From: Closterium sp. NIES-65
Lineage: Eukaryota > Streptophyta > Zygnematophyceae > Desmidiales > Closteriaceae
DNA length: 64,000 nucleotides
Direction of reading: 5' to 3'
Assembly (NCBI GenBank): GCA_948144175.1
Contig: CANXME010001987.1
Coordinates: 124,001 to 188,000, forward strand
How positions within the stretch are numbered: position 1 is the first letter of the stretch; every line of letters begins with the position of its first letter. Made by a program: the position numbers and the translations under genes. The notes below the pieces were generated by a model. The model was not told the origin of the DNA and did not search any database. It was given only the letters and a program-made list of their open reading frames with translations. Of the stretch, positions 1 through 64,000 are shown piece after piece.

Positions 1-2
1 CC

Positions 3-206
3 GAACCACTCATCACCCCTGACAAAATCCTCAGCCACCGCGTCCGCGACCCTCGGGGAGCCCGAAGGATCGAGTTCCTAATTCGCTGGAAGGACCGAAC
101 GGCCACAGAAGACAACTGGGTCCCCATGGATAAAATTGAGAACCACCCTGTCTTCACCGAGTATCTACGAAGCCGAAATTTCCGCGACGTCCATGCGCTC
201 TCGTAA
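3..206 (+). CDS. C-terminal end of Ty3/gypsy (chromovirus) integrase with chromodomain, partial
   Basis: The frame starting at base 3 is open from the window edge to TAA at 204-206 (67 codons). It contains a classic chromodomain: PDKILSHRV, then the strand RRIEFLIRWK, then ATEDNWVP and the helix HPVFTEYL. In chromoviruses this module lies at the integrase C-terminus and is thought to steer insertion into heterochromatin. The position fits, because a G-rich tract and an LTR-like sequence follow directly. Reverse transcriptase, RNase H and the integrase core would lie to the left, outside the window. The frame is intact over this stretch, so the copy may be young, but nothing here shows that it is active. 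Confidence 0.85.
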   Translation, partial: EPLITPDKILSHRVRDPRGARRIEFLIRWKDRTATEDNWVPMDKIENHPVFTEYLRSRNFRDVHALS

Positions 207-208
207 GG

Positions 209-600
209 GGGGCCTCCTTGGGGAGGGGGGTAGTGTAAGGAAATTCCCTTTTCCTTACTTCGCGTCCCTGCCCAGCGCGTACGTCACTGTAGCACCTCAG
301 TCAGCACCGTTACCACTCGCGACCATCGCATCATTCATCATCCCGCCTTTTTCGCACATCGCATCCCGACCTCACGGCTCGGCTGGTAACCCGCGCTCCG
401 GGCCTACGCTTCGACACTTTCCCAACCTCAGTCTCAGGCTCGACGCGCGACAACCACAGTCCATTACCGTTACCACTATTGTTTCGCTATATAAACCTTC
501 GCTCATGCCTTCGCCCATTGTACTTTTTGCTTCGATAGTGCAATTCTCGTTCGTTCACTCAATTGCACACGTAACAGTACTACTGACCAACCAAAGTACA
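209..600 (+). mobile_element. Polypurine tract and probable 3' LTR of the gypsy element
   Basis: A G-rich tract (about 206-231) follows the integrase stop and would act as the polypurine primer. The LTR probably begins with TGTAAGG at 234. A TATA box, TATATAAA, lies at 488-495, as expected for the U3 promoter. A plausible end is ACA at 598-600. The 3' boundary is uncertain because the 5' LTR is not in the window for comparison and no target-site duplication can be checked. Confidence 0.55.
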
Positions 601-1592
601 GTAAAACGTACTGTAAGGTATTAGAATTTGCAAAAGGCTATGATTTCCACAGGCTGCACAGCGGGTATAATCTGTCAATCTATTATCTTGGAGCAATTAG
701 ATGAATCAATGCAACATTTACCATCGTCCAAACAAAGACATTATGTACTATTGGGGAAAGCAAGATAAACGTGTATTATTTTTGCTGCTGTACTTTTAGC
801 GAGCATGCACTTTTCCAACCGCCTGCAGTCTGCTTTTATGGGGTAGGTTGACATGCAGCAGCAGAAGTGTGCCGGCAGCAGGTCTCACGTCAGCAGAGAG
901 ATCGGCAATCCCAAGAGGTACTTCAGCGCCGCCGATGTCAGTCACTTTCAAGTCAAGACCCAACGGCTTTAGCTGGCTCCACTTGAGGGTTATTTTATAA
1001 CGGCAGGTTGGAGAAGAGTCAAGTCCCATCCTAGCTTACGCTGACTAAGACCAGAGACAGCCGTGAAGTCTGTCGCATGAATCTGTGGTCATCCTTGCTT
1101 CACTATAACCGTTGGAAGCGTAAACGACTCCACTCGAGGTGACTTTTGAGTTGACTCAAAAGTCAAGAAAAGAGACAGCCGTGAAGTCTATCGCATGAAT
1201 CTGTGGTCATCCGTGTTTCACTGGAACCGCTGGAAGCGTAGACGAATCCTCTCGTTATGAGTGACAACAGCTGTGTCGTTCCGGTACGGTATGCCATCTG
1301 ATCGTCGCTAATGCTTACTACATCTTAAATCTAGCCCTGACAGTTGCCTGAGGGAGTCTGTAGCTCCGTTTTGAGTCGTCCCGCAACAGATTTTGCCATC
1401 GCAGGTCTAGCCCTGGCAGCCTGAGGTTATCTGTCGCTCCTGTTTTGAGTCGTCTCCTGCTCTGACGAGATTTGACTCAGATTTGTCTCTCCTGCGTCAC
1501 CGCCTGCTCATCGTATCACTGTCGCTGATCCGCATGGTAACGCCACTATTGTATCACCACCACTGTAAGTTAACCACGGAAACACTGCAACC
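601..1592. other. Intergenic/5' region of the sigma gene with tandem duplications
   Basis: No convincing gene. A 77-codon ORF on the minus strand (796-1029) has normal amino-acid composition, including GLDLKVTDIGGAEVPLG, but I recognise no family; it could be an exon fragment. Two imperfect tandem duplications are visible. Bases 1054-1137 recur at 1172-1254 with a palindrome between them. Another segment repeats with a 74-bp period, so TTTTGAGTCGTC appears at 1369 and again at 1443. Confidence 0.5.
1141..1164. repeat. Palindrome, TTTTGAG/CTCAAAA family (centre TTGA)
   Basis: GACTTTTGAG-TTGA-CTCAAAAGTC, perfect apart from the centre. It sits between the copies 1054-1137 and 1172-1254. Confidence 0.85.
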
Positions 1593-3423
1593 ATGGCGGC
1601 GGTTAACCCCCCACTCCTCTCCGGCGTGGCCGTTCGCGGACGCGCTCAACCCAGGAAAACTCCCAGCAAATCGTCAATATTCTCCGGAAAGCTTCCATCC
1701 TCTCCAGGCCTGCTCCTTGCCTCTCCAAGGTCTCTCACTGCTTCCGGGTCTCAGAACGAGTTCTTGACCAGCCAGGGCTCGAACCCGGTCCGGGTGTTTG
1801 CCACGTCCACTGGACGAATTCTGGGAGGCAGAAACAGACCCGAGGTACTTCGAAACTCTTCGGAGGGACCTAACATGCTTCCGAGCGGAGCTGCACCCGG
1901 CAATCCCGAGGGTATTGGGCCAGAAGAAGGGCCAGAATCCGGGAGAAACCCGGACGAATCAAGCCCGAATCCGGATGCACTGAGGCGCGATTGCACTCTC
2001 GTGCAAGGATCCGGGTGGATTATGGATGGATTGGCGCAGGAAGGAAACACTGGAAGCATTTTTGAGGCGCCTAAAAGGTCGTCTCGTCACACAGGATCCT
2101 GGCGCAATCCCCATAGCTTGAGGCGGGATGGTGGGTGCGGTGACAGTGTGAGCGGGAGCAACTGCAACGGGGGGAACAAGGGCAGAGGTAGCAGGAGGAG
2201 AAGCGGCAGCAGCAATAGAAGCAGCCGGAGTAAGAGCAGCAGCAGCAGCGTTAGCAGCGGCAGCTGTAGCAGCAGCAGTGGCAGCAGCAGCAGCAGCAGT
2301 GGCAGCGAGAGTAGGGAACTTCCAACTTGGAAAGTTCCCTCTACAACTGTCACAAGCGATTCGTTACAAGGACAATCCGGTCCCGTTACAAGCATCCCTC
2401 AGAGGGACACATCATCGCCACAGAGGGCGAGGGCTCTAGAAACGGTCGTCCGTTATAGTCACGGGGAGAAGCCCTCTCTGCTGATGGACGACCAGGCCCT
2501 GCAGAACCTCCCGTTACAGTCACTTCGCACCCGTCACACTCCATACAACAAGGGGTCCGATGGTGGTGAACGTGACTATAGCGGCAGCAGCAGCAGGGCG
2601 AGTGGGAGGGGAGGGGTCAGGGGGAGAGGCAGGGGAAGAGGCAGGGGGGAAGTGGGGAAGAGTGGGAAGGGGAGGGAAAGAGGGAGGGGAGAGATAGTTC
2701 CGACGGGCAGACAGGAGAAAGCGTGGGTGAGACGTGGTAGACCCGGGGAGGGAGGGAGGAGGGAGGAGGAGGAGGCAGATGAGAGAGGTGCGAGAGCGAG
2801 GGCTGCTGCGCTGCAGAAATGGCTGGAGGAGGGGTACGCGCTCCTGTATGGCTCCCATAACCTTCCTGATGCCCATAGTGCCCCTGATGTCTATGGTGCC
2901 ACTGATGCCCATAGCCCTCTTTATGACCATGGTGCTTCAGATGTGCATGGTACTCGTGATGGCGTTGGTGGCAGTGATTATGCTTATGTTGTGCATTCAG
3001 AGAAATCGGGTACATCCACAGGAAAATCAACGGCAGAAGCAGCAAAACCAGCACCAACAGGCCTGTCACGAGCAGACCCATCAGCACCAGCCCAACAAGC
3101 AGCGACAGAATCAGCACCACGAGCGTCAGCAGAGTTATCCTCGTCTAAGGGTGCTTCGTTTCTGCAAGTCCCGTTTTTGGAGGTGGAGAAGATACCGGAA
3201 GGGCAGAGGTCGGCTGTAGCGTCAGCTGTAGCCAGGGAGATGTGGACGGCAGGCGCCGCCCATATCGTGGCGGAGATCTGCCGCCAGGTAACCCCTTCCC
3301 CGCTAGCTGCCGAGCTTGGCCGCTCGGTCCTGCCCTGGACGGCCCACGATGACGCCTGGCTGTTTCCTTCTGCTCCTGCTTCCAGTTCTGCAAAGGGTGC
3401 TGCTGGTGCTGGAAGCAGGAGCA

Positions 3424-3461
<38 letters not shown>

Positions 3462-6400
3462 TCTGCTGGTGACTCTGGTACACCGTTTACTCGTGCTCCT
3501 GCTCGTGGTGCTCCTGCTCGTGGTGCTCCTGCTCGTGGTGCTCCTGCTCGTGGTGCTCCTGCTCGTGATGCTCCTGCTCGTGATGATGCTGCTGCTGGTG
3601 CTGGTGGTTTGAGCATGGGTCGGATGAAGATGAGGAGAAGAAGTACAAGCCTTGAAGCTGGTGTGCAGGAGGCATTAGCAGGCGGCTGGCATGCCACAGA
3701 AAGTGGGCAGCATGCATCAGCAAGTGGACGGCATGCCACAGAAAGTGGGCGGCATGCAGTGGCTGAAGGTGAAAGGCAGATGAGGTGTGGTGCTTACAGT
3801 CAGAGATGGAGTAACGGGGAAACGGGAAGAGAGATGGATATGGAGGAATGGAGAGGAGGAGGGGCTGGTAGGGATGACGAGAGGGAGGCATGGAGGGAGG
3901 CGTGGAGGGAAGCAGGGCGGGAGGCAAGGAGGGAAGCGTGGGGGGAGGCAAAGAGTGAAGCAGGAAAGGATGCAGGGGGTGGGGAGGAGCAGGAGGGTGG
4001 GATTGAGGAGTGGGGAGCAGAGAAAAAGGGGAGAAGTAAGCGAGGGGGCAGCAAGAAGCAGAGGAGTGCGAGTGAGGGGCGTGTGGGGATGGAGCGTGCG
4101 CGTGCAGCTATGGGGGAAACTGGTGCGGCATGGGAGAGAGAATCTGCAGGGTTCGGTGGTCGGTTGAGCCAGGAGGAAGCGGAGGCATACAATCGTGTGA
4201 TGAAGGTGAGTGAGTGGGTGAGAGAGAGGGAGTGCAAGTGAGGGGTGTGTGGGGGGGATGGATGGTGTGCGTGTAGTTATGACAGGAAGTGGTGTGGCAT
4301 GGGAGGGAGTATCTGCAGGGTTCGGTGGTCGGTTGAGCCAAGAGGAAGCGCATTTTCTACCTTTCTCAGTTCTTTGTCCTTGCTCTTTTTCTCTTTCTCA
4401 ACTGAGACGAATTTTGAGGCGCCTCAAAAGTCGTCTCAGTTCTCGTGGTTTTTGTATCGAGAGGATTTTGAGGCACCTCAGAAGTCAATTTCTTCGTTTC
4501 TCAGTCCTTGTCCTTGCTCATTTTCTCTTTCTCAACTGATTCCCCTGTTGCACCACGATACCATAGGTATGTGTACCTTGTCTACCATTCCCATCCCATC
4601 TCCTTATTCCCATGCCTATTCCCACGTCCTCCTCTCGTCAACTGTTTTTCCTCAATTCCGCTTCCTCTCCCCCCTCACTTGTGGCTCTTCCCTTTCCACC
4701 TGCATGCTCGCTTCTTCAGGCAGTAGTTCAGCTCAACGCTCACCAGCGCCGAGTGGTCACCAGCAGCAGCGGCACCGGCGGCAGCGTGAACAGCAGCAGG
4801 AGCAGCAGCAATAGCACCGATAGCAGCAAGAGCGTTGGCCGCCACAACAGCAACAGCGGGCACGCATCACCACCACTTGAGCAGCCAGGGTTACAGGCAG
4901 CAATCAATGCAGACATGCATGGTGTGGCGTTGGACCACTCAGATGAAGCAACAGCTAATGACAACCACCATTCCCGGGACCTCGTGCACCTGTAACCACC
5001 AACCTTGGTTTATAGCCCCCTTAGCTCTCTACACCCCGTGCTGCATACCCCGTAGCTCAAAACCCCTTTCGCTCCTGCTGCCTTAGCCCAAACCCGTTTC
5101 TCGACCCAAGTACCCATGGCCTAGCAGCGTCTGCTGGCTACGTGTAAAAAGGGTAGTTTTTAGTGTAAAAGAGACGTCTCAAAACTACTCTTTTCACACC
5201 CGAAGTACCCTTGGCCTAGCAGCGTCTGCTGGCTGCCCTCTCAGGAGAGAGTCTCTTAAAACAGCTCCCCTTTATTTCCCCTTCTTCCCTTGCCTCTGCC
5301 CTCCGTTCCCCCTCATCGTCCCTCCTCCGCTGCCGTTTCACCTGTGTACACGCAACCCCCCAGTGCGGCCCAGGCGCCCTTGGCCCAGCAGCGGCTCGTG
5401 GCGGCTCACTCAGGCCTGGTTCCTCGTCCTCAACACGCCGACCACCCATCCTCCTCCTGCTCACCCTCAACCGTCCCTCGTCTCCCCTCCCACACCCCCT
5501 ACCCAGTGCGGCCCAAGCGCCCTTGGCCCAGCAGCGCCTGGTGGCTGGCGGCTCACTCAGGCCTGGTATCCTTTTCTCAACACCCTGACCATCCTCCCCT
5601 TTTCCACCCACCAACTCTCTCTCGTTTCCCCCCCCACCCCCCACCCAGTGCGGCCCAAGCGCCCTTGGCCCAGCAGCGGCTCGTGGCGGCTCACTCAAGC
5701 CTGGTGCGCTCCATTGCTCGCCGCTTCTTCGGGCATGGGGTGTCCCTCTCCGACCTCTACCACGTGTGTGAGGGGATGAAGGGGGGATGGAGCGGGGGAC
5801 TGGGGAGGGGTGAGATGGGTTGGAGCAATGGAGAGACTTTGATTCGCCTAGTGCCGGCTCATTCAGGGCGAGTGCGCTCCATTGCGCGCCGCTTCTTTGG
5901 CCACGGGGTGTCCCTCTCTGACTTCTACCACGTGGGTACAAGAGGGAGGGGGGGGGGGGGGGGGGTGATGGGGGTATGGCACTGAGGGTAGAGATGGGGC
6001 AGACGGCTTTCTTCGGCCACGGGGTGTCCCTCTCCGACCTCTTCCACGTGCGTACACGCTTGTGTTGGGGGTTGTGGTGTTGGGGAGGTGGTTTTAAGGG
6101 AGGTGGTTTTGGGGAAGGCAGGAAGAGGCTGGGATGGTGAGACTGCTTCTTCGGGCACGGGGTGTCCCTCTCCGACCTCTACCACGTGGTTACAATACAA
6201 GAGAGCGAGGGAGGGGGGGGGGGGGGGTTGATGGGGGTATGGCACTGAGGGTAGAGATGGGGTAGACGGCTTTCTCGGCCACGGGGTGTCCCTCTCCGAC
6301 CTCTACCACGTGTGTGAGGGGATGGAGTGATGGATGCACTTAGGGAGGTGGAGGTGGTGGGGGCTGAGATGCCTAAGATGGGTGATATGGGGGTTATGAT

Positions 6401-7411
6401 TATTTCAGCCGCGGGTTATACCCCACCAGACAGAGCTTGGTTTGGTTTGCACTGTCCCCTACCCGCGCCTTGCTGCCTGCCTGCCTGCTTGCTTGCCACC
6501 CAGCATCTCTTTCCGCTCTCCTTCCCATCTGCTCTCCCCCACCTTTCTCAATGCTGCATCCTCTTCCTCGTCTGCTTCGTCTTCTTCCTCGTCCGCCGCT
6601 TCCTCCTCCCGCCATTCTTTTCCACCCTTCCTCCGTTGCCTCCTCTCCTCTCCTCTCCTCTCCTCTCCTCTCCTCTCCTCTCCTCTCCTCTCCTCTCCTC
6701 ACACCTATTTCTCCCGCCGTTGCTTGTGCACCAGGCGGGAGTGACAGCCCTGCTGCGAGCAGCAGCAACCTACAACCCCACCCTCGCTTCTCCAGCCTCA
6801 GACCCCTCCTCGCAGCAACCCAGTGCAACCAAACCAGCCCAGTCAAGGGCACGAGGGGAGAAGGAAAAGGAGGAGAATGAGCGTGTGTTGAAGGATGAGA
6901 AGGGGGGTAAGGTGAAGGCGTGGCAGGAGGACGAGTATGGCATGAGGAAAGGCCGCTTGTGGGCTCTGCCAGGACTGAGGCGGAAAGCCCGTGTGGAGAG
7001 CGGACGGGGAGAGGCAGTGAGTGGGGGAGGGGGTGTAGAGGCCGGCAGGGGAAAGGGTGAGGGGATGAAAGGACTCAATGAAGGGGGTGGGGCAGGCCAA
7101 GGGGTGGTGGCTGCACGGCCAACTCACATGTCGCAGGAGGCGATGCAGCGCGAGGTGCCACAGCAGGTGCTACAGTCGGTGCTACATCAGGGGCAGGTGG
7201 AGCAGCGGCCAACGGAGCAAGGGCAGCTTGAAAAGGACTTCGCAAATAGCGAAAGTGGAAAGCAAGGAGAGTTGGTGGAGGAGAAGCAGGGAGGATTTGA
7301 AGAGCAGCAGGCAATGTCCTTCTCATCATGGGCCAGTCGTCTTGTTTACCAGGTGAGCCACCACCCCTCGCTGTACCCCCCACCCACCCCCCGCTCCTCT
7401 CGCCCCACTTC

Positions 7412-7464
<53 letters not shown>

Positions 7465-10400
7465 CAATGTCCTTCTCATCATGGGCCAGTCGTCTTGTTT
7501 ACCAGGTGAGCCCCATCCTCCTCCCTGTAACCCACAACCACCCCCCTCTCCCCTCACCCCTCCTCGATTTAACCCATCTCGCCCACAACCCCCTTGCAGT
7601 TGCCCGTTCACCACACCCTTGCTCCTCCTACTCCCACCTCCCTCCCACGAAGTGCCGGCCGGTTACCTGTCTTCTCCCACGAGGTGCCGGCCGGTTACCT
7701 GTCTTCTCCTTGCTGTGCCCCTTTCTTGTGTTCTACGAGCTGGTTTTTGAGAATTCTCAAAAGCCAACCCTCCCACGAGGTGCCGGTTACCTGTCTTCTC
7801 CCACGAGGTGCCGGCTGGTTACCTGTCTTCTCCCACGAGGTGCCGGCTGGTTACCTGTCTTCTCCTTGCTGTGCTCCTTTCTTGTATTCCCGCTTGACCA
7901 CACAGACCACCCAATTCCATCCGCTCCCCCTCCCTCCATTCCCCTCTCCCTCCAATCTCTTCTCTCTCCCTCTCCCGCGCAGACCCTCCAGCAGGAGGTG
8001 TGGCGCCGCTCACCAGTCTTCTCCTTCCCATGCTCCTTGCTTGAATGCCCGTTTGAAACCCCCTTTGAAACCCCCTTCCACTCCCGCCTCTCTCCCCTCC
8101 ACCTCCACTCACCAGACCCTCCAGCAGGAGGTGTGGCGCCGCTCACCAGTCTTCTCCTTCCCACGCTACGCCTACTTCCAATACGCTGAGATTTCTGCCG
8201 CCTATGCTGTAAGCCCATGTGTCATTCTGTACCATTCTGTGCCATTTCGTGCCATTGTAACGAGGTGAGTAGTTTTGAGGCACTGTAAAAGCCATTTGCC
8301 TGTTTCTTCCTTCCCATGCTATGCCTACTTTCAATGCGCTGAGACCTCTGCTGCCCTGCATTTTCGGAGTGAGAGAGAGAGCAAACATTTACGCCTAATT
8401 TCGTGAAACGTTTTTGCTCTCTCTCTCACTCCCAAATTTCCAAAGCCTTGCATACCCTTTCGCTTTTCCTTCCTGTCTCACCCTCGCGTTTCAGCTATTC
8501 CTGAAGCCATACTGATGCAAGGCACTCAGAAAGAGGCAGAGAACTTCTATGAGTTCATTGGATTAGTGAGAGCTCTTAACCTTGCTTCCACGATTTCAAC
8601 CTATACCCTCCATCTGCTCTCTCATCTCTCACACACTCTCTCCTTCTCTCCCCATCGCCCCTCACCTTCTCCCCCCACGCAGTCATTTCGGAAGCAGCAC
8701 GCCCAGGAGCCCCCTCTCGCAGCCCCCTCAGCCACCACCTAGTGACTTCAAAGTCGATTCAAAAGCGCCTCTCTCCCCTTCCCCCCTCACCCTCGGCCCC
8801 CACCCAGTCATTCCGGAAGCAGCACGCCCGGGAGCCCCCTCTCGCAGCCCCCTCAGCCTCGTTTCCATGCTCTCACTCTCCCATCTCCATTCCGCCTCTC
8901 TCTTTCTATTGCCCCTCACCTTCTGCCCCCACCCAGTCTTTCCGGAAGCAGCACGCTCGGGAACCCACCCTCGCAGACCTCTCAGCTGCCACCAGCCTCT
9001 CACCCCAACGGGTATGCGGCGGAATTCACCCGTGAACCTTAGGGTAGCTGCGGAATGTGCCCATTAACTCAAGGGGTAGGCTGCGGAATGTGCCAATGAA
9101 CGCAGTGGGTGGGTATGCCGCCGATTGTGCTCATGAATCCATGGGTACGCTGAGTAATATGCCCACGAATTGCTGCAAGTTACCATCGCTCACCTCCCTG
9201 CCATGCCATCCCTCTCGCCCACCAGATTGTGACTGTATCGAGGGCCATGAGGCGAATAAAGAATTGCCTTGTATGTGTTTTGTTACACTCCTCCCACCAG
9301 ATTGTGACTGTATCGAGGGCCATGCGGCGAGTGAAGAACCCTCTCTCTTTCGACGTCTCCTTGCTCCCCAACCGCACCCATGCTGAGACCTTCTCCAACG
9401 ACAAAGCGGACCCCTGGCAGGTGGGTTTGAGATTGGACTGAGAGGAGGGATGAGAACAGGGATGAGAACAGGGATGAGAATGCGACAGTAACAACCTCCT
9501 CTCCTCCCCCCCCCGCATCCCCCCCTCCTTCTACTCCTCCTCTTCTCCGCCCAACAGCATCTACTGGACTCGGAGCATCTGGTCCTCCTCTCACACGCTC
9601 TCTCCTCGCTTCCCTCCATCTATCCGTCTCCACGTCTCCTCTATGTCTTCCCTCCCTCGCTTCCTCTCTTCCCCATCCAACAGCATCTCCTGGACTCAGA
9701 GCATCTCGTCCTCCTCTCACGCGCTCTCCCCTTTTTTTGAGCCGGCAAAAACAACCTCCCCCGCCTCTCCTTCTACTCCTCCCGTTCTTCTCCTCCTGTC
9801 TTCCCCATCCAACAGCATCTCCTGGACTCGGAGCATCTGGTCCTCCTCTCACACGCTCTCTCCACCCTCGACCCGCACCGCCGCCTCGTGAGTGCACTTT
9901 TGCTAACACATGGGCAGAGGCGGCGGGTACAAATGGGTAGTGGTGCGTACAAATGAGCAGAGGCGGTTACAAATGGGCAGAGGCAGGTACAAATGAGGGT
10001 ACAGAGGGGCAGAGGTGGGTACGGATAAGCTGCAATTCTCTGTGCATGTGCCGTGTTTTCATGCACCTTCCCTAAGAAGTCATATTTTGAGTCGACTCAA
10101 AACACGACTCAATACAAGCAGAATCAGCTGCAATTCTCTGTGCATGTGCCGCGTGTTCATGCACCTTCTCTAAGATCGTTGCAACGACGTTCGCCGTTCC
10201 TCTACCTGACTCGCACCGCCCTCGCCCCCTTCGTTTCTGCACCCTGAATGAGCAGATTCTGGAGCTTCGGCTTAGCCTTAGGGGTTCTCGCCGTGTGCCA
10301 TGTGTTCCTGTGCCCCTTCTCCGCACATGGTGTAATCTCTCCCTACCTCTCTCTCCCTGTCTCTGACCGTCCTCGCCCCCTTCGTTTCCGCACCCTGAAT

Positions 10401-11218
10401 GAGCAGATTCTGGAGCTTCGGTTTGGCCTGCGGGGGTCTCGCCAAGTCTCACAAGAGGAGGTGAGTGCATGCTTCCATTTGCCCTGATTTGAGTCGACTC
10501 AAAGCAGTCTCACAAGAGGAGGTGAGTGCATGCCTTGGTGTGGCCTGCATGCATCATTCCACTTGATGCACCATTTGACATATGACGATGCACTGCGTTT
10601 ACTTTTGAGTCGACTCAAAAGCCACTACGGTGTGGCCTGCATGCATCATTCCACTTGATGCACCATTTGACATATGACGATGCACTGTGTTTGACATTCG
10701 TTTTTGCGTGTTTTTTCGCAGATTGCTGCAGCGTTGGGGATGACACCCAAGATGGTGTCTTACTTGGAGGTGAGTGTGTGTGTGAAGGGGAGAGGTGAAG
10801 CACCTGGTGCTGACGGTGAAAGGCTCCCCTTTCCCAAGGTGGCAGGGGACTTGGAAGAGGAACGAACACAACAGACCATACAAAATTTGTATTCCAGACG
10901 TATCATATGTGCTTGCCATGTGCACATCACAATCGAGGGGTGTGGTGGGTGCGGGCGTGTGCATGTGTGTCATTGTGTGCGTTTTGCTTATTTCGTGGTT
11001 ATTTTATACTTTCTAAGGTGTCATTTGTGGTTGCTATGTTTTGTGTGTGTTTGTGGTGGTGGTGGTGGTGGTGGGGGGGTGCGGGCGTGATTGAGTGTGG
11101 GTGCGTGTGCGGAACGCACGGGTGTGTGTTTGTGCGCACGTGTGTGTGAGTCACATTGCAGGTTTCAGCATTGAAGCAATTGAGGAAGGCATGTGTGGGT
11201 GGCACAAATATAAAGTGA
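1593..11218 (+). CDS. Nuclear-encoded plastid RNA polymerase sigma factor (sigma-70 family), multi-exon
   Basis: Promoter-recognition subunit for the bacterial-type plastid RNA polymerase. Proposed exons: 1593-4205, 4720-4991 (end tentative), 5649-5763, 6735-7352, 8116-8208, 8937-9011, 9301-9420, 9816-9887, 10404-10460, 10722-10769, 11162-11218; phases close at 1379 codons. Sigma region 2.1 is RLVAAHSSLVRSIARRFF with GVSLSDLYH; 2.2 is AGVTALLRAAATYNPT; 2.3-2.4 is SFSSWASRLVYQ; region 3 holds AREPTLADLSAATSLSPQR; region 4 is QILELRFGLRGSRQ, then EEIAAALGMTPKMVSYLE and a final ALKQLRKA. The first exon encodes 871 low-complexity residues with a transit-peptide-like start (MAAVNPPLLSGVAVRGRAQ). 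About 180 charged, Q-rich residues are inserted between regions 2.2 and 2.3, which is unusual. Most introns carry partial copies of adjacent exons. Sigma identity is firm; the second exon and the N-terminal half are less sure. Confidence 0.88.
3481..3600 (+). repeat. 15-bp coding minisatellite in the sigma gene N-terminal exon
   Basis: Repeats of CTCGTGGTGCTCCTG encode alternating APARG pentapeptides. Poly-serine AGC tracts precede it (about 3424-3462), and an earlier Ser-rich block lies at 2208-2307. The unit is a multiple of three, so the frame is kept. Confidence 0.85.
4229..4352 (+). repeat. Tandem copy of the end of sigma exon 1 inside intron 1
   Basis: This segment repeats 4066-4185 with a period of about 163 bp, including the part encoding GFGGRLSQEEA. 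Point differences and small indels separate the copies. The true exon ends at 4205 (AAG before GTGAGT). Confidence 0.75.
4401..4440. repeat. 40-bp near-perfect palindrome, centre GCGC
   Basis: Arms extend ACTGAGACGA...TCGTCTCAGT around TTTTGAGGCGCCTCAAAA, with one mismatch. A second, weaker copy (TTTTGAGGCACCTCAGAAG) lies about 65 bp on. Flanked by direct copies 4363-4404 and 4497-4539. Confidence 0.9.
5142..5198. repeat. Interrupted palindrome, centre ACGT
   Basis: GTGTAAAAAGGGTAGTTTT pairs with AAAACTACTCTTTTCACAC around GAGACGTCTC; the left arm has an 11-nt insertion. Flanked by copies 5106-5139 and 5201-5236. Confidence 0.75.
5361..6311 (+). repeat. Cluster of partial copies of the sigma region-2.1 exon
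   Basis: Two upstream copies (from about 5363 and 5505) carry a CAG acceptor and the 5' half of the exon, ending near HSGLV. The complete exon is 5649-5763. Four downstream copies (about 5845-5933, 6010-6050, 6150-6192, 6276-6311) carry only the 3' half, encoding FFGHGVSLSD, with a donor-like GTG after CAC. Only the middle copy encodes the whole sigma motif. Confidence 0.8.
6644..6702 (+). repeat. (CTCTC)n pyrimidine microsatellite before a 3' splice site
   Basis: About eleven CTCTC/CCTCT units lie in the pyrimidine-rich stretch ahead of the acceptor CAG at 6732-6734 that starts the sigma region-2.2 exon. Confidence 0.8.
7412..7505 (+). repeat. Copy of the sigma region-2.3 exon end with an expanded (CAG)n acceptor
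   Basis: The last bases of the exon at 6735-7352, encoding AMSFSSWASRLVYQ and its donor GTGAGC, recur at 7465-7505. The copy is preceded by about 16 CAG triplets (7417-7464), which extend the exon's own AGCAGCAG. If used, it would add a Gln tract. Confidence 0.8.
7741..7766. repeat. Palindrome, centre AATT
   Basis: TGG(T/C)TTTTGAG-AATT-CTCAAAAGCCA with one mismatch, amid repeats of an ACGAGGTGCCGG sequence. Confidence 0.85.
7982..9815 (+). repeat. Upstream partial copies of sigma exons 5 to 8
   Basis: Acceptor-plus-exon-start copies precede each true exon: 7982-8037 (true 8116-8208), 8683-8742 and 8808-8860 (true 8937-9011), 9226-9275 (true 9301-9420), and 9558-9612 and 9684-9732 (true 9816-9887). 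The copies diverge or run into intron sequence where the true exon continues. Choosing the last copy each time gives a clean sigma reading frame. Confidence 0.75.
8366..8432 (+). other. Intronic stem-loop with perfect 20-bp arms
   Basis: The left arm (8366-8385) is GGAGTGAGAGAGAGAGCAAA. The right arm (8413-8432) is its exact reverse complement, with a 27-nt loop between them. It lies in a sigma-gene intron. It could be a recruited GA/CT repeat or a small hairpin RNA precursor; nothing here decides. Confidence 0.7.
10085..10102. repeat. Palindrome, centre TCGA
   Basis: Exact TTTTGAGTCGACTCAAAA between direct copies 10030-10077 and 10127-10175. Confidence 0.92.
10488..10503. repeat. Palindrome, centre TCGA (16 bp)
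   Basis: TTTGAGTCGACTCAAA between exact 28-bp copies 10445-10472 and 10506-10533, which include the donor of the sigma exon ending at 10460. Confidence 0.9.
10603..10620. repeat. Palindrome, centre TCGA
   Basis: Exact TTTTGAGTCGACTCAAAA between a 66-bp direct duplication (10535-10600 and 10628-10692) that differs at very few positions. Confidence 0.95.
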
Positions 11219-12081
11219 TAGTGCTGTTATATATACTATCCCCATCTGTGAAAAAAAACAGTGTTCACTTGCTGAAGCTGGTATGTTGTATTCCTGTGTG
11301 AAAAGTGTTCCGAATTACGGTACCTGAAAGTAGTTATTTAATTAATCAGCTCCTTCCACCTGATTCCCACCCTCCCACTCTCTATAATCACACTAGTGTG
11401 AAGCAGACTTTTCCAGTGTACCGTATTATGAATATGGACCTAACAAATGAATCCAGAAAATCCGATGTAGTTTTGATCTGGAGGCTGAACATCAGAGGAA
11501 ATAAGATTATTGACACACTACACTAAGATTTCCATGTCTGTGCCATCACCATACATCCTATTTCTTAGACTTAGAGCTGTAGGAAGTTTCCTTGCAGAAC
11601 CTAAGCTTACCAACCACCTCCCCCTGTAACATTCAAGATTGACAGTAACCACGCCTCCATCATGCTATCACTGTAGCAAAAATCAATTGGCTAAGGGTGG
11701 GTATTGATTGAGAGCCCGCATTGAAAGCCTGAAGCGGGCTTTGTAGCCGAAACCGAAGCAGAACAAGCGGCAGGCAGGAGTCCTTCAAAACGAAAAGAGA
11801 AGCATAAGGTACCCCTGCCTCACAGTGCCTCACCCTGCCTCACCCCTTCCTACCAACCTTGAGAGAGACCGAATGAAAGAAAGTTTGCAGTACCTTTCAA
11901 CAAGGCCCAATCATGCTTATACCCACCCACCAACACCATCCGCTCTGCCCCCCCAAAATGAAATCAAACAGTGCACAGTGCGTGCTCATAGGCTGCGATC
12001 CCACCAATCCTTGACCTCGGAGAGTCGACTCGAAAATCAATGATGCATGCTCATAGGTTGCTCGTAGGTGGCTCATAATCC
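11219..12081. other. Convergent 3' intergenic region
   Basis: This lies between the sigma-factor stop and the U-box-gene stop and probably holds both 3' UTRs. It is AT-richer than its surroundings, with no credible ORF. A degenerate palindrome core, GAGTCGACTC, lies near 12019, beside two copies of a phrase containing GCTCATAGG. Confidence 0.6.
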
Positions 12082-15000
12082 TCATAGGTTGCGTTCCCGC
12101 CAGTCTTTGATCATGGCGCGCACGGCATGGTTGGGCACGAGGTCCTTGGAGGGCAGCTGCTCATTGGTCATGGGCGAGCGGTCGCTGCTCTCCAGCCACG
12201 ACTCTATCGCCTCCTTCTCGTACGTGTGCCCGTCCGCTGCCAGCACCGGGTTCACCATCATCTCCTGTGCGGTTGAGAGCGGTGAAAGGGGGTGGAAGAG
12301 GGTGCCAAGATGGGGAAGAGGGGGTGAGAGTGTGGACAAGCTAATAGTGGAGGCTTCTCGTAGGTGTGCCCGTCCGCCACCAGCACCGGGTTCACCATAA
12401 TCTCCTGTGCGGTTGCAAGGTGTGAAGGGGATAAGTGGTAAGAGGTTTGAGAAAGTAAGAAGGCTTCTCGTACGTGTGCCTGAACGCCGCTAGCTAGCAC
12501 CGGGTTCACCATCATCTCCTGTGTATGGGAGGATAGGGAAAAGGTTGTGGTAGTGTGAGAGGGGTGGTGGTGTGAGTGGGTGGACAAGCGAATATTATAG
12601 AGAAGTTGAAGTCACCGAGGGCTTCTCGTACATGTGCCCTTCCGCTGCCACCACCGGATTCACCATCATCTCCTGTGCGGGGTAGTGGAGGGGTTGGGAT
12701 GTGGTGGGTAAGGGTTTGAGAGAGCATCAAGGCTTCTCGTATGTGTGCAGGGGAGGAGGATGTGCAGGAACGGGTAGAGAGGAAGACAGAGTGGAGAGTT
12801 GGAGACAAAAAGTAGACGGGGCACAAGGAAACCCAAGCTTGCCTGAGTGATGGGGCAGAACAGGCTGCTGGGCGCATCCCCAATCGACCGCTTCGCCGGC
12901 GTCTTCCTCGCCTCCTCCTCCGCCTGAACCGCTCGCGCCCGCGCCCTATCCAGCACGGGCATCACATGCGTCTCCAGATCCGGCCGCTTCTTCCTCCTCA
13001 TCTCAGAACACTTCACCGCAATCTTAGCCACTTCCATGACCATATCCAGCGGCCAGTTCCCAGCGCGTTCATCTAGAAACTCCCTCATGGCCTCCTCGTC
13101 CCCGTCGTCCACGGCTTCTTCTAACCCCTCGTACACGTTGGGCTTGCGGCCGGTGAGGAGATCGAGGAGCACGATTCCGAGTGCGTAGACATCGGATTTG
13201 GGGCCGAACTCGCCCGTGCGTTGGAACTCCGGGTCGACGTACGCGAAGGTGCCGACAGGGACCGATTCTCGCATGTAGGTTTGATCCATGGACAGCCCAG
13301 GCATGAGCTTCGCCAGCCCGACGTCTCCGAGTTTCGCAACGAAGTTTTTATCGAGGAGGATGTTGCCGGGCTTTAAGTCGCGGTGCACGATAGGCACGGG
13401 GCGCGTGTGGAGGATGAGGAGCGCGGAGGCGATTTCGGCGGCGACGCGCATGCGGGTGTACCAGGGGAGAGGGGGCGTGTTGTTGGCGCAGAGGAGGCGG
13501 TCCTCGAGGGAGCCGTTGGCCATGAACTCGTAGACGAGGCAGTACCTGTCGGGACAGCAGCCCAGCAGCATCACCACGTGTGGGTGCTGAATCTGACTCA
13601 GCACTTCGACCTGTGGGAGATGGGGGAATTGGGGGAGGGGGGAGCGGGAGGAGAGGAGGAGAGAAGGCGGAGGGGAGGCAGAGGGGAGGAAAGGGGCAGG
13701 GGGAAAAAGACAGGGGAAAGGGAGGGGGAGGTTGGGGAAGCGACGGCGGAGAGATGAGGCGTGTTGTTGGCGCAGAGCAGGCGGTCCTCGAGGGAGCCGT
13801 TGGCCACGAACTCGTAGACGAGGCAGTACTTGTCGGGACAGCAGCCGAGGAGCATCACCACGTGCGGGTGCTGGATCTATCTAAGCACCTCCACCTGGTG
13901 GGGGGATGGGGAGGATAGGGAAGGGGAGGAAGGGATGAGTGGGAAGAGAGGTGAAAATTGTGGGAGTGCGTACAATGACTTGCCACAAACGTGTGGGAGC
14001 TGGATGTGACTCCACCTGGTGAGAGGGATGGGGAGGGGGAGAGGCGGGGAAACGGGAACAGAGGAATGGGGGCACGGAAAGTCGAAGGGTGAGGGTGGTG
14101 GAAGGGAGGGGGTGTGATGATGGGGAAGAAGAGAAATGAAGGTACTGGATCTGACTCAGGCACAGCCCAACACACACGTGGCCCAGCCGTCACCCACCTC
14201 TGCTATGCTCACTAACCTCTTGTTGGAACTCGTGCGCGGCCTGCATGGCGTCTGTGTTCTTGAGCACCTTCACCGCCACGGGCGTGGGTGAGGTGGAGCG
14301 TGCTACACCGCCCCACCACCTTCTGGCCTACCTTTCAGCGCAATACCCCTTCTTTCCCACCCATCTTGCACCAAAACCCTTTGCTCCGCGCACCTCTTGT
14401 TGGAACTCGTGAGCGGCCTGCATGGCGTCCGTGTTCTTGAGCACCTTCACTGCAACGGGCGTGTGGTGCAGCGTGCCTGAGAACACCGTTCCAAACCCGC
14501 CCTCGCCCAGCTTGCGGTCCGTCTTGAAGTTCTCCGTTGCAAACTGGGGGATGTTGAATGGGGGAATGCGGGTGGAGAGGGAGGGCTTTAGAGCATGATT
14601 TGTGCCCTGAGGAAGTTCTCCGTAGCAAACTGCCATTTCATGGGGAGGAGGAAACACAAGTAGCTCGGGTGCTTGAGGAGTTGATCTCTGGGATGAAATT
14701 TGAGTCCACCGAGAAAGTAACCCGCTCTCGCCGAGCGCTAGAAGTTCTCCGTCACGATCTGTTATGCATGGCAGGGGGAATCAGCTTTTGAGGCGCCTCA
14801 TTCATGTGCATGCGTGCACGCCCACCCCACATTCACGAAGGCACGCCTCACTGTGCAAACGGATAGCACCAACACCCTCCTTCACCAATATACCAACTCA
14901 CCCACCCTTCCACCTTCCACCTCCCCTCCACTCACCACAATGTTGTCTCGTCAGACGAGTACTCGCGGTAGTTTGTCATCAAGCGCATGTGTTCATGCCC

Positions 15001-18000
15001 ACCCCACATTCACGAAGGCTCCCCTCACTGTGCGAACGGGCAAAAACACCCTTCTACACCAACGTACCCACCCACACACCCACACACCCACCCACAGACC
15101 CGCCACTCACCACAACGTACTACAAGTAATCGCGGTACTGGGCCATCATGCGCATGCATGTATGCACATAACCACCTTCTACGCTCGGGGTGATTTTGGT
15201 GATTCGCCTCTTCAACCTTCCCCCGCCACTCACCACAACGTCGTCGTACGAGTACTCACGGCAGTTGGCCATCATGCGCATGCATGCATACACGCATGCA
15301 CCCAGGCAACCATCTACTCACCCGTCCACTCACTCTCCAACCCACCCATTCATCCACCCACCGATCCACTGACCCACCCACCCACCCACCTATCCAACCA
15401 CCCACACGCCTACCACTCACCACAATGTACTCACGGTAGCTGGCCGTCATGTGCATGCATACCAAGCTTCTACGCTGCTGGTGATTTTGGTGACTCCGCT
15501 CCTGCTCATTCACCTTCTTATCATTTCCCCATCCACTCACCATAATGTCGTCGTACGAGTACTCCCGGTAGTTGGCCATCATGCGCATGGGTGCATGCAC
15601 GCATGCACACATCTAACCATCCACTCACCCATCCACCCACCCTCCAACTTACCCATTCATCCACCCACCCACCCACCAGCCACTCACCACCACAATGTCG
15701 TCATAAGAATACTCGCGGTAGTTGGCCATCATGCGCAAGCACCCATCTACCCATCCACCCGTCTACCCATCCACCCATCCACCCACCCACCCATCCAACT
15801 ATTCAACCATCCACGAGCCCTCCACTCACCACAATGTCGTCATACGAGTACTCGCGGTAGTTAGCCATCATGCGCATGCTGCCCTTCTCCGATTTCGCCT
15901 TCTTCTCCGCCTCCTGCCGCCGCTTCTCCTCCAGCTCCAGCGCCGCGCGCGTCATCGCCGCCTGCTTCATCGCCACCTCCGTCTTCTGCGCCTCCAGCTC
16001 CGCCTGCTTCCGCGCCTCCTCCGCCGCCGCCATGGCGCGCGCCGCCTCCTGCGACGCCATCTCGATGCGCACCGCCGTTTCCAGCTCCCGCCGCTTGTTC
16101 TGCGCCTCGACCTCGCGGAGGGAGCGGTCCGCTTCGGAGAGCGCGCGCTGCGCGCGCTGCTCCGCCTCCAGACGCGCCTTCTCCGCCTCCGCCGCGCGCT
16201 GCCGCATCAGCTCCAGCTCGCGCCGTAGGTCGTTCTGAAGGGGGTTCCGGGAGGAATGGGGGAAAGCGGGGGGAAAAGGGAAAGGGAAGGGGAGGGGAGA
16301 GGGGGAAGGGAGGGGAGGGAAAGGAGGGAGGGAAGGGAAGGGAGGGAGGCAAAGGAAAAGGGAGCGCTTTGTCTCGTGAGCTCCAACTCGCGATGAAGAT
16401 CGCTCTGAAATCAAGGCGTGGGGATGCCTTGAAGTAAGGCGTACTTATCATAGCATGTGGGTATTGGGAATGTAAAAAAAACAACTGGTACACGACGATT
16501 GTGTGCGGTGTGTGAGCATGTGGGGTGTGCGGGAGGGAGAGGGAGCGAGAGATCGAATGAAGTGGGAGGGAGAGGGCGCTGAGGAAGCCGGCGTGGGAAA
16601 GCAGGGGGGTTGGGGGGGAGGAGGGGGGGGGGGAGGAGGGGGGAGAAAGGAGAAGGAGATGAGGCAGCATACTAGGCTTATACGTTGATCTCCTCACCTC
16701 AACGCCGCCACCACCGCCAACAGAAGAAACGTCCGAAGCAGCCGGAACAGGAGCAGGAATCGCCGCAGGGTACGCATGCTGCATTCCTCCCCCACCACCA
16801 CCATCACCCCCCATCTCCCCTCCACTACCGCCCGCAGGCGACCCTCCCCCTCCTGCCCCTCCGCCTTCCCCCAGCTGCAGCCCCGCGAGCGCCGCGCGCG
16901 CCTTGCTCATGCGCGACTGGAGATCCGACATGAAGTCCTGCTGCTGCTGAAACGTCGCCGCCTGATTGGCGCGCTTCCACGCGTCGAACTCCGCGAGGTA
17001 GTCCGATTGCAGCTTCTGCCCCTCCGCCGTGTTCGCCGCCTGCTTCGACCACGCCAGCGCCGACAGCGCCGCGGCTTGTTGGATATCGCTCCCGCCCTTG
17101 GGACCTCCGCCGCCGGGAGAGCTGTCCATGCTCCCGCCGTCCATGGAGAAGCGCGACTGCAGGCTGCCGGATCCGCCGCCGCCGGACGCGGGCATGTAGG
17201 GCTGCATGGGTCCCGAGCCTTGCGGGCTCGAGTCGTTGCTGCCGTACTGGCCTCTCGGCGCCACTCCTCCCCCCATCATTCCCCCATATGGCGCGTTCAT
17301 TCCTCCGCCGCCGCCGCCCCAGCCCCCCCCTTGCGGAGCTCCCCCGCGCGCAGGGTACTGCTGGTACTGGCCGTAGGATGAGCCAACGGGTGCTCCGTAT
17401 CCTCCGCCCGATTCGTCGTACTCGCCGCTTCTTCCTCCTGTGAATTCGTTTTTCAGGGATAGCAAGAAAAACACAAAAATGACATCATTATTTTGATTGT
17501 TCAATTCTGCCTTCCTCGCCCTTCCTGAATCTTCACCTTCCCGGATTTCAGAAAGGTCTGATCTGCCGTCATTTCTCATTTTCAGAAATCCCTGCATGAT
17601 CCGAAATGAGATCATATTAGACAGCAAATTGCCACTGACGTAACGCTTACCCGATTCATTGAACCCGCCGCTGTAGGTCGGCTCGAGAGAACCCGAGCCT
17701 TGGCCGGACCCTCCCGAGCCTGGCATCAGACGGCCCGAGCCAGCAGGACTTCCCGAAGCAGATGACATGGGCGAGCCTTCCGATTCCTTGTAAAGAACGA
17801 CCTTGTCCTTTTGAATCACAAAAACGGAGAGACCATGAGGCTTATAACGAACGCAGTACGCTCCGGTACTCGATGACTTGCCCCGCCTGCCAAGTCAAAC
17901 ACAGATCAGCACGTGAGACGGCTTCCAGATACTCTTTCCAAGGTGCATATCTTTTTAAAAAAGGCTCCCGAAGAAAGCTTGAAAAGGAGTGAAACAGCGG

Positions 18001-18981
18001 GCACGATGCTTACATGCTGAACATTCCTCGCGCATTGGTTCCTAGAACCAGCGTCGTCGCTTTCAGCTTGCTCGACTCTTCCACGATTCCCTTTTCTCTT
18101 GAGTTGTTTCGGCCAACCTTCAGCTCCAATTTGATCTGCAGTATCGAATGGACGACAAAAAATGAATGAAACAATATTTTGATCCTCTCTCGTTTCAAAA
18201 CCGGGTCATTGTCCAGGAAAACCGCGACTCGGAACAGAATGGCTGCAGTCACTCGTATCACTACCACGAGAGACATCAGACGCGATATACCTTGGGGTCG
18301 ACGAGTTTTTTCAGAGAGAGCATCATAGGCTGCACGATGGTGCGGACATAATGCACAAACATGGTGTTGTTGACCTCGCTCTGATACATCTCCACCGCTC
18401 CTGCAACCAGAACCAACCAGAAGAAATCATTGTAGTCAGCGCAGTGAGCACGCAGAAACTGTGTAACGCCATGTAAGGAGCTTTGAAAGATATTCAGGAG
18501 AAATGAGCATGCGGATATGGCAGGTATTAAACGCTAGCAATGCACTAAGTTTTGTCAAAATGGATGAAATTGCAGATTTGAACGCCGTAATGACTGCATC
18601 TTGACAAAAACAGACGAGTATGATTTTTTTTATCTAAACGACTTAAATACCTGCAACTTGCCTTCCCGCTCCTCCATAAGCACCCATACCTGATCCGTGA
18701 AACAGGAATACTAGTTAATGTTGTGCAAGCAACAATAGAAGCACAGACTTACGAAATGCGCACTTGAGGAAACAATCATCCAGTTTAGGAGAAAGGGAGC
18801 CATAAAACTGCTTACTTGGGCTGGGAATCTTAGTGACCACATGGAGCAATATAAGAATGTCGTCTGGGCTGCGAACTTTATTCGTGATGGCCCATTTGAT
18901 GGCTTCTTTACACGATGGGTCCTTACTAACTCCGACAACGACCCTCTCCCCGCCAAACTCAAAGCCGTCACCAGGCGCCAT
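12082..18981 (-). CDS. USP / coiled-coil / receptor-like kinase / U-box E3 ubiquitin ligase (plant PUB kinase)
   Basis: Ten exons in transcription order: 18981-18753, 18689-18651, 18400-18291, 18135-18014, 17886-17651, 17437-16698, 16234-15830, 14543-14394, 13610-12843, 12264-12082. They sum to 2982 nt (993 aa), with phase kept at every junction. Residues 1-170 are a universal-stress domain (GERVVVGVSKD, ATTLVLGTNARGMFSM). A Gly/Ser-rich linker follows. Residues 493-620 are a charged coiled coil. The kinase starts YREYSYDDIV, with GEGGFGTV, VAVKVLK, HRDLKPGNILL, the DVG variant of DFG usual in this family, and VGTFAYVDPEF. Residues 928-993 are the U-box (FCPITQEMMVNPVLAADGHT, SPMTNEQL), which recruits E2. 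This matches land-plant RLCK-IX U-box kinases. One intron uses a GC donor. Confidence 0.95.
12360..12750 (-). repeat. Partial copies of the U-box exon start
   Basis: Reading on the minus strand, three or four copies of acceptor plus exon start (encoding EMMVNPVL and part of ADGHTYE) lie upstream of the true last exon, near 12360-12404, 12467-12518, 12621-12672 and 12730-12750. Each decays after about 40-50 nt. Confidence 0.8.
12841..12842 (-). other. Non-canonical GC 5' splice site
   Basis: On the minus strand the kinase exon ends ATCACTCAG followed by GCAAGC. Joining here to the acceptor at 12265 gives the uninterrupted U-box core CPITQEMMVNPV in phase. The flank CAG|GCAAG matches the usual GC-AG consensus. 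Confidence 0.75.
13754..14290 (-). repeat. Partial copies of two kinase exons
   Basis: 13754-13895 copies the 5' part of the exon that starts at 13610 (HPHVVMLLGCCPD, LVYEFVANGSLEDRLLCAN). It lies upstream in transcription order and ends without a donor. 14213-14288 copies the 3' part of the exon at 14394-14543 (VAVKVL to HEFQQE) and lies downstream of it. Confidence 0.8.
14786..14801. repeat. Half-decayed palindrome, centre GCGC
   Basis: TTTTGAGGCGCCTCAT; the right arm is truncated. Similar decayed members lie near 2060 (TTTTGAGGCGCCTAAAA, inside the sigma N-terminal exon), 8273, 9733 and 33276. Confidence 0.6.
14936..15740 (-). repeat. Six decayed copies of the exon end encoding MMANYREYSYDDIV plus donor
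   Basis: The true exon end is 15830-15880 (minus strand). Downstream copies lie near 15690-15736, 15540-15590, 15421-15456, 15233-15286, 15112-15157 and 14936-14990. Each is followed by a CTCAC (minus GTGAG) donor-like string and separated by CCAC/CCAT-rich filler. Divergence generally grows with distance from the true exon. Confidence 0.85.
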
Positions 18982-20195
18982 TTCGAGCTCAAGTGACCAA
19001 AAGCATCGACACCGCGACCCGAAAAATGAAAAAAAAGGCGAAAAAAAAAACTGCGTCTGGAAATCGCTACAGGAAGAAGCCGCGGATAGTTGGAATGTTA
19101 CAGCTGGCTATCTTTCCCTGATTGCGTGAGGGCTGGGTGGAAGGGATCCAAACCCTAGCCTCTCCGTTAGCAGACTGGAAGCCCTAGGGAGTTCAAGCAG
19201 CCACAGCTGGAGGGTAGTACGAGAAGAGGTGAGTGAGGGGGGCGGGGGGGGGGAGTCGCGAGGGGAAGGTTGTGGGGAAGCAGAAGCATGGCGGAAAACG
19301 GGGACAGCCAGAGGAGAGCAGAAGGCGAGCGGAGCGGAAGGGAAGCAGGAGAGTGGCGGAGGGCAAATGAAGCAGCATGGAGTGGAGGGCTGGATGTGTC
19401 CATTGCCCCTTGAAGGGTCATTCTCAACAACCAAAACATGGTTCTCCATGGTTCGGCTAGTTTTTAGACGGTTTATAAAGGACACGTTTGTTCTGGAAAC
19501 CTCGGATCATGGATATATGCACACAGGGGCAGTGACAGCAGGGGCAAGGGGAGGTGGCCTTGGAGTTGGGACGAACACAGACCACGATCATGACGAGGAA
19601 CGGCTGTGCGAAACAGGTAACTTGATCAAATGTTACTCTCACATCTAGATATCAACCAAACTAGATATCATAAGACTGTTTATTTGCTTCTTCACGAAAC
19701 AAACCGCTTCGTTTCTATCTTTCGAAAATGCTCGAATAAGGCCGTTACCAGCTCCCATCCAACCCTTGCATTTTTGGGTGGCATTAGGGACGAGGATGAA
19801 GCAGATGTACGGTGGACGAAAGTGTTGTCCGTTTGCAGAAAAGGACCATTTTCACTTGTCCGGCAGTGTTCGCTACCCCAACGAACCATTTTGTAACGTC
19901 ACGTAGCTGGTGTTCTCGATATGTTTTGGAAATCCCTGCCAGTTCAGAGTTTTACACCCTATTCATCCTGCCCGTTGATGTGTTCTCGTTCTTACATCAT
20001 TTACTGGGTTCCTTCTGCCCACAGAAAGCAGCCAGTGTTTTTTTAGCCCGACACTAATGTTCACGGTCACAACCAGGTTGCCAGGCTTTGTGAGGGGCAA
20101 GGGTGACGACACCAGGCTTTGGCGTTTGCGTGTTTTGCAGCATCTATATTGTCTCTTTTGTGGGAGTAGACTTGGCCAATTGGGGATTTTTTTTT
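18982..20195. other. Intergenic, divergent 5' region of the U-box kinase gene
   Basis: This region should include the kinase promoter and 5' UTR. ORFs here are short and low in complexity, and I support none. No palindromes of the TTTTGAG family occur. Confidence 0.5.
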
Positions 20196-20198
20196 AAA

Positions 20199-20938
20199 GG
20201 GGGTGTAACATGTGCGCAAGAACTAAGCTGGGCCGTGCTGGGCCGCTACGGCCCAGGGGCATTTGCACGGACCAGAGCGGACCAGCACGGACCAGCGAAC
20301 GGCCCAGTTGTGGACACGGACCAGCATGTACAGTGCGAGACGCACGTACGAAAACGAGGCTCGACACGCATGACCATTTCCAGAGCGACCATCTCGCATG
20401 CGAAAACTGCGTTTTGATCGTGCGCCAGAAGGAGCTGCTTTGTGCGAAATCTTGTAAAGGACGCGGTACAGATGCAAATATCGCAGGATCGTCTGCACAT
20501 ATCGATCCCCACAATTGATTGGGCATATCGATTGGCGAAGCGTAGCGATCGCGACGTTGTAACGAACGCCACTGAAATTTTGATAGAGCTCCCGCGATTT
20601 GTGATCAGTCGCATTCACACACTGTCCAAAAAATTGGGCCAAAAAGAGTACTGTAGCATAGTTACAACGTGGAAAATAGGGTAACCGTTTTGCACATCGA
20701 TCACGACTGACGATCGATTGTCTACTTCGACCGCGTCCTAAGGCGCGACCTGGCTCACTTTTGTTTTCGTCAACACTTCGTTTCGAAGCTGCAATGCACT
20801 GTGCATAGCTGGTCCGCCGCAAATGGTCCCCGGTACCACGCGGAACCACTTTTGGAAGCGATCCCTCTAAAATGGTGGCCACATGTATTCGCTGGTCCAT
20901 TTCCTTGTAAATGGACCAGCGCGCAATGTAACACCCCC
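20199..20938. mobile_element. Non-autonomous DNA transposon (MITE-like) with terminal inverted repeats
   Basis: The left end reads GGGGGTGTAACATGTGCGC. The right end, reverse-complemented, reads GGGGGTGTTACATTGCGCGC, so the termini match over about 19 bp with few changes. AT-rich bases flank both ends (TAAA left, TAA right), consistent with a 2-3 bp TWA-type target duplication as in PIF/Harbinger elements, though not exact. Subterminal GGACCAGCG-like motifs recur in both orientations. I see no transposase. Confidence 0.65.
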
Positions 20939-20941
20939 TAA

Positions 20942-22051
20942 GAATGCGTTCTCCATCCACTGGCTGGCTGATGAGGTAGCAGTTTCGGTGTGTTCCATAG
21001 CACTGGCAGCAGTATGTTGTAATTCGCAATCACAATATACAACTATGATACGCAGGGTAAACATGGCAAACAAACCTGGCTCCCAGAACCCTGCACGTCA
21101 CTCCAGTTGAGGTGAGCCTGGTCACTGCCAACTCATGCATTGGCCCAAGGTCCATGTCCAGTCAGCGAACCGCGAATTTCAAATCGAGCCGCATTTATTT
21201 CTTACCGTGTCGCCTTCTCGCATTTTGCACGTAGGAAATTGCACATCCCTTCGAAAATGTGACATGGATGGGATGAGATTGTAGAGGGCTCGGTTTTGTG
21301 AAGAGCCCTTGGACATGGCAGCAGTATCACTGCAGCACAGCACGAGTTTGCTACGCAGGCGTGTACAGATATCTTGCTGTTGATCTTGTTCTGTACGGCT
21401 GTTAGCGAATAGTAAGTACACTGATGCAGTTGTTTACTTTCATCCCTTCTGTGAGGAGGTGCTGCAAGGACACACCTGGCGTGATCGTTGCTTCCTTACG
21501 GGGGTGTATGGCTTCGTGAGACACAACTGTTCCATCTTAGCTGTTCTGGTCGAACCAACCCCGCTCCCGCCTTTTTCCTTTCCCTATCACCGTCTGTACA
21601 TTCCCTCGATACAAGTTTGCCCTCCACTCCTGTCCAGCCCATAGTCGAAACCACACTGTTTTGTGACCCTCGGGCTGCCATCCGGCTAGATTGCCAGACG
21701 ACCTACGAGGCACGAAAGCATCACAAGCCACTTCATAGCTTCTAGGCCTCCCTGTTCCGGCTATCCAAAATTGAGGGTGCTTGAAACCAGCGAACCCGCT
21801 AACGAAACGGAGAAGTAAGGCCACACAAGGACAGCCCGCGAGGTTGCAACCATTAACCTAACTACCGTATCACTCGGACGTGGTTATTGCTGCTGATTTA
21901 GTAGTCACACCTTTGCTTCAGCCGGTGTGGTCTAACAAGCCAGTCAAAGCGGCAGCATTAGCGTGCAGCGAATGCCCGCACGCATCTTTAGTTGGCTCCT
22001 ACAACATCACGTATAGCAACGACTGAGCGTGTTTAGTTCCACCCATCGACC
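20942..22051. other. Intergenic/5' region of the single-exon ARM gene
   Basis: No supported gene. ORFs are short and unlike known families. Confidence 0.5.
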
Positions 22052-22093
22052 ATGGCGTCGTGCGCTTCGACTGCTTACCGAGTGCCGTTCTAG
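22052..22093 (+). promoter_or_regulatory. Short upstream ORF before the ARM gene
   Basis: ATG at 22052 opens a 13-codon frame (MASCASTAYRVPF) that stops at 22091-22093, 84 bases before the proposed main start. If the leader includes it, it could lower translation of the main frame. Confidence 0.35.
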
Positions 22094-22177
22094 CCAGATT
22101 TGTCTAAACAGCCTGAATCCCTAGGCTTATTATTGCAACGACGAGGCCTAGTAGCTGAGGCTAGCCGACCACGCGAC

Positions 22178-25100
22178 ATGGCTATAGGAACCGTTTATCC
22201 GGAACATCGAAATGAACCACCCAATGCCATCGTGCCACCTGGAAGCCCCAACTTGAGCGCAATCGCGGCGACGGCGGCATCTCTAACCACTGACTCGTAC
22301 AGCATCCTTGCCAGCGCGGATCTGACGTCAGCGCTCTCTCTGGCCGAACACGTGGCACGCCTGACCGCGGCTCCGCACCTTTACGTGCATCGCATCAGCG
22401 TGGAGAAAGTCGCGGTGTGCGTGCGACAGCTGCTGCCGACGCTCCATCTTCTTAAAAGCTCCGCGCCGTCGCTCTCCTTTGATCCGCGCTCCGCGTTCGT
22501 TCTCCGCCGCCTCGCATCGGAGCTGAAAGACGTTATCGCGTTGCTCAAGGCGTGCAAGCTGACTATACCAGGGATGTTTTTCAGCCTTGGGCATCATCAT
22601 AAGGGGCTGGCGCGCAAAGCAGACGCGTGCGTGACGGAGATTCGACATTGTCACACCGTCTGCTCGATGCTGCTGGGACAGGCTTCGAATACCACCAATG
22701 CCAAAATCGCCGCCGACCACGGGCCGCTGTCGACCTCGTTGGTGTCACAAGCGCCACCGCCGACGCAGCAGAACCACTTCCCGTTACGAACCGTCTCATG
22801 CAGTCACACTAGCGGGTCGAGCAAGGAACCTTCCACGTTCCTGGAGTCTTACAGCGGGAGCGGTATCACCGGCGGAAGCGGAAGCTCGGTAATGTTTCCC
22901 GGCGGCGGGGCGGAACAGCCCGCGCGGGTTCTCCAGCAGGTGGCGGAAATGTTTCCCCAGAGCCCCATGATCGGCCCCTCCGCCGCTACGTTTTCCGCCA
23001 AAGACTCCCCAAGGCCTCCCGGGATGATGACGTGGCAGCAGATGCAGGTGCGCGGGATCCCCCCGAGGTCGATCTCCGCCTCCGCCGCTTCCGGGTTTCG
23101 CGGGCCGCCTGCGGGGGGACTGTACGGGAGAGGTGGGTCCGCGGGGCGGCAACGACCGGGGATTTTAGCAGGGGCGCCGCCGCTGGCGCTCCTCGGGGGG
23201 GAGCGGAGGGAGCGCGATAGCAGTGCAGCCGATGCTGCAGCGTCCGCGGCACTCGCCTTGATAGGAGCTAACAACGGCGGTGGCGGCGGTGTTGGAGGGA
23301 GCCGGTTCGCGGGCCCGGGCCGAACCTACACCGTCTCCTCCGCTTCCTCCGGCAGGATGCAGCCATACTACGGCTCGATCGCCGTCTCGCCTCGTCCGCT
23401 CAGCCCCGCGACCGCCGCCGCCGCCGCCGCTGCCGCCGCGTTCGCCGCGCCAAGGATGTTCTCCCCGCGACGCCCCCGCGCGTCGTCCCCGCTGCCGTCC
23501 GCGCTCAATCGGTCGAGCATCTCCGCCGCCGCTGCGGCGAGCGCGAACGTGTGCCGGCTAGTGGACGCACTGGCGGAAGGATCGGCGGAAGAGAAGCGCG
23601 CGGCTCTGGCCTCGCTAATGGATGTGATTGTAACGGATGAGGGGAAGCTCCAAGCCGCGGCGGCGGGGGCGGTGCCGGTCCTGTCGGTGCTGCTGTCGTT
23701 GCCTGAAGACGACTTCCTTTTGGACGACGAGTCAGCGTTACCCGGTTGCGCAGACGACGATGATTGGTTCCAAGGAGGGGGGGTGCTCTCCGCCGGGGGA
23801 AGCGGGGGTGGAAGCGGAGAGGGGAGCAGAGGGGGGAGCGCGGGTAGCCGGGGAACGGTAAAAACAGGCAAGGGCAGCGGGGGTGTGGAACGGGGAAAAC
23901 CAGGAGGGATCAGTTGCGGAAGGGGCGCGGTGGCGGCGTTGCTTCCGCTTCCGCCGCTTCCGGAGCCCCCTCCACGCGAATCGCTGAACCTTCTCGTGGC
24001 GCGCGCTTTGGTGCAGCTTTCCGCGCTTCCCGCTAACTGCCAGGTCATCGCTAAGGCGGGGTGCGTGCCGTCGCTAATCGCCATGCTTCGCGGCGGCAAC
24101 CCCGAGGCGCAGGCGGTCGCGGTGAACCTGCTGCTGAACCTTGCGACGGGCTGCGACAGCGACTGCGACAGCAAATCGCCAGCGATCGTCGCAGGCGAGG
24201 CGATCCCGTCGCTCGTCGCCATCGTCCATTCAGCGAGCGAGGCGAAAGTCCGGCGACAGGCGATGGAGGCCCTCGCGCATGTCGTCGCGAAGGCCAAGGA
24301 GAACCAAGACGCCGCGGCGCGAGCCGGCGCGATCCCGATATTGACAGAAGCGTTAAGAGAAGGCTCGCTGCTGGTACAGGAAAAAGCGGCGTTTGCGCTG
24401 GGCTCGATAGCGGAGGATAACGACGAAAATAAAGTAATGATTGCTGGGACGGGAGCCGTGCCGCCGCTGCTAGATCTCCTTCTGTGCGGGCCGGCAGATA
24501 TCAGCCTGCAGGAGCGCGTTTCGCGGCGGGCGGCGTGGGCGTTGTTTGCGCTGAGCTCGCATCGTTTGTCCGCTTCGTACATCGTAGCCTCTGGCGGGTT
24601 GGACGTTGTGAAACGAGCTAACGAGGATGGGCCGTTGGATACGAAGGAATGGACGGCGAAGATCATCCCGCTTTTGGAGCCAGTGGCGGAGCAGCACCAG
24701 CAGGAGCAGCAGCAGGCGGCGTGGCAGCAGAAGTGGACGAATCAGCGCCGGGGGGGAGCTGAAACGGCCCTGCGAAAATCGTACGATGACGTGGCATCGT
24801 TTCAAGAAGGTCAGCGTCCGAACGGGCAGAAACCTTCCAGGTTTAAAGAGCGGGATAATAGCTGCCCAGATGGGTCAGAATTGGGTGACAATGAGACGGA
24901 AGATGGGCAGAGGAGGAAACAATTGCAGGAGGACGAGCAGATGGAAGCGAAAGTTGACAAGAAAGTGGAATCTAGTGAGAAAGCGGAGTGCGAAGTAAAG
25001 AGCACGGGTGGTGAGGAGGAAGCGGCTTATAAGGTTACGAAGAGTCATGATTTTGGAGAGAAAATTAAGAATGAGAAGCAGGCTCTGGAGAAAGAGCAGA

Positions 25101-25330
25101 CACAGCCACAGAAGCACAAGCAGGAGGGACAGCAGGAGCAGAAGCAGCCACACCACAGGAAGCAGCAGCATCAGCAGCAGCAGCTCCAGAAGCGACCAAT
25201 GTGGCAGTTCAGTGTTCATCCTTCATCAAGCCCTGGTGGAAACTTCAGGCAGATGTGCAAGCAGAAGACGCAATCACCACAGCCACAGCAGCAGCTACAA
25301 CAAAACAAGGCGGCCAGCAATGTCAGGTAA
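22178..25330 (+). CDS. Single-exon ARM-repeat protein with plant-type N-terminal helical domain
   Basis: First in-frame ATG at 22178 (MAIGTVYPEH); the frame opens upstream but only on non-ATG codons. Length 1050 aa. Residues about 35-165 form a helical N-terminal domain (ALSLAEHVARLTAAPHLYV, EIRHCHTVCSMLLGQ) like the one preceding ARM repeats in plant PUB and ARO-type proteins; no U-box is visible. Residues 165-455 are low complexity. ARM repeats span about 457-835, for example AKAGCVPSLIAMLRGG, AGAIPILTEALREGS and GAVPPLLDLL. The tail is Gln/Lys/Glu-rich. Probably a protein-interaction scaffold; partners unknown. It shares this architecture with the gene at 56842-62516 but has no introns. 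TAA at 25328 overlaps a donor-like CAGGTAAGG, so a hidden last exon is possible. Confidence 0.88.
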   Translation: MAIGTVYPEHRNEPPNAIVPPGSPNLSAIAATAASLTTDSYSILASADLTSALSLAEHVARLTAAPHLYVHRISVEKVAVCVRQLLPTLHLLKSSAPSLSFDPRSAFVLRRLASELKDVIALLKACKLTIPGMFFSLGHHHKGLARKADACVTEIRHCHTVCSMLLGQASNTTNAKIAADHGPLSTSLVSQAPPPTQQNHFPLRTVSCSHTSGSSKEPSTFLESYSGSGITGGSGSSVMFPGGGAEQPARVLQQVAEMFPQSPMIGPSAATFSAKDSPRPPGMMTWQQMQVRGIPPRSISASAASGFRGPPAGGLYGRGGSAGRQRPGILAGAPPLALLGGERRERDSSAADAAASAALALIGANNGGGGGVGGSRFAGPGRTYTVSSASSGRMQPYYGSIAVSPRPLSPATAAAAAAAAAFAAPRMFSPRRPRASSPLPSALNRSSISAAAAASANVCRLVDALAEGSAEEKRAALASLMDVIVTDEGKLQAAAAGAVPVLSVLLSLPEDDFLLDDESALPGCADDDDWFQGGGVLSAGGSGGGSGEGSRGGSAGSRGTVKTGKGSGGVERGKPGGISCGRGAVAALLPLPPLPEPPPRESLNLLVARALVQLSALPANCQVIAKAGCVPSLIAMLRGGNPEAQAVAVNLLLNLATGCDSDCDSKSPAIVAGEAIPSLVAIVHSASEAKVRRQAMEALAHVVAKAKENQDAAARAGAIPILTEALREGSLLVQEKAAFALGSIAEDNDENKVMIAGTGAVPPLLDLLLCGPADISLQERVSRRAAWALFALSSHRLSASYIVASGGLDVVKRANEDGPLDTKEWTAKIIPLLEPVAEQHQQEQQQAAWQQKWTNQRRGGAETALRKSYDDVASFQEGQRPNGQKPSRFKERDNSCPDGSELGDNETEDGQRRKQLQEDEQMEAKVDKKVESSEKAECEVKSTGGEEEAAYKVTKSHDFGEKIKNEKQALEKEQTQPQKHKQEGQQEQKQPHHRKQQHQQQQLQKRPMWQFSVHPSSSPGGNFRQMCKQKTQSPQPQQQLQQNKAASNVR

Positions 25331-27331
25331 GGATTGAGGTAGAATAAATCCAGTGTGTGACAAGCAAACAGTGTGAGTACTCTAGTTTTTCTACCTGGAA
25401 GAATGACCATGCACACTATTATGCTCTCCATTCTACAAGTTTTCCACTCTAGGGACTGAACCACGGCATGCTTTGCCGTCCAATTACCATATATGCTTAA
25501 AACACTCCTTGATTCCCGTTTTCAGGTCATGCAGGGTTCACAAACAGGAGTTGTGACCTGGAAGATGCGGCCTTCTAACAACTTACCCATGCACCTTGTT
25601 TCGTCCCAAGGCGGAGAGGCTCTTTTGACTGACCTATGGCCATTCGCTACGTTTCTTTTGATGATAATGACCTGACAATCTGAAGTGGTAGGCTTCTTTT
25701 TTCCAGTTTGCATGCTTGTTTAGACTAACTTTCATTCATGCTTTGCTGAAGCTGTCCATAATGTTGCGTGCATTTTCGCAAAAAGTGCGTATAGTGCTTG
25801 AGATGGCTGCGTTCCCTCTCGAATGGAGTCAAGTGACAATATTACCAGTACACTTCAAATTCAAAACACCTGCTAAGCTGGAACACGCTATTGACTTTAA
25901 GGATCTTGTAACGGGTCACCCGTTAGAACCTACAGCACTTTGTCCACGAATCGGCGACACGCTAGTTTTCGGTGTGCTGGGCAATCGGGTACAGTAACGG
26001 ACGGAAGCCATGTGATGGCAGGTGTGGTTTAGGTTGGAAGACTCGCGACAAAATTTGGCGAGGCACGGTGGAGGTGTGAAGAAGGAGCTGTAGAGGAATG
26101 TGGAACCAGAGCGGGCAGTTTCACCAGCCTCGTGCTTTGTCGTTGACAAACAAACTCGAAACGGTTGGCAGAAACGCCCGTTACTCGGTTATTGAAGGTT
26201 CGTTGTATCATACACATCTCAAGCGGAAAAATTATTTCGGTAAAGAAAGAAGGTTTTTGCCTTCAAGAATGTGTTGCCGCTTCTACTCGCGTTTTTGTTT
26301 GGTTTCCATGTTGTAATCTTGCAAAATCTTTGGGTAATTCGCTCCATCGCAGCCCTTTCTCCTCCACGTTCGGACGGCCATCCTGTACCGTGCCGCTTTC
26401 TTCTGGCTGATGCCAGTTTTTCCAATGGTGAAAATCTCTCCATCAAAAGAACTTATGTTAGCTTGTCCTTTTCTCCAGCCTGCCTTGCTTGCTTAGCTTA
26501 TGGAACACAGCATTGAGAGACCCATGGCTGGAACAGGAACGATATCACAACAATCTTGCATCAACAATCCCGCTAAATAGCTCGCGCAGCATTGCGATCG
26601 TTCGCGTGGTGCGATATAAATAGAAAGCGAATGCTTGTACATAGAGCCGTGATCTCGCCTTCCCAACTAGCTCAAGCTTTTTGTTCCCACAAATTTCGTG
26701 TAATTCGAGTAATGTTACGTTTTCTGTGTCGACAAAAAATGAAAGCTCAAGCGTGAGAGTCTTCGCATTGTCATTTAGAGCACGGCGATAAGCTATTTCT
26801 TCCTTAACAGTGAAGCCTGGGTACCGTTAATTCCCTCAAAAGCGTGAAGACCACTGGTGCACCAGTGACATAACGCCAAGGATTGCCAGGGAATGCCACG
26901 GATTGCTTTTAGAACTCCTGGATGCTTTGGTGATGACGAAAACTCGAGTAATGGCGGGCGAACACAACGAGTCTCTTCATAAGCTATCGGATAGTAACGG
27001 CGCTGGCTATAATGACGGAAACACTCTCTCTTGTCCAAGCTGTTTATATCCTGCGCGGTTAGCCATTATTCTCTCGTTCTAAGAGCTCGCCACGTGGCGC
27101 AAGGACCAGCACTTCATAGTCTCGTCATTGGACGATCCTGTAGGGTTCGTGGTCGCGTCAAATCAGGGATTGATCCAGCGGGTATCGCGGAGCCACGCGA
27201 CGACTATGTTACACGCAACAGTCGCCGACGTAGCTTCCAGCCGTGCTTCACCACCCTGTCTATCTCCCCGCGATTCACGGCGACAGCCTTTGAGTTACCG
27301 TTGCTGTCGCGGAGCGAATCGACCTGAAAAC
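25331..27331. other. Intergenic/5' region of the beta-helix gene
   Basis: No supported coding gene. A TATA-like ATATAAATAG lies at about 26614-26623, some 700 bases before the ATG of the next gene, and could be its core promoter. Confidence 0.4.
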
Positions 27332-30300
27332 ATGCGCACTAGCTGCGACTCACAGCGACAGCAGCTACCGCGTTTTCCGGAGCTCCTGACGAGCCTGATA
27401 GTACCGTTGCTGCTTCTGCTGCTGCTGGCACTGGCAGTCGGTCAAGCAGAAGGTATGCCCGGAGATTTCGGTTCTAGATTAAGTTAGGGTCACTTTTGAG
27501 AATTCTCAAAAGGTATGCCAGGAGCTTCGGCTCAAGATGAACTTGGAAAGGTTCTCTTCGGTTCAGGATTGATGTGGAAAGGTTCCTGGCGGTTCAGGAT
27601 CGATATGGGATATGGGAAGGTTTCCAGCTCAGGATTAGCGTGGCTGCTGCTAGTCTGTCTACAGACGGTCCTTTCTTGCCATCCCTTTCTCACCCTACTG
27701 TCAACCCACCTTCTTACTCACCCTCTCCCTTCCCCTCCCTTTGCCTCTCTCCCCAACCCCCTCCTTCCCTTTCCCTCTTTGATCCCCTCGTTCTCGCTCT
27801 TCCCATCCCTTTTCCCTCCCACTTCCCCCCCACGCCCTCCCTCCCCTCCCTTTTCCTCCGTTTCCCCACTCCCCCCTCCCCCTCTTCCCGTCTCTCTCCA
27901 CCGCTTCGCATCCCTTCCCACTCCTTTATCCACCAGCCGCGTGCCCGCTGCTGCCGGAGGTGCATGTGGACGCGACAGCCAGCAGCCAGGCCGCTCAATG
28001 CTGTGGGGACTCCGGCAATCCCTGTGGTGAGCTGCTGGAGAGTTTGCTAGAAACTATGTTGTAAAGTGTCTGTGAGATTTGATCCCTGGCCCTCCGTTTG
28101 TCCGTTCAGTCACCTCTTTCTCGCTTTCTTAAATTCACTTGTGATATTTTCCTAAAACCGAATCTTGCTCTCTTTTGCTCCGTTCCCACACTGACCCCTC
28201 TTCCTTCCCTCTTCCCTTGTCACATGTCTTGTCTTCCCTGACTTGCGTCCGCCCAATGTCTTTCAGGCACAATCGAACAGGCTCTTACCATGTAAGTCCC
28301 CTGTCTCTATCTCCAAACCTCCGCTCCCCCCTTTCTCCCTTGCCTCCCTGCTTCCCCAACTCCTCCTTCCCTCCCTCTGCCCCTCCCTCCATTCGCCCTC
28401 CGCCCGTCCGTCCCTCCCTTCGCATTCCTTCCTTCTGTCCTTTCTCCAGTCACGCTTCTTATGAATCCCTTCACTGCCCCTTGCTTACTACACCACTCTC
28501 GCTTTCCCCCACACTCACCCCAAATTCCCTGTCCCCACCACCTCAACCTTTCACCCCTCCACTCTCCCTTCTCTTCCCTCCCCACCCCCACCAGCATCCC
28601 CCCCAACAGGTTCCACCATCCTTCTCTCTCCAGACACTCACCCTGTCCCTCCCTTCGGCCTGCAACTGGGGGGTCTTCCCCTCACCATGCTCACCCTCCC
28701 CCACACTCACTCCAATCACTGCGCCATACACACAGTCTTCATCCCTGTACCGTCAACCTTTCACCCCTCCACTCTCTCTTCCCTTCCCCATCCACTTCCC
28801 CATCCCCACCAGCATCCTCTTGCATGTGGCACGGTGGTACCTACCATCCCCCTGTCCCCAGGCACGCACTCCGTCCCTCCCTTCGGCCTGCAACTAGGGG
28901 GATCTTCTCTTCCCCTCACCATCACTACCGCCTCATACCCTTCCCCGTACCCTTCCCCAACCCCACGCACCAGTATCCCTCCTACAGGCGGAACCATCCT
29001 CCTGTCCCCTGGCACTCACGCTGTCCCTCCCCTCGGCTTGCAACTGGGGGGTCGTCCCCTCACCATCACTGCTGCCACTGCTACTGGTGACACCTCCGCC
29101 CCTCCCGTCATCAGCTGTGAGAGCAGCAACGGCAGCAACAGCAGCAGCGGGTCGTGTTTAACTGCCACGTGTGCAGCTTCCAGCACTGGAGCAGGGGGCG
29201 GGAGCATTTGCAGTGAGCAGCAGGCGAAGCTGGTGTTGCGGGGAGTGGTAGTGGCCAATGGCAGAGCAGAAATCACCAGCAGTGTTGGCACTGGCAGCAA
29301 CAGCAGCAGCAGCAGTGCTGGTGGCAGTGCAGGAAGCGGGGGTTGTCTGCTGGTGCAGGGGCAGGCAGTGGAGGTGACAAACTCCTCGTTCCTCAACTGC
29401 ACTGCTGCTGATGGTGGTGGGGCAATCTTTGCTGTTGATTCCCCCAACGTTACCATCTCTGGCTCTCGCTTTGAAGGCTGTAAGGCTCTTGGCGGCCCCA
29501 CTGCCACTGCTGGCGCTGCTGGTGGTGCCGGTGGTGCTGGCGCCGGTGGTGCTGGTGCTGCTGGTGGTGCAGCTGAAACCATTGGCAAAGGAGGAGGAGC
29601 CGTTGCTCTATACAGCGTCGCCCACGTGGAGGTCTCCGATTCGTCCCTTCGGGACTGCACCTCCTCATCCACCAATGGCGGCGGCCTCACCATCGTCTCG
29701 TCCAACGCCGCGCTGACAGCTGTCCGCTTCTCGGGCTGCTACGCTCAGAACCTGGGCGGCGCGGTCTCGTCTTCTCTCTCCAACGTGACTGTAACGAGCT
29801 GCGAGTTCCGCGACTCGCGGGCCATGCGGGGAGGATGCTTCTCGGATGATTCCTCCCCGCTCGTCTCCATCTCCTCGTCCTCGTTCCTCCGGTGTAACGC
29901 GGATGTATCTAAGGAAGGGGATATTTACAGCAAGGTGAACGGCGGTGGGGTTGCACTCAATGCAACCGCCTCTTTCGCCATCCAAAACTGTACCTTCTCC
30001 CGCTGCCTCGCGGTTATGGACGGGGGCGGTCTCGACGCTCTCGACCCCGGAAACCTCACTATAGACTCCTCCACTTTCCGCTTGTGCTCCGCGTACGATA
30101 ATACTGGTGGCGGCGGGGGAGCGGTGTCGTCCCGCGGCGGGAACATCACCATTCGGGGAACTCTGATGGAGAAAAACTGGGTGAACAGCACTATGGTTGG
30201 CTTTGGCGGGGCGATCACTATTATGGATACAGAATTGGGGATTTTTAACTCGACTTTCCGGGAGAATATCGCGTACGGGCATTTGTACGGAACGCTGAGC

Positions 30301-33300
30301 CAGGGAGGGGTGATTAATCAGCAGTGGACCAGGCGGGACGTGGTGATTCCGCTGGTGATGGAGGAGTGTGCGTTTGAGAGGAATGTGGCGGATTTCGGAG
30401 CGGTGGGGTACTTTGAGGGCCATGTGACTGTGAGGCGGTCCCGGCATGAGCGGAACGAGGCGCAGTTCAGATATGGAGGCGCGTGTGAGTATACCGGGGG
30501 GGGGGGGGGGGTGGGGGGGGGGGGGGTATGAGGATGGGAACATGCGTCTGCATGCAATGGGGAGCTGTGGGGAACTTTGAGGGCCATGTGACTGTGAGGC
30601 GGTCGCGGCATGAGAGGAACGAGGCGCAGTTCAGATACGGCGGCGTGTGTGAGTATATGGGGAGTATGAGGGTGGGTGGGAACATGCGTTGTTTGCTGCA
30701 GCTGTAGAGGGCGATTGCCGCAGCAGCCTCACTCCTTCCCATCTACCATCTCCCGTGCTCCCATGCACTGCTCTGTGTAGAATGGTTATTTCTGAGACGT
30801 CTCAAAAATAACCTATCTACACGTGGCGTGGCATCTACCATCTCCCGTGCTCCCATGCACTGTTCTGTCTGAACCCTCTCCCTGCTCTTCCTTGCAACCC
30901 ATTCCCCCCGTCCCCCCCCAGACTACGCCACCATGAGCACCACCATAGAGGATTCTCTCTTTGCGCACAACACCGTGCTGCAGGACGGGGGGGCGATCGC
31001 CACAGCAGGGCTGATGGCCACGGTGGTGCGCGGGTGTGTGTTTCGCAACAACACCGCCATCTCTGGGGAGGGGGGCGCGATCGTTGTGCTCGAGGTGAGT
31101 CAACCGAGTCAATCAAGTCAACGTATAAAACGGGGTGGTCACATGACCTGTCTCTGGGTTCTTGAATTGAAAGTGATGCGTGTCTGTTCCATGCCCGCCT
31201 TGACCCGCCCTCTTCATTTCCCGCATGCTTCTATCTCCTCTCTCCTCCCTCCCCTCTCCTCGCCCTTCTCTCCTCTCTCCTTCTCTCCTCTCTCCTTCTC
31301 TCCTCTCTCCTCTCTCCCCTCGCCCGTGCAACAGGGAACGGAGGGAGCAGTGGAGGTGGAGGGGAGTCGATTTGAGGGCAACACAGCACCGGCATCCAAG
31401 GGGGGTGCCATCTCTGCTGCCTCTGCTCGCCTCACCCTCGCCCACACCACCTTCCACCACAACCGTGCTCTTGTCAAGGGCGGTGCTGTTGCAGGTGGGT
31501 TGACTGGAAGGGGATGGTTGACGGGAAGGGGGTGGTTGACTGGAAGGGGGTGGTTGACTGGAAGGGGGTGGCTGACGGGAAGGGGGTGGTTGACTGGAAG
31601 GGGGTGGTTGACTGGAAGGGGGTGGTTGACTGGAAGGGGGTGGTTGACTGGAAGGGGGTGGTTGACTGGAAGGGGGTGGTTGACTGGAAGGGGGTGGTTG
31701 ACTGGAAAGGGGTGGTTGACTGGAAGGGGGTGGGCTGTCTTTTAAGGGAAATGTTGTGATGCTATTGTTCGCCTCACCCTCGCCCACACCACCTTCCACC
31801 GCAACCATGCTGTTGTGAAGCGTGGTGCTGTGGCAGGTGGGTTGGAGTTGAACCGTTGAACGGCATGCCACGTGCCATCGGTCATTCTTTTGTTTTTCTA
31901 TGTTGAGTTTACTAGTTTACTATGTTGAGAATTCTCCGAAGTAAACTCAACATAGTTGAACCGTTGAACGGCATGCCACGTGCCATCGGTCACTCTTTTC
32001 CTTTTCCCTTTCTCTCTCTCACGCATCTCCTTCCCTCTATCTCTCCCTGCCTCTCTCTTCTCTCCCTCCCCTACCTCGGCAGTTTCGCACCCAACTTCTC
32101 CTCCCAGCGACAACACCACCACCACCACCGGCAGCAGCAGCAGCACCCTCCCCACAGCACACTTCTCAAACGTGACCTTCGGTGAAAACAGCGCCACGCT
32201 GGGGGGAGCAGCGCTGCATCTGGGCATGGCGGCGCGCGCTGCACTCATGGGGTGCCGCCTGGAGGGCGGGCAGGCCAGCAACGGTGGCGGTGTGATGCTG
32301 GAGGAGTTCGCACAGCTGCAGATGGCACGATCCGAGTGCACTGGGAACAGGTGAGAAGAGGCTGGGGGCTGTGCTTGGGAGGTGGCTCGGGTGAGTCAAG
32401 AGCTGCTTGGTTGGTTGGAGGGCAGGCTAGCAACGGTGGCGGTGTGTGTGATGCTGGAGGAATTTGCACAGCTGCAGATGACACGATCCGAGTGCACTGG
32501 GAACAGGTTAGGAAGCATATAAATTCTCAATTTACATACTGATAAAGTATCCTCCCGTTTGCCACTGCCCGTTTCCTCTCCCCGTTATTTGAGATGTGTT
32601 TAAATATATATATCCCTCTTTCCTGTGCTCCTGTCCTGCCCTTTTCTTTCCCTCACCTGTTCCCACTTTCCAGCGCGCCATCTGGGGGAGGCTGCATCTC
32701 CATGAGCGAGCTGGCCTCCGTTACAATCACATCCAGCAATGTCACGTCCAACCAGGGCGGCAACGAGGGTGGCGCCATCCGGGCCACGGGGCAAACCCGC
32801 TTGACCATCACGGATTCTCATTTCTTCAACAACTCGGCCATGGATGGCGGCATGCTCTGGTCCGAGATGAACTCGCAGGTGTGTGTGCACTGCGGCTCTC
32901 CTTCCGCCTTTCCTCTGTCTCGTTTGACCCCTTAGCACATGTTGCGCACTCCACACGGCATTAAGGGTCATCTGAGTTCTTCAACAGCTCGGCCATGGAT
33001 GGCGGCATGCTCTGGGCCGAGATGAACTTGCAGGTAATTCTCTCCCTCCTTCTCGTTTGACCCTTAGCACCTGTTGCGCACGGCCCATCAGAGCCATGGG
33101 GCAGTCATAATCCGCTCGACCATCACGGATTCCCATTTCTTCAACAACTCGGCCATAGATGGCGGCATGCTCTGGTCCAAGATGGACTTGCAGGTATGTG
33201 CGATGCAACCCTTGCTTGTCTCTCCCAGGTATCTGTGGCGAAACTCAGACCACAGAGCAAATGTTTGAAGTAGTGTTTTGAGACGTCTCAGCGACCGAGC

Positions 33301-36300
33301 CCTCCTTCCCACTGCCCTCACCTCCTCTCTCTCCTCCTCCCCACCTCCCATGCCCATCACCCCCCTCACATGCTCTCGCATCAGGTGCATATCTCCTCGT
33401 CTGTCATGGCCTGCAACAGTGCCACCATCCAGGGCGGGGCGCTCTACTGCATTCACAACGCGCGCCTCTCGCTGCTCGCCTCCTCCCTGCGCGCCAACAC
33501 TGCCGCACGAAGAAGGGAAAGGGAGGGGGGGTGGGGCAAAACCACTATATCTCACCTCTCTTTCTCACTGTCCTCAACTCCCTGCCAACCCTCTCTACCC
33601 ATACCCTTCACTCACCCCTTCACATAATACACCAGGTGCACATCTCATCATCAGTCATGGCCCGCAACAGCGCCACCATCCAGGGCGGGGCGCTCTACTG
33701 CATTCAGAACGCGCGCCTCTCGCTGCTCGCCTCCTCCCTGCGTGCCAACACAGCCGCACGCGGCGGGGCCATTCTCGCGGAAGGGGGAGTCCGCCTGCTG
33801 GTCGCTGTGCGGGTGGGCAGCAAAACGCCCACGGTCTTTGAAGGGAACTCGCAGCATGCGGTGGTGCTGCAGGGGCAGGCAGTGGGGTCTTTTTACGGGC
33901 CGGTTCTCTTTCGGGGGAATGCGGGGGGAAGCACGATGGACGTGGGGGATGGAGGGGCGATTTTTGCCACGGATTCGACCGTAGTGGTGGTGGGGGGTGG
34001 AGTGGGGTTTGAGGGGAACACGGGGCATAGAGGAGGTGCGATTTTCTGTGATGCGGAGAGCTCGCTGAGTGTTAGCTCGCGGGTGGATGATGCTGCTGTT
34101 GCTGCTGCTTATGCCGCTGCTGGTGGCGCTGCTTCTGCTGCTGCTTCTACTGCTGCTGCTGCTGGTTATGATGAGAGTGCTACAGTCACAGCTGCATCAA
34201 CTACAGCATCTGCTGCTGCTGACCCAGCACCCACGCCCCAAGCACCCATGTTCTCAAACAACCAGGCTCAGGAGGCTGGCGGGGCAATCTTTGTGGCCGG
34301 CAACACGTCCCTGCAGATCTCCGATTCGATCTTCGAGTCCAACCGGGCGGCGATGGGGACAGGTGGCGCGATCCTAGTGCTCGACTACGCGCACGGGGAC
34401 CTGCGGAATTGCGCTTTCCGAAGCAACGAGGCAGGCTCGGACGGGTCGGCTGTGTACCTGGATCGGGGAGGCATGGGGGGAGGTTCGGGAGGAGGAGCGG
34501 GTGGGGGTGAGGAAAGAGGGGGAACTGGGGGAACGGGGGGGGTTGGGGGAAGTGGAGGAGGTGGGGGGGGCGGGGGGAACGGGGTTTAGCAAGGCAGCGG
34601 TGGGGGCTGTGGTTATGGCGTCTGATATTGCAGGGTTACTGCAGGCAGGGAGTAACCTTGGCGCTGCTGCCAATGCCACTGCTGGTAGTGCCAGCACTAG
34701 CGCCAACGGTAACGGCAACACCATCACCAACAGCAGTGCCAGCGGCAGCAGCGGCAGCGGCAGCGGTGGTGACGGTGTGAGTGTGAGTGGCGGGCTGCTG
34801 CCTCTGAACGTGTCTGGTCTGTCGTTCTACCGCAACAGAGTCACTGGTAACGGCAGCATCCCAGCTCTTGCCAGCGGTGGCAGTGCTAGTGGTGCTGGTG
34901 GTGGCAGTGGTGCTGGGGGGAGTGCAGGTGGTGCAGGAGGGGGAGGGGCAGGGGCAGGGGCAGGGGCAGGGGCAGGGGCAGGGGCAGGGGCAGGGGGAGG
35001 GGGAGGGGGAGGGGGAGGGGCGGGGGGGATTGCAATGGCAGCAGGCGGGCTTGGGTCGGCGTTTCTTGACGCGACGTTCCTCCCTGCCATGCGGTCGACG
35101 TGTGTGGGGTGTGAGAGCAAAGACAAGCAGGACACCATCGGCACTCTCCCTTCCTCCTTCCGCCTCCAGTGAGTCTCAGTCACCCTCATTCCCTAACTCC
35201 CTCACTCCCTCACGTCCCCATCCGTGGCTCCCCGCTGCTCTGGTCATCATGTTTCCACTTATTAGCTCCACCCTTGTGACTTTTGAGTCGACTCAAAAGT
35301 CACCTCTGCTCTGGTCATCATGATTCATGTTTCCTCTTATTAGCTTCACCCTTGCCTCCTTCCCCCTCCCCCTCTCCTTTCCCATTCCCCCTTCCCCCTT
35401 CCCCCCAGGTGGTCAGGCCAGAATGACTCAGCAGCAGGTGCCACCACAACTGACATGGTATTTCAGGTGAAGGGCGATTGCGCTGCCACTGCCACTGCCA
35501 CTGCCACTGTATCGGTATACAGTGGCAGGGCTGCACGTCACCGTGCTGGACGCCGCAGGCCTCATCCCAGTCAAAGCCTCCGTCCTCCCCACCCCCTCTC
35601 TCCATCGCACTCACTCGCCTCTCCCCTTTCCCATGCCTCGTCCACCCCCCTGTTCCGCTGATCCCCTCCCCACAGGTGGTCAGGGCAGAACGATGCAGCT
35701 GGAAGCACCACGCCATTCCAGGTGAAGGGAGACAGGGCTAATCCAGTGACAGGGCTGCATGTCACAGTGCTGGACGCAGCAGGCCTCATCCCAGTCAACG
35801 ACTTCCGAGCCAAAGCCTCCATCCTCCCCACTCCTTCCATAAGCGGCCTCCTGCAGGCCATAGCAGTCAACGGCCGCGCCACCATCCCCCCCGTTTCCAT
35901 CGTCGAACCACCCGAATCCGGGAATCTCTCGCTCACGCTGTCGGTTTCCTCGTCGTTGGATGCGTTTCCGCCGATCGCACGGACGGTCGAGATCGTCTTC
36001 TGCCCGCCCGGGCAGTTTTACACCCGCCCGGGGATGACCTGCGAGGTCTGCCCAATCGGGAGCTGGTGCGGGTCCGGGCGGGGCGCGGAGCTCTGCCCGC
36101 CGGGCAGCTTTAGTTTTTTCCCGGGCACAGCATCCCTCACCGATTGTTTACCCTGCCCGATGACCCGCGACGTTCTTAAAGACACGCTAGCGGTGACGTG
36201 CGAGCAAGGGAAGATGACAGTAGAGGAGGGGTTCTGGTTTGACTTCAACAGTATCAGCTCTGGCATCCCTGCCGTGTATGCCTGCGACGTGTTAGATGGA

Positions 36301-39300
36301 TGTGCAGGGCTGGTCTACCCTTCCAACTCCTCTGAACCCACTGTGATTACTACCCAACAGCCGCAGCAGCAGCAGCAGGCGGCAGCAAATGCAACTCTGG
36401 AGCAGCAGCAATGCAAGCAGGGGTACAACGAGAATCGGCTCTGCTCCAGCTGCGCGCCCGGATACTACTCAGTGCTCAAGTTCTGCTACCAGTGCGCACC
36501 CACCTTCCAGCGCCTCTTCCCGCTGCTGCTCCTGCTCATCGTGCTCGCCTGGGTGGCCATGGGGATTTTGTCGGACTCGTTTCACACCATTGCTATACTC
36601 GCTATAGAGCTGCAGATGCTGACGTTTATCGGGTCGTACAACCTCCCGCTGCCCTCCTGGGTGAACACCATTATTCAGTACTTCCAGATCGCGCTCTTCG
36701 TACCGGTAAGCACCGCTCTCGACCCAGGTGTTGTCGTTGTATGGCTCATCCCTTCCCCATCCTCAGGACATCATTGGGCCAGGCTGCACAGTCATAATGA
36801 GCAGGTTGTACTCCTTTGTGCAGCAGTGGGCAGTCACGATGGTCATCCCCGTAACCACACCAAACTCCGTTCCCATGATCACTCCCCACCTCATCCATCT
36901 GCCCATATTCCCCTCCAATCCACAGGACGTGATCGGGCCAGGCTGCACAGTCACCTACTCATTCGTGCAGCAGTGGGCAGTCACCATGGTCATCCCCGTT
37001 TTAGGCGTCCTCGTTTACGCCTGCCTCTACCTCACGCACCGCCTCTACTCCCACACCATCACCCGAATCTACGGCACCCCCAAGAACCACCCCATCACCA
37101 GCACCACCAGCTTCACCCCTTCCGCCGCCGCCTCCGCTGCTGCTGCTGCTTCTGCTGCTGCTGCTGCGTCTGCTCCCTCTCTCCGCACCGATATCGACGG
37201 CACCAGTTTCTCGCGAGCTCCAAGCAGCATCGGCTCTCGGGCAGACGACTTGGGCGGGCACGTGACGACAAAACGCGAGATGTTTGACAAGTACGAAAAC
37301 ACGCTGATCCACGGGGTGACCAACTGGCTCGATCTCAGCTACGCAGCTGTAACCTTCCGGTGTTTCCAGGCGTTCTACCGGCACTGGTACGGCGCGGATG
37401 TGATGGGTGCCGCGCCGTATATCGGGTGGTTTTCCGAGACGCACACGGTGGTGTTTGCGCTGTCGGTGGTGATTGCGGTGGTGTATGTGGCGGGTGCGCC
37501 GGTGTGCTACGCGCTGGTGCTGTGGCTGGGGAAGTCGAAAGGCTTGCTGGCAAGTCATACGTACAAGATGCGATGGGGGTGGATGGTCAGCCGGTGAGTG
37601 ACACATGATGGGTGGATGGTCAGCCGGTGAGTGACACATGATGGGTGTATGGTCAGCCGGTGAGTGACACATGATGGGTGGATGGTCAGCCGGTGAGTGA
37701 CACATGATGGGTGGATGGTCAGCCGGTGAGTGACACATGATGGGTGGATGGTCAGCCGGTGAGTGACACATGATGGGTGGATGGTCAGCCGGTGAGTGAC
37801 ACATGATGGGTGGATGGTCAGCCGGTGATTGACACATGATGGGTGGATGGTCAGCCGGTGAGTGACACATGATGGGTGGATGGTCAGCCGGTGAGTGACA
37901 CATGACTTTTGAGGCGCCTCAAAAGGGGTGGATGGTCAGCCGGTGAGTTTTGAGGCGCCTCAAAAGTCAGCCGGTGAGTGACACATGATGGGTGTTGCAT
38001 AGCATTGCAGGCATGCACTACGTTCCCCTCACGTGTGAGCTGCATTGCATGGTGCATGGCACCTCATGGCATGTGATTTGTGTTTTCCCACCCTCCCGCC
38101 CGCACATGTGTGGTGCATGGCATTGCATGGCATGTGATGTGTGGTGCATTGCATTGCATTGCATGGCATGGCATGGCATTGCATGGCATGTGATGTGTGG
38201 TGCATTGCATTGCATGGCATGGCATGGCATGGCATGGCATGTGATGTGTGGTGCATTGCATTGCATTGCATGGCATGGCATGGCATGGCATGGCATGGCA
38301 TGGCATGGCATGGCACAGGTACGAGTACGACTACTTCTGGTGGCACCTCACCTGCTATGCCCGTCGCATCATCCTCGTCTCCATCACCGTCTTTGGCGTG
38401 CAGTCACCCCAGATGCAGGTATGCATGCGTGTAGTGACGGAGGTGGGCATAACAACTCTTCTCTACTTCATTACAGTAGTGACACAGTTCGAAGATTCCA
38501 CTTCCCCACTCCGCCAACACTCTCCTCTTTCCCCCCCCCCCCTTCCTCACTTGCTCCCCCACTATCTCCCCCCACCTCATCAGGTATCAGTGACTCTCCC
38601 TCTGCAAGCCATTCGCATCGGCCTACAGTACGGCGCATCCCCCTTTGCAGCCTTCTCGCACGACGTGCTCAACTCGCTGCTCGCTGCCCTTCCCTTCTCG
38701 CCTCCTTCCTTTTCCATCTTGCCATCCCCTCCCCCAATCAGGTATCAGTGACCCTCCCTCTCCAGGCCATTCGCATCGGCCTACAATATGGAGCCTCTCC
38801 CTTCGCAGCCTTCTCGCACGATGTGCTCAACTCGCTGCCCGCACTCGCAGAGCTGCTCTTCACGGTGGTGCTCACGGGCTTTAACTTCACTTCTGAGGCC
38901 CCTCAAGAATAGCCAAACAGCCACCCTGCGGAACGGTACATCCCGCTCTCCTCTTCCTCAGTCCTTTTGCCTGATCCACCCCACTCCCCTCCCCACCCCT
39001 CCCCTCCCCTCCCCTCCTCCCCCCAATTCAGGTATCAGTGACCCTGCCCCTGCAAGCCATTCGCATCGGCCTACAGTACGGCGCATCCCCCTTCGCAGCC
39101 TTCTCGCACGACGTGCTCAACTCGCTGCTCGCACTTGCAGAGCTGCTCTTCACGGTGGCACTCACGGGCTTTAACTACATCGGCATCACCACCGGGGCCA
39201 ACGTCCTCTTTGCCTTCTCCTTTGCTCTCGTCTTCCTCCCCACGCTCCTCATCCTCTGCTACGAGCTCGTCAACTGGTAAGTTGTTGTTGTTGTTGTTGT

Positions 39301-42300
39301 TTTGTTGTTGTTGTTGTTGGTTGCATTTCACAGCCCTTAACTCTAAACTTTAATAGCTGCCTTTTTGTTCCTGCCCACGCACCTTTTCCTCGACGACAAG
39401 ATGGTAAACTGGTTAGAGCAATTCCTGTAATTTTTTTCTCTGAACTCCCTTCACTCAACTTCTCATCTTTCCCTTCCCCTTTCCCTCCACTATCCCCCCC
39501 CCCACCCCCCTCTTCCTCCTTCCTCCTCCCCCCCCAACAGGTACATCACGCACTGCAATCTCAACAGCTTGTGGCAAAGCGACAAGGCCCGCAAGTTCCC
39601 CACTTCTCATCCTTTCCTTCCTTGTTCCCTCCACTTCCACACCCCCCCCAACAGGTACATCACGCAGTGCAACTGCTGCGAGCTCAGCAGCATGTGGCAG
39701 ACCGACAAGGCGCGGAAATCCCTTCAAACCCCTCTCAAATCTCCGCTTCCCACCCTCCCCCTCCCCCTCCTCCCCTCCCCCCCCAACAGGTACATCACGC
39801 GATGCAACTGCCGCGAGCTCAACTCCATGTGGCAGACGGACAAAGCCAGAAAGTTTCTGCGCTCGCGCAAGCACCTGGCAGCCCTCTCAGTGGACAATCT
39901 CGTGCATCCCTCCGACACCTCCTTTCCCCTTCCCCTCCTCTCCCCCATCTTGCAACAGGTACATCACCCACTGCAACTGTCGCGAGCTCAACTCCATGTG
40001 GCAGACCGACAAGGCGCGCAAGTCTCTGCGCTCACGCAAGCACCTGGCGGCTCTCTCAGTGGACGATCTCGTGCATCCCTCCGACATCGCCCGCTGGTTC
40101 CGCCCGCACGTGCTCTCCGCCTTCCTCTTCCACTACTCCTCTGGTCCGCCTCCCCATCATTCACTTTCCGTTTTCCCCAACCTTCCCCCCTCCCTCTCCC
40201 CTTCCCCCTCCCCCCCCCCCCCCCCCCCCCCCTCCGCCCCGCCCCAACAGGTACATAACGCGCTGCAATTGCAGGGAACTGAACAGCATGTGGCAGACAG
40301 ACAAGGCCCGCAAGTCCTTACGTTCGCGCAAGCACCTGGCGGCACTCTCAGTGGACGACCTCGTGCATCCCTCCGACATCGCCCGCTGGTTCCGCCCGCA
40401 CGTGCTCTCCGCCTTCCTCTTCCACTACTCCTCCGCCTCCCCCGCTTACCACGCCGCCCGCCGCAAAACCCTCTCAGACGAAACAGGCTTGGAAACCGGC
40501 ACTGCTGGTGCTGGTGGTGGTGGCGGGCAGTTTCAGCACGTGGGTACGGCGGAGATGCGGCGGCGGCGGCGGCTGCTGCTGCGGCTGCGGGACCGGTTTG
40601 AGCGGATCCGGCTGGCGGGACCCGGGGATGCGCAGTGGATGAAGCACTTAAGTAAGAGTCAGATGTACGGGGTGCTGTCTCAGGCGCTGCTGGGAGCGGC
40701 GGTGGGGGAGGTGACTGTTGCGAGAATGCCTGTGAGTAGTGGGAGTGAAGGGCTGCTGGAAGGGGGTGCTGCTGCTGCTGGTGCCACCGCTGGTGCTGCC
40801 GCTGCTGGTGCTGGTGCTGCCGATGCTGCCGATGGCGGCGTTGGCAGCGCTGGTAATGCTGCTGCTGGTGGTATTGCTGGTGGGTGCTACCATAATAGCC
40901 CTTGGGGGGGACCTACTGCTGCTGCTGCAGGGCATGCTTTCAGTGGCAGGCTGGTAGGGGATAGCAGCCGGCTCACTGGCACTTCCACTCCCACTAATAG
41001 GCTAAGCTCCTCCGAAGCTGGCTCCAGGAGGCTCGGCACCCCCGAGGCTGGTTCACGGAGGCTTGGGACTCCCGAGGCTGGTTCACGGAGGCTTGGGACT
41101 CCCGAGGCTGGCTCGCGGGGGCTCAGCACTCCCGAAGCTGGCTCGAGGGCTGTGTCGAGGAGGCTCGGCACGCCGGAGCTAGGTTCCGCGAGAAGAGTGA
41201 TGGCTTCGGGCTCAGCAGAAGGGGGAGAGGCACGGTTGGTAGACTTGGGCGCGGCAGCAGAAAGAGCAGCTGCAGCAGCAGGAGGAGGAGCCGGAGAAGC
41301 AGGGGGAGTAGGGGTGGCATCACCAATGCCAGCGTTTTTGTCTGCATCAGGGAGGTTGGATGTGACAGGGACGGGTGCAGCTGGGGTGGGTACACCTGGA
41401 AGAGGTACACCTTTTGGGGGAGGTACACCTGGGCGCAGCACACCTGGGGGAGGTACACCTGGGGGGGGCACGCCTGGAGGGGGAGGTACACCTGGGCGCG
41501 GCGTGGCACGATTTGGGTCTCGCAGCCTATCGAGACGAGAGCGGTGGGTGCAGCCTGAGGTGAGTAGAGGTGGTGAGGCGAATAGAGGTGATTCGTTTAG
41601 AGGTGATCCGTTTACAGGTGATCCTTCTAGAGGTGTAGGGGATGGAACAGGGGGAGTGGAAGGGGCAGGGGGAGGGGGAGGAGGAGCGGGAGAGGGAGGG
41701 ATGGGGCGTTTGGGAGCGGTTGGGGGGGTGGAAACGGGAGTGGGAGCGGTGGGATGGGATCCAGATGAGGAGGACGAGGAGAGAATGCTGCTGGAGTGGC
41801 CGCCCAGGCTGGACCACCACGTTAGCTGGACGGCAACTAATGCCGCAGGCGGCGAGCTCGAGCGGCGGGGTTTGTCTGGTAGTGGAGCGGATGTGCTGGT
41901 GAATGGGGAGGGGGAGGAAGAAGACGGGGAGGAACTGGAGAGGAATGGGTGGCGTGGGGAGGAGGACGGGGAGGAGGAGGGGGAAGACGGGGAAGAGGGT
42001 GAGGAGGATGAGGAGGAGTGTGAGGGGGATGAGGAGGATGGGGCAGATCTAGAGGAGAGAGCAGAGCAACGGCGGCATCAGCAGAGGGAGCAGGGTGGGC
42101 AAGGGGGTTATAGAGGCGGGTACGGGGAGGGGCAGGGAGGCGGGGAGGCGTACAGGGAGGGCAGAGAGGGCGGAGGGGGCGGAGAGAACGGAGGGGAGGG
42201 CGGAGAGGGGGGGGAAGGGGGCTATGTGGAGGCTCGGATGAACATGGCGGAGCTCACGCTGCTCTTCCAGCGCCACCTCGCTCTCCTCGTGCGCTCCGAG

Positions 42301-45300
42301 GCCCTCCGCCGCCCCACCTCGCTGCGCCTGCTGCTGCAGTCGGAGGCAATTCCAGACCTTCTAGCCTGGCTCACCTCCCCCCACTGGTACGTCTGTGGGC
42401 GCTTGCTCATGGTTCAGCTGTTGTTGGGGGCACGGCACGGGCACCCTAGGCCGTCTGCCGCCACACCTCCCTGCGCCTCCTGCTGCTGCGGTCGGAAGCC
42501 ATCCCTGGCCTGACCTGCTCGCCTTTTGAGACGTCTCAAAAGTCTGACCTGACCTGCTCGCCTGGCTCACATCGCCCCACTGGTGGGCTCGAATGCTGTG
42601 CTGTGCCTCATGTCCTCCTACCCGACCCCTCTTGTTTGAGATTGATTTTGAGAATTCTCAAAATCAATCTCAAACAGAATGCTCTGTGCCTCATGTCCTG
42701 ACCCCTCTACCCGACCCCTCTTGTCATGCCACACAATTGAGACAGAGGACCAGCATGTCCCCTCCTTTTCTTACCTTTCCTCCTCCCCCCCTCCCCCCAC
42801 ATGTCACACCAGTGAGGCGGAGGACCAGCAAGTGTAGAGGGATGCGGTGGCAATGGCGCGGTCTGCAGCGGATCTTACCTTTTCCTCCCTCCACCCCTCG
42901 TCTCTTCCCCCCCTCCCCCCACATGTCACTCCAGTGAGGCGGAGGACCAGCAGGTGTTGAGGGACGTGGTGGCAATGGCGCGGTCGGCAGCGGTTCTTAC
43001 CCTCCTGCCTTCTCGCCCCTCTCTGCATTGTGTCCCTCCCCTCTCCTTGTCACTCCAGTGAGGCAGGGGATCAGCAGGTGCTGAGGGACGTGGTGGCAAT
43101 GATGCGATCGGCTGTGCTCCTTACCTTCCCTCCACCCCTCCACCCTTCCTCCCCTACTTTCCCCTCCCTCTCCCCTCCACAGTGAGGCGGAGGACCAGCA
43201 GTTGCTGAGGGACGTGGTGGCAATGATGCGGTCAGCATTGCTCCTTACCTTCCCTCCACCCCTCCACCCTTCCTCCCCTACTTTCCCCTCCCTCTCCCCT
43301 CCACAGTGAGGCGGAGGACCAGCAGTTGCTGAGGGACGTGGTGGCAATGATGCGGTCAGCATTGCTCCTTACCTTCCCTCCACCCCTCCACCCTTCCTCC
43401 CCTACTTTCCCCTCCCTCTCCCCTCCACAGTGAGGCGGAGGACCAGCAGGTGCTGAGGGACGTGGTGGCAATGATGCGGTCAGCATTGCTCCTTACCTTC
43501 CCTCCACCCCTCCACCCTTCCTCCCCTACTTTCCCCTCCCTCTCCCCTCCACAGTGAGGCGGAGGACCAGCAGGTGCTGAGGGACGTGGTGGCAATGATG
43601 CGGTCAGCAGTGGTGGCGGAGGCTGGCAGTGGAAGGTGACGTGTGCCTCGATCCCCACTCTCTTTCTCCTCCCCTCCTCCTTTCCCCCCATCCACAGTGA
43701 GGCAGAGGACCAGCAGGTGCTGAGGGATGTGGTGGCGATGATGCAATCAGCAGCGGTGGCGGAGGCAGGCAGAAGATGATAAATCATCCCTCCTCTCCTT
43801 CTTCGCCTCCCTCCCCTCTTCTTGTAACGCCAGTGAGGCGGAGGACCAGCAGGTGCTGAGGGACGTGGTGGCAATGATGCGGTCAGCAGCGGTGGCGGAG
43901 GCAGGCGGTGGGTGATGGGACATGCCTTTATCCCCTCCTCTCCTTCTCCTCCCTCCCTCTATCTCTTCCCTCTTTTTTTTTACTCCAGTGAGGCGGAGGA
44001 CCAGCAGGTGCTGAGGGACGTGGTGGCAATGATGCGGTCAGCAGCGGTGGCGGAGGCAGGCGGTGGGTGATGGGACATGCCTTTATCCCCTCCTCTCCTT
44101 CTCCTCCCTCCCTCTATCTCTTCCCTCTTTTTTTTTACTCCAGTGAGGCGGAGGACCAGCAGGTGCTGAGGGACGTGGTGGCAATGATGCGGTCAGCAGC
44201 GGTGGCGGAGGCAGGCGGTGGGTGATGGGACATGCCTTTATCCCCTCCTCTCCTTCTCCTCCCTCCCTCTATCTCTTCCCTCTTTTTTTTTACTCCAGTG
44301 AGGCGGAGGACCAGCAGGTGCTGAGGGACGTGGTGGCAATGATGCGGTCAGCAGCGGTGGAGGCGGGCAGCCGATCTTGAGACGTGCCTTATGTCCCCTC
44401 CTGTCTCTCATCTCCCTTCCCTTTGCTCTGATCACTGCAGTGAGGCAGAGGACCAGCAGGTGCTGAGGGACGTGGTGGCAATGATGCGATCAGCAGCGGT
44501 GGAGGAGGCAGGCAGCCGATCTTGAGACGTGCCTTATGTCCCCTCCTGTCTCTCATCTCCCTTCCCTTTGCTCTGATCACTGCAGTGAGGCAGAGGACCA
44601 GCAGGTGTTGAGGGACGTGGTGGCAATGATGCGATCAGCAGCGGTGGAGGAGGCAGGCAGCCGATCTTGAGACGTGCCTTATGTCCCCTCCTGTCTCTCA
44701 TCTCCCTTCCCTTTGCTCTGATCACTGCAGTGAGGCAGAGGACCAGCAGGTGTTGAGGGACGTGGTGGCAATGATGCGATCAGCAGCGGTGGAGGAGGCA
44801 GGCAGCCGATCTTGAGACGTGCCTTATGTCCCCTCCTGTCTCTCATCTCCCTTCCCTTTGCTCTGATCACTGCAGTGAGGCAGAGGACCAGCAGGTGCTG
44901 AGGGACGTGGTGGCAATGATGCGATCAGCAGCGGTGGAGGAGGCAGGCAGCCGATCTTGAGACGTGCCTTATGTCCCCTCCTGTCTCTCATCTCCCTTCC
45001 CTTTGCTCTGATCACTGCAGTGAGGCAGAGGACCAGCAGGTGTTGAGGGACGTGGTGGCAATGATGCGATCAGCAGCGGTGGAGGAGGCAGGCAGCCGAT
45101 CTTGAGACGTGCCTTATGTCCCCTCCTGTCTCTCATCTCCCTTCCCTTTGCTCTGATCACTGCAGTGAGGCAGAGGACCAGCAGGTGTTGAGGGACGTGG
45201 TGGCAATGATGCGATCAGCAGCGGTGGAGGAGGCAGGCAGCCGATCTTGAGACGTGCCTTATGTCCCCTCCTGTCTCTCATCTCCCTTCCCTTTGCTCTG

Positions 45301-46808
45301 ATCACTGCAGTGAGGCAGAGGACCAGCAGGTGCTGAGGGACGTGGTGGCAATGATGCGATCAGCAGCGGTGGAGGAGGCAGGCAGCCGATCTTGAGACGT
45401 GCCTTATGTCCCCTCCTGTCTCTCATCTCCCTTCCCTTTGCTCTGATCACTGCAGTGAGGCAGAGGACCAGCAGGTGTTGAGGGACGTGGTGGCAATGAT
45501 GCGATCAGCAGCGGTGGAGGAGGCAGGCAGCCGATCTTGAGACGTGCCTTATGTCCCCTCCTGTCTCTCATCTCCCTTCCCTTTGCTCTGATCACTGCAG
45601 TGAGCCGGAGGACCAGCAGGTGTTGAGGGACGTGGTGGCAATGATGCGGTCGGCAGCCGTGGAGGAGGCGGGCAGAGGATGGGACAAGGTTTCAACACCT
45701 CTCCTGCCCCTCTCCCGCCCCCCTCTATTTTTGTTATTGCAGTGAAGCAGAGGATCAGCAGGTGTTGAGGGACGTGGTGGCAATGATGCGATCGGCAGCG
45801 GTGGAGGAGGCAGGCAGCCTGCATTGGTCGAAAGGCTTCTGGGCCTTCTTCCGCACCCACTCCGTGCTGCACCGCGCCAAAACATGGTGAGTGAATCACT
45901 AGGAGCCCATGGCATGGTGAGGTGTTGCAGTGCTGTGAGAAGCAGGCAGCCTGCACCGGTCGAAAGGCTTCTGGGCCTTCTTCCGCACCCACTCTGTGCT
46001 GCACCGCGCCAAGACATGGTGAGTTGGGGCACGGTGAATTAAGGCATGGTTAGCCTGGGCAATCACAGGCGAGCCCAGGCAATCACAGGCGAGTCCAGGC
46101 AATCACGGGCATGGTGACCCCAGGGCATGGTGCGGTGTGCACGTGTGTTGGCTGGCTCTAAGCGGCAAGTGTGCACGTGTGTGAGCCCTGCCCGCCTGCA
46201 CTGGCCGCACTGATTCTTCCACACTCACTTTGCGCTGCACCGCGCCAAGACATGGTGCGTGAATTGACATTTGAGTCGACTCATATGTCACCTCGCTGCA
46301 CCGCGCTAAGACATGGTATGTGAATCACGGTAGGAGCCCATGGCATGGTGAGGTGTAGTTTTGAGGCGCCTCAAAACTAGAGCCCATGGCATGGTGAGGT
46401 GTGTAAGTGCTGTGAGAGGCAGGCAGCCTGCAATGGTGTCAGGGCTTCTGGGCCTTCTTCCGCACCCACTCCGTGCTGCACCGCGCCAAGGCCTGGTGAG
46501 TTGGGGCATGGTGAGGCAATATCTGAGAATCCAGGTCGTTGAGGTGTGCGAGTGTGTTGGCTTGTCGAGGCAGGCAGCTTGCACTGGTCCCCCGGCTTCT
46601 GGGCATTAGTTTGCAGTCACTCCGTGCTGCACCGCGCCAAGGCCTGGTGAGTCAAGTGTTGGTGAGGTGAGTGTAGGGCATGGAGGGATGGACTGCCCTT
46701 AAAATGTCTGCTCTGCCTTTTCTTTTTCTTTCTATTATTGTGTCTCTCGACTCGTGCAGTGTGCAGCCTTGTCTGCCGTCAAAGCCGCTGCTGGAAGATG
46801 ACATGTAA
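27332..46808 (+). CDS. Giant cell-surface protein: signal peptide, Pmp-type beta-helix, Cys-rich module, multi-pass membrane region
   Basis: Seventeen exons: 27332-27452, 27937-28026, 28267-28291, 28974-30484, 30922-31094, 31335-31494, 32083-32350, 32674-32878, 33636-34506, 34634-35168, 35676-36705, 36926-37593, 38319-38418, 39032-39276, 40251-42386, 45743-45886, 46760-46808. They total 8331 nt (2776 aa), in phase throughout. Order: signal peptide (LIVPLLLLLLLALAVGQAE); TIEQAL plus PPTGGTILLSPGTH, the usual start of a right-handed beta-helix; then many GGAI and FxxN motifs (FEGNTGHRGGAIF) as in polymorphic outer-membrane repeats; Cys-rich GCC2/GCC3-like segments (CPPGQFYTRPGMTCEVCPIG); about six or more hydrophobic helices (RLFPLLLLLIVLAWVAMGI onward); a long low-complexity cytoplasmic part; short C-terminus. 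Probably plasma membrane or wall contact. Ligand unknown. Confidence 0.85.
27494..27511. repeat. Palindrome, centre AATT
   Basis: Exact TTTTGAGAATTCTCAAAA between copies 27451-27478 and 27511-27537. The duplicated segment starts at the donor of beta-helix exon 1. Confidence 0.92.
28595..28915 (+). repeat. Two decayed upstream copies of the beta-helix exon start
   Basis: Near 28600-28690 and 28816-28915 lie diverged versions of the exon beginning at 28974 (encoding TILLSPGTH and VPPLGLQLGG). CACTC-, CACCC- and CCTTC-rich filler separates them. Confidence 0.75.
30571..30651 (+). repeat. Downstream copy of the exon end at 30484
   Basis: Repeats the part encoding FEGHVTVRRSRHERNEAQFR with its GTGTGAGTAT donor, spacing about 164 bp. 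A G-rich homopolymer stretch (30498-30526) lies between the copies. Confidence 0.8.
30784..30813. repeat. 30-bp palindrome, centre ACGT
   Basis: GGTTATTTCTGAG-ACGT-CTCAAAAATAACC, one mismatch, between copies 30739-30781 and 30832-30873. Confidence 0.9.
31495..31735 (+). repeat. 18-bp minisatellite starting at a 5' splice site
   Basis: About 13 units built on GGTTGACTGGAAGGGGGT run directly from the donor GCAG|GTGGGT of the exon ending at 31494. Units are nearly identical, with ACGGG or AAAGG variants. A copy of the preceding exon end follows at 31768-31835 with the same donor. Confidence 0.9.
31898..31955. repeat. Stem-loop with GAATTC core between direct copies
   Basis: Perfect 15-bp arms CTATGTTGAGTTTAC and GTAAACTCAACATAG surround a loop containing TTGAGAATTCTC. 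Flanked by the exact copies 31847-31884 and 31955-31992. Confidence 0.85.
32416..33520 (+). repeat. Partial copies of beta-helix exons 7, 8 and 9
   Basis: 32421-32506 copies the end of the exon at 32083-32350 (GGQASNGGGV onward) but gains a TGTG that breaks the frame. 32974-33033 and 33106-33193 copy the end of the exon at 32674-32878 (HFFNNSAMDGGMLW) plus donor. 33386-33515 copies the start of the exon at 33636 (HISSSVMA, IQGGALYC) without a usable donor. Confidence 0.8.
34507..34633 (+). other. Short intron resolving an apparent frameshift
   Basis: The frame before 34590 ends in a poly-G stretch, and the next frame is offset. A donor GGG|GTGAGG at 34507 and acceptor ATTGCAG ending at 34633 remove 127 nt and restore the phase needed at both neighbouring junctions. 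An indel in the G-run is the alternative. Confidence 0.65.
34943..35012 (+). repeat. GGGGCA/GGGGGA coding hexanucleotide repeat
   Basis: About eleven 6-bp units encode a Gly-Ala then Gly-Gly tract within the extracellular part of the beta-helix gene. Confidence 0.8.
35276..35303. repeat. 28-bp perfect palindrome, centre TCGA
   Basis: GTGAC, then TTTTGAGTCGACTCAAAA, then GTCAC, between copies 35236-35275 and 35308-35354. Confidence 0.95.
35409..35580 (+). repeat. Upstream copy of the Cys-rich exon start
   Basis: Repeats 35676-35815 (WSGQND..., then LHVTVLDAAGLIPV) with indels, including an extra CACTGC tract. It lacks the continuation into the Cys-rich segment. Confidence 0.75.
36766..36835 (+). 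repeat. Upstream copy of a membrane-exon start
   Basis: Repeats the acceptor and start of the exon at 36926 (GACNTNATNGGGCCAGGCTG, then CAGCAGTGGGCAGTCAC) about 158 bp earlier. Confidence 0.8.
37594..37995 (+). repeat. 33-bp minisatellite starting at a 5' splice site, interrupted by two palindromes
   Basis: About ten units begin with the donor GTGAGTGACACATGATGGG and end GGTCAGCCG, so each unit carries the exon's last bases and its donor. The array starts at the donor of the exon ending at 37593. Two TTTTGAGGCGCCTCAAAA palindromes (37907 and 37948) break the last units. Confidence 0.92.
37907..37965. repeat. Two GCGC-centre palindromes inside the 33-bp minisatellite
   Basis: Exact TTTTGAGGCGCCTCAAAA at 37907-37924 and again at 37948-37965, each replacing part of a repeat unit. 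Confidence 0.95.
38105..38318 (+). repeat. GGCAT/TGCAT satellite running into a 3' splice site
   Basis: Pentanucleotide runs of GGCAT and GCATT with GTGATGTG spacers occupy the intron end, immediately before the acceptor GGCACAG at 38312-38318. No polypyrimidine tract is visible. Confidence 0.85.
38584..38890 (+). repeat. Two upstream copies of the exon encoding VSVTLPLQAIRIGLQYGA
   Basis: Copies start near 38585 and 38743; the complete exon is 39032-39276. The second copy runs as far as LTGFNF, then meets a decayed palindrome (CTTCTGAGGCCCCTCAAGAA) near 38884-38903. Confidence 0.82.
39541..40140 (+). repeat. Four upstream copies of the exon starting YIT(R/H)CNC
   Basis: Acceptor-plus-start copies begin at about 39541, 39655, 39790 and 39959; the complete exon starts at 40251. 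Copies lengthen toward the true exon: the first covers about 55 nt and the fourth about 180 nt (through LVHPSDIARWFRPHVL). Confidence 0.85.
41020..41510 (+). repeat. Coding repeats EAGSRRLGTP and GTPGGG
   Basis: A 30-bp unit repeats four to five times at 41020-41160. Short GGTACACCTGGGGGAG-like units follow at 41385-41500. Both keep the frame in the cytoplasmic part of the beta-helix gene. Confidence 0.8.
42524..42541. repeat. Palindrome, centre ACGT
   Basis: Exact TTTTGAGACGTCTCAAAA between the 14-bp copies CTGACCTGCTCGCC (42510-42523 and 42549-42562; first base of the first copy C). Confidence 0.92.
42634..42675. repeat. 42-bp perfect palindrome, centre AATT
   Basis: GTTTGAGATTGATTTTGAG, then AATT, then the exact inverse. 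Flanked by imperfect copies of a segment with GTGCCTCATGTCCT and ACCCGACCCCTCTTGT on both sides. Confidence 0.95.
42808..45742 (+). repeat. Array of about 21 acceptor-plus-exon-start decoys (EAEDQQVLRDVVAMMRSA)
   Basis: Each unit has a pyrimidine tract, CAG acceptor and about 60-90 nt encoding EAEDQQ(V/L)LRDVVAMMRSA. Spacing forms blocks: about 124 bp (43182-43555), about 155 bp (43833-44298) and exactly 145 bp, nine times (44441-45746). In the 145-bp block the frame then reads GSRS and stops. Only the final unit (exon 45743-45886) continues into WSKGFWAFFRTHSVLHR and a good donor. Confidence 0.92.
46265..46290. repeat. 26-bp palindrome, centre TCGA
   Basis: TGACATTTGAG-TCGA-CTCATATGTCA with one mismatch, between copies of CGCTGCACCGCGC(C/T)AAGAC. 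Confidence 0.88.
46356..46379. repeat. 24-bp perfect palindrome, centre GCGC
   Basis: TAGTTTTGAG-GCGC-CTCAAAACTA between copies of GAGCCCATGGCATGGTGAGG. Confidence 0.93.
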
Positions 46809-46980
46809 TGCAACTGCTGGAGGATGACATGTAATGTAACTGAACCGGGATGACATGTAATGGCTGCTGGAAGGGGACGTGTAAGTAACTGAGCTGGGAT
46901 GACATTTTATTTTCATTGGTGTGAGGTCATTAACTGATTTCCTAAGTTGGGAGATGAGATGTAATATAAGGTAACTGATC
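46788..46980 (+). repeat. Tandem decayed copies of the terminal codons and stop
   Basis: The last coding bases (CTGCTGGAAGATGACATGTAA) recur after the true stop in diverged form four or five times (GGATGACATGTAATG and similar), in what should be the 3' UTR. Confidence 0.7.
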
Positions 46981-47438
46981 TGGGATGACATTTGAGGATT
47001 GCTGGGAATGTCACATGTGCTGTAATAATTCAGTTTCATTATGTATCATATTTGACACTTGGGAGGGTGCTGCCAAGGCTGATGCTTGGAGTGAATGGAT
47101 GGATTTCAAATTAGAGTCTTGGCAGGTTCACGGAATTGGTATCGAAGCTGCTGGAATTGGAGGTTTCATGAGGATGGGTGTGTGAGGGCTTAGAGCACAT
47201 CCATAGTTACCTCAAGCAGCATGAACACAAAAGTAGGCATCACATCACTGCATAATTTTTTCGAAGGGAAAGTATATGTATCGATAAACACCTTTGCCTG
47301 GTATACATTTGAAAGTAGGGGTTCAAAATCCTTAGGAACTTGAAAAGTTGCCCCAAAACTGTGAGGCACAATAAAAACCCTGAACCTCACTGACAAATGT
47401 AAATTGGAGCTACAAAAGCTGGGAGCGAAAGAATAAAA
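46981..47438. other. Intergenic, 3' region of the beta-helix gene
   Basis: AT-richer sequence with no supported gene; it ends at the tRNA terminator. Confidence 0.5.
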
Positions 47439-47520
47439 CGTGTTCAGCAGGACTCGAACCTGCGCGGGCAGAGCCCAACAGATTTCTAGTCTGTCCCGTT
47501 AACCACTCCGGCATGAACAC
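47439..47520 (-). tRNA. tRNA-Ser(AGA)
   Basis: The minus strand folds as a full class II tRNA of 82 nt. The 7-bp acceptor stem is GTGTTCA/TGAACAC. The anticodon stem is ACAGA/TCTGT around loop CTAGAAA (anticodon AGA). A variable arm GGGC...GCCC and a T arm GCAGG-TTCGAGT-CCTGC follow. The discriminator is G, no CCA is encoded and no intron is seen. A TTTT Pol III terminator follows immediately. Confidence 0.95.
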
Positions 47521-47597
47521 ATGTACATCTATTCTTCTGATACTAATGCAGCCTATACTTTCAACACGCCTTCTCATTGAACGCGCTTCGTCCTTGC

Positions 47598-50500
47598 ATG
47601 GCGGCTCAAACGTCCTTAGCGGATCTTACGGCAGACTGCTTCGCGCACTGCTGCCGATGGCTCTCTCCCCGCGACCTCGTGAATCTCTCCTTTTGCTGCT
47701 CGTCGCTTCGCCAACTTGCCAATAGCGATGCACCGTGGGCATGCTACGTGGCACATCAGGAAGAGCTACCCCGTCAGGTTCGCATATAACTCGTGTACTC
47801 AGCACGTCAGTTCTCTCATAGTTTCTGGGAAAAAAAATGTTTCGGAGGTGAGTTTTTGAGGCGAAGTCCCTTCACGTTCTCCTCCTTCTTTCCCTTCCCC
47901 TCCCACTCCCCTTCACCTTCCCCCTCCCTTTCTCTCCCCTCTCCCCTTCTCCCTTTCCTTTCCCGCACTACATGCCCCATGTTTCCGTGCTTCAGGCTGC
48001 GCTCCTCTCGGGATTCCGTCAGGCCTTCATAGAGCGCCACGTGGCAGCACAGAAGCTGCAGATCGCCGACCCTGCCACGTGCGCATGGCCCCTGTCTGGG
48101 GACGCAAGGGGGGACGCAGCCGCAGCAGGAGGCGGAGGAGAGGGGGACGGGGGAGGGGAAGGCGCGGCAGCAGCAGCATGGGGATGGGGTGGGCCAGGGG
48201 GAAGGGGAGGGGGAGTTAGGGGGGGAAGAGGTGTGGGGCAGGGCGGCGGGGGGGAAGGGGAAGCGCAGAAGCCTGTGAGCGCAGTGGTGGCGCTACAGGG
48301 GGGCGGAGGCCTTTCCGCCATCCCTGCTTTATCCTCAGTTTCAGTCCCAGGCGCTGGGGAGGGTGATGAGTGGGATGAGGAGGGAGGGGAGGAAGGGGAG
48401 GGGAGGGGGAAGGAGGGGAGGGAAGGCTGGCATCATGTGGTGGCAGTGCAGGTACGCTCCTTGGCTCTGTTTTTGTCTCTTTGGCTCTGTTTTGTTTTTG
48501 TTATTGTTTTTTTTTTCCAGTTCCCCTTGTACCTCTTCCTAGTCGTGTTTATCCATTCATAGCTCGGGTTTTGTTTTCTCGTTGTTATGTTTTGTTCTCT
48601 TTTTTTCTTTTTCTTTTCTTTTCTTTTCTTTCTTTTTCGGTCTTGGTTCTCTCCGTCACCTTTTCGTGTTCGTTCAAGCGTCGCTCACTCACACTCCCCC
48701 CCCCTTCCCCCCACCCTTGCAACAAGGCGCATCACAGCAGCAATAATCCACTCCGACCACCTGCCTTGCCTTACGATTCGAAGCCAACCCAACCCAACCC
48801 AGCGTCAACGGTATTAAATCTACCCAACCCAACCACCTCCCTTGCTAGCAGGGCTCCAACGTCATCCTGTGGCGGGCAGCAGCGCCAGCAGGAGGGGTGC
48901 AGCTGTCAGCAGTGTTCACAGCACACAAGGGGCGCATCACAGCGCTGCTGCTCCCAGGGGACCTCTCGCCCTTCCCTCCTCCCCACTCCCATGACCCCTG
49001 CACCCACCTCCCTTGCATACAGGGCTCTAACATTCTCCTGTGGGGAGCAGCACCAGCAGGACGGGTGCAGATGTCAGCAGTGCTCACGGCACACAAGGGC
49101 CGCATCACAGCGCTGCTCCCAGTGGACCTCTCGCCCTTCCCTGCCGCTGCCCGCCTCGCCCCGCCCCTCCCCGCCCACACCTTCCTGCTCTCCACCAGTC
49201 TGGACCGCACTCTGCGCCTCTGGGGCAAGGTGAGAGGTGAGGGCAAGTGAGATGGTTTCATCCTGCTGCTTGTCTTGCCCCGCCCGTAGCCCCTAGCCCC
49301 TCATCCCGCCCGTAGCCCCTAGCCCCTCATCCCGCCCGTAGCCCCTAGCCCCTCATCCCGCCCCGCCCCTCCCCGCCCACACCTTCCTGCTCTCCGCCAG
49401 CCTGGATCGCACTCTACGCCTCTGGGGCAAGGTGAGACCGGCAGCTCGTTTTTGCATTCCATCCTCACCCCTCGCCCCGTGCCCCTCACCCCCCACCTTC
49501 CCCTCCCTGCCCACACTTTCCTCCTCTCTGCCAGTCTGGACCGCACTCTACGCCTCTGGGGCAAGGTGAGAGATACTTGCAAGGTGAGAGATACTTGCAA
49601 GGTGAGAGATACTTGCAAGGTGAGAGATACTTGCAAGGTGAGAGATACTTGCAAGGTGAGAGATACTTGCAAGGTGAGAGATACTTGCAAGGTGAGAGAT
49701 ACTTGCAAGGTGAGAGATACTTGCAAGGTGAGAGATACTTGCAAGGTGAGAGATACTTGCAAGGTGAGAGATACTTGCAAGGTGAGAGATACGTGCAAGG
49801 TGAGAGATACTTGCAAGGTGAGAGATACTTGCAAGGTGAGAGGGTGAAAAAGGTAGTGGGGGCACACAAGTCGGGGCCTTCGTCCTTCTTTTACCTTGTC
49901 CCTTCTCTCCTATCTTATTGCTCCTCTCTACCCTTCCTCTCTGCTCTGAGACACATTCTCAGCACCTCACGCCCTTGCTTCCTCCCGTGATATACCACCC
50001 TCTCTGCCCTCTGCTGCCCTCTCCACCTTTCGCCACCTCCTTCCCTTTCTCCCCTTTGCTGCCCCACCCAGACCACCTGTCTGCGCTCCTTCTCATTCTC
50101 AGGGCACACAGGCCCCATCCTCTGCCTCTCAGACCGCATCATCGGCACCTCACACCCTTGCACGGGGAGCAACAGTGATGCTTCGAGCGCAGCTATCCCT
50201 TCCTCTACTTCCTCGTCCTCCTTCCTTCCGTGCGTCGCGACTGGAGGCAGCGACAGCACCGTTCGTGTCTGGTCCCTCCTCCCATCAGGTATGTGGTCCC
50301 TCCTCCCATCAGGTATGTGGTCCCTCCTCCCATCAGGTATGTGGTCCCTCCTCCCATCAGGTATGTGGTCCCTCCTCCCATCAGGTATGTGGTCCCTCCT
50401 CCCATCAGGTATGTGGTCCCTCCTCCCATCAGGTATGTGGTCCCTCCTCCCATCAGGTATGTGGTCCCTCCTCCCATCAGGTATGTGGTCCCTCCTCCCA

Positions 50501-53500
50501 TCAGGTATGTGGTCCCTCCTCCCATCAGGTATGTGGTCCCTCCTCCCATCAGGTATGTGGTCCCTCCTCCCATCAGGTATGTGGTCCCTCCTCCCATCAG
50601 GTATGTGGTCCCTCCTCCCATCAGGTATGTGGTCCCTCCTCCCATCAGGTATGTGGTCCCTCCTCCCATCAGGTATGTGGTCCCTCCTCCCATCAGGTAT
50701 GTGGTCCCTCCTCCCATCAGGTATGTGGTCCCTCCTCCCATCAGGTATGTGGTCCCTCCTCCCATCAGGTATGTGGTCCCTCCTCCCATCAGGTATGTGG
50801 TCCCTCCTCCCATCAGGTATGTGGTCCCTCCTCCCATCAGGTATGTGGTCCCTCCTCCCATCAGGTATGTGGTCCCTCCTCCCATCAGGTATGTGGTCCC
50901 TCCTCCCATCAGGTATGTGGTCCCTCCTCCCATCAGGTATGTGGTCCCTCCTCCCATCAGGTATGTGGTCCCTCCTCCCATCAGGTATGTGGTCCCTCCT
51001 CCCATCAGGTATGTGGTCCCTCCTCCCATCAGGTATGTGGTCCCTCCTCCCATCAGGTATGTGGTCCCTCCTCCCATCAGGTATGTGGTCCCTCCTCCCA
51101 TCAGGTATGTGGTCCCTCCTCCCATCAGGTATGTGGTCCCTCCTCCCATCAGGTATGTGGTCCCTCCTCCCATCAGGTATGTGGTCCCTCCTCCCATCAG
51201 GTATGTGGTCCCTCCTCCCATCAGGTATGTGGTCCCTCCTCCCATCAGGTATGTGGTCCCTCCTCCCATCAGGTATGTGGTCCCTCCTCCCATCAGGTAT
51301 GTGGTCCCTCCTCCCATCAGGTATGTGGTCCCTCCTCCCATCAGGTATGTGGTCCCTCCTCCCATCAGGTATGTGGTCCCTCCTCCCATCAGGTATGTGG
51401 TCCCTCCTCCCATCAGGTATGTGGTCCCTCCTCCCATCAGGTATGTGGTCCCTCCTCCCATCAGGTATGTGGTCCCTCCTCCCATCAGGTATGTGGTCCC
51501 TCCTCCCATCAGGTATGTGGTCCCTCCTCCCATCAGGTATGTGGTCCCTCCTCCCATCAGGTATGTGGTCCCTCCTCCCATCAGGTATGTGGTCCCTCCT
51601 CCCATCAGGTATGTGGTCCCTCCTCCCATCAGGTATGTGGTCCTCCTCCCATCAGGTATGTGGTCCCTCCTCCCATCAGGTATGTGGTCCCTCCTCCCAT
51701 CAGGTATGTGGTCCCTCCTCCCATCAGGTATGTGGTCCCTCCTCCCATCAGGTATGTGGTCCCTCCTCCCATCAGGTATGTGGTCCCTCCTCCCATCAGG
51801 TATGTGGTCCCTCCTCCCATCAGGTATGTGGTCCCTCCTCCCATCAGGTATGTGGTCCCTCCTCCCATCAGGTATGTGGTCCCTCCTCCCATCAGGTATG
51901 TGGTCCCTCCTCCCATCAGGTATGTGGTCCCTCCTCCCATCAGGTATGTGGTCCCTCCTCCCATCAGGTATGTGGTCCCTCCTCCCATCAGGTATGTGGT
52001 CCCTCCTCCCATCAGGTATGTGGTCCCTCCTCCCATCAGGTATGTGGTCCCTCCTCCCATCAGGTATGTGGTCCCTCCTCCCATCAGGTATGTGGTCCCT
52101 CCTCCCATCAGGTATGTGGTCCCTCCTCCCATCAGGTATGTGGTCCCTCCTCCCATCAGGTATGTGGTCCCTCCTCCCATCAGGTATGTGGTCCCTCCTC
52201 CCATCAGGTATGTGGTCCCTCCTCCCATCAGGTATGTGGTCCCTCCTCCCATCAGGTATGTGGTCCCTCTTCCCATCAGGTATGTGGTCCCTCTCTTCTG
52301 TTGTTCTTGTCTATGTTTCCGTTTGGGTGGTATCCAGTCATCCTTTTGAGTCGACTCAAAAGTCACTCCGTTTTGGGTGGTATCCAGTCATCCTCTTCTT
52401 CACACCATTACCTCACTCTCAGTCTTCCTCACTACACCCTCCTCCCAAACCCTCCTACTAAACCCTCCAACCAACCATTCTCACTATTCCTTCCCTGCTT
52501 CCCTTATTCCAATCCCCCCCCCTCTTTCCCACCTGCCAGGGAAGGGGCGGTCAGCATGTGTTGCCACACTCAAGGGCCATGAGGGGCCGATATCGGCTCT
52601 GGCTGTTGCCACGTGGGTGATTTGTTTCTTCCTTGGCTTGACTTCCGTCCTCGTGTGATTGAACTCTTGAGAATTCTCAAAAGCTGCATGCTTGTACCGT
52701 ACACCAGCATCGTCCTGTCGATGCAATAACTGCCCTGCCTGTTGCTGCATGGGTGATTTCGTTCCTGGCCTCGTACTGCCACATATTGCCAGTTCTGTTC
52801 TCCTTACATGCAAGACCACCAGCATGGGTTACATGCTTGCACCATGCATATCAGCATCGTCCTCCTGTCCATGCAATAACTGCCCTGGCTGCTGCTTCGT
52901 GCGTTTCTTTCTCCCTCCCTCAACGTGTTGTTGCTTGCACAAGCTTGCACGGCACCAGCGTTCTTTCCCTTTTCATTTGTCCTTCTCTCGACTCCCTCGT
53001 GCCATCATACTCCCTCCCTCCTTCACTCGCCTTCCTGCCATCCTCATTGTCCCTCTCCCTCTCCCCCTTCCCTTTCCCCTCGCCCTTTCCCTCACTCAAT
53101 TGTTGGTAGGGCACCGGACTTGTTCCCCTGTTGGGTGTGGGCCGGCTACAGTAGCGTTCTAGAGGGTTATGGGTGTGCTAGACCAGACAAACATGCCCTT
53201 TTGAGTTGAAACCCAGGCGGTAACAGGCTGAGTCGTCGTCATCATCCGTGTCACTTTAACTTACCCTACTCATGCCCCTCTCCTCTCAACATCACCCCTC
53301 GCCCTCCCTCATCGCAGTCACAACCCCTTCCTTCTGGCCAGTGTTGCTCGTGACGCCAAGGTGAGGATTGCTAGGGAGTTGTTTTTCCCAAGCACCTTTA
53401 TCCATGATACCGTATTTGTGGTTCAAAATTCTCGCACTGATTCATAAGCAGGTGATTCACATCCACACCACCACCCTTCAGCCGATTAATTAATCTGCCT

Positions 53501-55268
53501 GCACGCACCCTCTCTTCCTTGATGTTTTGTCCACCCTCTTTCTCACTCGCTTTCATAAGCCGGACTTGATTGTCTTAATCTCTTTCTTTGTTTCATCTGC
53601 TGCTTCTTGTCCCATCCCAAGCAGCTGCGACTGTGGGATTGCCGCCACATGATTCCATCCTCCATCACCATGGATGCCGCGGCGCACAAGGCGACTACTT
53701 CTCTCTCCCCAACCTCCTCCTCCTCCTCGTCGTCTTCCTCGCCTTGCATCGGCACGTGCCGCACGCCCACAGCCCCCTTTGCTCTCCTCCCCCTCCCACC
53801 TCACCCCACCCATGCGCTGTGCCTTGTGGTGGGCCGAGGTGGCATAGCGGCTCTGGACTTGCTCTCAATGAAACAGGTATGGCATGGTGTGAGAGACGTG
53901 GCCACACACCAAATCAGTGAGACTGGTTCAGAGTTGTATTGCACGCCCTCACCCCACCCATGCTCTGTGCTTGGTGATGGGCAGAGGCGGCATAGCGGCT
54001 CTGGACTTGCTTTCAATGAAACAGGTATGGCATGGGAGGTGCAGCACAGGCACGTGTCGCACGCCCACAGCCTGTTCTGTGCCTTGTGGTGGGCCAAGGA
54101 GGCATAGCGGCCCTGGGCCTGCTTTCAATGAAACAGGAACGGCAATTGTAACTTCCTTACCACTGAAACAGGCATGGTCCTGGCAGCGTGCACAGTCCTT
54201 GGAGCATGTATTTGTGTGAATTGAGAATTCTAAAAAGATCAGGCATGGTCCTGGCAGCGTGCACAGTACTTCGCATATGTGATGTCTGAGTCGTGTACAA
54301 CGACTGCATTAAGAATCTGAACATTAGCATACACCTGTCTTGTTGCCAACACTTCCTTTGCCCGCCCCTCACCCACTCTTTTCTGCTCTCCCCACGCCCC
54401 CACTCTCTTCGCCCACACTCAGGTACTCGCCCTCCCATGTGGGTCCGCCCCTCTCTCCTCCTTCGCCTCCTCTCCATCGCGCTGCATCTTTGCAGCAGGC
54501 TCTGAGGATGGGTGTGTCAGGCTGTGGCGCATGGGGCAGGTGCGGGAGGAAGGGGCAGCGGAAAGAATAAACACTGCAGGAGCAGCTGGGGCGGGAGGGC
54601 AGCTCTCAGCAGGCATGCGAGAATCTAAAGTGCTCTCAAACTGCTGCCAGGCAGGCGTGGCTGAGTTCACGCTGCTCGCCTGCTCAAAGGCGCACATCAG
54701 TACAGTGGATTTACTGTACGTGGACGGTTATAAATGCATCAGTGGGAGCCGAGGGGACGGAGTGTTGTGTGTGTGGGATGTGGAGACTGGGGAGGAGATT
54801 CGCACGTTGGACGCTACTGTTCTCCCCCCCTGGCTGGTGGAAACCGATGATGCTAGTAACGAGGGTCATGGTGATGGTGGTGGTGGTGAAGCTGCTGCTG
54901 GTGGTAACCTTACAAATGCTGGTAACCGCAGCGATTCAACAGCGGATGTTGACCTTATAGGGGAAGGTGGTGCTACAGCTGATGTTGCGACTGCTGGCGA
55001 AAGTAGGGGCAATGCTCCTGAGACCGTGAGGCGAGTTCTAGTGGAGAGTATGCATGCATGTGGGGGTGTGGTAGTTGCTGCCTTGGTGAGCTATCGCAGG
55101 AGGACTGTGCTTGGGAGGAGGATGCAACATCATGTGGTGGAGGAGGTTGAAGGCAGATGGATGCGTTTGTGGGATTTCACTTGTGGGAAAGCTTCATTGT
55201 TAGATGATGGTAATTTTTTAAGGGAAGAGGATGAGTCTATGATAGTGGGTGGAGGAAAATTCTGGTAG
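47598..55268 (+). CDS. F-box / WD40-repeat protein (putative SCF substrate receptor)
   Basis: Exons: 47598-47777, 47996-48451, 49023-49229, 50072-50288, 52540-52612, 53318-53360, 53625-53876, 54423-55268. They sum to 2274 nt (757 aa), with phase kept. The N-terminus is an F-box (LADLTADCFAHCCRWLSPRD, LVNLSFCCSSLRQLA), which would bind SKP1. WD40 blades follow: NILLWG with LTAHKGRITALL, LDRTLRLWGK, SFSGHTGPILCL with GGSDSTVRVWSL, LKGHEGPISALAVA with FLLASVARDAKLRLWD, GSEDGCVRLWRMG, and CISGSRGDGVLCVWDVETGE. The likely role is recognising a target for ubiquitination; the substrate is unknown. Poly-Ser and Gly/Ala-rich insertions lie between blades. The first donor (CAG|GTTCGC) is weak. Two introns carry minisatellites that start at the donor. 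Confidence 0.88.
48852..49566 (+). repeat. Copies flanking the first WD40 exon
   Basis: 48852-48985 is an upstream copy of the exon start (GSNVILW, TAHKGRITALL) without a donor. 49369-49433 and 49500-49565 are downstream copies of its end (HTFLLSASLDRTLRLWGK) with GTGAGA. A CCCTAGCCCCTCATCCCGCC-type repeat (three units) lies at about 49286-49365. Confidence 0.82.
49563..49846 (+). repeat. 18-bp minisatellite made of a 5' splice site
   Basis: About 15-16 units of GTGAGAGATACTTGCAAG directly follow the last copy of the exon end. Each junction reads CAAG|GTGAGA, so the whole array is a string of donor sites. One unit has ACGTG for ACTTG. The array is open in all three forward frames. Confidence 0.95.
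50265..52290 (+). repeat. 24-bp minisatellite, about 83 copies, starting at a 5' splice site
   Basis: The unit starts GTATGTGGTCCC and ends TCCCATCAG, so every junction reads CCATCAG|GTATGT. It fuses the last coding bases of the WD40 exon (VWSLLPSG) with its donor. Units are almost identical; I see one 1-base deletion (near 51640) and one C-to-T change near the end. Long ORFs through it are artefacts of a unit divisible by three. Confidence 0.97.
52344..52361. repeat. Palindrome, centre TCGA
   Basis: Exact TTTTGAGTCGACTCAAAA between copies 52319-52344 and 52368-52394, which differ by one T. Confidence 0.93.
52590..52905 (+). repeat. Diverged tandem copies after the WD40 exon ending at 52612
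   Basis: A segment with GGCTGTTGCCACGTGGGTGA recurs at about 52736 and, more diverged, near 52888. Linked motifs (CAGCATCGTCCT, ATGCAATAACTGCCCTG) at about 52704-52735 recur at 52851-52885. The period is roughly 145 bp. A palindrome lies at 52665. Confidence 0.6.
52665..52682. repeat. Palindrome, centre AATT
   Basis: TCTTGAGAATTCTCAAAA, one mismatch, inside the diverged duplication at 52.6-52.9 kb. Confidence 0.82.
53940..54145 (+). repeat. Two downstream copies of the exon end encoding ALDLLSMKQ
   Basis: Copies near 53957-54026 and 54085-54137 repeat the exon end at 53876, including TCAATGAAACAGG. Indels break the frame. Confidence 0.75.
54219..54236. repeat. Decayed palindrome, centre AATT
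   Basis: AATTGAGAATTCTAAAAA between near-exact copies of GGCATGGTCCTGGCAGCGTG (about 54171 and 54241). Confidence 0.75.
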
Positions 55269-56841
55269 TACTGGTGTTAGAGCCTGGTGTATATGCCTTT
55301 TTGGTGATAATTAACTTGGGATGTCGGATACTGATATGTAACTTGGGTTGTCTGCAGGTACCTATGTGCTTCGTGGTTATAGCGGAATCTACAATTCGCG
55401 CCGCAGGCTGTCCTCGACTTTCGTCAACGCTTCACCACCAAAACCAATGAAAATTTGTCGCAGACTCGGACGAAAATGCTGCAACGCCGTACCCATGCCC
55501 TGCGACTGATCGAGACTTGTCATGCTCCTTGCGGGTATGTCTTCAAAGTTTAGGAAATTCAGGCAATCTAGCATTTCCTAAACGATCCTACAAGAAGAGT
55601 TCATGCTGGGAATGTAAATGGTCGACGATCCGTCATCCCCTTGCAAACCCATTTTGCCCGCGTGCTCTCGACAGGGCTTCGATGGGGCCAACCAGCCATC
55701 AAAGACGTGGGTAGTTTACAGTCTAAGCCTGCAAAATGCAGAATACCATAAAAACAGAAATCAAAAGGTTCAGGGCATTGAGGGCATTTTACACCTCGTA
55801 CCAACAGCCCTTCTCCTCACCACTAATATTCGTTGCCTTCGTGCGGGGCTGCGGATTGGCCATCATGGGCCAGGTCAAGGACCACAACGAGATGACTCTC
55901 GTGGATTTCAATCCAAGCCACAGTTCCCAAAGCTGTGGAGGGAGGGAACCGCATCCAAGCCCTTGCTCGTCTCGTCCAGTCCAAGCCAGACTCATCATCA
56001 GCTGTGCACGTACACCTAGCGAAGGAATCAGTGGATGGGTGAGGGTGAGGGGAAGTTGACATTTCTGCGACGCTGTTGAGACGCTGAACCGAACGCAGAC
56101 GTTTTGTTCCTAGTGCACTGTCCTGGACTCTGCAGGGCTGCACTCATCCTCACTCTAGGTCTTTCTCTAGCTCCAAGCATCGGTGACGGTGTTATTTGCG
56201 AGAATATGCACGACTGACGTTCTTTTCCGCGGCTGTGTTGCTTGCGGTGTGGGTCTCACCCCCCTTGTCCCCCACGTTCTGCCAGCTTATTATCCCTTGC
56301 GCTGCGACGCAACATAATCACGCGCCGATGTGGTCACTATCCGGCATTAACTAACCCAACAGGGCAACGTCTGTCATCTCCATGGCCTTCATTTATTTAT
56401 TAACCGAGTTTTAAGTACTCCCGCGCGAGACCATTCACCATATTACATTGCAACCCTAATGCGGGGGTACCACGCGTCGGCGCCTCCATCTTTGTGTTTA
56501 GGGTACCAAGCAGCAACGAATATTTTTGTTTCAAGAATCCACTGAAACTCGCCCGGTGACGGCAACGATCCGCTATCGCACATCTCGCTGCTACAAATAA
56601 TCCTCACCGCGTCGTCTGATGCCTCGAGGGAGAGTCCAGGCATCGTCGGTGCGTATATTCTGCGCATTGTCCCGCCCCTTACCTTCTCTGAATCCGCTCG
56701 TGTTCCGTTCCACCTCGGAACCACAAGTATAAAATGCTTCCGCATTCGTGGTTAGGGTTTTTTTTTTCGTGTTGTGTTTTGCCCCTTTTTCAAACATATT
56801 TAATTTATATTTGATCTAATTTGGTTGTGTGAGGACCGCAG
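55269..56841. other. Intergenic, with the 5' region of the second ARM gene
   Basis: No recognised gene. Several short ORFs of normal composition exist (for example minus 55389-55574), but none matches a family I know. A TTAGGGTTTT telo-box-like motif at about 56752-56761, common near plant gene starts, precedes the ARM gene. Confidence 0.45.
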
Positions 56842-59800
56842 GTGGCGTCGACGAAGAGGGTGCGGCAACAGCAGCAGAAGCAGCAGCATCAAATCCCGGA
56901 ACCTCCGTCATTCTACCGCACCGCTCAGGACACCTCAAAAAACGCCCGACCCCAGCTCCCCGCCTCCTCCGTGCCTCCAGCCTACCCTTTCGAACCTCGC
57001 GATTCCTCTCCTGATCATCTCGCTTCATCTCCCGAGCCTCCTGGGCCGACGCTTCGTTCACACGGTCCGCACGCCGAGCCTCCTTACAGTCATATTGTCG
57101 AGTCACGTTATAGCGAGTCTTCCCACCCAGCACGATCACAGCAGAGTGAAGATCGGCAAACCCAAGGCCGTACTTCGAGGGTTGATAAGGTCAGACATTA
57201 CAATGATTCAGCACCACAGCGGGATTACATGCCACAATCGAAGCAGAGTATACCAGAGGGAGCGAACGGCACGAGCTGCAGGGGTCATGGAAACAGCAGC
57301 GGTGGTAGCAGCAGCGGGTTTCAAACTCCGCCGTCCGATATTAGTCCCGGTTCTGCATCCCCGTTATTAGCTCAGCGTCCATCTCAATCTACGGCTCACC
57401 GCATCTCTGAACCGGAATCCGGCCGTCAGAATGGTAACGGCCGCGAATCAGAATGGAACGACGGCCGTCGGGGAATAAACGGTCACCGTCTTCATGACGC
57501 TGACCGTCATTACCAGCCCGCTGCTGCGGCTGAACCCGCAGAAATTTCTTTTCGAATGCACTCCCCTTCGCATCCGAACAGAACCGTGTCTCCCCCCGGT
57601 CCAGAAACAGCCATTCGCAACCCATTAAGGCCGTCCTCGCTGAGGGCTTCCTCGGAAAACACGTTCCCCGGCCCCATTGCTTCCCCCTCAGGTGGACCGT
57701 CCAATTCCGTCCTCACCGATCTCTCCTCCGCCATTGCTCTCTGCAACCGCATCGTCCATCTATCAGGCCCTTACCCTACCTCTACTTCCCCTCACCGGCA
57801 CTCCGCATCCCTCCCCAGTTCCCCCTCCGCCTCCCCTTTCCACGCGACCGGCCCCCCTCTTCCGCCCATTCGGAACGCCGCCCTCCGTGTATCTGCCGAG
57901 CGTGTTTCGAAACGAACCAAGCAGCTCCTGCCGATCCTAATTCAGCTGCAAGGTCCGGCAGCCGCGAACCTCGCTTCAGATCCTCGTGCGATATTTATCA
58001 TCCAACGGCTGTTAACGGAGCTAGAAACCACTGTAACTGCCCTCGAGGCATGTAACAGATCGAGCAAATCTCCATTCGCAGGCCTGTTCCGCTTCTTTGG
58101 CAGGCAACATTTGTCTTTATCCGCCTTCTCTTCCAAACCCCGTACTGGTAGCCATGCCAAACCTCTTGCCGAACCTAACCCGGTTAATTTGGATGACCCA
58201 CCCCCCCTCTCCCGAGACTTATCCTCAGGCTCGACCTGCTCCATCCCTTTCACCTCCTCCTCCGCTTCCTCCTCCTCCGCTCTTGCCTCTCAGCTAAAAG
58301 CGTGCTTAGCTGAGATTCGCCAGTGTCACACGGAGTGCCTACTCCTGCTCGGACAGGGTTCCACGGTTTATAGGCGCACTCAGAGCGTTGGTGGGAGGAG
58401 CTCAGTGGGAGGGGAGGAAGACGGCGGAGGAGTCAGAGCAGGGGGAGGCGGATATGGAGTGGGAGGAATGGGAGGGGGAGCACGAGGAGGGGGAGATGTT
58501 GAAGGAGGACAAGGAGAAACAGGTGAAGGGTATGGGTATCAGCAGCAGCAGGAGCAAGAGCAGCAGCAGCAGCAGCGCGATCGGAGGAGCTTAGAGGACG
58601 TGGCGCTCCCCTCAAGTTCCATGGTTGATAGGTCGTTATTTATGGCAGGCGGCCGAAACAGCGCTGAGGCTGCTGGGGGGGGTAGAGGCGTGCAGAGCGG
58701 TAACAGGGCTGCTAGCACCTCTGCTGCCTCTGCCCACACTCCCACATCCCCTAATGCCGTCCCCGCCGCCGTCGCAGCTACTGCTGATGCTGCTGCAGCT
58801 GCGGCTGGCGCTAGTGACGATGGGGGCAGGGGCCGCGCAGCCGCTACAGCCTCAACACCTGCTGCGGCCACTGCTCTCTCAGCTCCCAGTAAGCAAACTC
58901 CCAATAGGCAAGGTTCCAGAAACAACCGCACTCACAGCGGAACCAGAACCTCCAATTCAGCCCTAGCAACCGCCCTCCCAGGGACGCTCCCCCCTCGCTC
59001 CCCGCCTACCCCTCTCACCACCTCCCACCCACCGACCCCCCCACACCAGCCCACCCGCCTTCCCCTCTCAGGCGCCTCTTCCCCTCGTAGTTCTACCGCC
59101 ACTGGAACTTCTGTCTTTTCTGCCGGCCCAGCTGCCGCCCGCCAGCTGGTCGTCTCGCTCTCCCGGGGATCTGCGCTGGAAAAGCGGACGGCGCTGAGGG
59201 CGCTTCTGGAGTTATCTGAGTCGTCGGATGCGGGGAAGCTGCACGTGACTGCAGCAGGGGTGGTTCCTGTGATTGCTGTGCTGCTCAGTCATCCAGACCT
59301 GGGAGCCAGCTTCGGCAGCAGCAGCTTCGGAAGCAGTGGGGGGGCAGCGGGGATAGGTGGTGCAGGTGGCCCGGTTATCGCAACCAGGACTGGGAGTGGT
59401 ACCAGGAGTGCTAGAACGTCGAGCATAGGGGAAGAGCTTAAGATAGTCTCTTTGCAACTGCTCCTATCGCTCGTATCTCTTGATGAGAACCGAGCCGTGG
59501 TGGCGAAGGCTGGCTGCGTCGCGATCCTAGTCAGCATCCTCCGAACCGGATCGCCGGACCTGCGCGCCGTGGCTGCGCGGGTGCTTTGGAAGGTGGCAGT
59601 GGGAGGAGGGGGAGGGGGAGGGGGAGTGGGAGTGGGAGGGGGCGGCGGCGACAACTCCAGGGCGGCGATTGCGGCGAGTGAGGCGATTCCATCGCTGGTG
59701 GCGATTCTGCAGTCGCAGACAGACGCTGCAGTGAAGCAGGATGCTGCTGACGCCATTGCTCACCTCACAGCCAACAACGAGAAGAACCAGGTGAGAGTGA

Positions 59801-62516
59801 GAGAGGAGGAGGAAGGGGCGGGAGAGTGGGGGGCTCTGGGCTGGGCAATGCGTGGGCAGTGAGTGAACAGAGAGCAAAGCAACAAAGGGGATGTTTAGTG
59901 TCAATGCAAGCATGGAAGAAGGGTATAGGGCATGGCACCCACCCTCCCTGGGGGCGGCAACTCCAGAGCAGTGATCGCGACGAGTGAGGCGATTCCATCG
60001 CCGGTGGCGATTCTGCAGTCGCAGACAGACGCTGCAGTGAAGCAGGATGCTGCTGATGCCATTGCTCACCTCACAGCCAACAACGAGAAGAACCAGGTGA
60101 GGCGGAGAAGGGGGGTGGGTAGTGGTTAAGGGTTTGGGCAGCGTGCAGAGTGCTAGCGCGATTGTGCACCTCAGAGCCAACAACGAGAAGAAACATAGGT
60201 GAGGGCGCGAGAGGGATAAGGGTGACTGGGTTTGGGCTCTAGCCTGGGCAATGCGTGGAGGGGGTTTGGGCATGTGCGGCTGCGATTGCACACCTCTCAG
60301 ACAAAATGTAAAGAAACAAGTAAGGGCGCGAGAGGGGGGAGGGTTGGGCAGTTGTGGAGGGGGTGTGACAGTGCGTGCGTGGAGGGGGTTTGGGCATTGT
60401 GCAATTGCGATTGCACACCTCACGGCAAACAGCGAGAAGTACCAGATGAGAATGAGAAAGTTAGGGAGGAGGGGAGGGGGGATGGGGCAGTGTTGGGAGG
60501 GCTGGGCTGGTCTGTGAGTGGAAGAAGCAGATGCGATAGATAGCACACTTCACAGTTTACAATTATAAGATTTGTGAACCGTGAGAGGGGGGACAGGGGG
60601 GCCGAGAGGGGAGAGGGAGGGGGGAGAGGGGGGCCGAGAATGGAGGGAGAGGGAGGTGGGAGAGGGGAGCCGAGAGTGGAGGGAGAGGGAGGGGGGAGAG
60701 GGGGGCCGAGAGAGGGGGGATCTATGCTGAACGTCAAAATGAGTTGGGTGTGGGGGGAAAGTGGAGTTGAGGGGAAATATTCACAGCCGTGCAGCTGCCA
60801 CAAGTAGCAATGAACAGAACAAGTTTGGGACTTGCAGGTGAGCGAATCACCCGACAGCAAGTGTGCGCGTGTTTCAGCGAGACGGCAGCACAGGCAAGCA
60901 GGTAGCACAGGTGAGCAGGAGAGGTGGGCACGCTGGCAGGAGAGGTGGGCACGCTGGCTGCTGTCTCAGGGAGGAACAGCAGCGACAACAAGCTTGCCAT
61001 TGCTGCTCTTCCTCCCTCCATCGCATACCCTCTTTCTCACCCTTCCATGCACACACCGTCTCTCGTCTCTCTCCACCCGCCCTACTCTCCCCTCATCCCC
61101 ACTTCAGATGGCAGTGGCGGAAGCAGGGGCCATCCCAGCGCTGGTAACCATGTTACGGGATGGCAGCACGGGCGAGCAGGAGAGGGCGGCTCTGGTGGTG
61201 GGCACGCTGGTAATGAACACCAGCGACAACAAACTCACCATTGCTGCTGCCTTACTCACTCCCTCGCATACCCTCTTTCTCACCCTTCCATGCACACACC
61301 CTCTCTCATCTCTCTCCACCCTCCCCACCTCCCCTCTCTCCCCCCATCCCCCCAACCCCACCCCAGATGGCAGTGGCGGAAGTGGGTGCCATCCCAGCGC
61401 TGGTAACCATGTTACGAGACGGCAGCACGGGCGAGCAGGAGAGGGCAGCTTTAGCGGTGGGCCCGCTGGCAGTGAACAGCAGCGACAACAAACTCGCCAT
61501 CGCTGCTGCCTTCACTCCCTCGCATACCCTCTTTCTCACCCTTCCATGCACACACCCTCTCTTGTCTCTCTCCACCCGCCCTCCTCTCCCTACCCCCCCC
61601 CCCTCTCCCCTCATCCCCACTCCAGATGGCAGTGGCGGAAGCGGGTGCCATCCCTGCGCTGGTAACCATGTTACGAGACGGCAGCACGGGCGAGCAGGAG
61701 AGGGCGGCTCTGGCGGTGGGCACGCTGGCAGTGAACAGCAGTGACAACAAGCTCGCCATCGCTGCTGCCGGCGCCGTGCCTCTGCTGCTCGACCTGCTCT
61801 TCCACTCCGTTGCTGCTGCTGCTGCTGCTGCTGCTAACACTGCTTCTGCTGCAGGGCGATCAGGGCGAGAAGGGCGAGAAGGGCAAGCAGAGCAAGCCTT
61901 CTCTGTCGAGCCTTCTCCTCGAGCAGCCACAGCATCGGTCTCTCTCTCACCCTTCCACTCCACTTTTTCGTCCTCCTCCGCGCCTCCTTTGCCTGCCGCC
62001 ATTGCCAAGACCTGCGCCTGGACGCTCTACGTCCTCTCCTCCGACTTAGTCTCAGCCTCGTTCATCCTCGCTAATGACGGGCTCGAGATAGTGTATAAGG
62101 TGTACAAGGAGGGCCCGTCGGAGGCGCAGTTCTGGGCGGGACACATGCTGCAGCTGCTGGATCCCACGTTCCGCCGCCCGGAGAAGCAGGCTAGCTCTAG
62201 GAGGTATGCCTGGACCTCTCCTTCGTCGTCCTTTGTTCTGAAGCAGCAGCAGCAGCAGCAGCAGCAGTTGCAGGTGCAGCAGCAGGCAGTGGTGCCACCG
62301 GTGCCGGTGCAGCAGTTTCCAAGAAACTTCTCAACTGATAGTCTTCAGCATTCGCTTGCAGCACAGCAGCAGCAGCAGAGCCAGAATCAGAATCAGAATC
62401 AGCAGCAGCTGGTGGCACGGGGTGCTCCCCTGCGGCCAAAAGTCCCGCTGCAGCATTCGCTTTCAAAGATTGGGGCAATGAAACAACCAAAGTCGCGATT
62501 TGTAACGCAGCGGTAG
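56842..62516 (+). CDS. ARM-repeat protein, paralogue of the 22.2-25.3 kb gene
   Basis: Two exons joined in phase: 56842-59790 and 61626-62516 (about 1279 aa). The start is uncertain: the open frame begins GTG directly after ACCGCAG, so it may continue from an unseen upstream exon, or translation may begin at ATG 57230. The helical N-terminal domain is at codons about 290-510 (DLSSAIALCNRIVHLSG, EIRQCHTECLLLLGQ). ARM repeats begin near codon 765 (VAKAGCVAILVSILR, AIPSLVAILQSQTDAAVKQD) and continue in exon 2 (AEAGAIPALVTMLRDGSTGE, AAAGAVPLLLDLLF). The tail is Gln-rich. Domain order and EIR(H/Q)CHT match the intronless gene at 22178. No U-box is visible. The intron is packed with copies of both exon edges. 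Confidence 0.85.
59940..60575 (+). repeat. Progressively decayed copies of the first ARM exon end
   Basis: 59951-60093 repeats the exon end (IPSPVAILQSQTD..., AHLTANNEKNQ) with donor GTGAGG. Shorter, more diverged versions follow near 60155-60197, 60278-60321, 60411-60446 and 60541-60580. Confidence 0.82.
60575..60720 (+). repeat. Purine-rich GAGGGGGG tandem repeat
   Basis: GGGGGCCGAGA and GGAGGGAGAGGGAGG blocks repeat about four times within the ARM-gene intron. Confidence 0.7.
60873..61625 (+). repeat. Upstream copies of the second ARM exon start
   Basis: Copies begin at 61109 and 61368 with acceptor CAG and encode MAVAEAGAIPALVTMLRDGS to IAAA, then pass into intron without a donor. An older, partial copy lies at about 60873-61010. 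Spacing is about 259 bp. The complete exon starts at 61626. Confidence 0.87.
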
Positions 62517-62539
62517 CGTCATGAGCCACGGTTCTTGCA

Positions 62540-62745
62540 AGAGGCGCCTCAGATCAGAAGCATGTGCAGTTGAGGATTGGGGCACTGCGGTGGAAGCCAA
62601 GGTCAATTTTTTAGGCCCCAAAAAAGCCATCACAGTTGCGTCGGATAAAAAAGCAAGTGCAGCATTCACAGTCGAAGATGGGGCATGAGGGCACTGCGGA
62701 AGCCAAGGTCGCAACTCAAATGGCAGCAGTAACGCCGCGAGCGAG
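62540..62745 (+). repeat. Copies of the terminal coding sequence beyond the stop
   Basis: The 3' end of the last ARM exon (about 62444-62516) recurs, diverged, at about 62554-62612 and 62655-62740, sharing GGGGCA, CCAAGGTC and AACGC(A/C)GCG. Confidence 0.6.
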
Positions 62746-63655
62746 CGAGCCGTGATCCAAGACGGGGGAGAGCTTTGCAGTGCTTTTAGGCATCTCAAAC
62801 CTCAATTTGCAGTGCCGATTGGCATCATGAAATGGGGAGACGGTTGCAATGTTGAGGCTGTGGGGAGTGGGGGGAAAGGGAGGGTGGGGGGGAGGGGGGG
62901 GTGAGGGGAGTTTGTTGGAGAGCCAGGGGAGGAGGGGGGAGTGAGGAGAGCTTGTGGGAGGAACTGTGGCTGTGGGAGGAACGGTTGGGAGAGAATTGCG
63001 GAGAAATGTAGGGGGGGTTATGAGGGGGAGTGTGGGTGTGACAGCGAGTGAATGTGCAGTGGAAACATGGTCTTCTATGCATGTCAACATGCAATCATGC
63101 GGGCGTGCAGTTTCAAGGGCAGGGACTGCACTGATAGGCAGGTAGGTAGATATGTGTATGCTGCACTTATGGTTCATCTGTGACACAGACTGAGTTGGCA
63201 ACTGTAGGTTCGCTTTCTTGAAGGTGCCTAAAGAATGGTACAAGCGATAGGCTGGATGTTAGGCTTGTGTGTGCTGGCTGATACGCTGGCACTTCAGTGT
63301 GGTAGAAGCTGTTTTGACAGCTGTCTGTAGTTTGTAGTCTGTAGGGCTTTGCTGGTTTCTTGGCACAGCCAAATTGGTGTCGTTTCTTTGGCTGTAGTTG
63401 GGCACAATTGCTGGTTGGTTGTTTGCATGTAGCTTGGATAATAAATATCTATAGGCGAATGCCTTAGTGTAGACAGAGTTTGGCAACTCATTTTCTAAAA
63501 ATTTCTCTATCAATGCAATATTCCATCCATGCACATGTACGGTTCGAACTTCTTAGGGTGTCTTCCTGAGATGCCATGTCACACAAATACCCCGCACCAC
63601 AAACTGGTGTGACTGCTGTTGTTGGCACTGCTGCTGCTGCTTCCCAACCCAACGC
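62746..63655. other. Intergenic
   Basis: No supported gene. G-rich stretches lie at 62845-63030; the rest is unremarkable. Confidence 0.5.
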
Positions 63656-63661
63656 CCATCA

Positions 63662-63885
63662 CTTCTCCCTTCTCCTCACCCTTCTCCTCACCCTTCTCCT
63701 CGCCCTTCTCCTCACCCTTCTCCTCACCCTTCTCCTCGCCCTTCTCCTCACCCTTCTCCTCACCCTTCTCCTCGCCCTTCTCCTCACCCTTCTCCTCACC
63801 CTTCTCCTCGCCCTTCTCCTCACCCTTCTCCTCACCCTTCTCCTCGCCCTTCTCCTCACCCTTCTCCTCACCCTTCTCCTGGCCC
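63662..63885 (+). repeat. 12-bp minisatellite with 36-bp higher-order period
   Basis: Units of CCCTTCTCCTCA alternate in a pattern of two CCTCA then one CCTCG, giving a 36-bp super-repeat for about 18 units. ORFs on both strands through it are by-products of the repeat. Confidence 0.92.
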
Positions 63886-64000
63886 ACACATCCGTTTCAC
63901 CTGCCCAGCACCACTCACACCCTCACTCATGACCGCACCGCCAGCAGCCATAACCCCACCAGTGCTGCCCATAACCCCCGTGACCCCACTCCCGCCTCCA

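Follow-up and report, generated by a model that had tools for sequence, protein, structure and literature searches.

The window, by which we mean the whole 64-kb stretch of Closterium sp. NIES-65 DNA analysed here, carries a family of short palindromes built on the core TTTTGAG-N4-CTCAAAA, which occurs exactly 13 times against 0.00 expected from 100 dinucleotide shuffles and 19 times with at most two mismatches against 0.18 expected. With up to three mismatches, 29 core places are listed (13 exact and 16 not). TTTGAG and CTCAAA lie four bases apart 14 times in the window and never at a spacing of 0–3 or 5–12 bases, and 16 of the 25 best palindromes of the window belong to this family. The palindromes are 18–50 bases long, consisting of the 18-bp core and up to about 15 mirrored arm bases on each side, and there is usually one unit per site, with no inserted telomeric repeat units. 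A protein search for the host led to Closterium. The preliminary description of this DNA had proposed such a family and suggested a genome-wide 18-mer search with a tally of the centres. The family is real: the 874-Mb assembly holds 30,327 exact cores versus 4 for a reversed-pattern control, with 13,080 TCGA and 5,851 GCGC centres among them. The extended 24-mer GACTTTTGAGN4CTCAAAAGTC had no match in viral or prokaryotic contigs, a collection from which the window's own genome or very near ones were possibly left out.

The four-base centres of the 13 exact window cores are TCGA (4), GCGC (4), AATT (3), ACGT (1), and TTGA (1), so that 12 of the 13 are self-complementary. The same is true of 36 of the 38 sites that we read inside and outside the window, where arrays L152 and L153 were each entered once, versus 2 of the 120 plain-core matches listed from viral contigs as a chance control (at least 120 were present). 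Among the first 50 genome matches listed, 46 are centred on TCGA, GCGC, ACGT, or AATT, the four that had first been singled out, and by hand count the remaining 4 are one substitution off. Outward from the core, which is conserved, the bases diverge, and left and right arms are of unequal length. Nevertheless, the two arms of one site mirror each other beyond what the consensus gives; the first outer base matches between arms in 0.82 of cases within a site versus 0.44 when shuffled between sites (0/2000 shuffles as high), and the second in 0.61 versus 0.32. Some arms recur elsewhere: 14 left-arm bases are common to window position 33276 and outside locus L150 on contig C6, and outside locus L156 has a long AATT-type arm in common with window site 42646. 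Long mirrored arms are also found at outside loci L169 and L170. The earlier view that the arms run into unrelated local sequence is thus mostly wrong, and the extended arms mostly arrived with the insert. The exception is site 4412, where the right arm mirrors six bases of the left target copy.

Flanking duplications in the window were scored with a strict abutting-duplication test (score at least 40, both gaps at most 30), and the sites are given here with their inserts and target copies. The insert at 1137..1164 reads AGGTGAC-core-GTC with centre TTGA, a decayed TCGA, between copies 1047-1136 and 1165-1254 (79/90). An 80-bp insert at 4406..4485 holds two cores, 4412 (GCGC) and 4466 (GCAC), between copies 4351-4405 and 4486-4539, and both cores fail the strict test. 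At 5140..5202 lies a decayed ACGT member (5178) with long arms, one of which, judged by eye, is interrupted by extra bases (copies 5108-5139 and 5203-5234). The insert region 7734..7797, with AATT core 7745, has copies 7642-7733 and 7798-7889 (87/92) and fails the strict test on a 35-bp gap. A decayed TCGA-like member, GTGACTTCAAAGTCGATTCAAAAG, occupies 8734..8769 (copies 8645-8733 and 8770-8858), and a decayed member with centre CCGG (9735) occupies 9732..9765 (copies 9635-9731 and 9766-9863; 85/96). TCGA cores follow at 10085 (10078..10122; copies 10025-10077 and 10123-10175, 49/53), at 10487..10505 with two changes (copies 10445-10486 and 10506-10547, 86%), and at 10603 in a 28-bp insert, 10601..10628 (copies 10537-10600 and 10629-10692, 63/64).

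Further along, the 26-bp insert 27486..27511 with AATT core 27494 has copies 27452-27485 and 27512-27544 (27/33) and, with a score of 30, fails the strict test. The 55-bp insert 30777..30831, with an ACGT core carrying one change (30790) in an imperfect palindrome at 30775-30822, lies between copies 30740-30776 and 30832-30868 (36/37), and 31899..31953 is a decayed AATT member that contains nested inverted repeats (copies 31846-31898 and 31954-32006; 50/53). The perfect 28-bp palindrome GTGACTTTTGAGTCGACTCAAAAGTCAC at 35276..35303 has copies at about 35229-35276 and 35300-35354 (44/48). At 37907..37965, two GCGC cores (37907 and 37948) end a 33-bp minisatellite, and the 13-bp repeat GTCAGCCGGTGAG flanks the second; 37907 passes the strict test but lies inside the minisatellite, and 37948 fails it with its 13-bp repeat. 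A 20-bp insert with an ACGT core at 42524..42543 has 19-bp copies (42505-42523 and 42544-42562), which fail the strict test. The perfect 44-bp palindrome at 42633..42676, with AATT core 42646, lies between copies 42591-42635 and 42677-42724, whose ends overlap it by 3. The 29-bp insert 46265..46293 (46269) has a TCGA core and altered arms (copies 46233-46264 and 46294-46325), and the 23-bp insert 46357..46379 (46359) reads AG-core-CTA with centre GCGC (copies 46334-46356 and 46380-46402; 23/23). Another 23-bp insert, with a TCGA core, lies at 52344..52366 (copies 52318-52343 and 52367-52393; 26/26). The AATT core at 52665..52682 has one change and a distant weak repeat, 52590-52629 / 52726-52766 (32/40), with gaps of 35 and 43 that fail the strict test, and a decayed AATT member occupies 54201..54239 (copies 54169-54200 and 54240-54271; 31/32).

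The strict test was passed by 8 of the 13 exact window sites and by 5 of 7 hand-picked near-exact ones, 13 of 20 combined, versus 448 of 5,753 control positions (7.8%); it left out 9 of the 16 inexact places (1369, 2060, 8273, 9735, 14786, 33276, 38891, 62608, and 62783). At the seven sites that fail, a direct repeat still aligns but is shorter, older, or more distant. Outside the window, 24 of 29 loci pass a looser duplication test versus controls of 12.8% and 17.8%, which bears out the initial observation that the palindrome lies between direct copies. Paralogous sequence that spans the site but does not contain the insert was found for 3 of the 16 window sites queried. For 46359 and 46269, the empty paralogue is clean, lacking the core and holding a single target copy, and the same paralogous segment serves both (45866-46005 and 45846-45925, respectively); for 42524, it is weaker at 78% (42296-42388). 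From the empty paralogues, together with abutting duplications above control both in the window and outside, we conclude that the sites are insertions that duplicate 11–114 bp of target (36 sites). The proposal of a tiny insertion duplicating its target, offered with the alternatives of a fold-back element or an end-joining scar, is therefore supported. Plain end-joining scars cannot account for one core at 30,327 places, which calls for a specific source sequence; nor is the insert a copy of flanking DNA, since the core is the same at all these places, with 4412 a partial exception. The family has the appearance of a novel, very small type of mobile insertion.

The copies at the 36 sites differ by 7.3% where the core is intact (28 sites) and by 8.2% where it is decayed (8 sites), and flanking copies reach about 20% divergence. 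This set does not include L158, L167, and L168, window positions 4412, 4466, 37907, 37948, and 52665, or the relics at 5178 and 8734-8769. These divergences, and the frequency of decayed cores in the window, fit long-running insertion followed by an apparently unconstrained decay of the core. Across 27 starts and 28 ends, from the same set minus L155, L157, L172, and window 9735, no target-site motif could be seen. Of 219 tandem duplications in a 260-kb sample from outside the window, with L144-L146 left out, none has a palindromic spacer, and the TTTTGAG-N4-CTCAAAA family is absent there too.

What we tentatively propose, as a possibility that falls somewhat short of probable, is a previously undescribed selfish or repair-made class of insertion, in which an enzyme that copies a template adds the same tail to the two ends of a staggered break and the self-complementary four-base ends join. 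One insertion event would underlie the footprint at each site. A nuclease would cut the two strands 11–114 bp apart, and the 3′ end on each side would be extended by copying the end of one small template (RNA or DNA, ...AGGTGAC-TTTTGAG-N4), with copying that starts at variable points and always halts at the template end, as a reverse transcriptase does at a template boundary. Both tails would then finish in the same four bases and could pair only if these are self-complementary. The centres TCGA, GCGC, ACGT, and AATT would follow from such pairing of identical tail ends, as would the constant spacing and the mirroring of the arms. Fill-in of the staggered overhangs would duplicate the target, and repeated target-core units could later grow into arrays. 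Tailing alone leaves the dominance of four centres among the 16 self-complementary tetramers unexplained, and the six-base mirror into the target at 4412 suggests that one end was copied by folding back. Counting against it, no duplication was found on alignment at window core-like places 2060, 14786, and 33276, at window 62783 (best score 18), or at outside locus L158, and core decay is uncorrelated with copy divergence at the 36 sites (Spearman 0.14, p 0.42), a set biased to intact cores.

Polymerase theta makes templated and snap-back insertions whose sequence comes from local DNA. The palindromes are likewise inverted sequence in junctions, and site 4412 may show such copying; unlike these inserts, one core is found at 30,327 places and is not local sequence. 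Vaughn and Bennetzen are said to have attributed small tandem duplications to staggered-break fill-in in 2014. Fill-in of this kind, as set out in the portion of PMC8355091 used here, gives small tandem duplications and explains how tens of bases come to be directly duplicated at a break, whereas the palindrome sites, unlike the duplications described in that portion, have a conserved palindrome between the copies. Telomerase adds interstitial telomeric repeats at mammalian breaks, sometimes with target duplications, according to the relevant part of PMC2246262; the proposed tailing is similar in that a template-copying enzyme would extend a double-strand break with a fixed sequence, but compared with the insertions in that part, the palindromes are usually one symmetric unit, are not telomeric, and regularly come with a long target duplication. 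In L1 target-primed reverse transcription with twin priming (a topic of PMC2837659), target duplications arise, and priming of both break ends on a single RNA can produce inverted inserts. The palindrome sites share with non-LTR retrotransposons and SINEs a target duplication of variable length, but unlike in L1 or SINE insertion, the insert is tiny and symmetric, lacks a 3′ tail or direction, and varies at both outer ends.

The main rival of tailing is that preformed hairpin or palindromic DNA is excised from existing palindromes, ligated into staggered breaks elsewhere, and thus spread through repair, and we regard this as doubtful. Mre11-type hairpin cleavage is a possible way to excise short hairpins. 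Capture of this kind would suit short inserts centred on a palindrome with mirrored arms trimmed to unequal lengths, as well as the arms that recur between 33276 and L150 and between L156 and 42646; a preformed palindrome would account equally well for the perfectly symmetric 44 bp at 42633 and for the long mirrored arms at L169 and L170. However, any palindrome should then spread, yet one core dominates the best palindromes of the window. The 0/219 palindromic spacers also speak against capture, weakly, as that sample lacks the core family too.

An extremely small MITE-like fold-back transposon, whose 18-bp core is recognised by a transposase from elsewhere that cuts with a wide stagger, is an unlikely source. 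MITEs and fold-back DNA transposons are short, non-coding, inverted-repeat elements with many copies; their outer ends are conserved, and their target duplication is short and of fixed length. The palindromes are similarly short, non-coding, inverted-repeat, and target-duplicating, with clean insertions, a very high copy number, and copies with both identical and diverged flanks. But unlike MITEs and TIR DNA transposons, they keep the centre and vary the ends, they duplicate 11–114 bp rather than a fixed short length, and they have no target motif at the starts and ends compared. That the tandem duplications came first and the palindrome arose or inserted later at their junctions is improbable: such duplications are abundant (219 in the 260 kb), but there is a clean paralogous segment with neither core nor second copy, and the core lies directly against duplicated copies at a far higher rate than control positions. 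An assembly or library artefact of joining adaptors or unmerged contig ends, an origin that the preliminary description wanted excluded, is very unlikely, since although the centres form restriction-site-like hexamers (SalI, KasI/NarI, AatII, and EcoRI), the cores have mutated, flanking copies have diverged by up to about 20%, 30,327 copies are present, some at interior positions of a 2-Mb contig, and empty paralogues exist.

If the reading as tailed staggered breaks is true, the palindromes, 18–50 bp long, gene-free, and without fixed ends, would rank with the smallest known mobile insertions, and a single algal genome would have received them tens of thousands of times. The conserved centre with variable ends would imply that they are joined by a chemistry foreign to ordinary transposons. 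One break, with its overhang length, would be recorded at each site, making the 30,327 exact cores a direct archive of staggered-break repair, and the process would be a route for duplicating target DNA, possibly including splice sites, and for seeding minisatellites. In the one paper collection searched, no report of a matching element was found, and six 17–20-base sequences had no match in its text. A second palindrome, GGCCTAGGCT-N4-AGCCTAGGCC, was considered as a sister family and rejected, as it lacks a flanking duplication and several of its copies have common flanks; it probably belongs to a larger repeat. At outside locus L164, the insert of the TTTTGAG-N4-CTCAAAA family is present in a threefold tandem.

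When we searched the whole assembly (874,075,685 bases in 2,400 contigs), as the preliminary description had proposed, the 18-bp palindromic core TTTTGAG-N4-CTCAAAA was found in exact form 30,327 times, compared with 4 times for the pattern read backwards. TCGA-centred cores number 13,080 and GCGC-centred cores 5,851; the other 11,396, counted together, include AATT- and ACGT-centred cores and mutants. The genome mean is about 35 cores per Mb versus 203 per Mb in the window. The spread is highly uneven; the contig-ordered listing has its first entry on contig C6, and no core occurs in 290 kb sampled as 29 stretches from eleven contigs, 3 of these stretches being organellar-, bacterial- or satellite-like in composition. 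The window holds 13 exact cores, a spacing of four stands alone within the tested range, and 16 of the 25 top palindromes belong to the family. Sequence sampled from C20, C40 and C80 (L144-L146) includes stretches with GC of 0.41 and 0.30 that resemble organellar or bacterial DNA, as well as a satellite array of ACACGGTGGGTTGA-like units. A different palindrome, GGCCTAGGCT-N4-AGCCTAGGCC, recurs at L123, L128, L137 and L148 with flanks common to several copies and no flanking duplication at these copies, and is probably a piece of a larger repeat.

The centres had been described as few, well preserved and self-complementary, and this held among 38 sites (46 cores with sufficient flank from the window and outside loci L150-L172, the arrays L152 and L153 entered once each), where 36 have TCGA (17), GCGC (10), AATT (5) or ACGT (4) and the others TTGA (1) and ACAT (1). 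By hand count, 46 of the first 50 listed genome places fall into these four types; TTGA, AATC, ACAT and TCAA, found at the remaining 4, are each one substitution off. As a control, the 120 chance 18-mers of the same pattern listed from viral contigs include 2 with a self-complementary centre, and none of the 120 has a flanking duplication.

The palindrome was also said to lie between direct copies of flanking DNA. A strict abutting-duplication test showed this at 8 of the 13 exact window sites and at 5 of 7 near-exact ones chosen by hand (control, 448 of 5,753). A looser test was passed by 24 of 29 outside loci, a non-random set picked from core listings, six for their GCGC centres (controls, 128 of 1,000 at sampled loci and 178 of 1,000 in the window). 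Among the five loci that failed, L157, L164, L170 and L173 have a repeat that is weaker or more distant, and at L158 none was seen. Across 36 sites the insert spans 19-98 bp and the duplicated target 11-114 bp, the longest values belonging to L155 and L157, which lie in repetitive sequence. Palindromic spacers with at least 6 bases per arm separate 12 of 95 duplications in the window and 0 of 219 in 260 kb elsewhere. Paralogous sequence spanning the site without an insert was found for 3 of 16 window sites queried. Sites 46359 (paralogue 45866-46005, 88% over 142 bases) and 46269 (45846-45925, 89% over 82 bases) have a single common paralogous segment, from which the core and the second copy of the target are both absent; the paralogue of 42524 (42296-42388) is less clean, being only 78% similar. 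The simplest order of events is paralogue duplication, then insertion with target duplication, and we are confident that the sites arose by insertion with duplication of the target.

Outer arm bases match within a site more often than between sites (base 1, 0.82 vs 0.44; base 2, 0.61 vs 0.32; base 3, 0.50 vs 0.37; base 4, 0.55 vs 0.36), with no clear within-site excess past base 6, base 10 excepted. The common arm is AGGTGAC-TTTTGAG. Long arms vary from site to site yet are mirrored (42633-42676, 44 bp and perfect; 30775-30822; L169; L170), and some recur, with 14 bases common to 33276 and L150 and an AATT-type arm at both 42646 and L156. Therefore, the arms arrived with the insert and, contrary to the first description, mostly do not run into local sequence. 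At 4412 the mirrored stretch also takes in part of the left target copy (six bases), which hints at fold-back copying.

The sites display insertion, target duplication of variable length, a fixed self-complementary centre, variable outer ends and mirrored arms. Our leading account, offered tentatively, is that a staggered break would have both 3' ends tailed from a single template with a fixed end, after which the self-complementary tail ends would pair and be filled in. Passages of PMC8355091 support staggered-break fill-in as a source of duplications, and passages of PMC2246262 support template-copied additions at breaks. Capture of a hairpin accounts for the symmetry equally well but leaves the dominance of one core unexplained, and we think it unlikely. 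A MITE-like transposon proper, whose copy number fits, fails on both end conservation and duplication length and is less likely still. We found no comparable element, and none of the tested sequences, in the open-access full-text literature searched. A Closterium genome-size study finds that repeats make up about 47-64% and that copy number varies widely, and its text lacks the word "palindrome" (PMC10407611).

Compound sites also occur. L152 and L153 are target-core arrays with five cores and six target copies (periods 37 and 53), and C21 carries an eleven-core array of period 42. L168 has three target copies with GCGC and ACGT cores between them, so one target was apparently hit twice. One duplication at L167 holds two GCGC cores 11 bp apart, and at L164 the insert is in threefold tandem. 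Within the window many members have decayed. Divergence between flanking copies is 7.3% for 28 intact cores and 8.2% for 8 decayed cores, suggesting that selection does not maintain the cores and that their uniformity derives from the source. The comparison is weak, since outside sites were selected for intact arms and core decay does not correlate with copy divergence (Spearman 0.14, p 0.42).

By eye, duplicated targets at 10445-10547, 46233-46325 and 27452-27544 seem to carry 5' splice-site-like GTGAGT, GTGCGT and GTATGC, in which case spare splice sites may result from insertion. A 33-bp minisatellite at 37577-37905 contains the similarly 5' splice-site-like CCG/GTGAGT and has two cores at its end; another, near-perfect with a 24-base period, covers about 2 kb (50270-52293) with several frames open on both strands. 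The window also encodes a protein-kinase domain (frame 12666-13880, minus strand) and two armadillo-repeat proteins (22094-25330 and 56833-59862), the protein of open frame 22094-25330 matching Closterium sp. NIES-53 at 88%, NIES-54 at 84% and NIES-68 at 76%.
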